Source: Arenibacter sp. ARW7G5Y1 (GTDB lineage Bacteria > Bacteroidota > Bacteroidia > Flavobacteriales > Flavobacteriaceae). From it: 64,000 nt of DNA. Below the pieces are notes generated by a model. The model was not told the origin of the DNA. It saw only the letters and a list, made by a program, of their open reading frames with translations, and ran no database searches. Every line of letters starts with the position of its first letter. Position 1 is the first letter of the stretch. Both the position numbers and the translations under genes were made by a program. Of the stretch, positions 1-64,000 are shown in pieces. The DNA is taken from assembly GCF_003201775.1 (NCBI RefSeq), contig NZ_QJJZ01000010.1:67899-131898 (forward strand). Reading direction: 5' to 3'.

Positions 1-395
1 TAAAAAAAACCTTGCAGGATCAGAAACTAGCCCAAACAGGAAATCCGGAAAACAATCATGTCCCAACACCATACCTACAAGGTTAAAAAAACCTTGCAGG
101 ATCAGAAACTAGCCCAAACGGGAAATCCGGAAAAATAATCATGCCCCAACAGTTTACCTACAAGGTTAAAAAAACCTTGCAGGATCAGAAACTAGCCCAA
201 ACGGGAAATCCGGAAAAACAATCATGTCCCAACACCATACCTACAAGGTTAAAAAAACCTTGCAGGATCAGAAACTAGCCCAAACAGGAAATCCGGAAAA
301 CAATCATGTCCCAACACCATACCTACAAGGTTAAAAAAACCTTGCAGGATCAGAAACTTGCCCAAACGGGAAATCCAGAAAAATAATCATGCCCC
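1..395. repeat. Tandem array of an 82-83 bp unit (five copies, first one cut by the window edge)
   Basis: The motif CTTGCAGGATCAG recurs at 11, 93, 176, 259 and 341, a period of 82, 83, 83 and 82 bp with no unique spacer between units. Each complete unit holds an inverted repeat (for example 74-84 with 90-100): CCTACAAGGTT, an A-rich loop, then AACCTTGCAGG. Its single mismatch is A.C on the plus strand but a G.U wobble on the minus strand. The array probably continues left of the window. No recombinase or transposase is nearby. Confidence 0.9.
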
Positions 396-436
396 ACCAC
401 TATACATATCGTCAACATTCCTTACTAAAAAAATGA
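58..436 (+). other. Series of short ATG reading frames, one per tandem unit
   Basis: Each unit contains an ATG opening a short frame: 58-138 (26 codons), 141-278 (45), 224-334 (36), 306-386 (26), and a diverged last one, 389-436 (15). The shared product starts MSQHHTYKVKK and goes on with TLQDQKLAQTGNPE. Within that core the only differences between copies are third-position and synonymous (ACA/ACG, CTA/CTT, CCG/CCA), while the first codons after ATG vary in sequence. No recognisable ribosome binding site precedes them, and I know no family for the peptide. Whether they are translated is open. Confidence 0.3.
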
Positions 437-674
437 TATGAGTCCGCCTAAACAAAGACTATCCATTGTCCCCATAATTACACCCAATGAAGTGGTTTCA
501 TCAAAACACAATTAGGAATTGTTCTATTTTTTATGATAAATAATGTAACAATTCCCAGCCCTCTGCGTTCTAACTGGTATCGGATGTTTCCAAAAAACAG
601 CTTTTTAAAAACATTGCCAAAAGCCAATTATGTGATTACATCGGATATTGAACATCAATCAAAATCAGAACACT
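437..674. other. Intergenic stretch, nothing recognised
   Basis: AT-rich leader of the DUF4407 gene. A minus/plus scan shows no repeat unit, no convincing TAnnTTTG promoter and no terminator hairpin. Confidence 0.5.
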
Positions 675-1775
675 ATGTTACAGAAATTTTTTATTCTCTG
701 CTCCGGAGCAGATTCCGATATTCTAAAAACCTGTTCCAAGGGAGAGCAAAACAAATATGCCGGAATCGGTGCCACGGTATTCTTTACTGCCCTCATGGCA
801 TTTATAGCTAGTGCCTATGCCCTCTTTACCGTCTTCGACAATGTCTACACGGCTATTTTCTTTGGCCTTATTTGGGGTCTGCTAATTTTTAATTTGGACC
901 GATTTATAGTTTCTACCATAAAAAAGAACGATAGTTTTAAGAGCGAATTTTTACAAGCTACGCCACGGATAATATTAGCCATCATAATCGCCATTGTTAT
1001 TTCCAAACCCTTGGAAATGAAAATTTTTGAAAAGGAGATCAATCAAGTGTTACTTGAAGAAAAAAATACGATGACTCTAGCCAATAAAGAGCAAATCGCA
1101 ACCCAATATACCCCACAAATTGAAAAGCTAACATCCGATATTTTGGGCTTAAAAAATGAAATAGCGACTAAAGAAGCTGAAACCAATGCCCTTTATGACA
1201 CCTATATTTCTGAAGCCGAGGGTACCGCAGGCACCAAATTATTGGGCAAAGGCCCGGTGTACAAGGAAAAACGGGATAAACACGACGCTGCACTAACAGA
1301 ACTTCAATCCCTAAAACAAACCAACGCCGACAAAATTTCAGCCTTGGAAGCGCAGATTGAAGCCTTAAATCTTGAATATGCCGATCAAATAACAACCACA
1401 CAACCCATCATTGATGGTTTCGACGGACTTATGGCGCGCATAAATGCCTTGGAAAGACTACCTTGGATGCCTTCCTTTTTTATATTTCTATTGTTCTTGG
1501 CCATAGAAACATCGCCCATAATAGCTAAATTACTATCCCCAAAAGGGTCTTATGATTACAAATTGGAAGATGAAGAAAGTGCCGTTAGGACCTGGGCCAC
1601 CCAAAAAGTTGGTCAACGCGAAAAAGTATTGGAAACAGATACACAGTTAAACAATAAAATTTACAGTGAAATAGCCAAGGAAGAAGAAATATACAAATAC
1701 AAAAAACAAAAGGCCGAGGAATTACTAAGGCTTCAGGCCAATGCCTTTCATGAAGCACAAATAAAGAGTTTATAG
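675..1775 (+). CDS. DUF4407 domain-containing membrane protein
   Basis: A membrane protein of the DUF4407 family; function unknown. In the 375-residue version starting at 648, three membrane helices are visible at about 38-62, 68-88 and 106-120, followed by a long charged coiled coil (about 125-250), a fourth helix at about 274-293, and a charged C-terminal tail. I prefer the ATG at 675 because family members usually begin just ahead of the FFxxCSGA segment, which here follows directly; the ATG at 648 adds nine Asn/Gln-rich residues. It is a single gene between the repeat array and a convergent minus-strand cluster. The coiled coil between membrane helices suggests a scaffolding or mechanical role, which is inference only. 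Confidence 0.85.
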   Translation: MLQKFFILCSGADSDILKTCSKGEQNKYAGIGATVFFTALMAFIASAYALFTVFDNVYTAIFFGLIWGLLIFNLDRFIVSTIKKNDSFKSEFLQATPRIILAIIIAIVISKPLEMKIFEKEINQVLLEEKNTMTLANKEQIATQYTPQIEKLTSDILGLKNEIATKEAETNALYDTYISEAEGTAGTKLLGKGPVYKEKRDKHDAALTELQSLKQTNADKISALEAQIEALNLEYADQITTTQPIIDGFDGLMARINALERLPWMPSFFIFLLFLAIETSPIIAKLLSPKGSYDYKLEDEESAVRTWATQKVGQREKVLETDTQLNNKIYSEIAKEEEIYKYKKQKAEELLRLQANAFHEAQIKSL

Positions 1776-1877
1776 AGCATCGATCCAATATTCCACGGCT
1801 CTTAACCTAAAAAAACAAAAAGCCATCAACCTATCGATTACATTCTTTAGGACAATGAGACTAGGGGCAGTCCCCTG

Positions 1878-2879
1878 TTAATTCCCCCACATCCTAGCCC
1901 AAAGGGCCAAAAGGAGTTTTTTGGCATCCCTTTTTAATTTTGGACTTTCTTGAACCAAGATCGCCCCATCCTTCTGGATCAATTTATAATTAAAGGCAAA
2001 TTGGGATTCATTGGAATCCAAGCTCATCAACCCGAATCGCAGGTCATTAAAAAACAGCTGTCCGTTTACCTCATTTATGGTATACCAACCTTGCGTAATT
2101 TTTTTAAGCCGTTGTATCTTATCGCTTTCGGGCAGGCCTTCCAATAGGTCGTGGTTTTTTGGATAGCGACTAAAATGAACGGGCTTATTATCAAAAAAAG
2201 AGTAGTTCCCTATTAGATAGGCATCCCCAGTATCCACATTGGCCGACCATAGAACAGTATTAAAGGGTGACGGTCTCACATCCATTTCATCATATGCTAT
2301 CCCTTGTGCGTTCAGACTATCTGTAATCTTTTTAAATGCAATTCCCTTCAGTACCAAAGTCAGTCCCAAATAGGCACTACTAACCATCAACCCCATAGTA
2401 TTATAACGACCACGCCTTGGCGAATCGCGCTTTTGTCGCAGGGCCATTATGAGAAATGCCAAAAAGGGCAACGTATATAGAGGGTCAATCACAAATATGT
2501 TCTGAAAAGCTATCCTAAGATCAAAAGGCCAAAAAAGTTGGGTCCCCCATGTGGTAAAGGCATCCAAAACGGGATGGGTAAAAAGTCCCCAAAAGAACAA
2601 CCATGACCAATCTTTCCAAGTGGCAGGCCCCTTGCTTTCCAATTTAAAAACCAACCAACCGAAGATAGGGGCGAAAATTATGGAAAAGAAGATGGAGTGG
2701 GTAAGCCCTCTATGCCATTCTATTGCGGTAACCGTATCAGTAACATAGTTGGCCAAAACATCCAAATCCGGTATGGTCCCGGCAATAGCTCCATAAAGCA
2801 TGGCCTTATTGCCTACTTTCCTGCCCAAAACCGCTTCTCCAACTGCGGCACCCAATACTATCTGCGTTAGCGAATCCAT
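1878..2879 (-). CDS. YdjM-type membrane-bound metal-dependent hydrolase
   Basis: Member of the YdjM/DUF457 family of integral membrane proteins with predicted metal-dependent hydrolase activity. The N-terminal half carries the family motifs: PDLD at 37-40, HRGLTHS at 56-62 and HPVLDAFTTWG at 102-112, which supply His/Asp metal ligands between membrane helices. The C-terminal 150 residues form a soluble extension. The family has been linked to LexA-regulated genes and to phospholipid metabolism, but the substrate is not known. It is the last gene of a minus-strand run (Dabb, GNAT, YjbR, MutS-like, this gene) with 49 bp to the gene before it. Confidence 0.8.
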   Translation of the reverse strand: MDSLTQIVLGAAVGEAVLGRKVGNKAMLYGAIAGTIPDLDVLANYVTDTVTAIEWHRGLTHSIFFSIIFAPIFGWLVFKLESKGPATWKDWSWLFFWGLFTHPVLDAFTTWGTQLFWPFDLRIAFQNIFVIDPLYTLPFLAFLIMALRQKRDSPRRGRYNTMGLMVSSAYLGLTLVLKGIAFKKITDSLNAQGIAYDEMDVRPSPFNTVLWSANVDTGDAYLIGNYSFFDNKPVHFSRYPKNHDLLEGLPESDKIQRLKKITQGWYTINEVNGQLFFNDLRFGLMSLDSNESQFAFNYKLIQKDGAILVQESPKLKRDAKKLLLALWARMWGN

Positions 2880-2928
2880 CCTTATTATTTATACAAAAAG
2901 ACCAAGCCCCCAATCCAAACCATAGTGA

Positions 2929-4701
2929 TTATTCCACTATCTCCATTTTCTTCAAAAGAAAGGAAGCATTCATATTCTTACATATGCCTGTTTTAAAGGT
3001 ATAGTCAAAATTAAGTTCATTATTGATGATTTCAGCATCAAAATAGTAGTTCTTAACCTGTGGCAACACCTCTGAAACTTCACATAAACTTAAATCATGG
3101 GTCGCTATAATCCCTGTAGATTTTGAGGCTACCAACTTTTCAACAAACTTCCGAGAACCAATAGCCTTATCCATGCTATTGGTTCCTTTTAATATTTCAT
3201 CCAAAACAATAAAATATTTGTCGTTCTGAATTTCATCCACAATAAACTTCAAGCGTTTCAATTCAGAAAAGAAATAAGATTCATCATCCGTTAAGGAATC
3301 GGTTGTGCGCATACTGGTAATTAATTTGATCGGTGAATACTCGGCTTCAGTTGCGCTAACAGGCAGCCCTACATTGGCCATGACAATTTGCAGGGAAACC
3401 GTTCTTAAAAAGGTACTTTTCCCGGCCATATTGGCTCCGGTAACAATAAAAAACTGCTCCCTAAGGATCGTTATATCATTGGGAACCGCTTTTTGGGGAT
3501 CCAACAAAGGATGCGACGCCTCAATCGATTTTAATATAACCTCATTATCCACCAACTTGGGATAGCTATAATTGGGGTGATTATGGGCGAAATTTCCCAA
3601 ACTATTAAAAGCATCAAAAAAAGCTATGGCGTTAAACCACTGTTCCACCTTTGGCCCGTGTTTGTCTATCCACCGTTCTATCCTATATGCCTGTAGCAGG
3701 TCCCAAAGAAAAAATCCGTTCCCTAACAAGGCAAAAAACATATTATTCCTTTGGTCCAAAGCGCCGAGAATTTCTGAGAATTCCTTTAAAACTTTTGAGG
3801 CCAACTCTTTCTGGGAGACCACAGAATTCCTCTTTTCCCTTAAAAGATCGGAGGTGAATTCCTGTTCCTCTATCTCTAGAATCAATTTTTGATATTGCTG
3901 AAAGGTGCTTTGTACCCTATTGGCATCCGAAGCCAGTTTAGAAGTGCTTTTTAGGTAAAAACCACTCAATAACAAACCCGCCAATAGTATTATGAAAATT
4001 GGGTAACCGGGTAATAGCCCCAATAAGTATCCTCCAATTAAAATCAGGGAAACCAAAGAAAAAGCATAGGATACAAAACGCATCACCTTGGGAACGTATG
4101 CCTTATACCCAGAAAGCCAAGAAACTATGGTCTTGGTACTGATATCAGTTTTTACCAGGCTAGCTATTGCAGAAAATTCCTGTCTCCAGTCGGGTAATTT
4201 GGATAATTCTTCCACAGCCTTCTGCTTGTCGGCAATATTGGCCAAATTATTGGACAATAGCATCTCCGCCAACATATCGCTACCTTGGAGCAAGGCGGTA
4301 CGATTACTATACTGATAGAAAGACCCGTTTCCGAACAGGTCAATGTCCTGGGCAAAAAAATGGGTGGGATCCTTATATTCCGAACCATCGGGAAGGTGAT
4401 GAAAATTGCGTTCCAACACCTTAATTTCCGTTTCATTAATTTTTACAAGGGCCAACAATTTGTCCCGTTTGTATTGTAGATCCGTATGTTTGGAAACCAG
4501 ATATAAAAATAGGCCGATAGCGACTATAACAATCCCTATAACCAATTTGGTCTCCCCAAAAAAAAGGTAGGTAAGGCTGGTAGCCACAAGAAAAACGATC
4601 AATCTGATGGTACTGGATAAGGCCAATTGTCCTTTCACCCGCCCCAGCAATCCGGTTTGCAATTCAACTCTGTTTTTATAAAATGTTCTTAGGTTATCCA
4701 T
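2929..4701 (-). CDS. Membrane-anchored MutS-family ATPase
   Basis: The C-terminal part is a MutS-type ABC ATPase: Walker A GANMAGKST (422-430), Walker B FIVLDE (497-502), a signature region around SYFFSELKRL, and the ATHDLS switch (533-538). The N-terminal mismatch-recognition and connector domains of canonical MutS are absent. In their place are two hydrophobic pairs that read as membrane helices (about 33-48 and 53-69; 208-228 and 233-250), with a helical clamp-like region between. At 590 residues it is far shorter than MutS (about 850) or MutS2 (about 780). Such proteins are often annotated as DNA mismatch repair protein in Bacteroidota, but membrane anchoring argues against ordinary mismatch repair. 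Actual role unknown. Confidence 0.85.
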   Translation of the reverse strand: MDNLRTFYKNRVELQTGLLGRVKGQLALSSTIRLIVFLVATSLTYLFFGETKLVIGIVIVAIGLFLYLVSKHTDLQYKRDKLLALVKINETEIKVLERNFHHLPDGSEYKDPTHFFAQDIDLFGNGSFYQYSNRTALLQGSDMLAEMLLSNNLANIADKQKAVEELSKLPDWRQEFSAIASLVKTDISTKTIVSWLSGYKAYVPKVMRFVSYAFSLVSLILIGGYLLGLLPGYPIFIILLAGLLLSGFYLKSTSKLASDANRVQSTFQQYQKLILEIEEQEFTSDLLREKRNSVVSQKELASKVLKEFSEILGALDQRNNMFFALLGNGFFLWDLLQAYRIERWIDKHGPKVEQWFNAIAFFDAFNSLGNFAHNHPNYSYPKLVDNEVILKSIEASHPLLDPQKAVPNDITILREQFFIVTGANMAGKSTFLRTVSLQIVMANVGLPVSATEAEYSPIKLITSMRTTDSLTDDESYFFSELKRLKFIVDEIQNDKYFIVLDEILKGTNSMDKAIGSRKFVEKLVASKSTGIIATHDLSLCEVSEVLPQVKNYYFDAEIINNELNFDYTFKTGICKNMNASFLLKKMEIVE

Positions 4702-4735
4702 CTAGGAATTTGAAAAGTAAATTATGCAAATGTAG

Positions 4736-5095
4736 TTAATCCAAAGTCTTAAGTTGGGCCTGTAGCTTTTTTGTCAGACCGGCAACGACCAGATCATAGG
4801 AATGGTCTATCAAATCCCGGACCAAAGTAGGATCCAAGGACTCTAGATAAAGGGTATTCCAATGTACTTTGCTCATATGGTACCCAGCAGTGATTTTTCC
4901 TTCATATGTCTCCCGTAATTCAATGGCCCTTTCCGGATCGCATTTTAAATTAGCCTGGGACGGAATCCTTTCCAAGGGCACAAGGGCAAACATTTTCCCC
5001 ATTACCTTAAACACCAAGGTACTGGCGTCAAAAGGAAATTCTTCCGTAACCCCCTTTTTATGAATGCAATGCTCTCTAAATTCCTCTATATTCAT
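4736..5095 (-). CDS. MmcQ/YjbR family protein
   Basis: A 119-residue single-domain protein of the YjbR fold (CyaY-like double-wing). Recognisable features are the start around FREHCIHKKGVTEEFPFD, the KMFAL strand, the LKCDPE turn and the C-terminal SYDLVVAGL helix. The family has been proposed to bind DNA from its fold, but no function is established. It lies 18 bp downstream of the GNAT gene and 34 bp upstream of the MutS-like gene, so it is probably in the same transcript. Confidence 0.85.
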   Translation of the reverse strand: MNIEEFREHCIHKKGVTEEFPFDASTLVFKVMGKMFALVPLERIPSQANLKCDPERAIELRETYEGKITAGYHMSKVHWNTLYLESLDPTLVRDLIDHSYDLVVAGLTKKLQAQLKTLD

Positions 5096-5113
5096 AGTAT
5101 CGATTCTATTGAA

Positions 5114-5641
5114 TCACAAGCGGGCCAGTTCTTTTAAACTACCCCATGTCACCCTACATTTAAGCACCTCCTGATCACCGATGTCATTTCCCACCAAGGT
5201 TTCAAAATTAACTCCTCCCAAACGCTCATAAAAGGCCATAGCGCTGGTATTGTTCTTTAGCACCCATAAATACAATTTTCCTTTGGGATTCTTCTTCAGT
5301 GCTTCTTGGGCCACCATGCCCATCAGATGTCTGCCAATTCCCTTTCCCTTGACCGTCATCAATACATGCAAATTGTCCAATAAGGTACCGTGTTCGGCAT
5401 CATCCTCAAGAAAGGCACAGGCAAATCCGCAGATTTCCCCATCCTGTTCAGCTACCAAAACGACTTGATTAGGAGAGGGATTTCTTAGTCTATCTTTCCA
5501 AACCTCTTCTCTCTCCAATGCAGCTTCCACATCCAAAAAATGATCACTAAAATCACCTCTGTAATGCTGTTGCCAATTTTTTACGTGCAATTTGGCGATT
5601 TCCAAATAATCACCGGCCTTGGCTTGCCTATACGTCAACAT
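5114..5641 (-). CDS. GNAT family N-acetyltransferase
   Basis: Acetyl-CoA-dependent acyltransferase of the GNAT fold, 175 residues. The acetyl-CoA pyrophosphate loop reads KGKGIGRHLM, following the beta-4 strand LHVLMTVKG. The later MAFYERLGG helix is the typical motif B region. The substrate cannot be told from sequence. It is 9 bp downstream of the Dabb gene and 18 bp upstream of the YjbR gene, all on the minus strand. Confidence 0.9.
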   Translation of the reverse strand: MLTYRQAKAGDYLEIAKLHVKNWQQHYRGDFSDHFLDVEAALEREEVWKDRLRNPSPNQVVLVAEQDGEICGFACAFLEDDAEHGTLLDNLHVLMTVKGKGIGRHLMGMVAQEALKKNPKGKLYLWVLKNNTSAMAFYERLGGVNFETLVGNDIGDQEVLKCRVTWGSLKELARL

Positions 5642-5650
5642 AACAAATGA

Positions 5651-5974
5651 TTAAATTCCTAGGGAATCGTACACTATTACCTTGGTCCATAAATTGCTCG
5701 ATTCCGCAACAAATAGGTTGTGCGCTTCCTCTGTCTGATATTTTGTCTGTGCGTCTGCCGACTCAAAGGAAACTACCAAAGAATAGGTAAAGGACCCGTC
5801 CACAACATCGCGGGTGGCCTTGGGTGGAACCCCCACAAACTTGGTCTTGGCATATTTGGAATCCCGCATAAACTTCATGATGGAGGTTTCAAAAGCCTTT
5901 CTATCCTCAACATTATCAGGGTTCTTTAACCAAAAATAAACGGTGTGTACAAAATTGGAATCAAAGTTCTTCAT
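5651..5974 (-). CDS. Dabb family (stress-responsive A/B barrel) protein
   Basis: Small 107-residue dimeric alpha-beta barrel domain. It starts with FVHTVYFWLKNPDN, which matches the family signature (VHxVxFxLK), and ends with the YQTEEAHNLF helix and a WTKVIVYDS strand. The Dabb fold is shared by stress-induced plant proteins, antibiotic monooxygenases and polyketide cyclases, so no specific reaction can be given. First gene of the five-gene minus-strand run; 181 bp separate it from the DUF4230 gene. Confidence 0.85.
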   Translation of the reverse strand: MKNFDSNFVHTVYFWLKNPDNVEDRKAFETSIMKFMRDSKYAKTKFVGVPPKATRDVVDGSFTYSLVVSFESADAQTKYQTEEAHNLFVAESSNLWTKVIVYDSLGI

Positions 5975-6155
5975 ATCTTCCTTGTTTTAACCATAATTAC
6001 ATACGGCCATTGTTAAAAATATTACGGTAAATTATAGTGTCAATAATTTTGAATATTGTTTGAATCTGTCCCAAATTTCCCAATATTTGGATAGATTTTT
6101 CATCTGCTAAAATAAAAAACAATTATCCAATTTGTGCCTTTTGGATAAAAGGAAA

Positions 6156-6779
6156 TTAATCCTCCAAGAATTGCTTCTTTCTATTGCTTAATTCCAAGGC
6201 GGAATAATCCAGTTTCCAACCTATGGTCTCTACAATCTTTTCAATTAAAAGCACCGCCTCCAAAGCCTCCTTATTTGCAGTATCCATCAAACCACTTTGG
6301 GGAATCTTATCCCTTATATGTTGCTTTGCCTCCATATTCAGTGAGGTAAGATCCGTTGGAGTAAAGGAATTGAAAAGTCCGTTTTGAATGTCATAAAACT
6401 GTAGTTCCGGGGAAATGGACAAAATTTCAGGTTGTGGAAAATTGGTAAGGATAATTCTTTTCTTATCGTTATCCGCGTACATTTGCAACTTCTTAAGGTC
6501 AAAACCAATATGTGCCTTGGCGTTGATGATGATCAAGGCTTTCTTTTTGCTGCTTACCAAGCTAAGAAAACGCTCCTTGGTGTTTTCGTACCGATAAATT
6601 TCGGCAAAATCACCTTCCACCGTTATTAACTTGCATACGCTTTTTATCTTATCCAACAGAATGGTCGACTGATGTTCCGTAAGTTCCTTGCTCCTCTTTT
6701 TGCGAAAAAAGGAAAACACCCAGTACATGGTAATGGCCCCGAGAATAAGGCCTAAAAAAAGTTCCAATATATCACTCAT
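6156..6779 (-). CDS. DUF4230 domain-containing membrane protein
   Basis: A 207-residue protein with one N-terminal membrane helix (about 5-25) followed by a positively charged KKRSK stop and a soluble domain matching the DUF4230 pattern (LITVEGDFAEIYRY, AHIGFDLKKL, EILSISPELQFYD). The domain is thought to lie outside the cytoplasmic membrane, but the function is unknown. The start overlaps the end of the DUF4260 gene by 8 bp, indicating translational coupling. Confidence 0.85.
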   Translation of the reverse strand: MSDILELFLGLILGAITMYWVFSFFRKKRSKELTEHQSTILLDKIKSVCKLITVEGDFAEIYRYENTKERFLSLVSSKKKALIIINAKAHIGFDLKKLQMYADNDKKRIILTNFPQPEILSISPELQFYDIQNGLFNSFTPTDLTSLNMEAKQHIRDKIPQSGLMDTANKEALEAVLLIEKIVETIGWKLDYSALELSNRKKQFLED

Positions 6780-7131
6780 CTCCCTTACCTATTTGTCCTA
6801 AGTGGGTATATTTAAACCCCTTGTTATATTTTAGTCCATAGCCAAATATCCTGTCCATGGAAGCATGCGAAAATAGGATGATTCCCATTAACTGACACAA
6901 AGGTAATGAAAGATAAATCCCCAAAAAATAAATAGCGATGGCCAAACCCTTATGATGAAATACATTATACCCAATGGCACCAACCCTATTTCCCATAAGA
7001 TATCCCAGCATCCCAATATCGGGAGCCAAAATCAGAAATATAAACCACCACCAACTATAATCCAACAAACTAAAAAGATATAATCCTAGACAGAACATCA
7101 ATAGTTCCTCTATTTTTAAAAGTAACCGCAT
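6772..7131 (-). CDS. DUF4260 domain-containing membrane protein
   Basis: Short hydrophobic protein (119 residues) with about four membrane helices and the family hallmark near the C terminus: HASMDRIFGYGLKY. Another conserved point is LAPDIGMLGY in the second helix. Function unknown. It is 12 bp downstream of the cyclase gene and overlaps the DUF4230 gene by 8 bp, so hemW, cyclase, DUF4260 and DUF4230 look like one transcript. Confidence 0.85.
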   Translation of the reverse strand: MRLLLKIEELLMFCLGLYLFSLLDYSWWWFIFLILAPDIGMLGYLMGNRVGAIGYNVFHHKGLAIAIYFLGIYLSLPLCQLMGIILFSHASMDRIFGYGLKYNKGFKYTHLGQIGKGDE

Positions 7132-7142
7132 ACCGCAAATTA

Positions 7143-7898
7143 TTATTCTTCTATTAAATACAAAACAGGCCTACTGGGGCTGGCATCATTTTCAAATGAT
7201 GCCAACTGAAGGTTCAAGAAATATTTTCCATCCTTAATGGAGTTTGCCACAAATATAAACTCGGTTATTGTAGCTTCCAAACGATGTTTTCCATCATAAT
7301 TCCAAAAAGTTTTATGCGCCAATAAAGCACCCCCATCCTTTTCCTTATCCACGGAAGGAAGATCTATCAACAGATGCTCCACTCCCTTATCCACCAATAA
7401 CTGTGCTGCCGATTCCAATAAATATGGGGGGTTTGTATTGGCATATTGCCTAGTCATTTTATCCCTTAGGTTTGGTATGGTCCGGATGATTACTGCCTCC
7501 CTATTTTTATTGCCCAAGGCATACTGCAATTGCTTTTTGGAGATTACAAAATCGCCGTTTATTTTTTCCGGAGCTATGGTAATCACCTCGGCCATAAAAA
7601 AGAATTTGGAAAGACTTGTATTTACCGAGTTAAACTCTTCGGTAATATGTCCGATACATTCAGTATGGGTGCCATGGGCATGGGGATTAAAACAAATATC
7701 ATTGAAATTTACCGAAGCCCCTTCGGACACCTTTCCAACAAAATCGCCCTCGCTATGAGGCTGAATTTTTGGAGCATCAACATACCATGCATTGACATTG
7801 GTACTTCTACCGGTGATAGGAATGGAGATATCCAAAGGTTTGGACAGGTCTATGGTGTAATTTTTTGTGTTGTGTTTTATAATTGTTTTCATGTTCAA
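7143..7898 (-). CDS. Cyclase family protein (kynurenine formamidase-like fold)
   Basis: Metal-dependent hydrolase of the cyclase/arylformamidase superfamily, 251 residues. The metal-binding signature is visible as HAHGTHTECIGH (73-84), matching the HxGTHxD/E pattern. Downstream the family strand LLIDLPSVDKEKDGG is present. Enzymes of this superfamily open N-formyl-kynurenine or isatin, but the exact substrate here is unknown, and no kynurenine pathway genes are nearby. It follows hemW by 31 bp and precedes DUF4260 by 11 bp. The start could be the Met at codon 3. Confidence 0.8.
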   Translation of the reverse strand: MNMKTIIKHNTKNYTIDLSKPLDISIPITGRSTNVNAWYVDAPKIQPHSEGDFVGKVSEGASVNFNDICFNPHAHGTHTECIGHITEEFNSVNTSLSKFFFMAEVITIAPEKINGDFVISKKQLQYALGNKNREAVIIRTIPNLRDKMTRQYANTNPPYLLESAAQLLVDKGVEHLLIDLPSVDKEKDGGALLAHKTFWNYDGKHRLEATITEFIFVANSIKDGKYFLNLQLASFENDASPSRPVLYLIEE

Positions 7899-7929
7899 TT
7901 GGCACTATACCCGCCTTGGAAACAGGTGT

Positions 7930-9069
7930 CTATTTGCTATCAAATCTAACCATAAATAAATCTGCGGCAATCCCATCACTCAAAAATTTGCCTTTTTTTG
8001 AGACCAGTAAATTCCCATTCTCCATATAAAGCAGTCCATCTGCAATTCTTTTGTCGGCCCCTTGCACCAAATACGAAAGATATTCCGTTCCGAAGTCGGA
8101 CTCTATCCTATCCAAGGAAACTCCCCATATGGTCCGCAATCCGGTCATGATATATTCGTTGTAACGATCCGTTATGGACAACGTTTCCACTTCCATAGGC
8201 AGTTGGTTTAGAGCCAATGCTTTTATATATTTTGCATTGTTATTAATATTCCACCCTCTTCTAATCCCGTCATAGGAATGGGCAGAGGGACCAATGCCAA
8301 GATATTTTTTTCCTTGCCAATAAGCCGTGTTGTTCCTAGAAAAGTAAGCAGGTTTTCCAAAATTGGAAATTTCATAGTTTACGAAACCCTCTTCTTCCAA
8401 TTTCCGGACCAAAATATGGAAATGGGCTTCTGCCAATTCATCATCAACGGGCGGGATTAGTCCTTTCTCTATAAAAGTCTTTAAGGCTGTTTTGGGTTCT
8501 ACGGTAAGGGCATAACTGGAAATGTGGGGTACGCCAAAGTCCAAGGCCTTTTCTATGTTGGAAATCCATCTTTCATTGGTCATTCCGGGAATGCCATAAA
8601 TTAGATCGATGGATATGTTATCAAAATATTTTATTGCAAGCCCAATACAATCCTCCGCTTCTTTAGCATTGTGTGCCCTATTCATCATTTTCAAATCCTC
8701 CCCAAAAAAAGATTGAATACCAATACTCAGTCTATTGATTGGAGATCGGGCCAATTCCATTATTTTATCCAAGGACAAATCATCCGGATTGGCCTCCAAG
8801 GTTATTTCAGGATCAGCTACTACGGTATAATTACTATAAACTGCCCCGATTATCAGGTCTATTTCGGCCGTATCCAATACCGATGGCGTTCCGCCCCCAA
8901 AGTAAATGGTCTGTACCACCTCATCCTTAAATTCTTCCTTTCTAAGAACCAGTTCCTTAATCAGCGCCGATATCATTGCCTCCTTCTTCCCCATATTGGT
9001 GGAAAAATGAAAATCGCAATAATGGCACGCCTGCTTGCAAAAAGGAATATGTATGTAAATGCCGCTCAT
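7930..9069 (-). CDS. hemW: Radical SAM heme chaperone HemW
   Basis: HemW-type radical SAM protein (379 residues), a heme-binding chaperone related to but distinct from coproporphyrinogen oxidase HemN. The [4Fe-4S] cluster motif is CxxxCxxC at C11, C15 and C18, followed by HF and the YFGGGTPS S-adenosylmethionine-binding motif. It lacks the extra N-terminal region and CGC motif that mark the true HemN seen at 47636-48997. Five A residues separate the start codon from a run of ten perfect heptamers, so any upstream control or translation signal has to lie in or beyond that repeat. Confidence 0.92.
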   Translation of the reverse strand: MSGIYIHIPFCKQACHYCDFHFSTNMGKKEAMISALIKELVLRKEEFKDEVVQTIYFGGGTPSVLDTAEIDLIIGAVYSNYTVVADPEITLEANPDDLSLDKIMELARSPINRLSIGIQSFFGEDLKMMNRAHNAKEAEDCIGLAIKYFDNISIDLIYGIPGMTNERWISNIEKALDFGVPHISSYALTVEPKTALKTFIEKGLIPPVDDELAEAHFHILVRKLEEEGFVNYEISNFGKPAYFSRNNTAYWQGKKYLGIGPSAHSYDGIRRGWNINNNAKYIKALALNQLPMEVETLSITDRYNEYIMTGLRTIWGVSLDRIESDFGTEYLSYLVQGADKRIADGLLYMENGNLLVSKKGKFLSDGIAADLFMVRFDSK

Positions 9070-9074
9070 TTTTT

Positions 9075-9148
9075 CAGTGGTCAGTGGTCAGTGGTCAGTG
9101 GTCAGTGGTCAGTGGTCAGTGGTCAGTGGTCAGTGGTCAGTGGTCAGT
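9075..9148. repeat. Ten perfect copies of heptamer CAGTGGT plus CAGT
   Basis: Copies start at 9075, 9082, 9089 and so on to 9138, with a partial one at 9145-9148. On the minus strand it reads (ACTGACC)n directly in front of the hemW start codon, with five A between. It also lies 9 bp beyond the stop codon of the four-helix-bundle gene. Perfect short repeats of this length are prone to copy-number change by slippage. Confidence 0.97.
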
Positions 9149-9157
9149 AAAATTAAC

Positions 9158-9523
9158 CTATTTGGAACCAAACTTATCGGGGTTATTGATCATAAAATAA
9201 ATTAGCTTCCCAATTTCCTGACTTTCACTTACCATCTCATCGAATATTTCCTTTTTTATATATTGGCATTCCATGGCATATTCCATCCATACTAGGGTTT
9301 CTAAATTCTCAGCATCGCTAGCGGTTAATTTATTGATGAAATATTTAGGATAAAGTCGCTTAGCATAAGATTCGGCAATATTAGCTGAAACACTTCTGGA
9401 AGATCTTCTTATTTGATCGGTCAAGGAATACCTTTCTTCTTTTGGAAAGGATTTGGAAATTTCATAAATCCTCATTGCCAAGGCAAAAGATTTTTTATAG
9501 GCCAATAAATCTTGAAATCTCAT
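9158..9523 (-). CDS. Four-helix-bundle protein (S23 / 23S rRNA-intervening-sequence family)
   Basis: A 121-residue all-helical protein with the family landmarks: the start FQDLLAYKKSFALAMRIYE, then YSLTDQIRRSSRSVSANIAE and a C-terminal helix ending IGKLIYFMINN. The founders are encoded in intervening sequences of 23S rRNA genes, and relatives serve as accessory proteins of diversity-generating retroelements. No rRNA or reverse transcriptase is nearby here. Members in Bacteroidota often occur as single genes at varied places. It sits between ruvC and hemW with ACTG-type heptamer repeats on both sides. Confidence 0.88.
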   Translation of the reverse strand: MRFQDLLAYKKSFALAMRIYEISKSFPKEERYSLTDQIRRSSRSVSANIAESYAKRLYPKYFINKLTASDAENLETLVWMEYAMECQYIKKEIFDEMVSESQEIGKLIYFMINNPDKFGSK

Positions 9524-9527
9524 AACT

Positions 9528-9705
9528 ACTGATTATTGTTCAATACATCAAAAATAAGTCTTCGAATTAATTGGCAAATAGGTCTGATCAGAATTTTAAC
9601 TGTTGGCTCTTACCATACTGTTTACTCATTACTGATTACTGTTCACTATATATCGGCTAAAGGATTACTATCTGTTCCCATACAAAGTATTGGTAATTGG
9701 TAATT
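9528..9705. repeat. Degenerate heptamer repeats on the other side of the four-helix-bundle gene
   Basis: On the plus strand, 9528-9541 reads ACTGATT-ATTGTTC; 9617-9647 reads ACTGTTT-ACTCATT-ACTGATT-ACTGTTC-ACT, four 7-bp units in register; 9692-9705 is GGTAATT twice. They resemble the perfect ACTGACC heptamers at 9075-9148 but are inverted relative to them and decayed. Together the two arrays bracket the gene at 9158-9523. Confidence 0.6.
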
Positions 9706-9707
9706 GA

Positions 9708-10265
9708 TTATTGTTTCTTGATTTTGTCACCGTTCTGTTTCACAAAAGCATCCCAACCACTATAGCTTTTGCCAACTTCTATTCGGCCTTCGTTATAAAA
9801 GTGGCATACAGCAGCTGCCAAGCCATCGGTACTGTCCAGGTTTTTGGGGAGCGACTTTAAACTCAGTACGCTTTGAAGCATTTTAGCCACCTGTTCCTTA
9901 CTGGCGTTTCCGTTCCCGGTAATGGCCATTTTAATCTTTTTCGGCAGGTACTCGGTGATGGGGATCTGGCGCGATAAGCCAGCGGCCATGGCAACCCCCT
10001 GTGCCCTGCCCAGTTTGAGCATGGATTGAACATTCTTTCCAAAAAAAGGGGCCTCAATGGCGATTTCATCCGGGTGGTAGGTATCGATCAGTTCTATGGT
10101 GCGCTCAAATATGAGTTTAAGTTTGGTATAAGGGTCGTCATATTTCTTGAGCAAGAGCTCGTTCATCTGAAGAAACTCCATCTTTTTGTTCACCACCTTG
10201 ATTAGGCCAAAGCCCATAATGGTAGTCCCAGGATCAATACCCAATATTATCTTTTCGTTTGCCAA
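9708..10265 (-). CDS. ruvC: Crossover junction endodeoxyribonuclease RuvC
   Basis: Holliday-junction resolvase, 185 residues, RNase H fold. Catalytic acidic residues are visible: D11 in GIDPGTT, E71 in AIEAPFFGKN, and the Asp pair region in STDGLAAAVCHFY near 145. The KMAITGNGNASKEQVA segment is also typical. Length fits the family (about 170-190). It is upstream of the four-helix-bundle gene; in many flavobacteria, as far as I recall, ruvC directly precedes hemW, so the pair may have been separated here. Confidence 0.95.
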   Translation of the reverse strand: MANEKIILGIDPGTTIMGFGLIKVVNKKMEFLQMNELLLKKYDDPYTKLKLIFERTIELIDTYHPDEIAIEAPFFGKNVQSMLKLGRAQGVAMAAGLSRQIPITEYLPKKIKMAITGNGNASKEQVAKMLQSVLSLKSLPKNLDSTDGLAAAVCHFYNEGRIEVGKSYSGWDAFVKQNGDKIKKQ

Positions 10266-10291
10266 TGATGGAATTATTTTAGGTTTTACCG

Positions 10292-10768
10292 TTATTTAGA
10301 ATTCACAATAATAGGAATCCTGAATTTTGAGGATACGGGCACCCCTCTTTTTAGGGCTGGCGATAACGGGGGCAGGCCTTTTAGACTTTGGGTGATGATA
10401 GTGCGAAATTCTGGGATCTGATTTTCAATATCCTCGTTACGCTGCACTTCCAAGACGGATATTTCCCCTTGATAATCCACTAAAAAATCTACGTATATGT
10501 TGGTATTGACATCGGACACGAACTGAAATTCAAAATCCTCCAAAGTCTCCGTGTATTGGTCCAAAAGGGTATTCTGAAAACAATCCAATTGTTCCGCCTT
10601 ATCCATCATTTCATCACAATTGTCAAATAGTGGATAACGATCTACCTCGTTGAAATTTATATTGCGCATTTCCTCATTTACCAATTCTTGGGTTCTTTCT
10701 TCCTTGGAAGTAAACCAGTCGCAAGAGGTAAAAAGACAAAAACAAGCCAAAACCGCAACTTTCCTCAT
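10292..10768 (-). CDS. Lipoprotein with a TonB C-terminal-like domain
   Basis: A 158-residue exported protein. The N terminus is a lipoprotein signal ending LFTSC, with C16 as the predicted lipidated residue. The mature part has a Cys pair (NCDEMMDKAEQLDCFQNTLL) and then a strand-rich region, VDFLVDYQGEISVLEVQR, ending SSKFRIPIIV. This resembles the energy-transducer TonB C-terminal domains repeated in the M56 protein at 11955-14039, which share the GC/DCF...PITF pattern. No function is known. It sits between the TPR gene and ruvC. Confidence 0.7.
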   Translation of the reverse strand: MRKVAVLACFCLFTSCDWFTSKEERTQELVNEEMRNINFNEVDRYPLFDNCDEMMDKAEQLDCFQNTLLDQYTETLEDFEFQFVSDVNTNIYVDFLVDYQGEISVLEVQRNEDIENQIPEFRTIITQSLKGLPPLSPALKRGVPVSSKFRIPIIVNSK

Positions 10769-10810
10769 GTATGCCAGATTCTGGGCGGAAATTACAATTT
10801 TTTGATCAAT

Positions 10811-11950
10811 TTAAGGGGTTTCCATATGAATTTCCTCCTTTAGTTTCATTATCCTTTTGGAGGTGAATTCCGAAAAGTAATCTCCTTTACCACCAAATTG
10901 CTCCTGATATTCCTGATAGCATTTTAAGGACATTTTGGGATTTTTGTAGTATTGATCGGTTAATAGGCAAACTTCATATTTATATAAATACCCTGTTGGA
11001 TCTTCCATAAAAGCCTTTTTATAATATTCGATCGCCAATTTTAAATTGTTTTGCTCCACTGCAAGTCTTGCCAAGGCATTATACTCCTTGTCCAACACCA
11101 CCTTCTGAACTTCAATAGATTTTTTAATATAAATATTGGCACTATCCAGTTGCTGCAATTTTGCAAATGCACTTCCCATGCCGTAAAGTGCAATTGGGTT
11201 CTCTTCATCAAAAGTTAAAAGATTTTCATAGGCTTTTTTTGCCTTCTCGAACTTACCCAAGGCAAAATAAGAATACCCCATTTTTTCAAAAATGTATTCC
11301 TTATACTCTCCCAAGTCAACCAGACGTTCAAATAAAGGTAAAGCAAGCCATAGCAAATTATCATTGTAGTTGGCTAGGGCCTTTAGATTGATCAAGCTCA
11401 CATCGTTTTCGTAAAAATGCAATCCTTTATCCACATATTTCAGAACTGAGTCCCGTTCCCTTTGTAATAAATAATATTTCCCTAATTGAAACAAACTGCG
11501 CAAATGGGTGTTATCAACCTTTACCGAGTGCTTGTAGGCAGCAATACTCTCGGGAAAAAGATTTAATTCCTTTAAGGACTCCCCTAGATAGTAGAAGTAT
11601 TCAGGGTTAGGATTCTTTCCATGTACTAATTGAGAAAAGACCTCCTTGGCAAGAGCATGTTTCTTAAGTTTTAGATACAGCCTTCCAAGTTCATATGTTG
11701 CCAATTCTTGGAATTCGTTTTTCTGGACTATGTTTTCATACTGTGCCAGTGCCTTTTCGTAATTCCCTATAGCATTGTAGGCTCGGGCAATCTGTAATTG
11801 GGCATTTGGGCTTGCCACCTTGGCATATTCATTTATAGCCAAAGTGTAATTGCCAATAGCATAAAGGCTGTCGGCAACTGCCAAGACGGAGGATTGAGCT
11901 CCGGTCTTGACGAATAATAGCAGAAAAATAATCCTGAGAATTGTGGTCAC
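10811..11950 (-). CDS. TPR-repeat protein, exported
   Basis: 379 residues: a signal peptide (about 1-18, ending KTGAQS) followed by consecutive tetratricopeptide repeats over most of the length, for example YAIGNYTLAINEYAKVA, NAIGNYEKALAQYENIV and FALGKFEKAKKAYENLL. TPRs form protein-binding superhelices, so this is most likely a periplasmic scaffold. It starts 4 bp after the stop of the M56 gene, so it is probably part of the blaI-M56 operon and under BlaI control. The partner is unknown. Confidence 0.85.
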   Translation of the reverse strand: MTTILRIIFLLLFVKTGAQSSVLAVADSLYAIGNYTLAINEYAKVASPNAQLQIARAYNAIGNYEKALAQYENIVQKNEFQELATYELGRLYLKLKKHALAKEVFSQLVHGKNPNPEYFYYLGESLKELNLFPESIAAYKHSVKVDNTHLRSLFQLGKYYLLQRERDSVLKYVDKGLHFYENDVSLINLKALANYNDNLLWLALPLFERLVDLGEYKEYIFEKMGYSYFALGKFEKAKKAYENLLTFDEENPIALYGMGSAFAKLQQLDSANIYIKKSIEVQKVVLDKEYNALARLAVEQNNLKLAIEYYKKAFMEDPTGYLYKYEVCLLTDQYYKNPKMSLKCYQEYQEQFGGKGDYFSEFTSKRIMKLKEEIHMETP

Positions 11951-11954
11951 TAAT

Positions 11955-14039
11955 TTATTGTAATTTAAAGGTAATAGGAATGGAAAAGGGAATTTTCACC
12001 TCTTTTCCCTTATGCTTTCCACCTTTCATTTGAGGCAATAATGAAACAATTCGGGCCGCTTCATCCTCCAATAATTTGTCTGGACCGCGTAACCTTACAT
12101 TGCCAATCCTTCCATCTTCGCCAATGGTAAACATTACATTTACTCGACCCTGAATACCCTTTTCCTGAGCTTCCTCAGGATAACTAAAATTCTTTCCTAT
12201 ATGTTTTTGCATCATGGTATTAAAACAGTCCCTTTTATTATCTGAATCCTCACATCCTGGAAATACAGGCACCTTGTCTACAAAGGCAAACGGAACCAGT
12301 CCGTTACCGTCATATTCATAGGTTTGAGGTGAAGTTTCTTCTTCCGAGCTGCGTTCCAGCCTAAAAGTAATCGGAATCGAAAAAGGTACCCGTACTTTTT
12401 CACCACGGTGTTCCCCAGGGGTCATTTGTGGCAACAAAGAGATAATACGGGCCGCTTCATCCTCCAATAATTTGTCCGGACCGCGTAAACTAACATTACC
12501 AATGCTTCCATCTTCTTGGATAATGAACAGCACATTTACCCGTCCCTGAATGCCAATTTCCTGGGCTTGTTCGGGATATCTAAAATTCTTTCCAATATGC
12601 CTCTGCAACATTTGATTAAAACAGGCTCTCATATCCCCTGCATCCTCACAACCTGGGAAGACTGGAACTTTATCTATTATGGCGAAGGCTACATCTGATG
12701 TTCCATCATTATTTTCCATTATACCAAATTCCTCTTTTCGCTCCAACTTAAATGTAATGGGAATGGAATAAGCAACCCTCACTTTATTTCCCTTGTGTTC
12801 GCCAGGAGCCATTTGTGGTAACAGTGAAATAATTCGCGCTGCCTCTGCTTCCAAAATTTTATCCGGGGAGCGCATGCGAACATTCCCTATACTTCCGTCT
12901 TTCTGAATAACGAACATAATATTTACCCGTCCCTGAATACCTTTTTCCATGGCCTCTTCAGGATAATTAAAATTCTTACCAATATGTTTCTGCATTTGTT
13001 TTTGAAAACAATCCCTCATATTTTCCGCGTCTTCGCAACCGGGAAAAACTGGCACCTTTTCTACTTGAGCAAAAGGAACGTCAACATCGTCTTGATTAGG
13101 ATTACTAAGTTGAGGCAATTTGGTGTTTTTTATTAACTGTGCATCGCCAGTAGCTTGTTCTTCCTCAGAAATTCTATTTTCTTTGGCCTCCATGGAAGTG
13201 TACACCAACATTCCCACTACCAACGGCACCAACAATAAATATTTTAGCTGCCAAACTCTTTTAGATTTTGATTTTTGTAACATGACGATTCGTTTTTTGA
13301 TTAATGATGATTTAAAAAATTGATTGATGAAAGAAATATGTTGGGTCTGAAAGACCTGTGACAACAACATTTGATACTGCTCCGCCTTATGGGTCTTGGC
13401 CACTTTTGCATCGGCGATGAACTCGTGCAATTCGGAAACCCTATTTTGATATACGTAGACCAGGGGATTGAACCAGCCCAAAATGCGCATCAGTTCAAAG
13501 AACAACAGGTCCCAGCTATGCCTTTGTTCTATATGTACCAGCTCGTGCTGAATTATGCTTTGATGTTCCTTTTCCAACACCTGGTCCCCCAAGAAAATAG
13601 ACCTGAAAAAAGAAAAGGCCATATTGCTGTTTCTTACCACTACCCTAGTGAAGTCTTTGAAATAACGGATTTCACCCTGACGTTTTAGTCGGTCTATTTG
13701 GAACAATTTGTAGGCAAACAGCAAGGCTGCAATTAACATTCCGCCGTAAAATATTATTTCGGTTGCAGAAAGATCAAAAGAAGTAGAATTTTCAGGAGCA
13801 ACTACCACCCCTTCGGACATATCCATTCCCCATAAATACTCGGGATATACAAAATATTCAGAAGATACTGTAGTCTTAAAAGCCTCGATCTTTATCCATG
13901 GCAGCAAAAGGGATAATACAAAAGTCCCGATCAAGTACACCCTGTTCCACTGAAAAAAGGTCTCCCGTTTTAGGAACAGATCGTAAATGATCAAAAACAA
14001 TAGCTGGAAGGCCATGCATTCTAAAATGTACCGTATCAT
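11955..14039 (-). CDS. M56 family metallopeptidase (BlaR1-like) with three TonB C-terminal domains
   Basis: Membrane sensor-protease of the BlaR1/MecR1 type. N-terminal helices at about 3-22, 34-48 and 92-112 and a fourth at about 264-281 frame a zinc-protease domain with HELVH (165-169) and the downstream ELHEFIAD (203-210). The periplasmic part, instead of a penicillin-binding domain, holds three nearly identical energy-transducer TonB domains at about 326-433, 456-563 and 587-694, each with VPVFPGCED, HIGKNF, IQGRVN, LLPQM and SIPITF. The start overlaps the end of blaI by 4 bp. By family analogy it cleaves the repressor upon a signal; the signal is unknown. Confidence 0.9.
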   Translation of the reverse strand: MIRYILECMAFQLLFLIIYDLFLKRETFFQWNRVYLIGTFVLSLLLPWIKIEAFKTTVSSEYFVYPEYLWGMDMSEGVVVAPENSTSFDLSATEIIFYGGMLIAALLFAYKLFQIDRLKRQGEIRYFKDFTRVVVRNSNMAFSFFRSIFLGDQVLEKEHQSIIQHELVHIEQRHSWDLLFFELMRILGWFNPLVYVYQNRVSELHEFIADAKVAKTHKAEQYQMLLSQVFQTQHISFINQFFKSSLIKKRIVMLQKSKSKRVWQLKYLLLVPLVVGMLVYTSMEAKENRISEEEQATGDAQLIKNTKLPQLSNPNQDDVDVPFAQVEKVPVFPGCEDAENMRDCFQKQMQKHIGKNFNYPEEAMEKGIQGRVNIMFVIQKDGSIGNVRMRSPDKILEAEAARIISLLPQMAPGEHKGNKVRVAYSIPITFKLERKEEFGIMENNDGTSDVAFAIIDKVPVFPGCEDAGDMRACFNQMLQRHIGKNFRYPEQAQEIGIQGRVNVLFIIQEDGSIGNVSLRGPDKLLEDEAARIISLLPQMTPGEHRGEKVRVPFSIPITFRLERSSEEETSPQTYEYDGNGLVPFAFVDKVPVFPGCEDSDNKRDCFNTMMQKHIGKNFSYPEEAQEKGIQGRVNVMFTIGEDGRIGNVRLRGPDKLLEDEAARIVSLLPQMKGGKHKGKEVKIPFSIPITFKLQ

Positions 14040-14398
14040 TCCTTCTCTTCTTTAATGTCCTTGAGTATCGATTCCAATTCAGAAAGGCTCATATCGTTCT
14101 TTTTCATAAAGAAGGACACCATACTTTTGAAGGAGCCCTGAAAATAGCCATCCACCAATTTGTTAATGGACTGATTGCCGTAATCCGATTTCTTGATCAG
14201 CGGAAAATAAAGATAGCCCCTGCCCTCTTGCTCGTGGTCTACAAAACCTTTGCTCTCCAAGATGCGTACTATGGTGGAAACTGTATTGTACGCCGGTTTG
14301 GGCTCAGGAAGTTCGTCTATGATGGCGGCCACATTACATTTCTGCAACTGCCATAATACCTGCATTACTTCCTCCTCTGCTTTGGTCAATTGTTTCAT
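14036..14398 (-). CDS. BlaI/MecI/CopY family transcriptional repressor
   Basis: 120-residue winged-helix repressor: LTKAEEEVMQVLWQLQK at the N terminus, the recognition region YNTVSTIVRILESKGFV and a C-terminal dimerisation part. Members bind palindromes and are inactivated by proteolysis by a partner M56 protease, here the overlapping downstream gene. Three copies of AACTAA-N4-TTAGTT upstream, one abutting the start codon, are the expected autoregulatory operators. Confidence 0.93.
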   Translation of the reverse strand: MKQLTKAEEEVMQVLWQLQKCNVAAIIDELPEPKPAYNTVSTIVRILESKGFVDHEQEGRGYLYFPLIKKSDYGNQSINKLVDGYFQGSFKSMVSFFMKKNDMSLSELESILKDIKEEKE

Positions 14399-14400
14399 TT

Positions 14401-14468
14401 AACTAACTTTTTAGTTGATCTACACAACAAATATAACTAAATATTTAGTTTAAACTAATTTTTTAGTT
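14401..14468 (-). promoter_or_regulatory. BlaI promoter with three AACTAA-N4-TTAGTT operators
   Basis: Operators lie at 14401-14416 (spacer CTTT), 14435-14450 (spacer ATAT, perfect palindrome) and 14453-14468 (spacer TTTT). All have the same 6-4-6 layout. Reading on the minus strand, a -7 element TATATTTG (14428-14435) lies between operators 1 and 2, so repressor bound there would cover the polymerase site. The first operator begins 2 bp from the blaI start codon. Confidence 0.85.
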
Positions 14469-14525
14469 ATAAAATTACGTTGCATGTCAAATAGATGTTT
14501 AATTCCTATATTAAAAAAGCTACAA

Positions 14526-14782
14526 GTGCGACTTCTCATTCGGTGCAAAATGGCACCTCATTTCGAAGTGACTATCCCCAGTCATTTCGAACGAAGGTGA
14601 GAAATCACACAAGTAGCTCAACGAAGTTTTGAAAGTTATCCACGACGCAACTACCACTATGAACATGAAATATAGGGTACCAAAATTAAAACCAAAACCT
14701 GTGCGACTTCTCGGCGTTCCCGAAAAAGGACGCTGTCGAAGTAACCACTCTGGTCATTTCGAACGAAGGTAAGAAATCACAC
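14526..14782. repeat. Two copies of an ~85 bp MITE-like inverted-repeat element
   Basis: Copy A is 14526-14610 and copy B 14701-14782. Both begin GTGCGACTTCTC and end GAAATCACAC, imperfect terminal inverted repeats. Both contain GTCATTTCGAACGAAGGT (14581-14598 and 14753-14770), while the middles differ. Elements of this look are frequent between genes of flavobacteria. No open reading frame is inside. Confidence 0.7.
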
Positions 14783-14826
14783 AAGCAACCAACCTCATGT
14801 TTCCAAGCCAAGGTTTGTGTTTCTCT

Positions 14827-14995
14827 CCCCTTCCGGCTTCTCCTTCGTCGAACCCACCTTCCCCTGATTAGGGGAAGGAACATTATTTTTGCATTACATT
14901 GTGTGACATAAAACCATAAGTATAATCATTGTAAGCTCCTTCCCTTGGCTAAGGGAAGGTGGATTCTCGGCTAGCAGCCGAGGAGACGGAAGGGA
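14827..14995. repeat. Nested hairpin repeat (CCTTCCCC family)
   Basis: Outer arms CCCCTTCCGGCTTCTCC (from 14827) and GGAGACGGAAGGG (ending near 14995) are inverted. Inside are CCACCTTCCC (14854-14863) and GGGAAGGTGG (14953-14962), and each half holds its own hairpin: CCTTCCCC-TGATTA-GGGGAAGG (14857-14878) and CCTTCCCTT-GGCT-AAGGGAAGG (14938-14959). The layout is that of a miniature inverted-repeat element. The rest of 14399-15176 shows no gene I can support. Confidence 0.65.
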
Positions 14996-15176
14996 TTGTA
15001 AGCCTAAGTCCTTGGAAAAGCACATAATTTCCAATTGACAACTTAGGTTTGGATCGTCACTGAAATTGCCTGATGTCCAAGTGACTTGTACCAGTCCTTT
15101 CCCATCCATGTAACAATTCCTCCCTATCTTCGTCAAACAGAGAACGTATTCCGTCACCGGAATTCAAAAGATTAGT

Positions 15177-15692
15177 ATGGATATTGCGCTATTGATTATC
15201 GGGTTTATTTTAATGTTTGTTGGAGTGCTGGGTAGTTTTCTACCGGTATTACCAGGAACGCCTATAAGTTGGATAGGCCTGCTCCTACTTTACCTTACCA
15301 ATGCCATTCCTGATGATTGGGTCTTCTTGGGTATTACCCTGGGCATTGCCTTAATGGTTTTTGCCTTGGATTATATTATTCCGGTTTGGGGAACCAAAAA
15401 ATTTGGGGGAAGCAAATGGGGTATGATAGGCACCACCATTGGGCTTTTTATAGCCTTAATATTTCCTGTTCTAGGTTTTTTTGGAATAATAATCTGGCCT
15501 TTTTTGGGAGCTTTGGCCGGGGAACTTATCAACAAGGCCGACCAAAAAACGGCCCTAAAGGCCGCTTTTGGTTCTTTTTTGGGTTTTTTAACCGGAACCT
15601 TCCTAAAATTTATGGTCACTATAATTTATTTGGGCCTCTTTATTTATAAGGCCTGGGAATATAAATCGGAATTATTTCCCTTTTTTAATTAA
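15177..15692 (+). CDS. DUF456 domain-containing membrane protein
   Basis: 171-residue protein, four or five membrane helices, rich in Gly, with the DUF456 pattern: GSFLPVLPGTPISWIGLLL near the N terminus, GTKKFGGSKWGMIG in the middle, and GFFGIIIWPFLGALAGEL. The function is unknown; the small-residue helices suggest a compact transporter-like or channel-like protein. It converges with the nitroreductase gene with only 6 bp between stops. Confidence 0.9.
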   Translation: MDIALLIIGFILMFVGVLGSFLPVLPGTPISWIGLLLLYLTNAIPDDWVFLGITLGIALMVFALDYIIPVWGTKKFGGSKWGMIGTTIGLFIALIFPVLGFFGIIIWPFLGALAGELINKADQKTALKAAFGSFLGFLTGTFLKFMVTIIYLGLFIYKAWEYKSELFPFFN

Positions 15693-15698
15693 CCACCA

Positions 15699-16253
15699 TT
15701 ACTTCATCCAGGTAACTTTTTCCTGCCATGGCCCCTTAACAACTTCAGGAATTTCTTCGTCATAATAGCCCATATAGAAAAAACCTAGGCACACCTCCCC
15801 GGAGTTCAACTCAAAAAAATCGTCCATATGTTTAATGAGGCCAGGGGAGCTCCAATAACTGCCAATCCCCATTTCGGTACAGCAAAGCCACATATTTTGA
15901 ACCGCCATGGCCGTTGCAGCCACCTCTTCCCATTCAGGCAAACTTTCCAAGGGATCACGTTGCATACAAATAGCTATTACAGCCCCAGCCTTTTTAGGGT
16001 TTTGTATCAACTTTTCAACCTTAAACTGCTTTGGCTTGGGGTCGGTTTCCATGTATTTCAAAGAAAGGAACAATCCCAATTTTTCCTTGGATTCCCCTTG
16101 TAATACTTTAAAGCGCCAAGGTTCCGTTTTTTTGTGGGTAGGCGCAAAATTGGCCGCCTCCAGGACCTTCTCTATGATTTCCCTTTCAATAGGCCTGTCA
16201 TTATATTGGGCTGGAAAAATAGACCGACGCCTCTTAATTATATCAAAAATCAT
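15699..16253 (-). CDS. Nitroreductase family protein
   Basis: FMN-dependent oxidoreductase, 184 residues. RRSIFPAQYNDRP near the N terminus (flavin phosphate contact), APTHKKTEPWRFKVL, and MAVQNMWLCCTEMGIGSYWSS are typical of the family. Substrates of relatives include nitroaromatics and quinones; the natural one cannot be deduced. It follows the LysR gene on the same strand with 41 bp between, so the two may be co-transcribed. Confidence 0.9.
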   Translation of the reverse strand: MIFDIIKRRRSIFPAQYNDRPIEREIIEKVLEAANFAPTHKKTEPWRFKVLQGESKEKLGLFLSLKYMETDPKPKQFKVEKLIQNPKKAGAVIAICMQRDPLESLPEWEEVAATAMAVQNMWLCCTEMGIGSYWSSPGLIKHMDDFFELNSGEVCLGFFYMGYYDEEIPEVVKGPWQEKVTWMK

Positions 16254-16294
16254 AATCTCTCAATTTAAATAGTACAAATTAGGCTTTTAAAGCC

Positions 16295-17188
16295 CTACTG
16301 CGATTGATTTAACAACAAATTAATACAATGGCGTAAAGCAGGGTTTCTATTGTCTTCCTTCCAACAAACGGATAGCACTGCCCTTTGCGGAATATTCTTA
16401 AGTTCTATAAACTTCACCTTCATCTGAAAGCCGTATTGCAAAGAAGTAGGTATTATAGCAATGCCCAAATTATTCTCCACCAACTTAAAAATGGTCTGGG
16501 CATGCACCGATTTATGGGAAACCTTGGGAGTAAAACCCGCATCCTCACAAATACTCATAACCGTGTCAAAGTACAAAGGACTATAATCTTGGGCGAACAA
16601 AATAAAATTCTCTGCCGCCAATTGCCCTACATCCCTAAATTCCCTGGTCAACATGGGATATAATTCCGGTAAAACCACGGAAAAGGTGTCCGTATAGACC
16701 GGCTGAATGTTTAGGCCCTGAGGCACACGGGACATACGTACAAAGCCCATATCCAATTTATCCTTTAAAATGGCATTTACTTGGGCATTGTTGGACAACT
16801 CCTCCAAAGTAGTCCGGATTCCTGGAAATTTGTCTTTTAACTTAATCAGAAGATTGGGTATCACTTCCTGCATGGCCGAACCCAAAAAACCTATCCGGAC
16901 TTCACCAAAATTACCATCCCTAATATGCCCCAACTGCTTTTTGGTAACTTCCAAATGGTTTAGAATAAACTCAATTTCACTTTTGAGATATTCCCCCGCA
17001 GCCGTAAGACTTACCTTCTTCTTAGTTCGAACAAAAAGTTTTACGTCCAATATCTCCTCCATTTGTTTAATCTGTCTACTTAAGCCAGGCTGCGAGATAA
17101 AAAGCTTTTCCGCCGCTTTTCTATAGTGCAATTCTTCGGCCACTGCCAAAAAATAATTGAAATGTCGGATTTCTAATTGATAACCCAT
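16295..17188 (-). CDS. LysR family transcriptional regulator
   Basis: 297 residues: winged-helix DNA-binding domain at about 1-65 (FLAVAEELHYRKAAEKLFIS, QPGLSRQIKQMEE) and a periplasmic-binding-protein-like effector domain. It is divergent from hutH with 78 bp between start codons, so it may regulate histidine degradation, the nitroreductase, or both. LysR proteins usually bind in the shared intergenic region and need a small inducer; which one is not visible. Confidence 0.92.
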   Translation of the reverse strand: MGYQLEIRHFNYFLAVAEELHYRKAAEKLFISQPGLSRQIKQMEEILDVKLFVRTKKKVSLTAAGEYLKSEIEFILNHLEVTKKQLGHIRDGNFGEVRIGFLGSAMQEVIPNLLIKLKDKFPGIRTTLEELSNNAQVNAILKDKLDMGFVRMSRVPQGLNIQPVYTDTFSVVLPELYPMLTREFRDVGQLAAENFILFAQDYSPLYFDTVMSICEDAGFTPKVSHKSVHAQTIFKLVENNLGIAIIPTSLQYGFQMKVKFIELKNIPQRAVLSVCWKEDNRNPALRHCINLLLNQSQ

Positions 17189-17192
17189 AGTT

Positions 17193-17247
17193 ATTAAGTA
17201 TGTATATTAATAGTATTGGTGATTATCAAACTTAATGAATAATTTTA
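17193..17247 (+). promoter_or_regulatory. hutH promoter and candidate LysR site
   Basis: A -33 ATTG (17215-17218) and a -7 TAATTTTA (17240-17247) are separated by 21 bp and lie 20 bp ahead of the hutH start. An inverted repeat ATTAAGT (17193-17199) / ACTTAAT (17230-17236) surrounds the -33 element and is the best candidate for LysR binding. Confidence 0.5.
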
Positions 17248-17266
17248 TATTGATAAAAATAATCCC

Positions 17267-18847
17267 ATGTCTACTTCAAAAAAAACATTTTTTTTCGGGG
17301 AAGATTATCTTTCTGCAGGCCTCGCTCTAGGCCTTACTAGAGGAACGATCCACGGACAGATCTCAGAGAAAGCAAGAAAAAGGATTCGTGCCAGTAATAA
17401 TGCCGTGGCATGTATTGTGGAAAGGGGAAAAGCTGTTTACGGAATCAATACCGGTTTTGGCCCCTTATGCACCACTAAAATCTCCAAAACCGAAACCAAC
17501 ATATTACAAAACAATATTCTGCAAAGCCATAGCGTAGGAGTTGGAGAGCCCATCGAAAACGAGATTGCCAAGTTGATGCTCGTTTTAAAGGTCCATTCCC
17601 TTGCCAAAGGTTGTTCTGGTATTGCTGAAGCCACCCTGGACCGTATATTATGGCATATAGATAACGATGCTATTCCAATAGTGCCCTCCCAAGGCTCTGT
17701 AGGGGCATCGGGTGACCTTGCCCCTTTATCCCATTTGTTTTTACCGCTAATTGGTATGGGAAAAGTTAGGTATATCAAAAAGGTGATTTCCACAGAGCAA
17801 CTACATAAAATTTACGGCCTTCAACCTCTGGAATTGGGGCCCAAGGAGGGATTGGCGTTAATAAACGGTACGCAATTTATTGCTGCCCACGCCGTAATGG
17901 TCATTGACAAAATGTACGCTTGCCTTACCCATGCCGACATCATTGGTGCCATGATGATCGAAGGGTTACAAGCCAGTGTAAAACCATTTTATAAAGAGTT
18001 GCATGATCTACGTCCCTTTAAAGGCAATAGCCACGTGGCCGCAAAAATCCGTTTCCTATTGAAGGATTCGGAAATTATGCAAGATCATATAGATTGTGAA
18101 AAGGTACAGGATCCCTATTCGCTCAGATGCATTCCACAAGTCCACGGTGCTTCCAGAAATGCGTGGTTACATTTAAAGGAACTATTGGAGATAGAGTTAA
18201 ATTCAGTTACGGACAACCCCATTATTATAGATGAGGACTTAACGATAAGTGGGGGCAATTTTCACGGACAGCCATTGGCCATGGCGCTGGACTATGTATG
18301 TTTGGCCGCCTCTGAGCTTGGAAACATCTCGGACCGCCGTATTTATCTGGCCTTGAAAGGCAATAGCCCCGGGGTACCAAAATTATTGATGAAAGATACA
18401 GGAATCAATTCGGGCTATATGATCCTCCAATACACCACGGCGGCTTTGGCCAGTGAAAATAAGGGTTTGTGTTTTCCTGCCAGTGCGGATAGCATCCCAA
18501 CTTCCCTAGGACAGGAAGACCATGTAAGTATGGGGTCCATCAGCGGCAGAAAGGCGATGCAGGTCTTAGAGAACGTTGAAAAAATATTGGCCATTGAACT
18601 CCTTACGGCAGCACAGGCTTTTGAATTTAGAAAACCTATGAAATCAGGAGTCTTGTTGGATGAAGTCCATAAAACGATTCGTAAAAAAGTGGCCTTTGCC
18701 CATAAGGACAGGGTATTCTCGGATGACATTGAAAAGGGAATTGAAATAATTAAAAACCGTACGATAATACAGTCAATACAAAAAACAATGCAGCACCACA
18801 ATCTAAAAATGGAAAGTCCATTCGAAGATGAATTTGAAAAATATTGA
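17267..18847 (+). CDS. hutH: Histidine ammonia-lyase
   Basis: First enzyme of histidine degradation, converting L-histidine to urocanate and ammonia. The self-forming MIO electrophile comes from Ala-Ser-Gly at 147-149 in GSVGASGDLAPLSH. Other family regions are YGINTGFGPL and SDNPIIIDED-like VTDNPIIIDED and the QEDHVSMGSISGRK segment. 526 residues, slightly longer than the usual 500-510. It heads a plus-strand operon with hutI and hutU, 42 bp upstream of hutI. Confidence 0.96.
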   Translation: MSTSKKTFFFGEDYLSAGLALGLTRGTIHGQISEKARKRIRASNNAVACIVERGKAVYGINTGFGPLCTTKISKTETNILQNNILQSHSVGVGEPIENEIAKLMLVLKVHSLAKGCSGIAEATLDRILWHIDNDAIPIVPSQGSVGASGDLAPLSHLFLPLIGMGKVRYIKKVISTEQLHKIYGLQPLELGPKEGLALINGTQFIAAHAVMVIDKMYACLTHADIIGAMMIEGLQASVKPFYKELHDLRPFKGNSHVAAKIRFLLKDSEIMQDHIDCEKVQDPYSLRCIPQVHGASRNAWLHLKELLEIELNSVTDNPIIIDEDLTISGGNFHGQPLAMALDYVCLAASELGNISDRRIYLALKGNSPGVPKLLMKDTGINSGYMILQYTTAALASENKGLCFPASADSIPTSLGQEDHVSMGSISGRKAMQVLENVEKILAIELLTAAQAFEFRKPMKSGVLLDEVHKTIRKKVAFAHKDRVFSDDIEKGIEIIKNRTIIQSIQKTMQHHNLKMESPFEDEFEKY

Positions 18848-18889
18848 ACAATAGTCATGCCCTCAGCTATAGTTAGTCTAATATAACCC

Positions 18890-20188
18890 ATGGACAAAAT
18901 AAAAAAATACACCCTAATAGGCCCCTTTAAGCAAATCTTGACGATGGTAGGTTTACCGTTAAAAGGAGCCCTATCCGATGAGCAATTGCCCATATTGGAA
19001 AATGGGGGCATTATTATGGCAGATGAAAAAATCCATGCCATAGGACCATATCCTGAAATTCAGGCGGAAGCAAACTACCTAAATGCTGAAATTATCCATA
19101 TCCAATCCACAATGGTATGCCTTCCCGGGTTAATTGATGCCCACACCCATATCTGCTTCGGCGGTAGCAGGGCCAAAGACTATGCCCTCCGAAATTCCGG
19201 TAAAACCTATCTCGAAATTGCCATGGCCGGGGGTGGAATCTGGGATACGGTAACCGAGACAAGAATATCCCTAACACCCTCACTAATTGAGGGTGTCAAG
19301 ATAAGAGCGGATAGACATTTGGCACATGGAGTGACCACCATAGAAGTAAAAAGTGGCTATGGCCTTACGGTACAGGAAGAACTAAAAATGCTAAGGGCTA
19401 TTGCTTCAACCAATAAAATATGCCAGCCCGACCTAATACCTACTTGCTTGGCTGCCCATATGGTCCCTAAAGACTACCAGGGAAGTCCATCCAATTATCT
19501 ATTGGAAATAAGCAATACACTATTTCCGATAATAAAAAAGGGAAAATTGACGAATAGGATCGATGCCTTTCTGGAAGAAGGGGCATTTTCCCCTACTTTG
19601 ATTGCCCCCTATTTTGACAAAGCAAAAGCCATGGGGTTCGATATCACTGTGCACGCAGACCAATTTTCTATTGGTGGTAGTGCCGTAGCGGTAAAATACA
19701 ATGCCATCAGTGCCGATCATTTGGAAGCCAGTACAGAAACAGAAATTCAGCTTCTGGCCAAAAGCAATGTAGTGGCCACTGCCTTGCCGGGCGCCTCTTT
19801 GGGCTTGGGCTGCAACTATGCACCAGCCCGCCGACTATTGGATGCCGGGTCGGCCCTTGCCATCGCCAGTGATTGGAACCCAGGTTCCGCCCCAATGGGC
19901 AATTTAACGATTCAGGCCGCGGTTCTGGGCGCCTTTGAAAAACTCTCCAATACTGAGGTACTGGCCGGAATAACCTTTAGGGCCGCAGCTGCTTTAAACC
20001 TAAAGGACCGCGGTACCCTAAAAAGTGGGTTATTGGCAGATCTCATTGCATTCCCCCACAAGGATTACCAAGAAATTCTTTACCAACAGGGAATGATGCC
20101 GCCTTCGCTTGTCTGCAAAAGAGGAAAATTGGTAGTACATAAACAATACCCTAAAAGAGACCTAAACCATGACGGAAGAGAACTTTAA
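18890..20188 (+). CDS. hutI: Imidazolonepropionase
   Basis: Third step of histidine degradation: opens 4-imidazolone-5-propanoate to N-formimidoyl-glutamate. Amidohydrolase fold with metal ligands in DAHTHICFGGSRAKDY, HADQFSIGGS, SADHLEAS and the SDWNPGSAPMGNL segment. Its last 20 bp overlap the start of hutU, so the two are translationally coupled. Confidence 0.96.
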   Translation: MDKIKKYTLIGPFKQILTMVGLPLKGALSDEQLPILENGGIIMADEKIHAIGPYPEIQAEANYLNAEIIHIQSTMVCLPGLIDAHTHICFGGSRAKDYALRNSGKTYLEIAMAGGGIWDTVTETRISLTPSLIEGVKIRADRHLAHGVTTIEVKSGYGLTVQEELKMLRAIASTNKICQPDLIPTCLAAHMVPKDYQGSPSNYLLEISNTLFPIIKKGKLTNRIDAFLEEGAFSPTLIAPYFDKAKAMGFDITVHADQFSIGGSAVAVKYNAISADHLEASTETEIQLLAKSNVVATALPGASLGLGCNYAPARRLLDAGSALAIASDWNPGSAPMGNLTIQAAVLGAFEKLSNTEVLAGITFRAAAALNLKDRGTLKSGLLADLIAFPHKDYQEILYQQGMMPPSLVCKRGKLVVHKQYPKRDLNHDGREL

Positions 20189-22181
20189 AGCACAAATACT
20201 CCAGGGGATACCGAAAGAATTACCAGAAAAAAACGTCTTTCCCAAGAATACCAATAGAGCACCCAAACGCAGGGATATCCTTTCCTTGGAGGAGAAGAAA
20301 TTGGCCATACGCAATGCCTTGCGTTATTTTCCTAAGGATTGGCACGAGATCCTTGGAAAAGAATTTGCCCAAGAATTGAATACTCTGGGCAGAATCTATA
20401 TGCATCGCTTCAAACCCGATTACCCTCTTTATGCAAGACCAATTGATCATTATCCTGCAAAAACGGTTGAAGCTGCCTGTATAATGCTAATGATCCAAAA
20501 CAATTTAGATCCCCAACTTGCACAACATCCAGAAGAACTCATAACCTATGGGGGCAATGGTGCCGTTTTTCAGAACTGGGCACAGTATCTCATTACCATG
20601 CAGTATTTGGCTACCATGACCAATGAGCAAACTTTGCATATTTATTCCGGGCATCCTATGGGACTATTTCCCTCTTCCAAAGAAGCACCAAGAGTAGTGG
20701 TTACCAACGGGATGATGGTCCCCAACTATTCCAAACAGGACGACTGGGAGAAGTATAATGCCCTTGGGGTTACACAATATGGACAAATGACGGCAGGATC
20801 CTATATGTACATAGGACCCCAAGGAATAGTCCACGGCACCACCATAACCGTACTGAACGCCTTTAGAAAAGTCTTGAAAAATAACGAATCGGCCAAAGGA
20901 AAAATATTTCTTACCTCGGGTTTAGGGGGGATGAGCGGGGCCCAGCCCAAGGCGGGTAATATTGCCGGCTGCATTACCATTTGTGCCGAGGTAAACAAAG
21001 TTGCCGCAGAAAAAAGATTCCAGCAAGCTTGGGTAGATCAGCTTTTGGAAGACTTGGACCAATTGGTTATACGAACTAGACAGGCCATACAACATCAAGA
21101 AGTTGTTTCCTTGGCATACATTGGCAACATTGTTGAAGTATGGGAAAGGTTTGACCAGGAAAAGATATTCGTTCATTTAGGATCCGATCAGACCTCCCTT
21201 CACAACCCCTGGTCAGGGGGGTATTATCCGGCTGGGCTGAGCTTTGAAGAATCCAATATTCTGATGCATAGGGAACCCAAAGTTTTTAAACAAAAAGTAC
21301 AGGCCTCCTTAAGAAGACATGTTGACGCTATTAACAAACATACCGCCAAAGGGACTTACTTCTTTGATTATGGCAATGCTTTTTTATTAGAGGCATCTCG
21401 AGCGGGCGCAGATATAATGGCGGGCCATGGCAAAGATTTTAGATACCCATCTTATGTTCAAGACATCCTAGGCCCCTTGTGTTTCGATTACGGCTTTGGC
21501 CCCTTTAGATGGGTATGCACCTCAGGAGACCCCGTAGATTTACAAACGACCGATAAACTTGCACTGCAAACTTTGGAAAAAATTAGGCCTAACGCACCCT
21601 TCGAAATCCAACAGCAAATACAGGACAATATAAAATGGATCCGGGAAGCATCATCCAATAACTTGGTCGTAGGATCACAGGCCCGTATATTATATGCCGA
21701 TGCAGAAGGTAGGTCTAAAATTGCCATGGCCTTTAACACCGCTATAAACACAGGAGAAATCAGTGCGCCTATTGTTTTGGGAAGGGACCACCATGACGTT
21801 GGGGGTACGGATTCCCCCTTTCGGGAAACGAGCAATATTTATGACGGTAGTAAGTTTACCGCAGACATGGCTGTCCACAATGTAGTTGGGGATAGTTTTA
21901 GTGGCGCTACCTGGGTTTCCCTTCACAACGGTGGCGGTGTAGGTTGGGGCGAAACCATCAACGGTGGTTTCGGTTTGGTGCTGGACGGTTCGAACGATGC
22001 TGCCAGACGCTTAAAAAGCATGCTTTTTTATGACGTAAACAATGGAATATCCCGAAGAAGTTGGGCAAGAAACAAGGAAGCATTATTTACAATAAAACGG
22101 GAAATGGCCCGTAGCCCGGAATTAAAGGTTACCTTGCCAAATATGGTTGAGGATGGATTGCTGGATTATTTATTTCAATAA
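20169..22181 (+). CDS. hutU: Urocanate hydratase (long form)
   Basis: Second step of histidine degradation: adds water to urocanate giving imidazolonepropionate, with tightly bound NAD+. Recognisable are YSGHPMGLFPSS, the NAD-binding GLGGMSGAQPKAGN, the active Cys in FRWVCTSGDP, and HHDVGGTDSPFRET. At 670 residues it is about 100 longer than proteobacterial HutU; the long form is what I expect in Bacteroidota. The start ATG overlaps hutI by 20 bp. Confidence 0.95.
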   Translation: MTEENFKAQILQGIPKELPEKNVFPKNTNRAPKRRDILSLEEKKLAIRNALRYFPKDWHEILGKEFAQELNTLGRIYMHRFKPDYPLYARPIDHYPAKTVEAACIMLMIQNNLDPQLAQHPEELITYGGNGAVFQNWAQYLITMQYLATMTNEQTLHIYSGHPMGLFPSSKEAPRVVVTNGMMVPNYSKQDDWEKYNALGVTQYGQMTAGSYMYIGPQGIVHGTTITVLNAFRKVLKNNESAKGKIFLTSGLGGMSGAQPKAGNIAGCITICAEVNKVAAEKRFQQAWVDQLLEDLDQLVIRTRQAIQHQEVVSLAYIGNIVEVWERFDQEKIFVHLGSDQTSLHNPWSGGYYPAGLSFEESNILMHREPKVFKQKVQASLRRHVDAINKHTAKGTYFFDYGNAFLLEASRAGADIMAGHGKDFRYPSYVQDILGPLCFDYGFGPFRWVCTSGDPVDLQTTDKLALQTLEKIRPNAPFEIQQQIQDNIKWIREASSNNLVVGSQARILYADAEGRSKIAMAFNTAINTGEISAPIVLGRDHHDVGGTDSPFRETSNIYDGSKFTADMAVHNVVGDSFSGATWVSLHNGGGVGWGETINGGFGLVLDGSNDAARRLKSMLFYDVNNGISRRSWARNKEALFTIKREMARSPELKVTLPNMVEDGLLDYLFQ

Positions 22182-22412
22182 AAATATTTTAAGCCTTTAT
22201 TGCTTGCCGCATATGTCAGACAAGACAATACCGTAATTAAAATCCTACAAGCTACTAAATTGAGGCAAAAATAGATATCCATAATTTTAAATTTTACTTG
22301 GAATCATCTATTTTTATTCATTGAACAGCTCTTCATCCAGATATAAAAATGGCCCTAAAGACTGTTCCTCAATTTTGGAACAAACATTCGATAAATAAGT
22401 ATATTTAAAACA

Positions 22413-23267
22413 ATGATTCCCTGTCCAATCTGTAACCATCCCAAAACCAAATTAAAATACCAGCTTAAATTTAATGTACATGAATGTCCCAATTGCGGTT
22501 TTCAATTTTGTCCCGAGGCCACCTTTAATAAAAGTTTGGTTTCGGATTTAAATGAAGAAACCCGTGAAAAAGCACTTATCAATTTAAGGAAAGGGAATTT
22601 TCAACATATCATCGCTTCCATTAAAAAAAACAAGGACATTAAATCCAAAGGGCTGGAGGTAGGCCCGGGATATGGTTGGTTTTTGGAGGTCTGCCGGGAT
22701 CATGGCATTGATTGCCTGGGCATTGAACCTGAAACCCGCTTCAATGAACAATATCTTAAAAAAGGCTTGGAAGTACAGAATGGCTTTTTTCCACAAGATC
22801 TACAAAAGGAATCACATTTTGATTTTATTGCCTATAATGATGTGATGGAACACCTACCCGATCTAAAAGGAATTATGGCGGCCAATTATGCTTTACTAAA
22901 TCCGCAAGGCCTCTTGATCGTTAATTTACCGCAACAAGATGGTATAATTTATTTCATTTCCAAAATAGCCTATCTATTTGGGGTAAAATCGTTGTTGGAC
23001 AGAATGTGGCAATTTAATTTCCATAGCCCACATTTAAGCTATTTTACCCGAAAGACCTTGCTAAAATTGGCCCAGGACAACAATTTTGATGCTGTAGAAT
23101 CATTTCCTTTAAAAACTATTAATCTATCCGAAATATCGGATAGGATAGAACAGGATGACCAACAAGGAACTTTTGCGAAGATGGCAACTAAAATAGGGGT
23201 GTTCCTAATGTTTCCATTATTACAAATTTTTCCGGACACCCGTTGTTTTATATTTAGAAAAAAATAA
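22413..23267 (+). CDS. Class I SAM-dependent methyltransferase with zinc ribbon
   Basis: 284 residues. An N-terminal zinc ribbon (C4, C7, C25, C28) precedes a Rossmann methyltransferase domain with motif I GLEVGPGYGWFLEVC and the NDVMEHLPD segment. Proteins of this plan often act in surface polysaccharide or lipid-linked sugar modification. The next gene follows immediately and a GT2 enzyme comes after, so a role in cell-surface glycan assembly is likely; the substrate is unknown. Confidence 0.85.
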   Translation: MIPCPICNHPKTKLKYQLKFNVHECPNCGFQFCPEATFNKSLVSDLNEETREKALINLRKGNFQHIIASIKKNKDIKSKGLEVGPGYGWFLEVCRDHGIDCLGIEPETRFNEQYLKKGLEVQNGFFPQDLQKESHFDFIAYNDVMEHLPDLKGIMAANYALLNPQGLLIVNLPQQDGIIYFISKIAYLFGVKSLLDRMWQFNFHSPHLSYFTRKTLLKLAQDNNFDAVESFPLKTINLSEISDRIEQDDQQGTFAKMATKIGVFLMFPLLQIFPDTRCFIFRKK

Positions 23268-23321
23268 TTGGGCATAAAAAATGAAGTTTCTTCCAAGCAA
23301 CATATAAAATCAACAAATCCG

Positions 23322-25724
23322 ATGATTGAAGTATTGCTAAAAATTAAAAAATGGACAACCAAGTTTACCGGGTTTACCGAGGAGCACAATTCCTTTAGAG
23401 ATCCGATATTTATACTACTAGGCCTTCTTTTTGTATTAACCCTCTTTGCTGCCTATTCCAATCATTTCCAAAATGGTTTTCATTTTGACGACAACCATAC
23501 CATAGAGGAGAACAAGGCCATTAAAGAAGTAGATCCATTGGCATTTTTTACGGACGCAACAACCTTTAGCACCCTCCCCAGCAACAGGTCTTACCGACCC
23601 TATACCACACTTGAAAATGCCATTGATTACAAACTTGGAGGTGGCCTGGACCCTTTTGTATTTCATATCCACATTTTCGTTTTTTTTGTTTTGACCTGTG
23701 GCGTCCTTTGCCTTTTTGTTAAAAAACTTCTGGATAAGTTGGAATTCTCCAGATACAACCAGTTTTGGGGACTTCTGATAGCTGCCACTTTTGGCTTGTT
23801 GTGTGCCAATGCGGAAACTGTCAACTACATTATACAACGATCGGAAATTGTAGCTGGCTTCTATGTGCTATTGGGATTTGTAGCTTTCTTAAGTGGTGGG
23901 AAATGGCGAAAATGGCACCTTTACCTCATTTTTCCCTTTATAGGTTTCTTTTCCAAGGAAATGGCACTGGTTTTTTCACCGCTGCTTTTCCTATATCTTT
24001 TAATTTTTGAAGAGGAGGTAGATCTTTTACACTTCTACAGGACAAGGGAACTTAAAAAATGTATCCGCTCCTTTACAAAGGTGCTTCCGTCCTTTGTCCT
24101 AACACTGGCCTTTTTAATTTTCTATTTCAGCATGCTCCCGGAAACTTTTGCTCCCGGTGGTCCTGATCGTTACAATTATTTAATTACCCAGCCCTTGGTA
24201 ATGTGCCACTATATTTTAACCTATTTTATACCTTACAACCTCTCTGCAGATACGGATTGGGTGGCATTTGAATCCATTACGGATTACAGGGCAATATTGG
24301 GCATTATAGGAATAGGCATATTAATTTTCTTTGCGCTGAAAACATCCAGTAAAAAGGAAACAAAATTATTTTCCTTTGGCCTTCTTTGGTTCTTCATCTC
24401 GCTCCTGCCCTCTTCCTCCGTACTTCCCTTTGCCGAGGTGCTTAACGACCACCGAAGCTTTATCCCATATATGGGACTTACAATAGCCTTTGTTTTTGGC
24501 TCCAAATATGTCCTTGAAACCTATTATCCTAAAATTGTGAGCTCAAAAAAAGGGCAATCCATATTAACGCTGTTTATTATCCTTTTCCTCTTCGCCAACG
24601 CCTATGGGGTGCACCAGCGAAACAAAGTATGGAAAGACGAACTCAGTCTTTGGCAGGATGTCACCGTAAAAAGTCCAAAAAATGGACGAGGCCATATGAA
24701 TTATGGCCTCGCACTAATGGCCAAGGGAGATTATACCAACGCCGAAATATCGTTCAAAAAGGCCTTGGAATATGTCCCAAATTATTCCAGTATCTACACT
24801 AATATGGGTATATTAAAAAATGCTATTGGCGATAAGGAAAGTGCCGAAAAGTACTTCCAAAAATCCTTATCCCTTAGTGATGCCAACCATAGAACCAAGT
24901 ACTTTTATGGTAGGTATTTGTTTCAAAATGATAAATTTAAGGAGGCTATTGACCAATTTAAAGAAATAAATCTTATTGTTCCCAATTACCTTGATACCAA
25001 CGACTATATCTTTAAATCCTATCACAAACTTAAGGATTGGGAAAATATGAAAAGCTACAGTCAAGAGGTTTTGGCGAATTGGCCAAACGATGATACTACA
25101 AAAAAATATTTGGATATTGCGATGAACAAAAAATCCATACTTACAGTTTTGGAAGAAGAGGTCAACACTGCACCCAGCCCAGAGAAATACTTGAATTTGA
25201 GTTTACAGTACTTCAACGAAGGTAATTTCGACGATTGTATCCGGGTAGCAGGAAAGGCCGTAAAATTAAATCCGGAATACGCTGACGCCTATAACAATAT
25301 TGGGATTGGGCACTATTATCTTTTAAATTATGACAAGGCCATTGAAGCATACCAAAAAGCACTGGAATTAAACCCTTCCTTTCAATTGGCGAAAAACAAT
25401 TTGAAAAATGCTAAAGACAAAAAGATGGAAATGGCACGTGTCATTTCAAATTTATCCGATAAGGAAATATCGTCCTATTACATAAACCTTAGTCTTGAAT
25501 TTTACAATAAGGAAAAATATCAAACCTGCATCGCGGTCGCAAGGAAGTCGATCGCAATAGAACCCAATGCCATAGCTTATAACAATATTTGTTCTGCCTA
25601 CAACCAGCTAAAGGAATACCAAAAGGCAATAGCCGCATGTAATGAGGCGTTAAAATTAGACGCTAGTTCCAAATTGGCCAAAGGCAATTTAAATTACGCC
25701 CTGCAACAGGAAGAGAAGCATTAG
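23322..25724 (+). CDS. TMTC-like multi-pass membrane protein with C-terminal TPRs
   Basis: About 800 residues. The N-terminal half has around ten membrane helices and motifs resembling the TMTC/PMT glycosyltransferase class: an acidic FHFDDNHTI after helix 1, NRSYRPYTTLENAIDY, and NDHRSFIPYMGL. The C-terminal half is a run of tetratricopeptide repeats (for example AYNNIGIGHYYLLNYDKAIEAYQKA split over two turns). I use ATG 23322; a TTG at 23268 would add 18 residues. TMTC enzymes O-mannosylate secreted proteins in animals; here it could glycosylate exported proteins, but that is inference. Confidence 0.8.
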   Translation: MIEVLLKIKKWTTKFTGFTEEHNSFRDPIFILLGLLFVLTLFAAYSNHFQNGFHFDDNHTIEENKAIKEVDPLAFFTDATTFSTLPSNRSYRPYTTLENAIDYKLGGGLDPFVFHIHIFVFFVLTCGVLCLFVKKLLDKLEFSRYNQFWGLLIAATFGLLCANAETVNYIIQRSEIVAGFYVLLGFVAFLSGGKWRKWHLYLIFPFIGFFSKEMALVFSPLLFLYLLIFEEEVDLLHFYRTRELKKCIRSFTKVLPSFVLTLAFLIFYFSMLPETFAPGGPDRYNYLITQPLVMCHYILTYFIPYNLSADTDWVAFESITDYRAILGIIGIGILIFFALKTSSKKETKLFSFGLLWFFISLLPSSSVLPFAEVLNDHRSFIPYMGLTIAFVFGSKYVLETYYPKIVSSKKGQSILTLFIILFLFANAYGVHQRNKVWKDELSLWQDVTVKSPKNGRGHMNYGLALMAKGDYTNAEISFKKALEYVPNYSSIYTNMGILKNAIGDKESAEKYFQKSLSLSDANHRTKYFYGRYLFQNDKFKEAIDQFKEINLIVPNYLDTNDYIFKSYHKLKDWENMKSYSQEVLANWPNDDTTKKYLDIAMNKKSILTVLEEEVNTAPSPEKYLNLSLQYFNEGNFDDCIRVAGKAVKLNPEYADAYNNIGIGHYYLLNYDKAIEAYQKALELNPSFQLAKNNLKNAKDKKMEMARVISNLSDKEISSYYINLSLEFYNKEKYQTCIAVARKSIAIEPNAIAYNNICSAYNQLKEYQKAIAACNEALKLDASSKLAKGNLNYALQQEEKH

Positions 25725-25774
25725 AACAAAAGTCAACCCAATAAAAACAATGATCACCCATTAACTCGGCTACC

Positions 25775-26737
25775 ATGGAAACACAGAAATATAGCTCACA
25801 TAAAATTGCTGTTGTAATCCCATTTTACAATGCCTCCAATGAAATATTGCTCGTCATTTCCAAATTACCGAATTATATCCAAGATATTATTATTGTAGAC
25901 GACCATAGTTCCACCCCCCTTCCCAAATCGGATATAGAAAATCTTTCCCCTCCCAAGGCTACAATATATTTTTTAGAGAATCCGACAAATTTAGGGGTAG
26001 GCGGCGCTACCAAAAGAGGGTTTGAGGAAGCTATTAAAATAGGGGCCGAAATCATTATCAAGATCGATGCCGATGACCAGATGGACCTGAGCTACCTTCC
26101 CGATTTACTGGACCCATTAATTGCAAACAACTGCGATGTTGCCAAAGGAAATAGATTCAGGGATTTAAAGGCCCTAAGGGCTATGCCCCTTGTACGAAGA
26201 ATAGGTAATCTAGGCTTATCCTTCCTTATAAAATCGGCCACAGGGTATTGGCACAATTTTGATCCCACCAATGGATTTTTGGCACTTAAAACCGATGTTT
26301 TAAAAAAGTTGGACTTCAACAAACTTGCCAACCGCTATTATTTTGAAACCTCCCTTTTATCCCAGCTATACTTCGAAAAAGCAACTGTTAAGGATATTGC
26401 CATGCCAGCCATATATGGGGATGAAAAATCGCACATGAAAATATGGAAAATGCCCTTTGTCTTTGGAGCTAGACTAACCAACACTTTTGTAAAGCGTATT
26501 GTAAAGGAATACTTTTTGTACGATTTCAATATTGGTTCAATGTATCTCTTATTCGGTTTTCCACTTTTTATGTTCGGTCTCCTTTTTGGTGCTACGGAAT
26601 GGATATATTATGCTTCCATAAATACCTTTGCTCCAACAGGTACCATTATGATCGTTACCCTATCCATTATATTGGGCTTTCAACTTATCCTTCAGGCCAT
26701 ACAATACGACATAATAAATGCTCCGAAAGCACCGTAA
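25775..26737 (+). CDS. Glycosyltransferase family 2 (polyprenyl-phosphate sugar type)
   Basis: 320 residues. The GT-A fold is evident from VVIPFYNASNE, IIVDDHSSTP and the metal-binding KIDADDQMD. Two C-terminal membrane helices (about 255-278 and 288-312) follow, as in polyprenyl-phosphate mannose/glucose synthases and ArnC-like enzymes. It would make the lipid-linked sugar donor for the TMTC-like protein encoded 50 bp upstream, an attractive but unproven pairing. Confidence 0.85.
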   Translation: METQKYSSHKIAVVIPFYNASNEILLVISKLPNYIQDIIIVDDHSSTPLPKSDIENLSPPKATIYFLENPTNLGVGGATKRGFEEAIKIGAEIIIKIDADDQMDLSYLPDLLDPLIANNCDVAKGNRFRDLKALRAMPLVRRIGNLGLSFLIKSATGYWHNFDPTNGFLALKTDVLKKLDFNKLANRYYFETSLLSQLYFEKATVKDIAMPAIYGDEKSHMKIWKMPFVFGARLTNTFVKRIVKEYFLYDFNIGSMYLLFGFPLFMFGLLFGATEWIYYASINTFAPTGTIMIVTLSIILGFQLILQAIQYDIINAPKAP

Positions 26738-26878
26738 AGACATTAAAAAAAATCACTAAAATATTTTGGAACGGTTGGTCTTGTCCGAGGAAAAACACTA
26801 ATATTGATAGAGGCATATTGCCCACTGGGTATCAATAAATTGGTCAACAGGGTCAACAACCTATAAAATTCAATTAAA

Positions 26879-27850
26879 ATGCACACCTATTCCAAAACGG
26901 ACCCTTTTCTTTGGACAGGACGCAAGTCTGGCCAACAGCTTTATCTTCATGAAAAGGTGCTTTGCATAGATCTTAATTCCGAGCAAGTCCCACGCGTAAA
27001 TGTAGGTTCTTGGGCCATATTGGGATATGCCTGCGATGAGGGTGTAAAAAGAAATGAAGGTAGAATTGGTGCCGTATTGGGCCCCGACGCCATCCGTAAG
27101 CAACTAGCCAAACTCCCTAACCACTTATCGGAAAACACCTTATTGATAGATGCCGGAACAATAGATTGTAAGGATGGGGATTTAAGAAAAACACAAACCG
27201 TTTTATCGCGTACCGTTGCCCAACTTCTTCAGCAAAACTCCTTCCCCATACTCTTGGGAGGAGGGCATGACATGGCGTATGGCCATTATAACGGAATAAA
27301 GAAGTATCTGGATACGAAAGGCAACAAAAGATCCATTGGCATCATTAATTTTGATGCGCATTTTGATTTAAGAAGCAACCAAAACAGTAATAATTCAGGA
27401 ACGCCCTTTTTTCAAATTGCAGAGGAATGCAAACAGGACCTATCCAAATTCCAATACCTCTGCCTAGGAATACGCGAGGATGCCAACAACAGTGCCCTTT
27501 ATAACACTGCAAGAAACCTAGGTGTTTGCTATATTGAAAAATCAAACTTCAACCTCCTACATTATGATAAAATTAAAGATAGGATAGAGCAGTTTACCAA
27601 GGAGGTGGATTATATCTACACTACAATAGATTTGGACGGCTTTTCCTCGGCCTACGCCCCTGGAGTTAGTGCCGCTTCCCCTATGGGTTTCTCCCCGGAA
27701 ATTGTTCTGGAATGCCTGAAAATTATAATGGCATCAAAAAAAATGATCAGCCTCGATATTGCCGAAATGAATCCTACTTATGATATTGACCAACAAACAG
27801 CCAAATTGGCTGCTTCCCTGATTCATTTTGTGATCCACCAAAGTCACTAA
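26879..27850 (+). CDS. hutG: Formimidoylglutamase (arginase/agmatinase fold)
   Basis: Last step of histidine degradation, releasing formamide and glutamate from N-formimidoyl-glutamate. The dinuclear manganese site is visible as GGGHDMAYGHY, NFDAHFDLR and TIDLDGFSSAYAPG. 323 residues, normal for the family. Other arginase-fold enzymes (agmatinase) would look similar, but nearby hutHIU decides for HutG. It is separated from hutU by three glycan genes and converges with hmgA. Confidence 0.88.
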   Translation: MHTYSKTDPFLWTGRKSGQQLYLHEKVLCIDLNSEQVPRVNVGSWAILGYACDEGVKRNEGRIGAVLGPDAIRKQLAKLPNHLSENTLLIDAGTIDCKDGDLRKTQTVLSRTVAQLLQQNSFPILLGGGHDMAYGHYNGIKKYLDTKGNKRSIGIINFDAHFDLRSNQNSNNSGTPFFQIAEECKQDLSKFQYLCLGIREDANNSALYNTARNLGVCYIEKSNFNLLHYDKIKDRIEQFTKEVDYIYTTIDLDGFSSAYAPGVSAASPMGFSPEIVLECLKIIMASKKMISLDIAEMNPTYDIDQQTAKLAASLIHFVIHQSH

Positions 27851-27898
27851 CGTCGCTTTCCAAGAAAATCCATTTTTAATCCCATCATTTAGGAAGCC

Positions 27899-29056
27899 CT
27901 ATTCCAACCAGGAGCGGTAATATTTACCATCATCAATCGTCATAGCTGCCTTGGTTATTTGCAATGGTCTAAAAGTATCTATCATTACCGCCAACTCCTC
28001 GGTTTTGGATTTTCCTATACTTGCCTCATAGGTCCCGGGATGTGGCCCGTGTGGAATGCCCGCAGGATGCAGTGAAATATATCCTTTTTCTATATTCTTT
28101 CTGCTCATAAAGTCGCCATCCACATAATACAACACCTCGTCTGAATCTATGTTGGAATGATTATAAGGGGCAGGAATGGACTGGGGGTGATAGTCGTACA
28201 AACGCGGCACAAAGGAACAGACGACAAAAGCAGAGGTCTCAAAAGTCTGATGCACCGGAGGTGGTTGGTGTACACGTCCTGTTATGGGTTCAAAATTATG
28301 TATGGAAAAGCCATAGGGATAATTGAACCCGTCCCAACCAACCACGTCAAATGGGTGCGAGGCATACACCAAATGGTGCAATTGCCCTTGCTTTTTTACC
28401 TTGATCGCGAAATCGCCCAACTCATCATGGGTCTGTAAATTCTGTGGCAATTTGAAATCCCGCTCACAAAACGGGGAATGTTCCAAATGCTGTCCAAACC
28501 AGTTCCTATATCTTTTTGGGGTATAAATGGGATGATAGGATTCCGCGACCAAGAGCCTGTTATCTTCACTGTCAAAATGAATCTGATAAATCATTCCACG
28601 GGGAATAATAAGGTAATCCCCATATTCGAACCTCAATTCCCCCAACATGGTTTTCAAGACACCTGTGCCTTCATGGACAAACAACAGTTCATCGGCATCC
28701 GCATTTTTATAAAAATATTCCATCATGGACTTTTTGGGTGCTGCCAGTGAGATATGAACATCGGAATTGAACAACATTACACTTCTACTTTCCAGATAAT
28801 CGTTCATGGGCTCTACTTCAAAACCCTTGAGCAACCTGGACTTTATATTAAGGGATACCATAGCCTTTGGGGAAACATCAAAAGACTTCCCTACTTCCTT
28901 TACCATAGTAGGCCTATGCAAGTGGTACATAAGCGACGACATTCCGTCAAAACCTATGGTCCCGAACAATTGCTCGTAATGGAGGCCTCCGTCCTGTTTC
29001 TTAAAAACAGTATGTCTTTTGGAGGGTATTTTACCTAATCTGTGATACAAGGGCAT
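27899..29056 (-). CDS. hmgA: Homogentisate 1,2-dioxygenase
   Basis: Opens the ring of homogentisate in tyrosine/phenylalanine degradation, using Fe(II). The Fe site lies in the double cupin; HPAGIPHGPHPGTYEAS near the C terminus carries metal ligands, and an N-terminal cupin with LLFVHEGTGVLKT is seen. 385 residues, the shorter Bacteroidota form (proteobacterial about 430). It stands as a monocistronic gene here; the other tyrosine degradation genes are not in the window. Confidence 0.9.
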   Translation of the reverse strand: MPLYHRLGKIPSKRHTVFKKQDGGLHYEQLFGTIGFDGMSSLMYHLHRPTMVKEVGKSFDVSPKAMVSLNIKSRLLKGFEVEPMNDYLESRSVMLFNSDVHISLAAPKKSMMEYFYKNADADELLFVHEGTGVLKTMLGELRFEYGDYLIIPRGMIYQIHFDSEDNRLLVAESYHPIYTPKRYRNWFGQHLEHSPFCERDFKLPQNLQTHDELGDFAIKVKKQGQLHHLVYASHPFDVVGWDGFNYPYGFSIHNFEPITGRVHQPPPVHQTFETSAFVVCSFVPRLYDYHPQSIPAPYNHSNIDSDEVLYYVDGDFMSRKNIEKGYISLHPAGIPHGPHPGTYEASIGKSKTEELAVMIDTFRPLQITKAAMTIDDGKYYRSWLE

Positions 29057-29084
29057 AACTATATCCTTATTAATGATTCCTATT

Positions 29085-29116
29085 TAAAAATACAATAAAA
29101 TAAGGAGTATCTACAA
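29085..29116 (-). promoter_or_regulatory. hmgA promoter
   Basis: On the minus strand, TTG (29116-29114), 21 bp, then TATTTTTA (29092-29085), a TAnnTTTR -7 element about 29 bp from the hmgA start codon. Spacing matches Bacteroidota sigma-A promoters. Confidence 0.5.
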
Positions 29117-29403
29117 TATTGAAGTTCAATTATTAATGATACAATGGTTGGAATTTCATAGTTTTTTAATCCATATCCATTTCTGGAATTTACATGGAAC
29201 AGAATTAGCGTAAATTGATGAATCAATCCCAAAAGTTGTGTGTAAATTACCAAAAGATATAATTTACTATCTCAAGTTTGTGTCCTGTTCATTTTATGCA
29301 ATAAGGTATTCATGAACCTCCTGTGTAGGTTTTTTTGGACAAGCAAAGAAATGTATGATTCACGAAATCCAAGAAAAAACAATGATATTAAGGCAGTACA
29401 AAC

Positions 29404-29433
29404 AAAAAAAGCCTCCCAAAATGGAAAGCCTTT
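29404..29433 (-). terminator. Intrinsic terminator, minus strand
   Basis: On the minus strand AAAGGCTTTCC, loop ATTTT, GGGAGGCTTT, followed by T residues (seven T in all). The stem is complete with G.U pairs. It ends either the candidate small RNA or the Nudix gene transcript. Confidence 0.65.
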
Positions 29434-29519
29434 CATCGGTGCTTGTCGGTCCAAATATACATCCGGACAAAATCGACAAATACAACCTTGCCTCAATTTG
29501 CATTGAGACACAACACAAC
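29404..29519 (-). ncRNA. Candidate structured small RNA of about 115 nt
   Basis: Minus-strand transcript proposed from a -7 TATCTTTG (29531-29524) to a U-rich terminator. It would fold into three hairpins: 29492-29507 (CTCAAT, 4-nt loop, ATTGAG), 29443-29479 (TTGTCG with CGACAA outside, GTCC with GGAC inside), and the terminator 29404-29433. The pairing of the third hairpin uses G.U pairs only on the minus strand, which fixes the direction. No matching family is recalled, no -33 element is clear, and a 3' untranslated region of the Nudix gene (stop at 29605) is the alternative. Confidence 0.45.
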
Positions 29520-29604
29520 TGGACAAAGATAGTAAAGGTTTTTAGATTTTCATTATTTGGGCAAGCTTATTTGGACAATCCCTTATTGTCATATTTCAGA
29601 TTGG

Positions 29605-30300
29605 TTAAAGTATAAAATTAAAACCTGATTCTTCCAACCTTTTGTACTTGTCATAATCGAACCTGTACAAAAAGGCACCTTTTTTAGAGGTGGATTTATC
29701 CTTCTCTTCCAATTTAATAAGCAAATTGAAGGATAATAATTTCTTTCTAAAATTACGATCATCCAATTTGGTCTGATGAATGGCCTCATATAAAGATTGA
29801 AGCTGTGGTATGGTAAATTTTTCTGGGAGTAGTTCAAATCCAATGGGCCTATGGGCTGTTTTCTGTCTTAATCGCTCCAAGGCATCGGCAATCATAACGT
29901 TATGATCAAGTACCAATTGGGGAACATCATCCAGGGCGAACCATTTTGCGCCATGCAATTTAACTTGTTCCCTATCATAGTCCTTAATTCTGATCAGCGC
30001 ATATTGGGCAATGGAAATACATCTTGCACCTGAATCCCTCTCTACATCGCTGTACACCTTTAGTTCCTCTAAAAAAATATTCTCCAAGCCGGTAAACTCC
30101 GAAAGCACACGGCGAGCAGCCTCTGGGACACTCTCTTCTTCATCCACAAAACTGCCGATTAAGGACCACTCTCCCTTCAAAGGGTCTATTCTTCTCCTAA
30201 AAACCAAAAGTTTTAATATGCCATCATCAAAACCAAAAACAATACAGTCTGTTGCCACGAGTATTTTAGGCTGGGCAATATAAGTTCGTTTATTCTCCAA
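29605..30300 (-). CDS. Nudix-type transcriptional regulator (NrtR-like)
   Basis: 231 residues: an N-terminal Nudix domain (about 12-145) with a degenerate Nudix box, GSFVDEEESVPEAARRVLSE, that lacks the expected REUxEE acid pattern, and a C-terminal winged helix (about 160-231: EKFTIPQLQSLYEAIHQ, NFRKKLLSF). This domain plan and the degenerate box mark NrtR/AraR-type regulators, which sense ADP-ribose or sugar metabolites rather than hydrolyse. In Bacteroidota relatives control sugar use. Target genes cannot be told. Confidence 0.8.
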   Translation of the reverse strand: MENKRTYIAQPKILVATDCIVFGFDDGILKLLVFRRRIDPLKGEWSLIGSFVDEEESVPEAARRVLSEFTGLENIFLEELKVYSDVERDSGARCISIAQYALIRIKDYDREQVKLHGAKWFALDDVPQLVLDHNVMIADALERLRQKTAHRPIGFELLPEKFTIPQLQSLYEAIHQTKLDDRNFRKKLLSFNLLIKLEEKDKSTSKKGAFLYRFDYDKYKRLEESGFNFIL

Positions 30301-30527
30301 AAGCCTTTATTTCATCTATAATGCACTAAAATATCAAAAAAACAATTCAAATCCTCAAAAGCCCCAATTTTAAACCCCTAAGCAAGATCGCAAAAGCTAA
30401 GAATTGAATATCCACGACCAAATCCAAGATATTATTTTTCATCCAAATACCACCCATTGCCCCAAACACAATTAGCAGTCATTTAACATGAAACCTCCTT
30501 AATTTTAAATAACTTTTAATAAAAAAA

Positions 30528-30755
30528 ATGAAAAATACCGCTATGTTTTGGGTGGCAGTTACAACCCTGATTTTAATTACCACTGGTATAATGGCCACTA
30601 TGAACCTCCCCTTTAATTGGGTCTTTTACATTTGTGTCCTAGGGCAAATTTTACTTGTATATATGGTATTTAGGGTTCTTACGGACAACTACGTCACCAA
30701 CAGGACCTTTAGGGACCTGTATGAGGATCATCCTATGAAGAGTGAAATTAATTAG
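30528..30755 (+). CDS. Small two-helix membrane protein
   Basis: 75 residues, unrecognised, with helices at about 3-25 and 30-52 and a charged tail ending DLYEDHPMKSEIN. It is preceded by a possible -7 TAACTTTT about 17 bp ahead of the ATG. The 3' end overlaps the end of the convergent Usp gene by 8 bp. The position beside FNR-controlled genes suggests, without proof, a link to respiration. Confidence 0.6.
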   Translation: MKNTAMFWVAVTTLILITTGIMATMNLPFNWVFYICVLGQILLVYMVFRVLTDNYVTNRTFRDLYEDHPMKSEIN

Positions 30756-31650
30756 AAGTTGTTACTTCCTTATCCTGTTTGCTGCTTGGTGGAGTGCCCA
30801 TACCCAATTCGGGTATTACCAATAAAGGTATTTGGGTGTGAAAGGCCAAACGTTTAATTACGGGTTCGCGCGTCATTTTTTCCATATAACTGTGCTGATA
30901 ATTGAGCATGGCCAACAAGTGAATGTCCAATTCGTTTGCAAATACCTCCAGGGTTTGGGAAACCGAATTCAATTCTGAAACCGTATGCACATAATGCTCA
31001 ACCTCACCAATGTACTTCCTTAACATATTGAGGTTGAATTGCTGGACTTCCGTAAGCGATTTAATCTCGTATTGTACATGTACGATCCTAATAGCTGCTT
31101 TAAAGGATTTTGCCATTTCCAACAACGGTCTCAGTTCGGAAGTTGTGTAAAACCTATTAAAATCTGTTGCAAAAGCTATTTCCGAGGGAGTCTTAAACTT
31201 AAAATGTTGGGGAATGGCCAGTACCGGACAGTTCTTTATGGATTTTATTATTCTAACGGTATTGCTCCCCATAAATACTTCCTCCAAACCGGATGCACCT
31301 TTTGTCCCCGTAATCACCAAACTAATTTTATGGGTTTCTATGATATTCTTTATTTCATCTACCAATAGACTAAAGGAAGAAATAGTAATAAACCTATGTT
31401 TTGGATTATGGTACTTTTCCTGGATCTTCGCCAAAAGTTGATCCAAACCTTTTTCGGAATTATTTTTAACCACATCCTCACACGCCCTGCCACTGCCACC
31501 TGTAGCCATAAACCGGCTATGGGCAATGGTAGGAGTATACGTATTTAAAATATAAAACTCGCACTCTTCATGCCTATAAAGCGAAATTGCATATTTGGTT
31601 GCATTCCAGGCATTGGGAGAAAAATCTGTAGGTAATAATATCTTTTTCAA
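30748..31650 (-). CDS. Universal stress protein, tandem UspA domains
   Basis: 300 residues with two UspA folds: the first starts KKILLPTDFSPNAWNA and ends GTKGASGLEEVFMGSNT, the ATP-type G-2x-G-9x-G pattern; the second starts IAFATDFNRF and lacks the intact nucleotide motif. Two-domain Usp proteins in this phylum are often linked to oxygen or energy limitation. An FNR-type box with fixed spacing stands upstream, making control by the adjacent FNR-like regulator likely. Confidence 0.9.
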   Translation of the reverse strand: MKKILLPTDFSPNAWNATKYAISLYRHEECEFYILNTYTPTIAHSRFMATGGSGRACEDVVKNNSEKGLDQLLAKIQEKYHNPKHRFITISSFSLLVDEIKNIIETHKISLVITGTKGASGLEEVFMGSNTVRIIKSIKNCPVLAIPQHFKFKTPSEIAFATDFNRFYTTSELRPLLEMAKSFKAAIRIVHVQYEIKSLTEVQQFNLNMLRKYIGEVEHYVHTVSELNSVSQTLEVFANELDIHLLAMLNYQHSYMEKMTREPVIKRLAFHTQIPLLVIPELGMGTPPSSKQDKEVTTSN

Positions 31651-31698
31651 ACTATTTTATATTTTATAAAAACCCTCTTAGAGGTTAAGACCACTGCG

Positions 31699-31741
31699 TA
31701 AAATTATAGGAAGTGAAAAACCTGAACTATGACATTTATCA
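31699..31741 (-). promoter_or_regulatory. FNR-type promoter of usp
   Basis: Box read toward the gene: TGATA-AA-TGTCA (31741-31730), centre 31735.5. The -7 element TAATTTTA (31706-31699) begins 29.5 bp from the centre, the same distance as at the four other FNR-type promoters of this window. Confidence 0.75.
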
Positions 31742-31917
31742 GCTTTTTGCATGGATCCACCACCACAAAAAAACTTGTGGGTTGTCCATGTAGCAAGGTT
31801 AGATGTAACTGTTTATACGCTATAAAATGAAGAAATAAGACTCATAAGTCCAAGTGAAATTTTGGGAACCCAACAATGCCAACTACAATAGGGTAAAAGG
31901 AAAGACAAACCTTGGCG

Positions 31918-32604
31918 TCAACATCCCTTTGCCACCTGCCCCAGGGCCTTTCTGTCCGCTATGGCAACTTTCTTTCCATTGGCATTTATCAGCCCCAGTT
32001 TTTTGAATTCTGAAATAATTCGGATGGCAGATTCTGTGGCCGTACCAACTACATTGGCTATATCTTCCCTGGACAATGTTAAGGCCAAATAGCCGTTCTT
32101 ATCATTGCCGAAATTTTCCTCCAAATAAATAAAGGCCTCTGCTATCCTCTGCTTTACAGTTTTTTGGGACATATTAACTATAACATCATCTGCCTCCTTT
32201 AAGTCGTGTGCAATATGCCTCAAAACTTCCACGGCAAAATTGGGATTACTGTTTAATGTATCTACTATAGCATCCTTAGGAATAAAACAGACCTCCATAT
32301 CATTAACTGCAATTGCACTTAAGTTGGCCACTTCTTCGGTAATCACGGAACGCTGACCCAAAACCGCACCTTTGGTTGCCAGTTTTACTATTTGATCTTT
32401 GCCGTTGGGACTTAATTTGGACAACTTGGAAACCCCATCCCTCACACAGTATACACCATTGAGCTTATCTCCTTCCCCAAAAATAATTTCCCCTTTTTTT
32501 AAAAATTTGGTAGTTTTAGTATCTGAAACCCTCTTCAATTCTTCCTTGTTCATTGCGCGCAAGGAATTGAATTGGCGAATAATACAATTTTCACATCTGC
32601 CCAT
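31918..32604 (-). CDS. Crp/Fnr family regulator, FNR-like
   Basis: 228 residues when started at the ATG 32604. A cyclic-nucleotide-like beta barrel (about 20-125) is followed by a long helix and a C-terminal helix-turn-helix (LSREDIANVVGTATESAIRII). Four cysteines (C4, C7 in CENC, C53, C106) could hold an Fe-S cluster, as in FNR. The Glu-x3-Arg in TESAIR matches the Glu and Arg that contact DNA in Crp/Fnr, while the FNR Ser is Ile. An earlier TTG at 32664 is excluded because it lies inside the FNR box upstream of the inferred transcription start. Divergent from ccoI. Confidence 0.9.
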   Translation of the reverse strand: MGRCENCIIRQFNSLRAMNKEELKRVSDTKTTKFLKKGEIIFGEGDKLNGVYCVRDGVSKLSKLSPNGKDQIVKLATKGAVLGQRSVITEEVANLSAIAVNDMEVCFIPKDAIVDTLNSNPNFAVEVLRHIAHDLKEADDVIVNMSQKTVKQRIAEAFIYLEENFGNDKNGYLALTLSREDIANVVGTATESAIRIISEFKKLGLINANGKKVAIADRKALGQVAKGC

Positions 32605-32627
32605 ATATTCACAATTACCTGATGTGA

Positions 32628-32701
32628 CAAATTTAAAGGTTATATCTTGGGAAAAAACTGACAATTGTCATGTTTTGGGATGGCAATCGGGGCCATCTTT
32701 G
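32628..32701. promoter_or_regulatory. Shared FNR box with divergent fnr and ccoI promoters
   Basis: Perfect palindrome TGACAATTGTCA at 32659-32670 (centre 32664.5). On the plus side the -7 element CATCTTTG starts at 32694 (29.5 bp away); on the minus side TAAATTTG starts at 32635 (29.5 bp away). One symmetric site thus sits at the same class-II-like distance (about -41) from both promoters, so the regulator should activate ccoI and its own gene together. Confidence 0.85.
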
Positions 32702-32726
32702 CAACCAGGTATTAAGCAAATAATCT

Positions 32727-35108
32727 ATGGATAAAGTAACTTGCTATCACTGTGGTGACGATTGCGGGAAAACTCCCATAAATCACGATGATAAAAACTT
32801 TTGTTGTGTTGGCTGCAAAACTGTCTATGAGATTTTTGCCAATAACGACCTATCCTACTATTACGACCTTCAGTCGGCAGCAGGTGCCTCTCCCTCGGAA
32901 ATTGAAGGTAAGTACGACTTTCTGGAATCCACGGACATTATAGAAAAACTTATAGAGTTCAACGACCATGGTATCCAAATCATAAATTTATACATCCCTC
33001 ATATACACTGTAGTTCCTGTATCTGGATATTGGAAAATCTAAATAAGCTAAACGCTGGTATCAATAGTTCGCAGGTAGACTTCCCTAAAAAGACCGTTAG
33101 GGTCACTTATAATTCTGACAGGATTTCCCTTAAGGAATTGGTGCTCCTAATATCTAGAATTGGATATGAACCCTACATTTCCTTGGATGACTATGACAAA
33201 AAGAAAAAAGGCATAAACCGTAGTTTATCCTATAAATTGGGCATTGCCGGTTTTGCTTTTGGAAATGTAATGTTTCTTTCCTTTCCAGAATATTTTGAGG
33301 TGGGGGAATTTTGGCTGGATCAATTTAAAGGGGTCTTTAGATGGCTAATGTTTGCCTTTTCCCTGCCAGTAGTTTTCTATGCTGCCCAAGATTATTTTAT
33401 TTCGGCATACAAGGGATTGAGATCTGGGTTCCTAAATATAGATATCCCAATTGCATTGGGCATTTTGGTGCTGTTCCTTCGGAGTACCGCTGAAATTATT
33501 TTCGATTGGGGGTCGGGTTTTTTCGACAGCCTTACGGGCTTGGTCTTCTTTTTGCTTTTAGGTAAATTCTTTCAACAAAAAACGTATTCCTATCTATCTT
33601 TTGAACGGGATTACAAATCCTACTTTCCTATAGCCGTTACCAGAATAACAACTAACAATACCGAGGAGAACATACAGGTTTACGACATAACAAGTGGGGA
33701 TAGACTCCTAATAAGAAGTGGGGAATTAATTCCGGTGGATGGTATTCTTATCAATGGGAATGCAAGAATAGATTACAGTTTTGTAACTGGCGAATCGGAA
33801 CCAGTAGACAAAAAATCCGGCGATAAAGTTTATGCCGGCGGACGACAGTTGAGCAGCGCTATTGAAATTGAGACCTTAAAATCTGTTTCCCAGAGTTACC
33901 TAACTCAACTTTGGAGCAACGCTGTTTTCCAACAGGATAAATCGGGGAGCTTTCAAACCTTGACAGATAGTATAGGCAAAAGATTTACCATAGCCGTACT
34001 GACCATTGCTTTCGTCTCAGCTATCATATGGTTAATAATAGATCCTAGTAAAACAATAAATGTATTTACCGCTGTACTCATTATTGCCTGCCCTTGTGCC
34101 ATTGCCTTGGCCGCTCCTTTTACCTTGGGCAATATGTTACGAATTTTTGGCCGCCACGGCTTTTACCTTAGGGACACCCAGACCATAGAACAACTGGCAC
34201 AGATAGATACCGCCATTTTTGATAAAACAGGCACTATTACGACCGCCGAAAAGGGACATGTGTACTATGAGGGATTGGAATTGACCAGTGCGGAAGAGTC
34301 TCTTTTAAAAAACACCCTACGTTCTTCCAATCACCCATTAAGCAGAAAGCTTTACGATATGTTGGCAGAACAAAACATTGTGCCACTGGAAGAATATGAA
34401 GAATATCTGGGCCAGGGGATTAAAGGGTCAACAGTTACGGATAGCATTAAAATTGGTTCGGCGGCCTTTGTCGGCAATACCGAAACAGACAATACGGAAA
34501 ACACCTCGGTACACTTTAGCACCAACGATCAATACAAGGGCTGTTTTGTTTTTCAGAACCAATATCGGGATGGGGTGGGGGAAACTTTCCATACAATGTC
34601 CAAAGATTTGGAATTGGCAATTCTTTCGGGCGACAACGCTGGCGAAAAATCCAATCTGACCAAATTATTGCCAAAAGGGACCCCTTTATATTTTAATCAA
34701 AAACCGGATAGCAAACTCCAATTTATAAAGTCGCTCCAAGATCAAAATAAAAAAGTTATGATGGTGGGTGACGGACTAAATGACGCCGGAGCCTTGGCAC
34801 AAAGTAATGTAGGCATAGCCATTTCCGAAAATGTAAATGTTTTTTCCCCCGCCTGTGATGGTATTCTGGATGCCAAAAATTTCAAATCCCTTTACCAATA
34901 TATTCTGGCTTCAAGAAAAGCCATTAAGATCATAAAACTTAGTTTCATGCTTTCCCTGATGTACAACCTAGTGGGATTGTACTTTGCGGTTACCGGACAA
35001 TTGGAACCCGTAATTGCGGCCATTCTAATGCCATTAAGCTCTATCAGCATCGTTGTATTCACCACCGTGGCAACAAACCTTCTAGGTAGAAAACTAGTGT
35101 GGAAATAG
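32727..35108 (+). CDS. ccoI: Heavy-metal P-type ATPase CcoI (copper to cbb3 oxidase)
   Basis: 793 residues. N-terminal zinc-ribbon-like region (CYHCGDDC ... CCVGCKTVYE), then a metal-binding domain with HCSSCIWILENL, then the P1B-ATPase core: CPC ligand in IIACPCAIALAAP, phosphorylation DKTGTIT, and the hinge GDGLNDAGAL. CcoI/FixI proteins load copper for assembly of the cbb3 oxidase whose subunits are encoded at 38257-41740. It ends at a strong hairpin terminator shared with the convergent cytochrome gene. Confidence 0.95.
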   Translation: MDKVTCYHCGDDCGKTPINHDDKNFCCVGCKTVYEIFANNDLSYYYDLQSAAGASPSEIEGKYDFLESTDIIEKLIEFNDHGIQIINLYIPHIHCSSCIWILENLNKLNAGINSSQVDFPKKTVRVTYNSDRISLKELVLLISRIGYEPYISLDDYDKKKKGINRSLSYKLGIAGFAFGNVMFLSFPEYFEVGEFWLDQFKGVFRWLMFAFSLPVVFYAAQDYFISAYKGLRSGFLNIDIPIALGILVLFLRSTAEIIFDWGSGFFDSLTGLVFFLLLGKFFQQKTYSYLSFERDYKSYFPIAVTRITTNNTEENIQVYDITSGDRLLIRSGELIPVDGILINGNARIDYSFVTGESEPVDKKSGDKVYAGGRQLSSAIEIETLKSVSQSYLTQLWSNAVFQQDKSGSFQTLTDSIGKRFTIAVLTIAFVSAIIWLIIDPSKTINVFTAVLIIACPCAIALAAPFTLGNMLRIFGRHGFYLRDTQTIEQLAQIDTAIFDKTGTITTAEKGHVYYEGLELTSAEESLLKNTLRSSNHPLSRKLYDMLAEQNIVPLEEYEEYLGQGIKGSTVTDSIKIGSAAFVGNTETDNTENTSVHFSTNDQYKGCFVFQNQYRDGVGETFHTMSKDLELAILSGDNAGEKSNLTKLLPKGTPLYFNQKPDSKLQFIKSLQDQNKKVMMVGDGLNDAGALAQSNVGIAISENVNVFSPACDGILDAKNFKSLYQYILASRKAIKIIKLSFMLSLMYNLVGLYFAVTGQLEPVIAAILMPLSSISIVVFTTVATNLLGRKLVWK

Positions 35109-35155
35109 CCATCCGGACCACAACTTTTGGGGTAGATCATAATTAATAATTACGC

Positions 35156-35190
35156 AAAAAGGGCAACTGATGCAAGACAGTTGCCCTTTT
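35156..35190. terminator. Bidirectional intrinsic terminator
   Basis: AAAAAGGGCAACTG, an 8-nt loop, then CAGTTGCCCTTTT: a ten-pair stem with A runs on the left and T runs on the right, so it works on both strands for convergent ccoI and the cytochrome c gene. Confidence 0.9.
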
Positions 35191-35222
35191 CCGATATAAG
35201 AACTAAGTTATTTTAACTTTCC

Positions 35223-37871
35223 TTATTTCTGTTGCTCCAAATACGCTACCAAAGAAGCCATTTCCTCATAACTAAGGGCATTCACCAAACCGGAAGGCAT
35301 CATTGAGGTCTCCAACTCCTTTCTTTCGGCTATATCGGATTTTTTTAATTGGGTAGCTATACCTGCAATATTTCTTATGGTCAGGTCAGTGGCAGATTCC
35401 TGGGTTACAAAGCCCACATAATTATCGCCTCCCTTGGTCTGTATCTGTACCGTTGAAAATCCTTGGGAAATGGAGGCATTAGGTTTCAAAATAGACTCAG
35501 CAATCTGCTCCCGGTTCATAATGGAACCTATTTGCCCCATAAATGGACCTTTCATTACTTCTCCAGAAGATACACTGTGACAGGTAAAACATGCCTGATT
35601 CTTAAAAATCTCCTTGCCTTTTTCCGGATTTCCCTTAATCTTTTTCAAGGCGATCATAATATCTTCAATAGAAGCTTCCCCAATCTGCCCTTTTTTGTTT
35701 TTAATCTTTTCCAGATCCACGGCCGGCATATCTTCCTTGGGAGCTGTTAATTCCACTGTACCAAAATCATCTATCGACAACCTATACTTACTGTTCAGCG
35801 CTGCATATAATTCCTTTCCTTCTTCTGGAGCTTTTTCCCATTCTCCCTTTAAAAACGAACGTATCACCGGAGTGTATTCCCATTCTACCGTTTTATAATA
35901 AGGGCCATGGGTGTCCGGACGGGTACTCCACCACCAGGAAGTATCATAAGGCGCCTCTTTGTGGTAAATACGCGCCAAGGTATTAATGATTTTATTCTTA
36001 AAATCTACATCGTCCGTATTTTCATAGGCCTTTATCAGTCCATCAACAGCCTTGGGGTTATGCATATATCGCATTGCCCAAAGGGCCATATCCCTTTGAT
36101 CGGTATCCAAGGCACTTACACAGGCGTCCACAGCATCTAATTTAACCAATGCCTTGACCGCTAAATGTGGAACAACAATTTCCGCATTTGGCCTGGCATG
36201 AGGACCTTCCTTCCCTATTTCTGGAGCAATAAATGAATTTGGCACTGGAATCTCCAATAAATCATTGGCAACTTCCTTTTTCCCCAATCTGCCCAAACCA
36301 ACAATGGCAGCTGCCTTTACCCGGTCGGAATCGGACTTCAGGGCATTTACAAATGGCTCCGTAGGCACTTTTTCTATGGTCCCCAAACGGTCCGATAAGG
36401 CCCTTAGTGCAAACTCCTGAACTTGTGGATCTTCTGTCAGCGACACCAAGCGATCTACTCCCTTGTCCCCCGACAATTGGGCGAAAGTGAATATAGCTGC
36501 GGCGCGTACTTCCAAAGACAATGTATTGTCTTCTGCCAATTGCCATACCTTATCGGCCCCTTTTCCTCTTTTGATCAATTCATATTGGGCACTTAGACGT
36601 GTCTTGGCATTACCTGCCTTTAATAAATCTACCAAACTACTGGTCCAGTAAAAATCCTCTAAATTAGGGAATGGTTCATAGTTATAATCTTCGGGCACCA
36701 CCCTCACAACATAGCCTTTATCCGGACTTCCTGAATATCCTGCACCATCCCAAGCCGAAAGATACATGGCTCCTGCAGCATCTACATCCACGTCGGTTAT
36801 TTGTGGCAGTTGGATAAACTCTTCTTCATCCTGAATAAAACTGGCCTTATTTTCGGTAAGCCTATGAAAGTACAGGTAGCTTCTACCCCAATCGGCCATC
36901 ATGGGAACATTGTTGTATTTTTCTGGCCAACGGCTGTCGTTCATATAAAGTGATCCTGTTCCGGATCCACCACCAACATCCACCAGGGCAGGAAGGATCT
37001 CTTCGGTAAAATGTTTGAACAACACAGGATAACCATATTCCCCTGTTTGTATCTGATGTATAAATCTAATATTCCATCCCCCTCCATCATTGGTATTCCC
37101 TCTGGTGTAAATATTCATGAAAGGGTCAATGGCCACGTCGTAAATATTTCTCAGTCCATGGGTGTACACTTCCATTTCGGTTCCATCCGGCCTTACTCGC
37201 AAAACACCTCCGCCCAACATGGTCAATTGTGTTCCATCACGATCTGTGGCGTTGTGAAAACCAAAGTCGCCCACAGCAATATATATCCATCCATCTATAC
37301 CCATCTGAATCCCGTTGGTTGCATGATCGGTTCCTCTCTCTGCTAGGTATTTGGAATTGCTCAAATTCTTTATTAAAACCTTGGCGGGACCATCGGCCAC
37401 TCCATCCTTGTCCACATCTTCAAATACCACCAAGTCCATATTAAAAGCCTTTCCTGTTTCGGGGGAAAAAGTGGTATGCAGTACAAATACCTCATCCCCT
37501 ATGGCCAAAATACCCCGAGGATTATCCACTTGGGCAAATTCGGTGTACGAATCCATAATGCCATCATGGTTGCAATCAACCAAACGCTTTATAAACCCTT
37601 TGTTCTTTTCCTTCCCCAGGGAGCCCATCATATCTACCCCCACATAGACCTCCCCTGTAGCTGCAACGGCCATACAGGCAGGGCTTGGGGTTAGTTCAGG
37701 GCCGGAGAAGCCAGTTATTTTTAAATCCTTTGGCCAATTTAAAACCTGTGCCAAAGAATCCGACGAGGGATAAGTAATCACCTCGGTACTTGGATTACAT
37801 GGGGCCTCCCCGTGTTTACAACTTAAAACCATCAAACTTAAAATTAAAATAAAGCCTGCCTTTTTAAACAT
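35223..37871 (-). CDS. PVC-type cytochrome c dehydrogenase with HEAT repeats (lipoprotein)
   Basis: 882 residues. Lipoprotein signal with C18 (MVLSC). A beta-propeller of the glucose/sorbosone dehydrogenase type covers about 50-400 (GVDMMGSLG, GLRNIYDVAIDPFMNIYTR), HEAT-like helical repeats about 410-690 (AAAIFTFAQLSGDKGVDRLV), and a C-terminal c-type cytochrome with heme motif CFTCH and distal Met in SMMPSG. This plan fits periplasmic quinone- or sugar-linked dehydrogenases found in planctomycetes and Bacteroidota. Its place between ccoI and ccoS suggests electron delivery to the cbb3 oxidase; no FNR box precedes it. Confidence 0.85.
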   Translation of the reverse strand: MFKKAGFILILSLMVLSCKHGEAPCNPSTEVITYPSSDSLAQVLNWPKDLKITGFSGPELTPSPACMAVAATGEVYVGVDMMGSLGKEKNKGFIKRLVDCNHDGIMDSYTEFAQVDNPRGILAIGDEVFVLHTTFSPETGKAFNMDLVVFEDVDKDGVADGPAKVLIKNLSNSKYLAERGTDHATNGIQMGIDGWIYIAVGDFGFHNATDRDGTQLTMLGGGVLRVRPDGTEMEVYTHGLRNIYDVAIDPFMNIYTRGNTNDGGGWNIRFIHQIQTGEYGYPVLFKHFTEEILPALVDVGGGSGTGSLYMNDSRWPEKYNNVPMMADWGRSYLYFHRLTENKASFIQDEEEFIQLPQITDVDVDAAGAMYLSAWDGAGYSGSPDKGYVVRVVPEDYNYEPFPNLEDFYWTSSLVDLLKAGNAKTRLSAQYELIKRGKGADKVWQLAEDNTLSLEVRAAAIFTFAQLSGDKGVDRLVSLTEDPQVQEFALRALSDRLGTIEKVPTEPFVNALKSDSDRVKAAAIVGLGRLGKKEVANDLLEIPVPNSFIAPEIGKEGPHARPNAEIVVPHLAVKALVKLDAVDACVSALDTDQRDMALWAMRYMHNPKAVDGLIKAYENTDDVDFKNKIINTLARIYHKEAPYDTSWWWSTRPDTHGPYYKTVEWEYTPVIRSFLKGEWEKAPEEGKELYAALNSKYRLSIDDFGTVELTAPKEDMPAVDLEKIKNKKGQIGEASIEDIMIALKKIKGNPEKGKEIFKNQACFTCHSVSSGEVMKGPFMGQIGSIMNREQIAESILKPNASISQGFSTVQIQTKGGDNYVGFVTQESATDLTIRNIAGIATQLKKSDIAERKELETSMMPSGLVNALSYEEMASLVAYLEQQK

Positions 37872-38194
37872 ATTGTATTTAGTTAAAATTTATAATTAAT
37901 ACCCTAGATTGAAAATATCGGGTATGGGTTGCAAAATTTTCAATGGAGCTGGGCAAAACTAAAAATCTTTCACATAATTCCTTGAATTAAATGAATTATT
38001 TGGATTAAAAACACCATAATTATGATTACCCCCATTCCAGACCACATACCCAACCCCTATACAATCACTATAACAACCTTTAAAATTTTATAGATTACAA
38101 TTAAAGTATCACAATAAAATATTGCATATTTGAAAAAAGGGAGTGAGATAAATAAGCGCCAGGGGAGAAGAACTTTCAATATTTTATTAAAAGC
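37872..38194. other. Intergenic stretch between divergent genes
   Basis: Contains inverted repeats near the cytochrome gene: ATACCC (37899-37904) with GGGTAT (37920-37925), and ATTGAAAAT (37908-37916) with ATTTTCAAT (37936-37944). They may be an operator for the cytochrome gene. Nothing else is recognised until the FNR box at 38195. Confidence 0.35.
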
Positions 38195-38237
38195 TGACAA
38201 ATGTCATATTATACCACACTCCCCATGTTTAGTTTTA
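38195..38237 (+). promoter_or_regulatory. FNR-type promoter of the cco operon
   Basis: Box TGACA-AA-TGTCA at 38195-38206 (centre 38200.5); -7 element TAGTTTTA at 38230-38237, 29.5 bp from the centre. Start of ccoS is at 38257. Confidence 0.8.
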
Positions 38238-38256
38238 CGCCCAAATTCAGGTAGGT

Positions 38257-38463
38257 ATGAGTGTAATTTATTTATTGCTGTCATTGAGTATTATTGTAGC
38301 CGTCATTTTTTTTGCGGCTTTTATTATTGCCACCAAGAATGGTCAATATGATGATTCCTATACCCCATCCGTTCGCATGCTTTTTGAAGATGAACTCGTA
38401 AAAAGCACTACTGCGGACACCAAAAAAATATCTAACCAAAAAAGTGAAAGTCAAAAATTGTGA
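38257..38463 (+). CDS. ccoS: cbb3-type oxidase assembly protein CcoS
   Basis: 68 residues with one membrane helix (about 4-26) followed by KNGQYDDSYTPSVRMLFEDE, the conserved CcoS segment. It is needed for cofactor insertion into the cbb3 oxidase. First gene of the cco operon behind the FNR box; the stop codon lies just before the ccoNO start. Confidence 0.93.
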   Translation: MSVIYLLLSLSIIVAVIFFAAFIIATKNGQYDDSYTPSVRMLFEDELVKSTTADTKKISNQKSESQKL

Positions 38464-38465
38464 TT

Positions 38466-40667
38466 ATGGAAGTACAACAGTTTTATTACGATAATAAAAT
38501 CGTAAAAAAATTCCTTTATGCTACTATGTTTTGGGGAATTGTAGGAATGTCGGTAGGCTTATTGCTTGCCTTTATGTTTCTTTTTCCAAATTTAACCGAT
38601 GGAATATCCTGGTTGAGTTTTGGCCGATTAAGGCCCTTGCACACCAACGCGGTTATATTTGCCTTTGTGGGAAATGCCATTTTTGCGGGTGTTTATTATT
38701 CTACCCAACGGTTGTTAAAGGCGAGGATGTTCAGCGATGCCCTAAGTAATTTTAATTTTTGGGGGTGGCAGGCCATCATAGTGGCGGCTGCAATCACCTT
38801 ACCCTTGGGATACACCTCTTCCAAAGAATATGCCGAATTGGAATGGCCTATAGATTTGGCCATTGCAGTGGTATGGGTAGCCTTTGGCTGGAACCTTATC
38901 GGGACCATGCTAAAAAGAAGACAACGCCATTTATACGTGGCCATTTGGTTTTATCTGGCAACATTTGTAACCGTAGCAGTACTACATATCTTCAATAGTC
39001 TTGCCCTTCCCGTTAGTGCCTTAAAAAGTTATTCGGTTTATGCAGGAGTGCAGGATGCCTTGGTTCAATGGTGGTATGGACACAATGCCGTTGCCTTCTT
39101 CCTTACCACACCTTTCCTAGGTTTAATGTACTACTTTGTGCCGAAAGCGGCCAATAGGCCTATATACTCCTATCGATTATCCATTGTACACTTCTGGTCC
39201 TTGATATTCATCTATATCTGGGCCGGACCGCACCATTTATTATATTCTACTTTACCGGAATGGGCCCAAAATTTAGGGGTAGCCTTCTCCATAATGTTGA
39301 TTGCCCCATCCTGGGGAGGTATGATCAATGGACTTTTAACTTTGCGTGGAGCATGGGACAAGGTAAGGACAGACCCGGTTTTGAAATTTATGGTAGTAGC
39401 TATAACCGGTTACGGTATGGCCACTTTTGAAGGCCCAATGCTTTCCCTGAAAAATGTAAATGCCATAGCACATTTTAGCGATTGGATTATTGCACACGTA
39501 CACGTTGGAGCCTTGGCATGGAACGGATTCCTGACTTTTGGGATGATCTACTGGTTGGTTCCAAAAATGTTCAAAACAAGGTTGCACTCACTTCCCATGG
39601 CCAATTTCCATTTCTGGATAGGGACATTAGGAATCATACTCTATGCACTTCCCATGTATGTTGCCGGTTTTACCCAAGCATTAATGTGGAAAGAATTTAA
39701 CCCTGATGGAACCTTGGCTTATGGTAACTTTTTGGAGACTGTAAATGAAATTATTCCCATGTACTGGATGAGGGCCATTGGTGGCACCATGTATATTATT
39801 GGGGCAATTGTCATGATATACAACGTAGTTGTAACCATTAAACACGGTACAAAGGTAAAGGATGAATTGGCAGAAGCGGCCGCATTGACCAACGTATCCA
39901 AGAAAAGAACCGCTGGAGAAACTTTCCACACTTGGTTGGAGCGTAAACCCATTCAATTGACAATTTTGGCCACCATTGCCATTCTAATAGGGGGAATAAT
40001 CCAAATTGTCCCCACTATTTTGGTAAAATCGAATATTCCAACCATTAGCAGTGTTAAACCCTATACACCTTTGGAATTGGAAGGTAGGGATTTATATATC
40101 AGGGAAGGCTGTGTTGGCTGTCATTCCCAAATGGTAAGGCCATTCCGAAGTGAGGTAGAGCGTTATGGCGAATACTCCAAGGCAGGGGAATATGTATATG
40201 ACCATCCTTTCCTTTGGGGAAGTAAGCGTACCGGGCCCGATCTTTTAAGGGTAGGCGGCAAATATTCGGACAACTGGCATTTAAACCATATGTACGACCC
40301 TCAAAGTACTTCTTCCGGATCTATCATGCCATCTTATTCATGGTTGGTGCGCAATAGGCACGACAGAAGTAATATCCAAACAAAAATGGAGACCATGGTT
40401 ACCCTAGGGGTTCCATATACCGAGGAGGAGATTGCCAATGCCGAACAAGCTATGGATGAGCAAGCAAGCAAAATAGAAAAAAACCTATACTCCGATCCGG
40501 ATTTCGCCAAAGGATATGAAGAGGACAAAAAATATGCTGCCGAAAATGGAGAGGAATTCATAGAAATGAAGGATAGGGAAATTGTAGCTATGATAGCCTA
40601 TCTGCAACGTCTGGGAACAGATATAAAAATAAAGGAAACGGACGAAATAATTTCACAAAACAAATAA
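38466..40667 (+). CDS. ccoNO: Fused cbb3 oxidase subunits I and II (CcoN-CcoO)
   Basis: Catalytic subunit and cytochrome subunit of the cbb3 oxidase in one polypeptide. The CcoN part (to about residue 480) carries heme/copper ligands in GHNAVAFF, IWAGPHHLLYS and HVHVGALAWNG over about 12-13 helices. A linker and one more helix lead to the CcoO cytochrome c domain with GCVGCHSQMVRPF near 545. ATG 38466 is preferred to the GTG 38460, which lies inside the ccoS stop region. The fusion is common in Bacteroidota. Reduces oxygen at the membrane at low oxygen tension. Confidence 0.95.
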   Translation: MEVQQFYYDNKIVKKFLYATMFWGIVGMSVGLLLAFMFLFPNLTDGISWLSFGRLRPLHTNAVIFAFVGNAIFAGVYYSTQRLLKARMFSDALSNFNFWGWQAIIVAAAITLPLGYTSSKEYAELEWPIDLAIAVVWVAFGWNLIGTMLKRRQRHLYVAIWFYLATFVTVAVLHIFNSLALPVSALKSYSVYAGVQDALVQWWYGHNAVAFFLTTPFLGLMYYFVPKAANRPIYSYRLSIVHFWSLIFIYIWAGPHHLLYSTLPEWAQNLGVAFSIMLIAPSWGGMINGLLTLRGAWDKVRTDPVLKFMVVAITGYGMATFEGPMLSLKNVNAIAHFSDWIIAHVHVGALAWNGFLTFGMIYWLVPKMFKTRLHSLPMANFHFWIGTLGIILYALPMYVAGFTQALMWKEFNPDGTLAYGNFLETVNEIIPMYWMRAIGGTMYIIGAIVMIYNVVVTIKHGTKVKDELAEAAALTNVSKKRTAGETFHTWLERKPIQLTILATIAILIGGIIQIVPTILVKSNIPTISSVKPYTPLELEGRDLYIREGCVGCHSQMVRPFRSEVERYGEYSKAGEYVYDHPFLWGSKRTGPDLLRVGGKYSDNWHLNHMYDPQSTSSGSIMPSYSWLVRNRHDRSNIQTKMETMVTLGVPYTEEEIANAEQAMDEQASKIEKNLYSDPDFAKGYEEDKKYAAENGEEFIEMKDREIVAMIAYLQRLGTDIKIKETDEIISQNK

Positions 40668-40670
40668 GTT

Positions 40671-40865
40671 ATGCTAAAATTTGTAAAAGGTTATATGGAG
40701 AGTATAGATGGCGTTGCCACCTATCCCATGATATCACTGCTAATCTTCTTTTTGTTTTTCACCATTCTTTTCTGGTGGGTATTTTCTGCCTCTAAGGAAC
40801 ATATCAAGGAAGTTAGCGAAATACCATTAGAAACAGAAAACCAACCTAAAGAAGAATCGTTATGA
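40671..40865 (+). CDS. ccoQ: cbb3 oxidase subunit CcoQ
   Basis: 64 residues with one membrane helix (about 21-41, MISLLIFFLFFTILFWWVF) and a short acidic tail. Its size and place between ccoNO and ccoP identify CcoQ, which stabilises the complex. Ends by overlapping the ccoP start by 4 bp (ATGA). Confidence 0.88.
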   Translation: MLKFVKGYMESIDGVATYPMISLLIFFLFFTILFWWVFSASKEHIKEVSEIPLETENQPKEESL

Positions 40866-41740
40866 GAAATATGTCACCTTGGTGGATAAGAGTCCCCCTA
40901 ATCTTTTTCCTAATCTTCGGATTGATGGAGTATTTTATTGACTCCGGGGACAAACCAGCATTTATTGAATATCCTATCACCCTGTTTTTTATGTTGATGG
41001 TGTTGTTCCTCTTGATCGGAATTGAACTGATTCTAAAATCCGTGGAGAACGTAATGTTCCAAACCCTATCCCCCGATGCACAAAAGCGATATTTGGAAGC
41101 TAAATCGGAGCAATGGGAGTGGAAATGGGGCAAAGCCTTTTGGAAAAAAATTACTGGAAACAAAGCTGTTGAAGAAGAAAAGGAGATTATCCTGGACCAC
41201 AATTACGACGGAATCCGTGAATTGGACAACAATCTTCCGCCCTGGTGGGTGTACATGTTCTATGGCACCATTATTTTTGCCGTGGTTTATTTAGCGCGTT
41301 TTCACGTTTTTAATGACTACACCCAGGACATGGAATACGAACAGGAAGTAGCCGAAGCCCAAATAGCCATTGAAGCGTATAAAAAAACTGCAAAAGGTTT
41401 AGTCGATGCCAACACAGTGGAACTATTGACCGAAGCCTCCGATATTAAGGCAGGCGGGGCAATATACAGTGCCAATTGTGTAGCTTGCCATATGCCGGAC
41501 GGCGGTGGCGGTATTGGGCCAAATCTTACCGACGAATACTGGATTTTGGGAGGTGGCATAAAAAACGTTTTCCATACCATTTCAGAAGGTGGAAGGGACG
41601 GAAAGGGAATGATAGCTTGGAAGCAGACCCTAAAGCCAGTCGAAATAGCTCAGGTAGCCAGCTATATTCTCAGCGAAATAAATGGCAAGGCCCCTGCCAA
41701 CCCAAAGGCAGCGGAGGGAGAAATTTGGACAGGGGAGTAA
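40862..41740 (+). CDS. ccoP: cbb3 oxidase cytochrome c subunit CcoP (mono-heme)
   Basis: 292 residues. Two N-terminal hydrophobic stretches (about 10-60), a third helix (about 121-140, PPWWVYMFYGTIIFAVVYL), then a single cytochrome c domain with CVACHMPDGGGGIGPNL. Proteobacterial CcoP has two heme motifs; only one CxxCH is present here, as is usual in Bacteroidota. It supplies electrons to CcoNO. Ends 69 bp before ccoG. Confidence 0.93.
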   Translation: MRNMSPWWIRVPLIFFLIFGLMEYFIDSGDKPAFIEYPITLFFMLMVLFLLIGIELILKSVENVMFQTLSPDAQKRYLEAKSEQWEWKWGKAFWKKITGNKAVEEEKEIILDHNYDGIRELDNNLPPWWVYMFYGTIIFAVVYLARFHVFNDYTQDMEYEQEVAEAQIAIEAYKKTAKGLVDANTVELLTEASDIKAGGAIYSANCVACHMPDGGGGIGPNLTDEYWILGGGIKNVFHTISEGGRDGKGMIAWKQTLKPVEIAQVASYILSEINGKAPANPKAAEGEIWTGE

Positions 41741-41809
41741 ATTCCTAAAATTCAATATGGAGCACAAATTAAGGCATACACATAATTCCAAAAAAAGCAT
41801 TACATAGAA

Positions 41810-43228
41810 ATGGCACAGGACCAGGACAATTTTAGGGATTCCATAGGAACTATAAATGAAGATGGGAAAAGGGCTTGGATATTTCCGAAAAAGCCTAGTG
41901 GCAAGTTTTATGAATATCGCAAATATGTGAGTTATGTACTTTTGGCCTTTCTCTTTCTAGCTCCCTTTGTAAAAGTAAACGGCAACCAGTTCCTAATGTT
42001 CAATGTGCTGGAAAGGCGTTTTAATATTTTTGGATTCCCTTTTTGGCCGCAGGATTTTCATCTTTTTGTAATTTCAATGATTATCGGGGTAATATTCATA
42101 GCCCTATTTACAGTTGCTTTTGGACGAATTTTTTGTGGCTGGATGTGTCCCCAAACCATCTTTATGGAAATGGTATTCAGAAGGATCGAATTTTGGATCG
42201 ATGGTGATCGTGGTGCCCAAATACGTCTTAGCAAACAGCCTTGGAACGCGGAGAAGATTAGGAAACGTGGCCTGAAACTAATTGTCTTTTTCTTTATTTC
42301 CTTTTTGATAGCCAATGTATTCCTAGCTTATCTAATAGGAAGTGACCGATTGATAGAATATATCACCGATGGCCCTTTACAACATGTAAGTACCTTGGTA
42401 TCGCTTCTAATTTTTACAGCGGTATTCTATTTTGTATTTGCCTGGTTTAGGGAACAAGTATGTATAATAGCCTGCCCCTATGGAAGGATGCAAGGCGTAC
42501 TTCTGGACAATAAATCCATTGTGGTGGCCTATGACCATAAGCGGGGGGAAGCTGAAAACGGCAGGAAAAAGTTTAGAAAAGGAGAGGACAGGCAAGCCCT
42601 GGGACATGGCGACTGCATTGATTGTTTCCAATGTGTAAATGTCTGCCCTACCGGTATAGACATAAGAAATGGGACCCAACTGGAATGCGTCAATTGTACC
42701 GCTTGTATTGATGAATGCGACACCATAATGGAAAAGGTAAACCTTCCCAAAGGACTTATCCGCTATGCCAGTGAAGACAATATTGAGAAAAAGTCCAAGT
42801 TCAAATTTACGCCCAGATTAAAAGGGTACACTGCGGTACTAGTGATACTTACTGGAATTTTGATCGGAATGCTGTTTTTGCGAAATGAAGTGGAGGCAAA
42901 TATATTAAGACTACCAGGACAACTTTACGAGCACAAGGAAAACAATATCATTAGCAACGTTTATACTTATAAATTGGTCAACAAAACCACCAAGGACATA
43001 CCTAACGTAAGCTTTAAGTTAATCTCCCACAAAGGGACCATCAATCTGGTTAGGCATGAACTATTTACAGTACCGGCTCAAGGATTGGCGGAAGGCACCC
43101 TTTTTGTGGAAATAAATAATTCGGCTTTGGAGGGCGACAAGAACAAATTAAGTATTGGTGTCTATAGCGGGGATAAATTAATTGAAACGGCTACGGCCAG
43201 ATTTTTAGCTCCAAGAAGCTATAAATAA
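41810..43228 (+). CDS. ccoG: Cytochrome oxidase accessory Fe-S protein CcoG (RdxA/FixG)
   Basis: 472 residues, about five membrane helices, with a CGWMCPQ motif and two [4Fe-4S] ferredoxin motifs: CIDCFQCVNVCP and CVNCTACIDEC. The C-terminal 110 residues form an Ig-like domain. CcoG is a copper(II) reductase acting in cbb3 assembly. It is followed 79 bp later by the FixH gene. Confidence 0.95.
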   Translation: MAQDQDNFRDSIGTINEDGKRAWIFPKKPSGKFYEYRKYVSYVLLAFLFLAPFVKVNGNQFLMFNVLERRFNIFGFPFWPQDFHLFVISMIIGVIFIALFTVAFGRIFCGWMCPQTIFMEMVFRRIEFWIDGDRGAQIRLSKQPWNAEKIRKRGLKLIVFFFISFLIANVFLAYLIGSDRLIEYITDGPLQHVSTLVSLLIFTAVFYFVFAWFREQVCIIACPYGRMQGVLLDNKSIVVAYDHKRGEAENGRKKFRKGEDRQALGHGDCIDCFQCVNVCPTGIDIRNGTQLECVNCTACIDECDTIMEKVNLPKGLIRYASEDNIEKKSKFKFTPRLKGYTAVLVILTGILIGMLFLRNEVEANILRLPGQLYEHKENNIISNVYTYKLVNKTTKDIPNVSFKLISHKGTINLVRHELFTVPAQGLAEGTLFVEINNSALEGDKNKLSIGVYSGDKLIETATARFLAPRSYK

Positions 43229-43307
43229 AATAAAAAGGATAGGTTAAATACCTGAAAAGCGAATAGATTTTCCATTCCAATGGAAAGTGAAACTAAAGGA
43301 AGAAGCT

Positions 43308-43766
43308 ATGAAAATTAATTGGGGAACCGGTATTGTACTAGCCTTTATAGGGTTTATAAGTTTTATATTATTTTTTGTAGTTCGAATGAGCATGGACAAT
43401 AAGGCCAATCACGATTTGGTGACTGAGAATTACTACAAGGCGGAATTGGGCTATCAAAATGAAATTGATGCAGAAAACAATGCCCGTATCAAAGAAGTAG
43501 ACCTTAGTTTGGAATCTACCGATAAGGGTATAAAACTCATCTTCCCAAACAACTTGAATATAGAGAACATCAAAGGCACAGTGTCCCTGTACAGGCCATC
43601 TAACAAGCACTTGGATTTTGACTTACCTTTAAGTTTATCCGAAGACTATTTGCTCATACCTGACAACCGTTTGTTGGATGGTCGCTGGGACATTAAAGTA
43701 TTTTGGGAATATAAGGGGGAAGCTTTTTTATTCAAGGAAAAAATAACCTATCGCCAAAGCAAATAA
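43308..43766 (+). CDS. ccoH: FixH/CcoH family protein
   Basis: 152 residues from ATG 43308, with a helix near the N terminus (about 6-24) and a periplasmic Ig-like domain; YYKAELGYQNEIDAENNA fits the FixH pattern. An upstream GTG 43287 would add seven residues, but GGAAGAAGCT just ahead of ATG 43308 is a better start. CcoH stabilises the assembling oxidase. Confidence 0.88.
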   Translation: MKINWGTGIVLAFIGFISFILFFVVRMSMDNKANHDLVTENYYKAELGYQNEIDAENNARIKEVDLSLESTDKGIKLIFPNNLNIENIKGTVSLYRPSNKHLDFDLPLSLSEDYLLIPDNRLLDGRWDIKVFWEYKGEAFLFKEKITYRQSK

Positions 43767-43803
43767 AAAGTATTAACACCACAAAGGTCAATACCTTTAA
43801 ACT

Positions 43804-44505
43804 ATGTTGCTATCTGCCGTAATTTTGGGATTAATGGGAAGCTTTCACTGCGTGGGAATGTGCGGTCCCATAGCCTTTATGTTACCGGTAGACCACCATA
43901 AACCCGCCAAAAAATTAATACAGGTTTTTCTCTACCACATGGGGAGACTTACATCCTATGGCATTCTTGGGCTGATTTTTGGGTTTTTGGGCAAAGGGCT
44001 ATATGTCTTCGGCCTACAGCAAAAGCTTTCCATAATCATTGGAATCCTAATGATCGTCATCATCCTCATTCCTCACAAGACATTTGGCAAATACAATTTC
44101 TCCCAACCCATTTATTCCTTTTTGACCAAAATAAAAAGCCGGCTTGGAAAGGAACTACAAAAAAAGAGTCCGGACACCTTTATCACCATTGGCTTCTTGA
44201 ACGGATTACTGCCCTGTGGATTGGTTTATATGGCTCTATTTGGCAGCATTGCCACTGCCAACCCCTGGCTTGGCGCATTGTTCATGGTTTTATTTGGTGT
44301 GGGGACCATACCCTTAATGACCACTGCCGTTTACTTTGGCAGTTTGTTAAAAGGCCCAGCTAAAAAATCGGTTCAACGACTAATCCCTGTATTCGTAATC
44401 CTAGTAGGGCTGCTATTCATAATAAGGGGATTGGGACTCGGAATTCCCTATATTTCTCCAGAACCCATTACGGAGGTAGTTAGCAGTAATCTGGAATGCC
44501 AATAA
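43804..44505 (+). CDS. Sulfite exporter TauE/SafE-like membrane protein (CcoH-associated copper family)
   Basis: 233 residues, about six membrane helices with HCVGMCGP near the N terminus and a matching LLPCGLVYMALFG in the second half, a repeated Cys motif. Family members accompany cco gene clusters in Bacteroidota and are thought to help cytochrome oxidase biogenesis, perhaps through copper. Last gene of the cco cluster, 37 bp after ccoH. Confidence 0.88.
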   Translation: MLLSAVILGLMGSFHCVGMCGPIAFMLPVDHHKPAKKLIQVFLYHMGRLTSYGILGLIFGFLGKGLYVFGLQQKLSIIIGILMIVIILIPHKTFGKYNFSQPIYSFLTKIKSRLGKELQKKSPDTFITIGFLNGLLPCGLVYMALFGSIATANPWLGALFMVLFGVGTIPLMTTAVYFGSLLKGPAKKSVQRLIPVFVILVGLLFIIRGLGLGIPYISPEPITEVVSSNLECQ

Positions 44506-44649
44506 AAGCCCCATCCACCAACCTCACTTCCGATTTGTAGTACTTGTAAAAATAACGTATTTTTCTAGTGCACAGGAATCCCTGTTCATGTACATTAGGG
44601 ATTAAAGTGAACAATGGCCAACTAGCAACCAGACCTTAAACAACTACCA

Positions 44650-45519
44650 ATGAAAAAAGTTATACTTCTCTGTTATCTTATTTTAAATGCAACCTTATTA
44701 TTTTCCCAAGGGGAAAAGGTCAACATAATAGTCTTTGGAGCCCATCCAGACGATTGTGACATTGACACGGGTGGCACCGCCATTTTACTCGCAAAAATGG
44801 GCCACAATGTAAAGTTTGTATCCTTGACCAACGGTGATGCCGGACATTATGCCATGGGAGGCGGTGAGCTTGCCAAGGTTAGGATTGCGGAGGCCGAGGA
44901 AGCGGGCAAAAGATTTGGGGTTACCTATACTGTCCTGGACAACCACGATGGGGAGTTGATGCCAACTTTGGAAAATCGGCTTAAGGTGATACGTGAAATT
45001 AGAAAATGGAAGGCCGACGTGGTCATTGCCCCCAGACCCAATGATTATCATCCAGACCACAGGTATACGGGAGTTTTGGTACAGGATGCCGCCTATATGG
45101 TTATAGTTCCCAATGTAGCCCCTGAAGTACCCCCGCTCCAAAAAAATCCGGTTTTTCTTTATTCGGAAGATAGTTTTCAAAAACCCAGCCCATTCGAACC
45201 CGACATTGCAGTAATCATCGATTCTGTTTTTGATCAAAAAGTGTATGCCATGTCCGCACATAAATCCCAATTCTTTGAATGGCTTCCATGGACTTCAGGT
45301 AATTTGGAGAAAGTGCCAAAGGACGATCAGGGCAGATTGGAAATGTTGGCCAATTGGAGGTCTCAGCCTCCCAAGGAAGCCCTATTGAAATGTGCTGCAA
45401 AATGGTACGGAACCAAAGCTTCCAGTGCCAATCATATAGAGGGTTTTGAAATATGCGAGTATGGCAAACAACCCACCGATGATGAGATTAGGACCCTTTT
45501 CCCAATGCTTAAAAAATAG
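44650..45519 (+). CDS. PIG-L family deacetylase, exported
   Basis: 289 residues; signal peptide (about 1-19, ending LLFSQG) and a zinc-dependent LmbE/PIG-L domain with AHPDDCDIDTGG and HPDHRYTG. Relatives remove acetyl from N-acetylglucosamine-containing molecules; the exported form might act on glycans. It may be functionally tied to the convergent amidohydrolase, whose gene begins its 3' end 28 bp away. Confidence 0.9.
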   Translation: MKKVILLCYLILNATLLFSQGEKVNIIVFGAHPDDCDIDTGGTAILLAKMGHNVKFVSLTNGDAGHYAMGGGELAKVRIAEAEEAGKRFGVTYTVLDNHDGELMPTLENRLKVIREIRKWKADVVIAPRPNDYHPDHRYTGVLVQDAAYMVIVPNVAPEVPPLQKNPVFLYSEDSFQKPSPFEPDIAVIIDSVFDQKVYAMSAHKSQFFEWLPWTSGNLEKVPKDDQGRLEMLANWRSQPPKEALLKCAAKWYGTKASSANHIEGFEICEYGKQPTDDEIRTLFPMLKK

Positions 45520-45521
45520 GA

Positions 45522-45539
45522 CGGAATGTTATTATTCCG
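45522..45539. terminator. Possible weak bidirectional terminator
   Basis: CGGAAT-GTTATT-ATTCCG hairpin in the 28-bp gap between two convergent genes. There is no strong T tail, so support is modest. Confidence 0.35.
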
Positions 45540-45547
45540 GTGTTTGA

Positions 45548-46615
45548 CTACTCCAGTATCTTTTTGGCGTTATCGCTGTATATTTTCTTCAACACCTCAT
45601 CACTAAGGCCCAGCCCGTTAAACGACCAATGATAGGAGGAAATATTCCTGTCATAAAAATGCTCATCCTCACTTTCCAGAATGCGAAATGTTAATTGATA
45701 CATATTGGGATCGGTACCCATATCGGTACCATAGACCAATTTATCCTGATACTTTTCATAAAAACGTTTTGTATAACGGGGAACGGCCGCCGTTTCCGCA
45801 TATCTGGCAGAAATGTCCGCGTACATATTATCATAGGTCCCCAAAAGCCTCCCTATGATATCCAAATCATAACTACAGTTGGCAAAGTGACAGGCTATAA
45901 AAGTGGTTTTTGGATTTTCCCTAACTGCATTTTCCAAAGCAGTAATTAGTTCCCCATGGGTCAACATCCCCTCCTTTTTGGTATCTATTCGCCATTTGTA
46001 GGCGTTCATCAACCCGTCATTATGGACATCCATGGGCTCATACATCCACATGGGGTCCGCAACATGGATACTCACTGGCATGCCCAGTTCCCCACATTTC
46101 TCCCAGAGGGGCCTCATCCTTAGATCATCCGCATGCATTCCTTTTGCCGGTGTAGGCTTGGAGTAAAAAAAACCAACACCCTTATCTCCCAATTCACCAA
46201 CCCCTCTTGCTCCTTTCTCAAAACATCTTTCCAACTCCTTTACGGCACGCTTGCTCCAGCCTTTTTCTTCATAACCTGTAAAATCAAAGCCGCACCAAAG
46301 TTCAAAACGATCCCCATATTTGGAATAAAGATCAACAATACTGTCAAAAGACTTCCCCGTCCGATAGGTAAGAACAATAGATTTCACAATTCCTGCCCGG
46401 TCCATTGTCTTTACCCATTCACCTATTTCTTGTTCCGATTTGGGATAAGGATGTGAATGAAAATCCACCACGGGAAATTTAGCTTTGGAGATGGTGGTCT
46501 TAGGGGTGTTATAAATGGATATTGGTTCGTAATCCTTTAAAAGCATATCTTCTTGTGCTTTAACCAAAGTAGTACTAAAAGCAGCGAATAAAAAAATGAT
46601 GTGGTAAATTTTCAT
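45548..46615 (-). CDS. Exported amidohydrolase-family protein
   Basis: 355 residues; signal peptide (about 1-20, ending LVKAQE), then a TIM-barrel amidohydrolase: VDFHSHPYP supplies the HxH metal site, HVADPMWMYEP and ACHFANCSYDLD provide further His, and YGTDMGTDPN the final Asp. Most similar in layout to amidohydrolase-2 proteins (decarboxylase or lactonase type). Substrate unknown. Confidence 0.85.
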   Translation of the reverse strand: MKIYHIIFLFAAFSTTLVKAQEDMLLKDYEPISIYNTPKTTISKAKFPVVDFHSHPYPKSEQEIGEWVKTMDRAGIVKSIVLTYRTGKSFDSIVDLYSKYGDRFELWCGFDFTGYEEKGWSKRAVKELERCFEKGARGVGELGDKGVGFFYSKPTPAKGMHADDLRMRPLWEKCGELGMPVSIHVADPMWMYEPMDVHNDGLMNAYKWRIDTKKEGMLTHGELITALENAVRENPKTTFIACHFANCSYDLDIIGRLLGTYDNMYADISARYAETAAVPRYTKRFYEKYQDKLVYGTDMGTDPNMYQLTFRILESEDEHFYDRNISSYHWSFNGLGLSDEVLKKIYSDNAKKILE

Positions 46616-46760
46616 ATCGAGGTTTAAGGCAATTGGGCCGTGATGGTTATCCCAAGTATGTCAAATATAATAATTTATGCTTTAGTTATTACCGGCAGGT
46701 CAACCAATCCTTGACACTTGGAATAATCGCCTTGGTCGTGTTCCTTGCCCTCATGATTCC

Positions 46761-47582
46761 CTAAATTTTAAAGGTGATAACGGGAATTTTTGAATGGTTG
46801 GTCACATCTTCCCCGATACTTCCCATCAAAAAGTGCGTCAATCCTTTTCTACCATGTGTGGGCAATCCTATTAAGTCGGCGTTCCTACTTTCGCCAAATG
46901 CCAATATTCCCCTCTCTACGCTATAGTCATTATAAATCTCTACTTCCAAACTGGCTTTGGCCAAATACAGGAATTTATTAATTTTTTTAAAGGCATCCTT
47001 GGTGCTCAGGAAATTATCGCCTGGTGTATTGACATATACCAAAATCAATTCAGCAGCAAGCTTATCCGCCAATTTCTTGGCCCGTTGAAAGGCCTCCAGG
47101 TTTTCCTTCTCAAAGTCACAGGCAAAAACAAATCTCTTTACCTCAAAGCCCTCTATATAATCCTTGATGACCAAAACAGGAATATTGGAATTTCTTACCA
47201 TTTTCTCAGCGTTGGAACCTACAAAAATCTCTTTGATTCCGTCAGTCCCTTGAGATCCCATTATAATTAGATCTGCCTGATGTTTTTCTGCTACGGCATT
47301 CACTTCGCTGTACACTTTATGATGTTTTACTATAGGCGTAATCTTGATTCCCTGCAGATATGGCTTTTCCAAAAATGTTTCAAATCTTTTTTCCGCCAAC
47401 CTTATTAAAAATAAGGCTTGCTCATAGTGCGCTTGCTCATTGGCAGAAATAAGGGCCTCCGACAATTCCAGCATATGCAGGACAAAAATTTCAGATCCAT
47501 ATTTTGTAGCAATGGAAGCGGCCGTTTTAAGGGCATTTTCAGATTGTTCTGAAAAATCGACGGGTACAATAATTTTTTTCAT
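46761..47582 (-). CDS. Universal stress protein, tandem UspA domains
   Basis: 273 residues: the first UspA fold KKIIVPVDFSEQSENA to GSQGTDGIKEIFVGSNA carries the nucleotide-binding Gly pattern; the second ends GLPTHGRKGLTHFLMGSIGE. It lies 53 bp downstream of hemN and probably shares its FNR-type promoter, making it the second Usp gene tied to this control circuit. Confidence 0.9.
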   Translation of the reverse strand: MKKIIVPVDFSEQSENALKTAASIATKYGSEIFVLHMLELSEALISANEQAHYEQALFLIRLAEKRFETFLEKPYLQGIKITPIVKHHKVYSEVNAVAEKHQADLIIMGSQGTDGIKEIFVGSNAEKMVRNSNIPVLVIKDYIEGFEVKRFVFACDFEKENLEAFQRAKKLADKLAAELILVYVNTPGDNFLSTKDAFKKINKFLYLAKASLEVEIYNDYSVERGILAFGESRNADLIGLPTHGRKGLTHFLMGSIGEDVTNHSKIPVITFKI

Positions 47583-47635
47583 AGGTTTATTTTTACTGAT
47601 TTTATTATCAAAGGGTTAAAAAATAGCCCGCACAA

Positions 47636-48997
47636 CTAAATGGTCATCGAAAACAATCTAGTTTCCGGTGCTTTGCGATGCAGGAACAAATCAAATGCCA
47701 TACAGACATTGCGTACAAAAGGCCTTCCTTTTTCGGTAACATAAATACCATTTGAAACCATTTCGACCAAGCCATCATGGGCCATTTCCTTGAGCTTATC
47801 CATGGCCTCATCCAATTCGTTAAACCTTTCCTTTTGCTTCTCCCAGCTAGTATTAAATTTACACATTAAATTTAAGATATGCCTACGAAGAACCCTGTCC
47901 TCTTCGGATAAAATGTGTCCTCTATAAATAGGTATGATCTTACTTTCCACTAGGTGGTGATACTCTTCCAGACTTTTTACATTTTGTGCAAAACTATCCC
48001 AACTATCACCTATACTGGAGATACCCAAACCAACCATAACCCTGGTCTTAGAGGCCGTATAACCCATAAAATTCCTATGTAAGCTTCCATGCTCCATTGC
48101 TTTAAAAAGCGAATCCGTCCTCAATGAAAAATGATCCATTCCTATTTCTTCATAACCTACCTCGGCCAACAATGTCTTCCCCATCCCATATTGCTCCCGC
48201 TTCTCCTCCGCAGTTGGCAAATCGGAATCCTTATACCCCCTTTGCCCATTACCCTTTAACCAAGGAACATGTGCATAACTATAAAAAGCCAATCGATCTG
48301 GCATCAATTCCTTGGTTTTTAGAATAGTTTCGGCAACATCATCCTTCGTTTGGAAGGGCAGGCCAAAAATTATATCATGCCCAACGGAAGTATATCCTAT
48401 TTCCCTGGCCCATTGGGTAACCTTTTTTACGTTTTCGAAAGGTTGTAGCCTGTGAATGGCGAGCTGAACCTTCTTATTATAATCCTGAACCCCATAACTA
48501 ACCCTTCTAAATCCTACATCGTAAAGTGCTTTTAGGTGTTCTTGGGTAGTATTGTTCGGATGTCCTTCAAAACTAAATTCATAATCATCCGCACGGCTGG
48601 CAGTGGTAAAAATACCATTGATAAGACGCGTTAAATTTTCCGGGGAGAAAAAAGTGGGCGTACCCCCCCCGAGATGAAGCTCTTTTATCCTTGGTTTCGT
48701 TTCGAATAAATCACAATAAAGCTTCCACTCCTTCAAGACATCACTTATATATGGGTTTTCAACTTCATGCCGTTTGGTAATTCTTTTATGACATCCGCAA
48801 AAAGTACAGAGACTCTCACAAAAAGGCAAATGTATATATAGGCTTATGCCTTCCTCTCCGTTACTTTCATTAAAATTTTTAATTAACGTATTCCGCCATT
48901 GATGGCCAGAGAAAGTGTCCAAATCCCAATACGGAACAGTAGGGTAACTGGTGTATCTGGGACCAGGGATATTGTATTTTTGTACTAGGTTGGTCAT
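47636..48997 (-). CDS. hemN: Oxygen-independent coproporphyrinogen III oxidase
   Basis: Makes protoporphyrinogen IX from coproporphyrinogen III without oxygen. Radical SAM motif CESLCTFCGCHK with the extra Cys, then GGGTPTFFS. 453 residues, as expected for true HemN (HemW at 7930 is shorter). An FNR-type promoter lies upstream, which fits a need for heme when oxygen is scarce. Confidence 0.95.
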   Translation of the reverse strand: MTNLVQKYNIPGPRYTSYPTVPYWDLDTFSGHQWRNTLIKNFNESNGEEGISLYIHLPFCESLCTFCGCHKRITKRHEVENPYISDVLKEWKLYCDLFETKPRIKELHLGGGTPTFFSPENLTRLINGIFTTASRADDYEFSFEGHPNNTTQEHLKALYDVGFRRVSYGVQDYNKKVQLAIHRLQPFENVKKVTQWAREIGYTSVGHDIIFGLPFQTKDDVAETILKTKELMPDRLAFYSYAHVPWLKGNGQRGYKDSDLPTAEEKREQYGMGKTLLAEVGYEEIGMDHFSLRTDSLFKAMEHGSLHRNFMGYTASKTRVMVGLGISSIGDSWDSFAQNVKSLEEYHHLVESKIIPIYRGHILSEEDRVLRRHILNLMCKFNTSWEKQKERFNELDEAMDKLKEMAHDGLVEMVSNGIYVTEKGRPFVRNVCMAFDLFLHRKAPETRLFSMTI

Positions 48998-49021
48998 AAG
49001 CTATGTTCTTTACAATAGCTA

Positions 49022-49064
49022 CAAAAATACTATTACACCGCCTGTAAAAATATGACACTTATCA
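49022..49064 (-). promoter_or_regulatory. FNR-type promoter of hemN
   Basis: Box read toward the gene: TGATA-AG-TGTCA (49064-49053), centre 49058.5. The -7 element TATTTTTG (49029-49022) begins 29.5 bp from the centre and is 25 bp from the start codon. Confidence 0.75.
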
Positions 49065-49255
49065 GGTTTCACTTTCATCCCTAAAACAAGTACCAAGGTT
49101 CCCCAAATAATTATTCTTCTAAAGAATTTGAAGTCGGCCGTAATTTAAATAATCGTTAAAAACTGCAAATTGGAAACTAATTTTTTAAATAATCCGTTCT
49201 AGAAGCCCCTTTATGATAAAAACTATATTTTTGTAAACTTAAAAAATAACCAATT

Positions 49256-50146
49256 ATGACATTACTTTTAATGGCGGCCGGTAGTGGCAGCCGATATGGC
49301 AAACTAAAACAATTTGATGATTTGGGACCAAAAGACGAATTCCTAATGGAATTTAGTATTTATGATGCCTTAAAAAATGGTTTTGACCACATCGTTGCCA
49401 TTACAAAAAAGGAAAATGTAGATTTTTTAAAGGAGCATTTATCCAGTAGATTGCCAAAGAATATTAAACTGGATGTTTTGGCCCAAGAAGTAAACGATCT
49501 TCCCGAAGGAGTAACCTTTACCGGTGAAAGGGCTAAGCCATGGGGAACTGCACATGCCGTATGGACTGCAAGAAATGTTATTGACAGGCCGTTCGCCATA
49601 ATTAATGCGGATGACTATTATGGTAAAAATGCATTTGAAAGCGCTGCCGACTTTATCAAAAACAATGGCAACAAAGAGACATTTGGTCTTATAGCCTATA
49701 TATTAAAAAATACCTTATCCGAACACGGTTCCGTATCCAGGGGTGTATGCAAATCCGAGGGAGGAAAACTAACTTCCATACAAGAACATACTAAAATAGA
49801 AGCTCAGGAAAATGGAATTATCGATACGGATTCTGGCACCAAATTTACCGGGGAAGAATTGGTCAGTATGAATTTTTGGGTTTGTCAACCTTCCATATTT
49901 CCATTTATTACGGATTACCTCAAGGACTTTATCGGAAATAAGGAGAACCATGCCAAAGGGGAAATATATCTTCCGTTCGCGATCAAGGAAATGATTGCAA
50001 AGAATTTGATAGATGTAGATGTAATTCCTTCCGCAAGTCAATGGTTCGGGGTTACCTACGCCAGCGACAAGGATGTTGCCGTTTCCGAATTACAGCGCAT
50101 GACAGACGAAAATGGGTATACTTCTCCACTTTGGGACAACGTTTAG
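49256..50146 (+). CDS. Sugar nucleotidyltransferase
   Basis: 296 residues, Rossmann-like NTP transferase: the dinucleotide signature AAGSGSRYGKLKQF at the N terminus and a metal-binding ADDYYGKNAFE. It would join a sugar 1-phosphate to a nucleotide. A -7 TATTTTTG (49226-49233) lies ahead. The following gene is a kinase 12 bp away, so kinase and nucleotidyltransferase act in tandem on one sugar, not identifiable by reading. Confidence 0.85.
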   Translation: MTLLLMAAGSGSRYGKLKQFDDLGPKDEFLMEFSIYDALKNGFDHIVAITKKENVDFLKEHLSSRLPKNIKLDVLAQEVNDLPEGVTFTGERAKPWGTAHAVWTARNVIDRPFAIINADDYYGKNAFESAADFIKNNGNKETFGLIAYILKNTLSEHGSVSRGVCKSEGGKLTSIQEHTKIEAQENGIIDTDSGTKFTGEELVSMNFWVCQPSIFPFITDYLKDFIGNKENHAKGEIYLPFAIKEMIAKNLIDVDVIPSASQWFGVTYASDKDVAVSELQRMTDENGYTSPLWDNV

Positions 50147-50158
50147 AAAAGCTTATCC

Positions 50159-51232
50159 ATGATTGCAACTAAAAATGCGGAGCTCAACGAGCTATTGAAA
50201 AACTTTTCTGTAGATAGGAAGGCCTATGGATTCCAAGGAATAAACCAGGGGTATATCAATGACACCTATTTGGTCCTGGACAACGATTACCCCTTGTATA
50301 TTCTACAAAGGGTAAACCACAATGTCTTTAAGGACGTACATGGCCTCATGGGCAATATTGCCAATGCTTTTCAACATTTAAAGGACCAAAATTATACGCC
50401 CATTGAACTTTTAAAAACGCAATCGGGCAATTCCTATTTTAAGGATGAAGAAACAGGATACTGGAGGTTGATGACCTATCTCAACAACACTACCGCCTAT
50501 GACAATGCCACGGATACAGGCATTGCTTTCGAGGCCGGTAGGGTGGTCGGGAAATTCCATCAACTTCTGGCAGAGGCCCCCTTGGGAAATTTTGTGGATA
50601 CCATCCCACAGTTCCATAATCTTACCTTAAGGGAAAGTCAGTTTGAAGAAGCCGTTCTATCCGCGAAAACAGAAAAATTGGAAACTGCCAAAGCGGCCAT
50701 AGCCTTCGCCAAGCAAACATTGGAAAAGCTGAAAATCTTGGACAATTCCAAGTTGCCGTTAAGGGTTTGCCACAATGACACCAAATTAAACAATATCCTT
50801 TTCTCGAAGGAAAACAACAAGGCCCTTTGCCTTATAGACCTGGACACCATTATGAAAGGGTATTTTTATTTTGATTTTGGAGATGCCATAAGGACCGTTG
50901 CAAATACCGCTGCCGAAGACGAACAGGATCACAGTAAGATTACTTTTGAAAGGCCTTTCTTTGAAGCTTTCATAAAAGGTCTGGAAAGTAACGGCCCCTT
51001 TTTACATAAGGAAGAAATAGACCTACTGCCTTGGGGAGCTGTATTTATGCCCTTCATTCACGGCTTAAGGGCCCTCACAGACTATTTGAACAACAATATC
51101 TATTACAAGGTATCTTACGAGAACCAAAATTTGGACCGCTGTCTTAGCCTGTTTTATTTCACGAATAAGGCAATTGAAGAAATTGGGTATATGACCCAAA
51201 TAGTAAAGAATGGGCTAACACCCCAAGTTTAG
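50159..51232 (+). CDS. APH-fold sugar/choline kinase
   Basis: 357 residues, aminoglycoside-phosphotransferase fold. Catalytic motif HNDTKLNNILF and metal-binding LIDLDTIMKG are clear. Relatives include N-acetylhexosamine 1-kinase (NahK) and choline kinase. Being paired with a sugar nucleotidyltransferase favours a sugar 1-kinase. It ends 23 bp before the convergent lacI gene. Confidence 0.85.
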   Translation: MIATKNAELNELLKNFSVDRKAYGFQGINQGYINDTYLVLDNDYPLYILQRVNHNVFKDVHGLMGNIANAFQHLKDQNYTPIELLKTQSGNSYFKDEETGYWRLMTYLNNTTAYDNATDTGIAFEAGRVVGKFHQLLAEAPLGNFVDTIPQFHNLTLRESQFEEAVLSAKTEKLETAKAAIAFAKQTLEKLKILDNSKLPLRVCHNDTKLNNILFSKENNKALCLIDLDTIMKGYFYFDFGDAIRTVANTAAEDEQDHSKITFERPFFEAFIKGLESNGPFLHKEEIDLLPWGAVFMPFIHGLRALTDYLNNNIYYKVSYENQNLDRCLSLFYFTNKAIEEIGYMTQIVKNGLTPQV

Positions 51233-51255
51233 TTTTATTGGGTATCTCCCATAGG

Positions 51256-52272
51256 TTAAACCCTCTTGGTGGAATCCCTAACAATTAGGCTGGTTTTAAT
51301 TACCTTGGTGGTACAATCCAAATATTCCTTGCTCTCCATCCTTTCGATCAGGACCTTGGCTGCCGTTTCCCCAATATAAGTACCGTGCTGACTTACAGCT
51401 GTAAGAGCCGGACTTACGTAGCGTGATAGTTTCCCATTGGTAAACCCTATAACGGAAATGTCTTCCGGCACCCTATACCCCCTCGCCTTGATCAATTTCA
51501 AGACCTCTACCGCTGTAATTTCATCCAAAGCCATTATACTATCAATAGACTTGTAATTCAACAAAAAAGTCAAGAGAACTTCCATATCATCCTCCTTGCC
51601 CACCCTTAATATTAATTTGTCATCAAAGGGGATACCTGCCTCTGCCAATGCCTTCTTATAGCCTTCCACCCGCAATCTACCTACGCTTGAATGATCAATA
51701 GCGGTAACCAGGGCAACTGTTGTACAACCTAAATTTAAAAAATATTTAGTGGTTTTATAGCCCGCCTCAAAATCATCGACTATCACCTTATCACATGAAA
51801 TTTCATCCGAAACCCTATCGAACATTACCAAAGGAATTTGCTCGTCCAGGATATTTTGAAAATGTTCAAGTTTGTTCCTAAACTGTGTCTCTTCAGCCAT
51901 GGACACTATTAATCCATCAACCGTACCCCCTCCTAGAAATTCAAGAGTCGCCACCTCCTTTTCATATGATTCATCGCTTATACAGCTAAGTAAAATATAG
52001 CCGTGTTCGTTGGCTACTTTTTCAATTCCTGAAAATACCTGGGTAAAAAAATAATTGAGGATATTGGGCACAACGACCCCGATGGTCTTGGTCTTCCGCT
52101 GTAATAAACTCAGGGCCACTTTGTTTGGCCTGTATTTATTATCCTTGGCAAACTGCTGTATTTTAGCTTTCAGTCCATCACTGATCTCATGACTATCATT
52201 GATAGCCTTGGAAACCGTTGAAATAGAAACACCAAAATATTGGGCAATCTCCTTTAGGGTTATTTTTTTCAT
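51256..52272 (-). CDS. LacI family regulator of the xylose operon
   Basis: 338 residues: N-terminal helix-turn-helix and hinge (ITLKEIAQYFGVSISTVSKA), then a periplasmic-binding-protein-like effector domain. As the third gene behind xylB-xylA it is probably the operon's own repressor. A palindrome CCGAATTTCGG (52287-52297) lies 15 bp ahead of the start. Confidence 0.88.
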   Translation of the reverse strand: MKKITLKEIAQYFGVSISTVSKAINDSHEISDGLKAKIQQFAKDNKYRPNKVALSLLQRKTKTIGVVVPNILNYFFTQVFSGIEKVANEHGYILLSCISDESYEKEVATLEFLGGGTVDGLIVSMAEETQFRNKLEHFQNILDEQIPLVMFDRVSDEISCDKVIVDDFEAGYKTTKYFLNLGCTTVALVTAIDHSSVGRLRVEGYKKALAEAGIPFDDKLILRVGKEDDMEVLLTFLLNYKSIDSIMALDEITAVEVLKLIKARGYRVPEDISVIGFTNGKLSRYVSPALTAVSQHGTYIGETAAKVLIERMESKEYLDCTTKVIKTSLIVRDSTKRV

Positions 52273-52396
52273 AGAATCATCTTATCCCGAATTTCGGTAA
52301 AATAACTCCCTTTACAATATTTTTAAAAGATTTTTTGCAAAAATCTTTGGATTAGCCCAAGTTGATTACCCAATTTCTTTGTTCTATTTATATTTG
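52273..52396 (-). promoter_or_regulatory. xylA-lacI gap with palindromes
   Basis: CCGAATTTCGG (52287-52297) and a ten-pair hairpin AAAGATTTTT-TGC-AAAAATCTTT (52326-52348). The first resembles half-sites CGAA/TTCG of the operator at 55420 and may bind the LacI protein; the second might be a weak terminator or attenuator. Confidence 0.4.
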
Positions 52397-53722
52397 TTAA
52401 ATGTATTGATTTATGATGTTCTCGAACAGCTCCTGCTTCCCGCTCTGCAACTTCAACTCCCCATTTTCCTGGGCTATTTTGTAAAGGGCTTCCAGATTCA
52501 ATTTACCATTCTCAAAGTCCTTCCCTTTCCCTGAATCGAAGGAGCTATATCTTTCCTCTAGCATTTTTCCATAGGCAGAGGAAGAAATAATCCTATCCGC
52601 GGTAATCAAAGCACGGGCGAAGGTGTCGGCCCCTCCGATATGGGCATGGAAAACATCATCCAAATCAGTGGAATTCCTTCTTATTTTGGCATCAAAGTTT
52701 ACACCACCACCTTGCAGTCCACCAGCTTTAAGGAATACCAACATTGCCTCGGTAGTTTCCTGTATATTGTTTGGGAACTGATCGGTATCCCACCCATTTT
52801 GGTAATCCCCCCTATTGGCATCTATACTTCCCAACATTCCGGCTTTGGCCGCTACTGCCAATTCGTGTTGAAAAGTATGTTGGGCCAAGGTAGCATGATT
52901 TACCTCTATGTTTATTTTAAAATCTTTCTCCAATCCGTATTCACGCAGGAACCCTATAGCAGTTGCTGTGTCAAAGTCGTATTGATGCTTGGAAGGTTCC
53001 ATAGGTTTGGGTTCTATAAAAAAGGTTCCCTTAAAACCTTGGGCCCTTGCATAATCCCTTGCCATCCCCAAGAATTGCGCCATATGATCCAACTCACGTC
53101 CCATATCGGTATTTAAAAGGGACATATAACCTTCCCTTCCGCCCCAGAAAACATAATTCTCGCCACCAAGGGCAATAGTTGCATCCAAGGCCAGTTTAAT
53201 CTGTCCCCCTGCCCTGGCCACTACATTAAAATCAGGGTTGGTAGCCGCACCGTTCATATAACGGGGATTGGAGAAACAATTGGCGGTTCCCCACAATAAT
53301 TTAATTCCAGAATTTGCTTTTTTCTCCTTCAGGTAATCGGTTATTATAGATAATCGTTTCTCTGATTCGGCAAAAGTGGCTCCTTCCTGTATAAGATCGA
53401 AATCATGGAAACAGAAATAATCGAATCCCATTTTACTGATAAACTCAAAAGCTGCATCCGCCTTGTCCTTTGCCGCCTGTACTGGATCGGAGGACTGGTC
53501 CCATGCAAAATTCTGGGTTCCTGGGCCGAACGGATCCGCTCCCTGCCCACAGAAGGTATGCCAATAGGCTATGGCAAACTTAAAATGCTCCCGCATGGTT
53601 TTCCCAGCAACCACTTGTTCTGGATTGTAATATTTGAAAGCCAAAGGATTATCAGATTCCTTCCCCTCAAATTTAATGTCCCCAATTCCCTTAAAGTATT
53701 CTTTGTTTCCAATTATTGCCAT
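52397..53722 (-). CDS. xylA: Xylose isomerase
   Basis: Converts D-xylose to D-xylulose. 441 residues with the class II pattern: [17 protein letters not shown] near the active site, [16 protein letters not shown], and [18 protein letters not shown] for metal and substrate. It starts 10 bp after the xylB stop. Confidence 0.96.
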
Positions 53723-53732
53723 CTCTATTTTG

Positions 53733-55211
53733 TTATTTAATGATTAGTTCCAATTCTTTTTTCCAATTTTCATAGGCCAATTGATAAGCACTTTTATCGC
53801 TCAAAGGCTTAAAGGTGCTTACATGGTCGTTATTGGTGATATAGGTTCCAAATTTTTCAAAACCTCCTTCATTGATACCGGCGGCCCTTGCTGCGCCAAT
53901 GGCCCCAGTGGTATTGTAAATCTCAATGTCCTGCGACACCAAGGTGGATATAGTATTTGAAAAAATGTCCGATCTAAACAGATTATCGTTCCCGGCACGC
54001 ATTACTCCAATGTTTATGCCGTCGGACTTCAGGATTTCCATCCCATAGACAAAGGAAAAGGCTATCCCTTCCAAAGCTGCCCTACAAACATGTGCCTTGG
54101 TGTGATTATTCAGGTTGATGTTGACCAGCCTGGTTCCAATATCCATATTGTTAAGCATACGCTCTGCCCCATTTCCAAACGGAATTAGACATACCCCGTC
54201 CGAACCTACAGGAATACCCGAAGCCAGGGAATTCATTTCCTCATAGGAGTCCACATCCAGATTATTCAAAAGCCAGCGATATTGAATTCCGGCACCATTG
54301 ATATTCAGCAACTTTCCTACTCTTGGCGTCTGTTTGCTATAATTAACATGGGCAAAATTGTTAACCCTGGTACTTTCCTTACCCGATAAACTATCCGTAA
54401 CCGCATAGACCACCCCAGAGGTACCTCCCGTAGCAGCGACTTCTCCGGGATTAAAAACATTAAGAGCCAAGGCATTATTGGGCTGGTCACCCGCCCTATA
54501 TAGTATTGGTGTACCAATTGCCAAGCCACTTTCTCGGGCCCCTTTGGCATCTACTTTGGACTGAAGTCCAAAAGTATCCACAATATCCGGAATAAAAGAC
54601 TTGGGAATACCATAATGCCCTAGGAGCAGGTCTGCTACCGCATCTTCCTTGAAATCCCAAAGGATACCCTCTGACAACCCGGAAATAGTGGTATTTAAAA
54701 CATTGGAAAAACGAAAGGCTATATAGTCTCCTGGCAGCATTAATTTATCGGCGGCCCGGTAAAGTTCCGGTTCGTTTTCCTTTACCCATTTCAATTTGGA
54801 AGCTGTAAAGTTTGCAGGGGAATTCAATAAATGGGCCTTGCAAATGTCCTCCCCAATGTCGTCATAAGCCTTCCTTCCTATTTCCACTGCACGACTATCG
54901 CACCAAATAATGGATTTCCTTACCGGCTCGCCCTGTTTATCCACCAATACCAGTCCGTGCATCTGATAGGCAATGCCCACTCCCTCTATTTGATTTTCCG
55001 CTACACTGTACTTTTGCTTAATTTTCTTTATGCCCCTACATACGTATCCCCACCATTCCTTGGGATCTTGTTCTGCCCAACCATTTTTCAAGGCCAGCAT
55101 TTCCATTTCCGTTTCCGGTTCCTGAACAACCCCAACACTTTTCCCTGTGGCCACTTCCACCAAAGCCACCTTAATTGAAGAACTTCCAATATCCAATCCC
55201 AAATAATACAT
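53733..55211 (-). CDS. xylB: Xylulokinase
   Basis: Phosphorylates D-xylulose to xylulose 5-phosphate; FGGY kinase fold. [11 protein letters not shown] is the phosphate-1 motif at the true N terminus ([15 protein letters not shown] 55211). The reading frame extends 47 codons further upstream but without any family similarity. 492 residues. First gene of the operon; the catalytic Asp is in the [10 protein letters not shown] segment. Confidence 0.92.
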
Positions 55212-55419
55212 ATGCCTTAAATTTTTATGGGATAAATTCCCAATATGAAAATTCTCGAAGAACCAATCAAATATATTAAAATCTATATCACGATAAGCAT
55301 TTTGGGGTATAGGGCATAAAAAAATACAAGCAAAGTAAGTATCCAATAGCAAATCAAAATAAACATAAGCATCTGAAAATTAAATAAATACATGCTTTTG
55401 GTATATTTACGAAACTTTT

Positions 55420-55433
55420 CGAAAACGCTTTCG
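55420..55433 (-). promoter_or_regulatory. Candidate LacI operator of xyl operon
   Basis: CGAAAACGCTTTCG, a near-perfect palindrome with a central CG step as in LacI-family operators, 209 bp upstream of the xylB start. The 55212-55506 gap holds no gene. Confidence 0.55.
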
Positions 55434-55506
55434 TAGAATTAGGCACCTATATCTTTAGGCCGTCCTAAAAGAGACTACGATATATGGCCAGAACCCTTGT
55501 TTTAAT

Positions 55507-56091
55507 CTACTTCTCTTTCTTGCTAACCAGACCTTTGGTAAACTCGTTCAAGGTCTCCACTTTTTCCTCAAAATCCCCTTTTATGGTTTTTCGGAATTCG
55601 TTTAGATTTTTAACCAGATCATCTATATTCTCCGGAATTACATCTTCAAAAAACTGTCTTAGGCGTTTTGCGGTAGTGGGCGATTTCCCATTGGTAGATA
55701 TGGCCACCTTTACATTGCCCTTGGTAACGATACCTCCCATATAAAAATCGCAAAAAGGTGGATTATCGGCTACATTCACAAGTAAGTGCTTTTCCCTGCA
55801 GTCGTGATAAATCTGTTCGTTTACGGCCACTTTATCCGTTGTGGCAATAACCATATGACGACCTTCCAAATAACTCTTCCTATAGCTATCCTGCGTTATT
55901 TTTACCTGATACTTTTTGGCAAGTTCCAAGGTTGCATCCAAGAATTCGGGTGCCACCATTTCTACTTGGGCATTGGGGCTGGACTTAAGCATGAACGTTA
56001 GTTTTTCCAAACCAACATTGCCACCCCCCACTATTAAAATATTGAGCTGGGATACCTTTAAAAAAACAGGATATAATTCATTCCTTTCCAT
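55507..56091 (-). CDS. Precorrin-2 dehydrogenase / sirohydrochlorin ferrochelatase domain protein
   Basis: 194 residues, corresponding to the N-terminal half of CysG (Met8-like): NAD-binding ILIVGGGNVGLEK, VATTDK-like IATTDKVAV, and NPPFCDFYMGGIV. Oxidises precorrin-2 and inserts iron to give siroheme, the cofactor of sulfite and nitrite reductases. The uroporphyrinogen methyltransferase partner is elsewhere. Monocistronic. Confidence 0.9.
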   Translation of the reverse strand: MERNELYPVFLKVSQLNILIVGGGNVGLEKLTFMLKSSPNAQVEMVAPEFLDATLELAKKYQVKITQDSYRKSYLEGRHMVIATTDKVAVNEQIYHDCREKHLLVNVADNPPFCDFYMGGIVTKGNVKVAISTNGKSPTTAKRLRQFFEDVIPENIDDLVKNLNEFRKTIKGDFEEKVETLNEFTKGLVSKKEK

Positions 56092-56455
56092 AATGACTCT
56101 TGTTTTGTTCCACTACACATACGCGTTACAACAATTGCCTTTCCTTAAAGGATATCACCATTTATCCAAAAAAAACAATCCATTCAAAGATAAGGCACAA
56201 AATGCTAGGCCCTCTTTCATTTTGGCTAGATTTTTTCCATACACCATCTCCTTTATGACAATTCTATGGAAAATGGTGCCCACCTTTTTATGGCCATGAC
56301 AAAAAACACTACTTATAACGCCCTAGCCCCTAATAATAGCTAGGACTTGTTGTGATAAATAACTGTTTTCTAACCTATAGTGACCGTCCTTGTAAACCCG
56401 TAAAAACTTGCCTTTGGAACAGCACAGTTGCCCGTTCCTTTAAGGGCCTATGAAA
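56092..56455. other. Intergenic stretch, nothing recognised
   Basis: Between the siroheme gene and proA. No RNA, repeat or promoter that I can support. Confidence 0.4.
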
Positions 56456-57658
56456 TTAAGACATTCTTACTTGCCCATCTCCGTATATGTAATACTTGTT
56501 GGTTACCAACTGCTCCAGTCCCAGCGGCCCCCTATGGTGCAGCTTGTCCGTACTGATTGCCAATTCGGCACCAACTCCCATTTGTCCACCATCCGTAAAC
56601 CTGGTCGAGGCATTGTGGTATACTGCGGCAGTATCCACCTGATTCATGAATTCCATGGCCAGCTCCTTATTCTGGGTCATAATGGTCGCGGAATGCCCTC
56701 CGGAATAGTTATTTATCTTTTGTACCGCTGATTCCAAATCATCAACCGCTCCAATAACACATTTCATGGCGAGGAATTCTTCATACCAAATAGACTCGGT
56801 TTTAATGGTAGTATTTGCGGGTAGTACCTCGGCCACTTTCCTATCGACCACAACGGTGACCCCATGGTTATTCAGGATAGTATTGAGCTCTGTTAACTTG
56901 TTGTAATAGTCATCCATTTTAGTATGGATCAGGATTTTATCAAGGGCATTACAGGCCGATATCTTTTGGGTCTTTGCATTTAAGATTACCTCCATACTTT
57001 GTGCCCAATCCGCTTCCTTGTCCACAAAGAGAAAATTATTGCCTCTTCCACTGACCAGTACTGCGCATTTGGCATGTTCCTTTACAAAAGCTATTAAACG
57101 CTCCCCGCCCCGTGGAACGATCAGGTCTAACTTCTCGGAAGGATTCCTCAAAAACTCTTGGGTCTCTTCCCTGTTCATATGAAGTAATTGTATCCACTGC
57201 GTATCCAAACCATTTTCCTCTAGTGCCAGGTGCCAACATTTCTCCAAAATAACATTACTGTGAACCGCTTCCTTTCCTCCCTTCAACAAAATTTTATTAT
57301 TGGCTTTGAAGGCCAAAACAGCGGCTTCTATGGTAACATCCGGCCTGGATTCGTAAATGATCATTATAGTCCCAAAAGGCGCCGTTTTATTTTCAATTTT
57401 CAAACCGTTTTCCAAGGCCTGTTCCGATTTTATTCTGCCCACTGGATCCTGCTGTTGTAGCACTTCTTGGATAGCCACAATCATTTCGTCCACCTTTTTA
57501 TCATCCACAACAAGCCTATCGTACATAGCCCTGTCCCCTTTTTCGAAAAGTTTAAGGTCTTTCCGATTGGCGGCAATTATGCGGTTCCTATTGTTATCCA
57601 ATATTCGCATCATGGATCTCAATACTTTATTTTTAATATCTGTATTTAACAATTTCAT
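56456..57658 (-). CDS. proA: Glutamate-5-semialdehyde dehydrogenase
   Basis: Reduces gamma-glutamyl phosphate in proline synthesis. Aldehyde dehydrogenase fold; catalytic Cys in KISACNALDKILIHT, and NKILLKGGKEAVHSN for cofactor binding. 400 residues, normal. Third gene of the proC-proB-proA operon, 24 bp after proB. Confidence 0.95.
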   Translation of the reverse strand: MKLLNTDIKNKVLRSMMRILDNNRNRIIAANRKDLKLFEKGDRAMYDRLVVDDKKVDEMIVAIQEVLQQQDPVGRIKSEQALENGLKIENKTAPFGTIMIIYESRPDVTIEAAVLAFKANNKILLKGGKEAVHSNVILEKCWHLALEENGLDTQWIQLLHMNREETQEFLRNPSEKLDLIVPRGGERLIAFVKEHAKCAVLVSGRGNNFLFVDKEADWAQSMEVILNAKTQKISACNALDKILIHTKMDDYYNKLTELNTILNNHGVTVVVDRKVAEVLPANTTIKTESIWYEEFLAMKCVIGAVDDLESAVQKINNYSGGHSATIMTQNKELAMEFMNQVDTAAVYHNASTRFTDGGQMGVGAELAISTDKLHHRGPLGLEQLVTNKYYIYGDGQVRMS

Positions 57659-57682
57659 TCTTTCTATTTTAGCTTACTTATA

Positions 57683-58453
57683 TTATGCGGAAATCTTGGT
57701 TCCCACACTCTTCCCTTCCACAATATCCAGTATAACCCGTTTTCTTTTGCCATTGGCAATATAAGTCGGGATATTCTTGGAGGCGGTCTGTTTGGCAATA
57801 TTCAACTTGGAGCCCATTCCACCTCTCCCTTCAGCTTCACCTTTATCTATGGTCTTTATATACTTTTCAACATTCTGGTCCACGCTCACATTCTTTATTA
57901 CCTCAGTATCTTTATCATCAGGATGTCCTGTAAATAATCCATCCGTGTCCGTAAGGATAATCAATTTATCGGCTTTGGTAAGTTCTGCTACTAGACTTGC
58001 CAACTCGTCATTGTCCGAAAACATGGATTTGGTCAAGGAAACAGCATCATCCTCATTGGCAATTGGCACCACACCCTCTGACAAAAGGCCTTCATAGCAA
58101 TTGATCATATTATCCCTGTGGTTTCCAGGGTTAAAGTCCCTTTTGGTTGCCAACACTTGGGCGCATTTCATTCCATAATCCTGAAATATATTGTAGTAAT
58201 GCCGCATCATTCTTGGTTGTCCTATAGCCGAATACACCTGTCTCCTTGTGGCCTTATCCGTAATATGGCTCTCTCCCATCACTTCCATACCGGCAATAAC
58301 CGATCCCGACGAAACCAAAACCGACATTATATTCCGTTCATACAATTCCGCTATCTGTTGTACCAGGTGATCAAGAACAGGTTTTACGATCCTATTGTCC
58401 TTATTGGTCATTACATTGGTACCTACTTTAATAACTACTCTTTGTTTATACAT
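57683..58453 (-). CDS. proB: Glutamate 5-kinase (no PUA domain)
   Basis: First step of proline synthesis. 256 residues; amino-acid kinase fold with VIKVGTNVMT, VLVSSGSVIAG and ANEDDAVS. The C-terminal PUA domain of E. coli ProB (367 residues) is absent, so the enzyme is a short form. Three bp follow proC. Confidence 0.94.
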   Translation of the reverse strand: MYKQRVVIKVGTNVMTNKDNRIVKPVLDHLVQQIAELYERNIMSVLVSSGSVIAGMEVMGESHITDKATRRQVYSAIGQPRMMRHYYNIFQDYGMKCAQVLATKRDFNPGNHRDNMINCYEGLLSEGVVPIANEDDAVSLTKSMFSDNDELASLVAELTKADKLIILTDTDGLFTGHPDDKDTEVIKNVSVDQNVEKYIKTIDKGEAEGRGGMGSKLNIAKQTASKNIPTYIANGKRKRVILDIVEGKSVGTKISA

Positions 58454-58456
58454 ATT

Positions 58457-59263
58457 CTATTTATCTTGTCCCAATTCAACAGCGCGATTAAAAGCAGAGT
58501 ACGCGGCCTCCTTAATAAGCTCCTTAACGTTATTATCGTCCATGGAATCCAATGCCGCCCTTGTTGTACCCCCTTTGGATGCCACCCTTTCCATCCATGA
58601 ATTGGGGGAAAGATCGGATTGATTGAACAAATCCACGGCACCTTCAAAGGTCTGGCTAACCAACATTTTACTGTCATTACCAGAAAAGCCCATTTTTAAA
58701 GCTGCTTCCATCATACTTTGCATAAAATAAAAAACATAGGCCGGGCCGCTACCCGAAATACCTGTGGAAGCATCTATGAATTTTTCCGAGCTTACCAAAA
58801 TCGATTTCCCTGTTGTATCCAATAAATTTTCTATGGTCAATAATTCTATTCTTGACACCTCCTTGGAAGCCGTATATGAGGTGACCCCTTTCCCTATCTG
58901 AGCAGGTAAATTTGGCATAGCCCGGACTATTTTTTGAAGCCCCAATTGGTCTTGAATGGACTTTATAGTGACTCCGGCCATAATTGAAATAACGATTTGC
59001 CCCTCATTGACCAAGTGTGTCATCTTCTTAAATAAGTCCCCGCTATGGTACGGTTTAACGGCAATAAAAATTAGATCGGCCTTGGGCACACATCCCTCCA
59101 AATTTTCATGTACTTCAAAATGTGCAATCTTTTTTAAGGACAAGGTCTTTTCCTGGGAACTGTCCAAGATCATTAAATTTTTTTTCTTTAATAATTTTGA
59201 TTTTGACATGGACTCCGCGTAGGTCAATCCCATATTCCCTGCCCCAATTACTAATACTTTCAT
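58457..59263 (-). CDS. proC: Pyrroline-5-carboxylate reductase
   Basis: Last step of proline synthesis, NADPH-dependent. Rossmann motif VIGAGNMGLTYAESM and the C-terminal GISGSGPAYVF and RVASKGGTTRAALD segments, typical of ProC. 268 residues. It is the first gene of the operon proC-proB-proA. Confidence 0.95.
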   Translation of the reverse strand: MKVLVIGAGNMGLTYAESMSKSKLLKKKNLMILDSSQEKTLSLKKIAHFEVHENLEGCVPKADLIFIAVKPYHSGDLFKKMTHLVNEGQIVISIMAGVTIKSIQDQLGLQKIVRAMPNLPAQIGKGVTSYTASKEVSRIELLTIENLLDTTGKSILVSSEKFIDASTGISGSGPAYVFYFMQSMMEAALKMGFSGNDSKMLVSQTFEGAVDLFNQSDLSPNSWMERVASKGGTTRAALDSMDDNNVKELIKEAAYSAFNRAVELGQDK

Positions 59264-59637
59264 GTATTGTTTTTAAGTTTATACTTTAATTTACAACCCT
59301 ATTCGCACAAGAACCGTGCGATATGCCCATTGCCATTATAGAGTTTATCTGTAGACCTCACCTTAGAATAGAAAAAACTTATACTAAAGCCCTACCCCTT
59401 GCTATGACAGGATTTGGGATTTTAATGAAATAATAGAAAATTATAGGATTTGGCCCATTGCCAAAAGAGGAACCTGACAAAATAGTGTCAAATTGGATAA
59501 ATAAGTTGCAATCCCTACTCAAAATTGATATAAGTAAAGGCCATCACCTACTGGCCACTGTATTCTGGTTGTAAAATAAGAAAGTAGGATTGAGGTCAGG
59601 ACCTGTCCAGGAGCATCTAGCCTGCCAGCAATACCCT
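59264..59637. other. Intergenic stretch upstream of proC
   Basis: A TGACA-N6-TGTCA inverted repeat (59475-59490) is the only clear structure; its 6-bp spacer excludes it from the FNR box family. No gene is supported. Confidence 0.4.
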
Positions 59638-60195
59638 TTAATGCAGGAAGTAAATTTTCAACATGGTAGCCTGTTCATTGAACTCATTGGATACACCATG
59701 GGGTATAGAGCCATCAAAATATAGAAGATCCCCTTTTTCCAAAAGCACCTTGTCTTTTTTGAGCAAATAGTTCACCTTGCCTCCAAGTACATAGATCAGT
59801 TCATTGGCATTGGTGGAAATTGGCTTTCTATACGCTCCGGCTGCAACACTAACAATATATACCCTTATACTGCTATCCGAAGAGGAACTGGACAACAGGT
59901 GCGTATACTCAAGGTTAACGGAATCTTCCCGGTCTTCCTTGGTCCCCGTTCCATTTTTGATTACTATATAATCCCCGGTAACATTAGAGGAAAGGTCCAG
60001 CTCGGACAAATCTATACTCAGGGTCTGCATTATTTTTAAAAGCACTGGGAGGGACGGAGTGGTCCTTAAATTTTCAATTTTAGAAATAAGCCCAGCACTA
60101 ACACCAGTCCTTTTTGCTACTTGTTGAAGGGTCAAGTCCCTTTTTTGACGGGCCAATTTCAATTGTCGCCCTATATTGATAAGAATGTCATCCAT
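59638..60195 (-). CDS. XRE family regulator with cupin domain
   Basis: 185 residues: helix-turn-helix (about 9-62, LKLARQKRDLTLQQVAKRTG, GVSAGLISKIEN) and C-terminal cupin (about 112-182, YRKPISTNANELIYVLGG, GDLLYFDGSIPHGVSN). Such PuuR-like regulators control amino acid, polyamine or osmolyte catabolism. It stands apart from the downstream exported operon by 418 bp but on the same strand. Confidence 0.9.
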   Translation of the reverse strand: MDDILINIGRQLKLARQKRDLTLQQVAKRTGVSAGLISKIENLRTTPSLPVLLKIMQTLSIDLSELDLSSNVTGDYIVIKNGTGTKEDREDSVNLEYTHLLSSSSSDSSIRVYIVSVAAGAYRKPISTNANELIYVLGGKVNYLLKKDKVLLEKGDLLYFDGSIPHGVSNEFNEQATMLKIYFLH

Positions 60196-60370
60196 TTAGC
60201 TACTATTGGTCATGTGTTGCAAAGGCTTGCTGCACAGACATTATTACAGCAAAAATAGACATTTATTTTAATTGAAATAAACTATAACCTCAGTATGGTT
60301 TAAATGAAGCTTTATACTTAGGCAATCGATTGGATAAATTGCTATTTAAAAGACTCCCATATATATAAAA

Positions 60371-60507
60371 GGTATTAAACCTCAGGGCAGGCCTGCCTTT
60401 GTCGGCAGACAGGCCTGTCTGTCCATAAAGGCAGGTCCTGAACCCAATAATAGGAATCGACCCTATGGTCGAGGTATTGAACCTAGATCCCGCCGATTAA
60501 GGCGGGA
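60371..60507. repeat. Palindromic element bracketed by 12-bp direct repeats
   Basis: GGTATTAAACCT (60371-60382) and GGTATTGAACCT (60473-60484) flank about 90 bp with nested palindromes: CCTGCCTTT/AAAGGCAGG (60392-60400, 60427-60435), the perfect palindrome CAGACAGGCCTGTCTG (60406-60421) and TCGACC-CTAT-GGTCGA (60457-60472). TCCCGCC/GGCGGGA (60488-60507) follows. The flanking repeats look like a target-site duplication. Confidence 0.6.
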
Positions 60508-60613
60508 TTAGTTCAACTTGCAATTTTAAGTGCGTCTTACTGACTTCTCAAAATTGAGTTTCACTAATAAAATGGGTAAATATACGTTCTCCTTAAAAGA
60601 CCGTGCTTTACCA

Positions 60614-61618
60614 TTACCCTTTCTGATTAAAATCTACCGTTCTATCGCTGATGGACGCAGAAAGCCTAGGGGCATCGGGATGATTCTTTTCGGAAGGGGT
60701 GGGATGCACAAACTGACTTTGCCTCCCTTCAATTGAAATTTGACCGGAGGGATCCAAAGTTAAAAATGCAAATATGGAATCCTTGTACATGGCCCTACTG
60801 CCGTCGGAGCCATAACCCTCCCCCACATAAAAATAGGAAGCGCTGTTCATTTGAAAATAATGCACCTTGTTTATAAAACTGTGATCATCCACATGATGGT
60901 GCCCACAGAAACAAGCTATTACTTTTTGATAGTCCGTTCTATTGTTGGCATCATCAATAACCTTTCTAACTGCAAACCTGCTGGGAGAGGACCACCCATC
61001 CCAAATCTCATCAAAAGCCTGATGGGAAAAAATTATTGTCTGTTTATCCGTTTTTTCCAAATCCTCTTTTAACCATTCTATTTGTTCAGGGTTGACCAAA
61101 CTTCTATTTTGTTGTTCTATATAAAAATTGGCATTGCCGTAATCCTCGTAGTTCCCTTCCTTCTTAATAAAATTTCCATCCATAACCACAAAGTGAAAGT
61201 CGCCCTTATCAAAGGAATAGTAGTTCTTCTCCATCCCAAAAAAATCCATGGCATCTTTCTTGGTAACCTTGTCCATATCATGGTTTCCCAACACATGATA
61301 TTTTTCCCCCTTGTAGGTGTTCCAAAGATCCATACACTCTTGGGCTTCTTCCGTTGCATAGCAAAAATCCCCACCTTGAATTATAAAGTCCAATTCGCGG
61401 GAAGAAGCTTCCTTTATAAAAACCTCCAATCGCTCCAAGGCATCTGAACAATAGCCATGGTGGATATCGGTTATAAAACCTATATTGACCTTCTTTTTTT
61501 TGGTCATTTCCAATTTTGGTACGAAGGCATAAGCCCCAATATTACCTAACCCAAAGGCCAAGGTTCCCATGCCCATCTTGACCATAAACCTACGACGTCC
61601 CCTTTCTTTATTTTGCAT
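60614..61618 (-). CDS. Exported metallophosphoesterase
   Basis: 334 residues: twin-Arg-like signal (RRRFMVKMGMGTLAFG) and the calcineurin-like dimetal motifs ITDIHHG, GGDFCYA, LGNHD, SHQAF and GHHHVDDH. The Tat-type signal implies export in folded form. Third gene of an operon with the FAD oxidoreductase and the phosphodiesterase; substrate unknown. Confidence 0.88.
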   Translation of the reverse strand: MQNKERGRRRFMVKMGMGTLAFGLGNIGAYAFVPKLEMTKKKKVNIGFITDIHHGYCSDALERLEVFIKEASSRELDFIIQGGDFCYATEEAQECMDLWNTYKGEKYHVLGNHDMDKVTKKDAMDFFGMEKNYYSFDKGDFHFVVMDGNFIKKEGNYEDYGNANFYIEQQNRSLVNPEQIEWLKEDLEKTDKQTIIFSHQAFDEIWDGWSSPSRFAVRKVIDDANNRTDYQKVIACFCGHHHVDDHSFINKVHYFQMNSASYFYVGEGYGSDGSRAMYKDSIFAFLTLDPSGQISIEGRQSQFVHPTPSEKNHPDAPRLSASISDRTVDFNQKG

Positions 61619-61642
61619 GTTGTTCTATCTTAATTACTTAAC

Positions 61643-62917
61643 TTAACCACTTACTTTGTTAGATCTCGAAGATGCGCATTTGTTGAGCCATTCTTCACTA
61701 AAGGGATCTATATCTCCAAACCGCGAAATTTCAAACGCTGAGAAATCCAAAGGATTGGGTCTCCCCGATGCCATTTCGGCAATTCCAAGCCCTACCCCAC
61801 CGGCAACAGAAATTCCTGCACCACAACATCCTGAGGCCACCAGGAAACCCTTGGTTCCTGGGACATCTCCCAAAACCAATTGGGAGTCTGGAGTATAGCC
61901 CGAAAATCCTGCCACGTAATATTTGATCCCCATATCATAAATAGCAGGAAAGAAACGTGCGAGTCGCTCTCCATTTTCAAAAAGATCCTCCATGCCTTCA
62001 TCGGCACTAAAAACGAAATCGGAAATATCCCTGGGCACATCTTTTGGGGAAGCAACCAACGATTTCCCCTCGCGTATCCCAAACAGCAGCCCCCCTCCTT
62101 CAGGTCGGGCATAGGCCTGGGCGTCCGGTAACAGGACCATGGGCGAATTTGCGGGAAATATATCGGCCCGTTCCGTTATCCAATACTGACTTCGTACCGG
62201 GGCCATGGGAAGTCCCACCCCCATTTCCTTCGCGAGCAAGGGCGCCCAAACACCCGCTGCATCCACAACGGTTTCTGCCATTATTACAGCTTCCGAAGTC
62301 TTTACCCCTTTTACTGTTCCCCCATCATGAATAAGTCCAATGACTTCAACACCCAAACGAATTTTAGCCCCTCTATTTTTGGCACACCTGGCAAAGAAAG
62401 TCCCCAACATATAGGGATCACAATAGGCCTCATTGGGAACAAATCCAATTTTCAAAGCCTCGTCCACCTTCAGCCAAGGGGTTTTATTTTGGGCCTCCTC
62501 TTTGGTTAGATAGTAGGCTTCCTGGTTGTATTCCTTGGCGATTTCCATAAGTTTCGCCAAATCCCTCACCTTGGCCTCACTGGCTGCCACATGCATCATA
62601 CCTACCTCCTTAAAGTCCAATGTCTCCCCCAACTCTACTTCCATATCTTTGGCTACCTTAAAGGTCTCTATGGTAAGCGGAATATAGGCACGCTTGGAAC
62701 GCACCATGGTCATTAAGGCAGCTGCCCTACTGGTTGCCGCATTATTCAATTCATTGCGCTCCAAGAGCACTACTTGTTTTTCTGGATTATTTTTGGTGTA
62801 ATAATAGGCAATGGCACAACCGAATATCCCTCCTCCAATTATCACTAAATCGAACTTTTCAACGGACCTACCCTTCATTAAACTTCTGTATTTCAAATAA
62901 TTATCTAAAGCCATCAT
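61643..62917 (-). CDS. FAD-dependent oxidoreductase (DAO family)
   Basis: 424 residues with the FAD-binding GGGIFGCAIAYYY near 28 and a C-terminal GCCGAGISVAGGVG segment contacting FAD. DAO-family members oxidise D-amino acids, sarcosine or glycerol phosphate. The start used includes 20 residues ahead of the FAD motif; a later Met 14 is possible. 24 bp separate it from the downstream metallophosphoesterase gene. Confidence 0.88.
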   Translation of the reverse strand: MMALDNYLKYRSLMKGRSVEKFDLVIIGGGIFGCAIAYYYTKNNPEKQVVLLERNELNNAATSRAAALMTMVRSKRAYIPLTIETFKVAKDMEVELGETLDFKEVGMMHVAASEAKVRDLAKLMEIAKEYNQEAYYLTKEEAQNKTPWLKVDEALKIGFVPNEAYCDPYMLGTFFARCAKNRGAKIRLGVEVIGLIHDGGTVKGVKTSEAVIMAETVVDAAGVWAPLLAKEMGVGLPMAPVRSQYWITERADIFPANSPMVLLPDAQAYARPEGGGLLFGIREGKSLVASPKDVPRDISDFVFSADEGMEDLFENGERLARFFPAIYDMGIKYYVAGFSGYTPDSQLVLGDVPGTKGFLVASGCCGAGISVAGGVGLGIAEMASGRPNPLDFSAFEISRFGDIDPFSEEWLNKCASSRSNKVSG

Positions 62918-62960
62918 AAGGCACCCTGCCTTAAAAGATTAGAATGTGCATTTGTATTCC

Positions 62961-63905
62961 CTATGGTTCCTGGGTTTCGAAAATGGACATGGGCACTTCC
63001 CCGGTCCATGAAAGCGGAACATTGCCACAACCAAAAAGATAAGCTATGGTAGTGGCCGTATTAACGGAATTATTGGGTTCCTTTAAAGATTGTCCTTTTT
63101 TTATTCCAGGTCCCGTTATGGCCCAAGGCACTTCCAATTCTTGCGGGGTGATTCCCCCATGACCTTTTTCGGGCACTCCTCCGTGATCCGTAAAAAACAT
63201 AAAATGTGTATCCTCGTATAGTCCTTCTTCCTTTAGTCTATTTATAAACTCTCCAATTTGCACATCCACTTCTTCAATGGAAGTAATATATTCCGGGGAC
63301 ATCCAACCATGATTATGGCCCGCATGATCTGTATGCACGGAGTAAAGAAAAACCATGGTAGGGTCCGACTTGTTATTGACGATAAAATCGAATGCCTTTC
63401 CATAATTATTTTGATATTCATCATTCTCCTCAAAACTTAATTCATCTATATAGCGCGGGTTGAACGAATTGATCAATTCGGCCCAATTGTAAAAGAAAGC
63501 TGTCTTTACATCTGGAACTCCTTCCTTCAAAATTTTGAAAATAGAAGGATAATACCCCTCCTCATCGGTCTCTATGGCCGGCAGGGTCACTTTCTGCAAT
63601 TCCCAACTGTTACTCAATACTCCATGTTGTTCAGGGCCGCTTCCAGTAAGATGGGAAGTCCAATTGGGCAGGGTCACCGAAGGCATCACATTTCTGGTGG
63701 TCAAGGACAGCACCCCATCTGCCATAAGCGCATCCAAATTTGGGTGTTTTGCCGTTTTATAGCCATCCACACTTATACCGTCCAGGCCTATGGCGACAAC
63801 ACGCTTCGTCTGAACCCTATTTTCCGGGGCTTTTTTGGCCGTATCACAACTGCCCAATAACCAAATTAAACTCCAATAAACGATCAAATTCCGTTTCCTA
63901 ATCAT
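62961..63905 (-). CDS. Alkaline phosphatase family lipoprotein (NPP type)
   Basis: 314 residues; lipoprotein signal with C20 (GSCDTA). Nucleotide pyrophosphatase/phosphodiesterase fold: VVAIGLDGISVDG for metal 1, nucleophile Thr in PSVTLPNWTSHLTG, SVHTDHAGHNHG and FFTDHGG for the metals. It would split a phosphodiester in the periplasm. First gene of the three-gene operon, 43 bp before the FAD enzyme. Confidence 0.88.
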   Translation of the reverse strand: MIRKRNLIVYWSLIWLLGSCDTAKKAPENRVQTKRVVAIGLDGISVDGYKTAKHPNLDALMADGVLSLTTRNVMPSVTLPNWTSHLTGSGPEQHGVLSNSWELQKVTLPAIETDEEGYYPSIFKILKEGVPDVKTAFFYNWAELINSFNPRYIDELSFEENDEYQNNYGKAFDFIVNNKSDPTMVFLYSVHTDHAGHNHGWMSPEYITSIEEVDVQIGEFINRLKEEGLYEDTHFMFFTDHGGVPEKGHGGITPQELEVPWAITGPGIKKGQSLKEPNNSVNTATTIAYLFGCGNVPLSWTGEVPMSIFETQEP

Positions 63906-64000
63906 ATTTTATAGTATTTAATTTAAGTTGATAATTATACATTGCTACACGGATATAGGCGGTTACAATTTTAATATCAGCGCCTCACAAATAAGATTAT
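63906..64000. other. Upstream region of the phosphodiesterase gene
   Basis: AT-rich, without a recognisable promoter element or gene. Confidence 0.4.

Follow-up and report, generated by a model that had tools for sequence, protein, structure and literature searches.

A fixed box-to-core distance suggests an FNR-type class II activator at cbb3 oxidase and stress-protein promoters of Arenibacter and other Bacteroidota

Five promoters in a 64,000-nucleotide stretch of the Arenibacter sp. ARW7G5Y1 genome (the window) carry a TGAY-N4-RTCA box 23 bp from the -7 element, and the same arrangement recurs across the genome, the family and the class. The boxes are probably read by a CRP/FNR-type class II activator acting at Bacteroidota sigma-A promoters, chiefly the 228-amino acid FNR-like protein encoded between them.

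Box-to-core spacing in the window and the genome

The first-pass annotation had placed boxes at 31730, 32659, 38195 and 49053, and all of them are present and oriented toward the gene as claimed. The -7 octamers are exact, and their first base lies 29.5 bp from the box centre in 5/5 promoters (usp, fnr, ccoI, ccoS and hemN), which corresponds to a 23-bp spacer. Spacings from 10 to 40 bp were tried with a -7 element scored at ≥5/6 TAnnTTTG letters. All five promoters had a -7 element at 23 bp, and none of the five had one at any of the other 30 spacings. The window geometry is confirmed as exact to the base and beyond chance. A fixed 23-bp distance between box and core points to one activator at a fixed position. 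The genes and promoter elements are:

30748..31650, minus strand: usp, universal stress protein (Pfam PF00582, E 4e-20)
31699..31706, minus strand: usp -7 element TAATTTTA, 23 bp from the box
31730..31741, minus strand: candidate activator box of the usp promoter, TGATAAATGTCA
31918..32604, minus strand: fnr, FNR-like regulator of 228 amino acids (Pfam cNMP_binding and HTH_Crp_2; recognition helix GTATESAIR)
32628..32635, minus strand: fnr -7 element TAAATTTG
32659..32670, used both ways: palindromic box TGACAATTGTCA common to the divergent fnr and ccoI promoters
32694..32701, plus strand: ccoI -7 element CATCTTTG
32727..35108, plus strand: ccoI-type heavy-metal P-type ATPase, with a putative function in copper loading of the cbb3 oxidase
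38195..38206, plus strand: candidate activator box of the ccoS-cco operon, TGACAAATGTCA
38230..38237, plus strand: cco operon -7 element TAGTTTTA
38257..38463, plus strand: ccoS (PF03597, matched with a query stretch two bases longer than these coordinates; TIGR00847 over cut-off)
38460..40667, plus strand: ccoNO fusion, cbb3 oxidase subunits I/II (NF011053, TIGR00780 and TIGR00781 over cut-off)
40862..41740, plus strand: ccoP-like cytochrome c subunit (TIGR00782, 108 bits, under the cut-off of 180)
41810..43228, plus strand: ccoG (TIGR02745 over cut-off)
47636..48997, minus strand: hemN, oxygen-independent coproporphyrinogen III oxidase (TIGR00538 over cut-off, 436 bits)
49022..49029, minus strand: hemN -7 element TATTTTTG
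49053..49064, minus strand: candidate activator box of hemN, TGATAAGTGTCA

The coupling was expected to be enriched genome-wide, and it is, strongly. TGAY-N4-RTCA combined with TAnnTTTR occurs 36 times at a spacing of 23 bp, compared to a mean of 1.3 over 20 other spacings (13 to 33). The scan gave 62 rows, and annotation covered the 36 at 23 bp. Thirty-two of the 36 sites are outside the window, and none of these falls within an ORF of ≥150 amino acids when both strands of the extracted stretches are considered. TGAYANNTGTCA alone, counted by strand, occurs 29 times in the genome versus 13 for the reversed pattern, and a good -7 element at 23 bp in either direction accompanies 10 of its 23 places and is absent from the other 13. 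The box by itself is weak evidence; its coupling to the -7 element is decisive. A perfect palindrome lies upstream of cydAB (named by eye), yet there is no -7 element at 23 bp toward cydAB.

The targets include the cbb3 operon with its copper pump, fnr itself and hemN, together with NirK, a cytochrome c, ten universal stress proteins, a PAS kinase, thioredoxin and others. The five window promoters had been described as defining a micro-oxic regulon; this reading is supported, and the regulon is larger than these five. The target at C2:249659 was considered as NosZ, which was ruled out by family models that show a copper nitrite reductase, NirK. We infer that the box promoters are under oxygen control. 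Oxygen limitation raises the cbb3 oxidase and heme synthesis enzymes in a mapped flavobacterium, according to passages of PMC9723704. The same paper places the -7 box of that organism at -12 to -5, which puts the box centre at -41.5 with a fixed spacing to the core. This is class II activator geometry, and it agrees with the earlier placement of the activator at about -41. Searches of open-licence papers, judged by title and the start of the abstract, listed none that describes this motif or, for flavobacteria, an FNR operator or regulon.

Operator motif and conservation

The motif had been given as TGAYA-AN-TGTCA. Sites of this form are present, but it is too narrow, and the wider set is TGAY-N4-RTCA, for the most part with A or C on its 5' side and T or G on its 3' side. 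In relatives, 275/280 sites have A or C immediately before the box and 0/280 have T; T occurs there in 2/36 sites of the Arenibacter genome. The motif in this family is MTGAY-N4-RTCAK. A total of 50 TTGAY-RTCAA sites versus 409 MTGAY-RTCAK sites in 149 genomes of the class means that the outer T/A form is a minority there and not absent. The proposed difference from TTGAT-N4-ATCAA is thus real at the outer base and does not extend to the TGAY/RTCA core, which is common to FNR. Position 5 of the box is A in 17, C in 11, T in 7 and G in 1 of the 36 genome sites.

The arrangement is conserved in relatives. The loci of 80 Flavobacteriaceae, which are not independent samples, have 213 sites at 23 bp, whereas each of the 39 other spacings gives ≤12. 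The box and the -7 element are kept while the spacer between them is mostly unconserved. At least one site lies around fnr in each of the 80 loci. A site precedes usp in 77/77 and ccoS in 71/72 of the loci in which that gene was recognised. A single box with a -7 element at 23 bp on both sides (fnr/ccoI) is found in 59/80 loci, and the ccoI -7 element begins with C in 59/59 of these shared boxes. The strict pattern is passed by the fnr sites in 50/80 loci and by the ccoI sites in 65/80. ORFs in nine of the 80 loci scored loosely as hemN, none with an assigned site; a stricter search of the same loci gave no match, so these ORFs may not be hemN. A hemN-like gene (by eye) lies behind a 23-bp site in genome G065.

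The 149 genomes contain 747 sites at a spacing of 23 bp versus 94.5 per control spacing. Site number follows the regulator, with 5.7 sites per genome in the 127 genomes that have a homolog and 0.8 in the 22 that do not. Only 3 of the 409 sites found with the refined motif are in the 22 homolog-less genomes.

The FNR-like regulator

The 228-residue protein is a member of the CRP/FNR superfamily (PF00027 and PF13545 over cut-off) and aligns with FNR-type structures at E 1e-23 to 9e-23. The cluster cysteines of FNR are C20, C23, C29 and C122. C4, C7 and C106 of the regulator align with three of these ligands; the C29 position is Asn (Asn or another residue among homologs), Cys53 is present instead, and the FNR arrangement of three N-terminal cysteines plus a central one is not found. 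Cys 4, 7, 53 and 106 are present in 80/80 close homologs and kept in the 30 best-scoring loci of the class, own locus included. A Crp-family set of 62 sequences was reduced to 57 distinct proteins by removing two weakly aligned loci and three duplicates. Cys53 is found in 34/39 proteins with an N-terminal CxxC and in 0/18 without, one of the 34 having been left out before one count. Each of the five CxxC proteins without Cys53 has a third N-terminal cysteine. The regulator probably carries an oxygen-labile [4Fe-4S] cluster. A predicted model from a 45-sequence alignment was of too low quality (mean pLDDT 61.5) for reading distances between Cys53 and Cys4, Cys7 and Cys106.

The recognition helix of E. 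coli FNR contains a Glu and an Arg, and its class II position is -41.5. E191 and R195 of the regulator are invariant in 80/80 close homologs, in keeping with the FNR pairing of this helix with a TGA core. The regulator resembles gamma-proteobacterial FNR (E. coli, Aliivibrio fischeri) in sequence, in three of the four cluster cysteines, in the TGAY-N4-RTCA core, in these two helix residues and in the -41.5 position. It differs in the outer base of the half-site (A or C, not T), in the residue at the Cys29 position with a conserved Cys53, in a promoter core of TAnnTTTG rather than TATAAT, and in its score on the curated Fnr model NF008365 (106.8 bits, cut-off 228).

A closely similar regulon is the alpha-proteobacterial FNR core regulon, represented by FnrL of Rhodobacter sphaeroides with the site TTGAT-N4-ATCAA. 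According to passages of PMC2908626, the two share cbb3 oxidase, a metal P-type ATPase, RdxA/FixG, oxygen-independent coproporphyrinogen oxidase, UspA and fnr as targets, which are often clustered on the chromosome. Unlike the regulon described there, the window oxidase has a ccoNO fusion and Arenibacter has many more Usp targets. HcpR of delta-proteobacteria shares TGAC-N4-GTCA within its motif wyTTGACnnnnGTCAArw, but has outer T/A and sites before hcp and frdX in the sections of PMC1274295 that cover it. That source also gives GTAACnnnnGTTAC for the HcpR-related HcpR2 of Bacteroides, and TTGACnnnnGTCAA, CTTGATnnnnATCAAG and TTGcgnnnncgCAA for HcpR, DNR and NnrR; the outer T/A of the latter motifs is nearly absent from the sites of Arenibacter and its relatives. 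The best match of the regulator among solved structures is 2gau, a Porphyromonas gingivalis protein (passages of PMC12937710), and the match starts at query residue 18, without the CxxC. PgRsp and Crp of P. gingivalis are likewise Crp/Fnr-family regulators of Bacteroidota. They differ in that PgRsp is heme-binding and CooA-like and Crp is described as ligand-independent, and the passages on them mention neither the present motif nor its spacing (PMC6955866, PMC12040651).

Alternative readings and proposed mechanism

The FNR-like protein may share its boxes. Two REC-Crp fusions are encoded on contig C9 within a 61-102 kb stretch; the contig carries 19/36 genome sites, 15 of them in that stretch. 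Their recognition helices, GTATETAIR and GIATESLIR, are nearly the same as GTATESAIR of the FNR-like protein, and the 228-residue protein may therefore not be the only one to use the boxes. The gene immediately before one of the REC-Crp genes encodes a PAS kinase and has a box in its promoter. Separate site classes for the three proteins were sought in the 36 sites and could not be assigned, and many sites could belong to the REC-Crp regulators. That the boxes are operators of kinase-driven REC-Crp proteins, with the FNR-like protein minor or regulating only its own neighbourhood, is nevertheless unlikely. Sites around fnr are kept in all 80 Flavobacteriaceae loci. In G134, a genome of the same family where protein search and PF00325 each detect one Crp-type protein, the FNR homolog, comparable genes (ccoN, a NirK-like gene and a cytochrome c-like gene, named by eye) are preceded by sites. 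Such HTH models are not exhaustive, as PF00325 missed the FNR homolog of G065 and gave 6 matches in G021 versus 15 for PF13545; both G134 and Arenibacter may therefore encode additional Crp-type proteins. PMC8510549 attributes MalR-like carbon sensing to the Crp/Fnr homologs in Flavobacteriales bins, which counts against an FNR-like reading.

Repressors bound at the boxes, or an unrelated regulator reading the palindrome, would fit the roughly twofold excess of the box alone over the reversed pattern and the single box between divergent genes, a layout common for repressors. We regard this as very improbable: a centre at -41.5 with a fixed spacing to the -7 element is activator geometry that a repressor does not need, site number follows the FNR-like homolog in the 149 genomes, and the residue-base correlation published in PMC1274295 is consistent with a pairing of Glu 191 with the A in the TGA core. 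Chance, or a side effect of AT-rich intergenic sequence, could be suspected behind the spacing, since the -7 consensus is short and promoters of flavobacteria are rich in A and T. This idea is refuted by the control spacings in the same DNA (36 vs 1.3, 213 vs ≤12 and 747 vs 94.5) and has a negligible probability.

Under the preferred reading, a CRP/FNR-type dimer centred at -41.5 would contact RNA polymerase bound at the TAnnTTTG -7 element and replace a weak -33 element, a remnant of which may survive as the T-rich stretch from -33 to -30. The 228-residue protein would be the chief regulator, converted at low oxygen to the active dimer via its probable cluster. The dimer would bind the boxes and activate the cbb3 oxidase operon together with genes for its copper pump, oxygen-independent heme synthesis, nitrite reductase and many universal stress proteins, as well as fnr itself. 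The two REC-Crp response regulators probably bring kinase signals to the same operators. A wider proposal, held tentatively at slightly less than even likelihood, is a Bacteroidota-own branch of oxygen sensors across the class. These would be FNR proteins with the third N-terminal ligand replaced by Cys53 of the beta-roll that read MTGAY-N4-RTCAK and share an operator pool with REC-Crp proteins, with oxygen and kinase signals meeting at a rigid -41.5 site before TAnnTTTG.

The Bacteroidota promoter core is unusual, and the geometry indicates that class II activation uses the -41.5 position with both the Bacteroidota sigma factor and sigma-70. How this FNR would hold a cluster with its altered set of cysteines is a testable biochemical question. 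The rule MTGAY-N4-RTCAK, 22 bp, TAnnTTTR allows the regulon to be read from sequence across the class with low background, and it would show in which species nitrite reduction and stress proteins belong to the regulon.

Box-to-octamer spacing in the window and the genome

The first-pass annotation had described four boxes serving five promoters (usp, fnr, ccoI, ccoS and hemN). Re-reading found all coordinates, sequences and spacings to be right, with the box, 23 bp and the Bacteroidota sigma-A core octamer TAnnTTTG (the -7) present in 5/5 promoters.

31730: box, predicted operator
31918..32604, minus strand: the regulator, a 228-residue FNR-like protein
32659: box common to fnr and ccoI
32694-32701: -7 beginning with C, on the ccoI side
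38195: box
49053: box

Scanning spacings of 10 to 40 detected a -7 (at least 5/6 TAnnTTTG letters) at 23 only, in all five window promoters. Class II activators are centered at -41.5 in E. coli. A Flavobacterium psychrophilum study (PMC9723704) places the sigma-A box TAnnTTTG at -12 to -5; with the first -7 base at -12 the box centre falls at -41.5, which agrees with the proposed activator position of about -41. Leaders computed from the five predicted starts are about 15 to 44 bases. Positions -33 to -30, directly behind the box, are T-rich, clearly in relatives and more weakly in the organism's own set, and may be the leftover of a -33 element.

The whole genome was scanned for TGAY-N4-RTCA followed by TAnnTTTR at spacings 13 to 33. 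Of the 62 rows obtained, 36 have spacing 23; the remaining 26 are spread over 20 spacings, a mean of 1.3 each (Poisson tail about 1e-38). The window excludes 32/36 of these sites. ORFs of at least 150 aa that begin in the extracted stretch were considered on both strands, and none of the 32 lies inside one. Contig C9 makes up 4 per cent of the genome and carries 19/36 sites. The ccoI promoter is absent from the 36; its -7 begins with C. The box without a -7 is not an impressive signal: TGAYANNTGTCA occurs 29 times by strand in the 5.73-Mb genome versus 13 for the reversed pattern, and a -7 lies 23 bp away, on one side or the other, at just 10/23 of its places.

Conservation in relatives and across the class

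Relatives were the 80 highest-ranked of at least 552 loci with regulator homologs, nearly all Flavobacteriaceae by title; the nearest homologs are from Arenibacter (up to 95 per cent identity). At spacing 23 their 1.48 Mb contains 213 occurrences of the pattern, and no locus is without one; among the 39 alternative spacings between 5 and 44 the highest count is 12. Box and -7 are retained and the spacer is largely unconserved. Allowing C as the first -7 base and counting loci where the gene was recognised, sites lie upstream of usp in 77/77, ccoS in 71/72, ccoI in 65/80 and fnr in 50/80. In 59/80 loci a single box is flanked by two -7 elements, each 23 bp away. In 59/59 of these, C begins one -7 and T its partner, as in the window, where the C-type -7 is that of ccoI. 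The retained C-type -7 is perhaps a weak core that would impose strict activator dependence.

In a sample of 149 genomes drawn from the class, 126 carry spacing-23 sites, 747 altogether. The ten spacings 26-35, used as controls, total 945 sites, or 94.5 each. Protein search found a regulator homolog in 127/149. These genomes have 5.7 sites each versus 0.67 per control spacing, and the 22 homolog-less genomes (two of them inferred from their absence from the table) have 0.8 versus 0.44. The association of site number with homolog presence has a p of 8e-9, which genome kinship makes too optimistic, and control-spacing counts also differ slightly between the two groups (p 0.02). The refined MTGAY-N4-RTCAK has 409 sites in 93 genomes, three of them in the 22 without homolog, and the reversed pattern has 6.

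Outer base and cysteines of the regulator

The base 5' of the box was tallied in 280 relatives' sites (C 197, A 78, G 5, T 0) and in the 36 own sites (A 18, C 14, G 2, T 2); the 3' base mirrors it. The claimed difference from the FNR site TTGAT-N4-ATCAA is genuine and resides in the outer base, A/C instead of T. Canonical TTGAY-N4-RTCAA is a minority form, not absent (50 sites in 30/149 genomes versus 10 reversed); sites at the same spacing occur in class genomes G041, G033, G024 and others, and suggest that a minority of lineages or regulators has FNR-like outer bases. According to PMC1274295, the outer base correlates with CRP residue 180, and the A of TGA with residue 181. The regulator retains the recognition-helix Glu (E191) and Arg (R195), and the residue-180 equivalent, matched by alignment, is Thr (T190) in 78/80 homologs.

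The regulator is a CRP/FNR member. Among solved structures it matches 2gau best (6e-26), a Crp/Fnr protein of P. gingivalis. Next come the FNR-type regulators 9qlt, 5cvr, 8qto and others (1e-23 to 9e-23); 8QTO is A. fischeri FNR according to PMC12937710. The curated Fnr model scores it at 107 bits, below the cut-off of 228. Cys 4, 7, 53 and 106 are invariant in 80/80 close homologs and in the 30 best-scoring class-survey loci, own genome included. In the structure-match alignment Cys 4, 7 and 106 align with FNR cluster ligands. Unlike E. coli FNR, the regulator lacks the third N-terminal cysteine and has Cys53: that ligand position is Asn, and is not Cys in the 80 homologs or 30 class loci.

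A set of 57 distinct Crp-family proteins links Cys53 to the N-terminal CxxC: 34/39 proteins with CxxC have it versus 0/18 without (Fisher p about 1e-10), and the five CxxC proteins lacking it all have a third cysteine close behind CxxC. That 26/33 Cys53 proteins (one of 34 left out) have yet another cysteine no more than 18 residues from CxxC counts against a simple ligand swap; none is conserved near CxxC in the 80 close homologs. The predicted structure is too poor for judging cysteine distances. The five Cys53-less Bacteroidia proteins (L233, L227, L234, L243 and L244) have a layout closer to E. coli FNR.

Assignment of the boxes and their target genes

The sequence evidence makes it probable that the boxes are operators of an FNR-like class II activator. 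A PF00325 scan found three Crp-type HTH proteins, the regulator and two on C9, both REC-cNMP-HTH fusions (REC-Crp). Their recognition helices (GTATETAIR and GIATESLIR) nearly match GTATESAIR in the regulator, and one fusion gene directly follows a PAS kinase gene whose promoter has a box, so operators common to both regulator types are expected. That the boxes belong to the REC-Crp response regulators, with the FNR-like protein minor, is unlikely; because PF00325 is not exhaustive (G021, a class genome, has six matches versus 15 by PF13545) and more distant Crp-type proteins may have been missed, this alternative gains slightly and the FNR-like assignment loses slightly. G134, a genome of the same family, bears on the choice. 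Its one Crp-type protein by protein search and PF00325 is the FNR homolog, and it has six sites, one within a gene and five upstream of genes (by eye ccoN, NirK-like, cytochrome c-like, oxidoreductase-like and unknown). The core sites can therefore plausibly be ascribed to the FNR-like protein alone. On the contrary side, Crp/Fnr homologs of Flavobacteriales bins were predicted to be carbon-sensing and MalR-like in PMC8510549.

First genes behind sites were family-scanned, one set of 30 proteins comprising 28 first and two second genes.

Genes behind the sites
Ten universal stress proteins
Copper nitrite reductase with cytochrome c domain; separately, a cytochrome c
CcoS with the cbb3 operon; HemN; FNR itself
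Thioredoxin; ArsC-like protein; ApbE; cation ATPase; PAS histidine kinase
Patatin; YtxH; L,D-transpeptidase; NAD(P)-dependent oxidoreductase; alpha/beta hydrolase; DnaJ
Pyridoxamine-phosphate-oxidase-like protein, upstream of a PEP-utilising enzyme

Seven of the 30 had no family and one had unknown-function families only; the site at C1:133959 has no ORF behind it. The genome's 25 Usp domain matches, grouped by position, represent about 18 proteins, and the strict site stands before about ten of these 18 Usp genes. An island on C9 at about 58-102 kb (L137-L139) is rich in universal stress proteins, holds 15/36 strict sites and also encodes the two REC-Crp regulators, a PAS histidine kinase, a cation ATPase, thioredoxin and others. 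Separately, a perfect palindrome, TGACAATTGTCA (L146:3645-3656), lies upstream of the cytochrome bd oxidase genes cydAB (by eye, at 3732), with no -7 at 23 bp toward cydAB and a -7 at 24 bp on the other strand.

The open-licence literature searched yielded no description of the motif, of the constant distance between box and Bacteroidota -7, or of the cysteine pattern. The predicted targets overlap with the alpha-proteobacterial FNR core regulon (PMC2908626). In F. psychrophilum, cbb3 oxidase and heme synthesis are up under oxygen limitation (PMC9723704).
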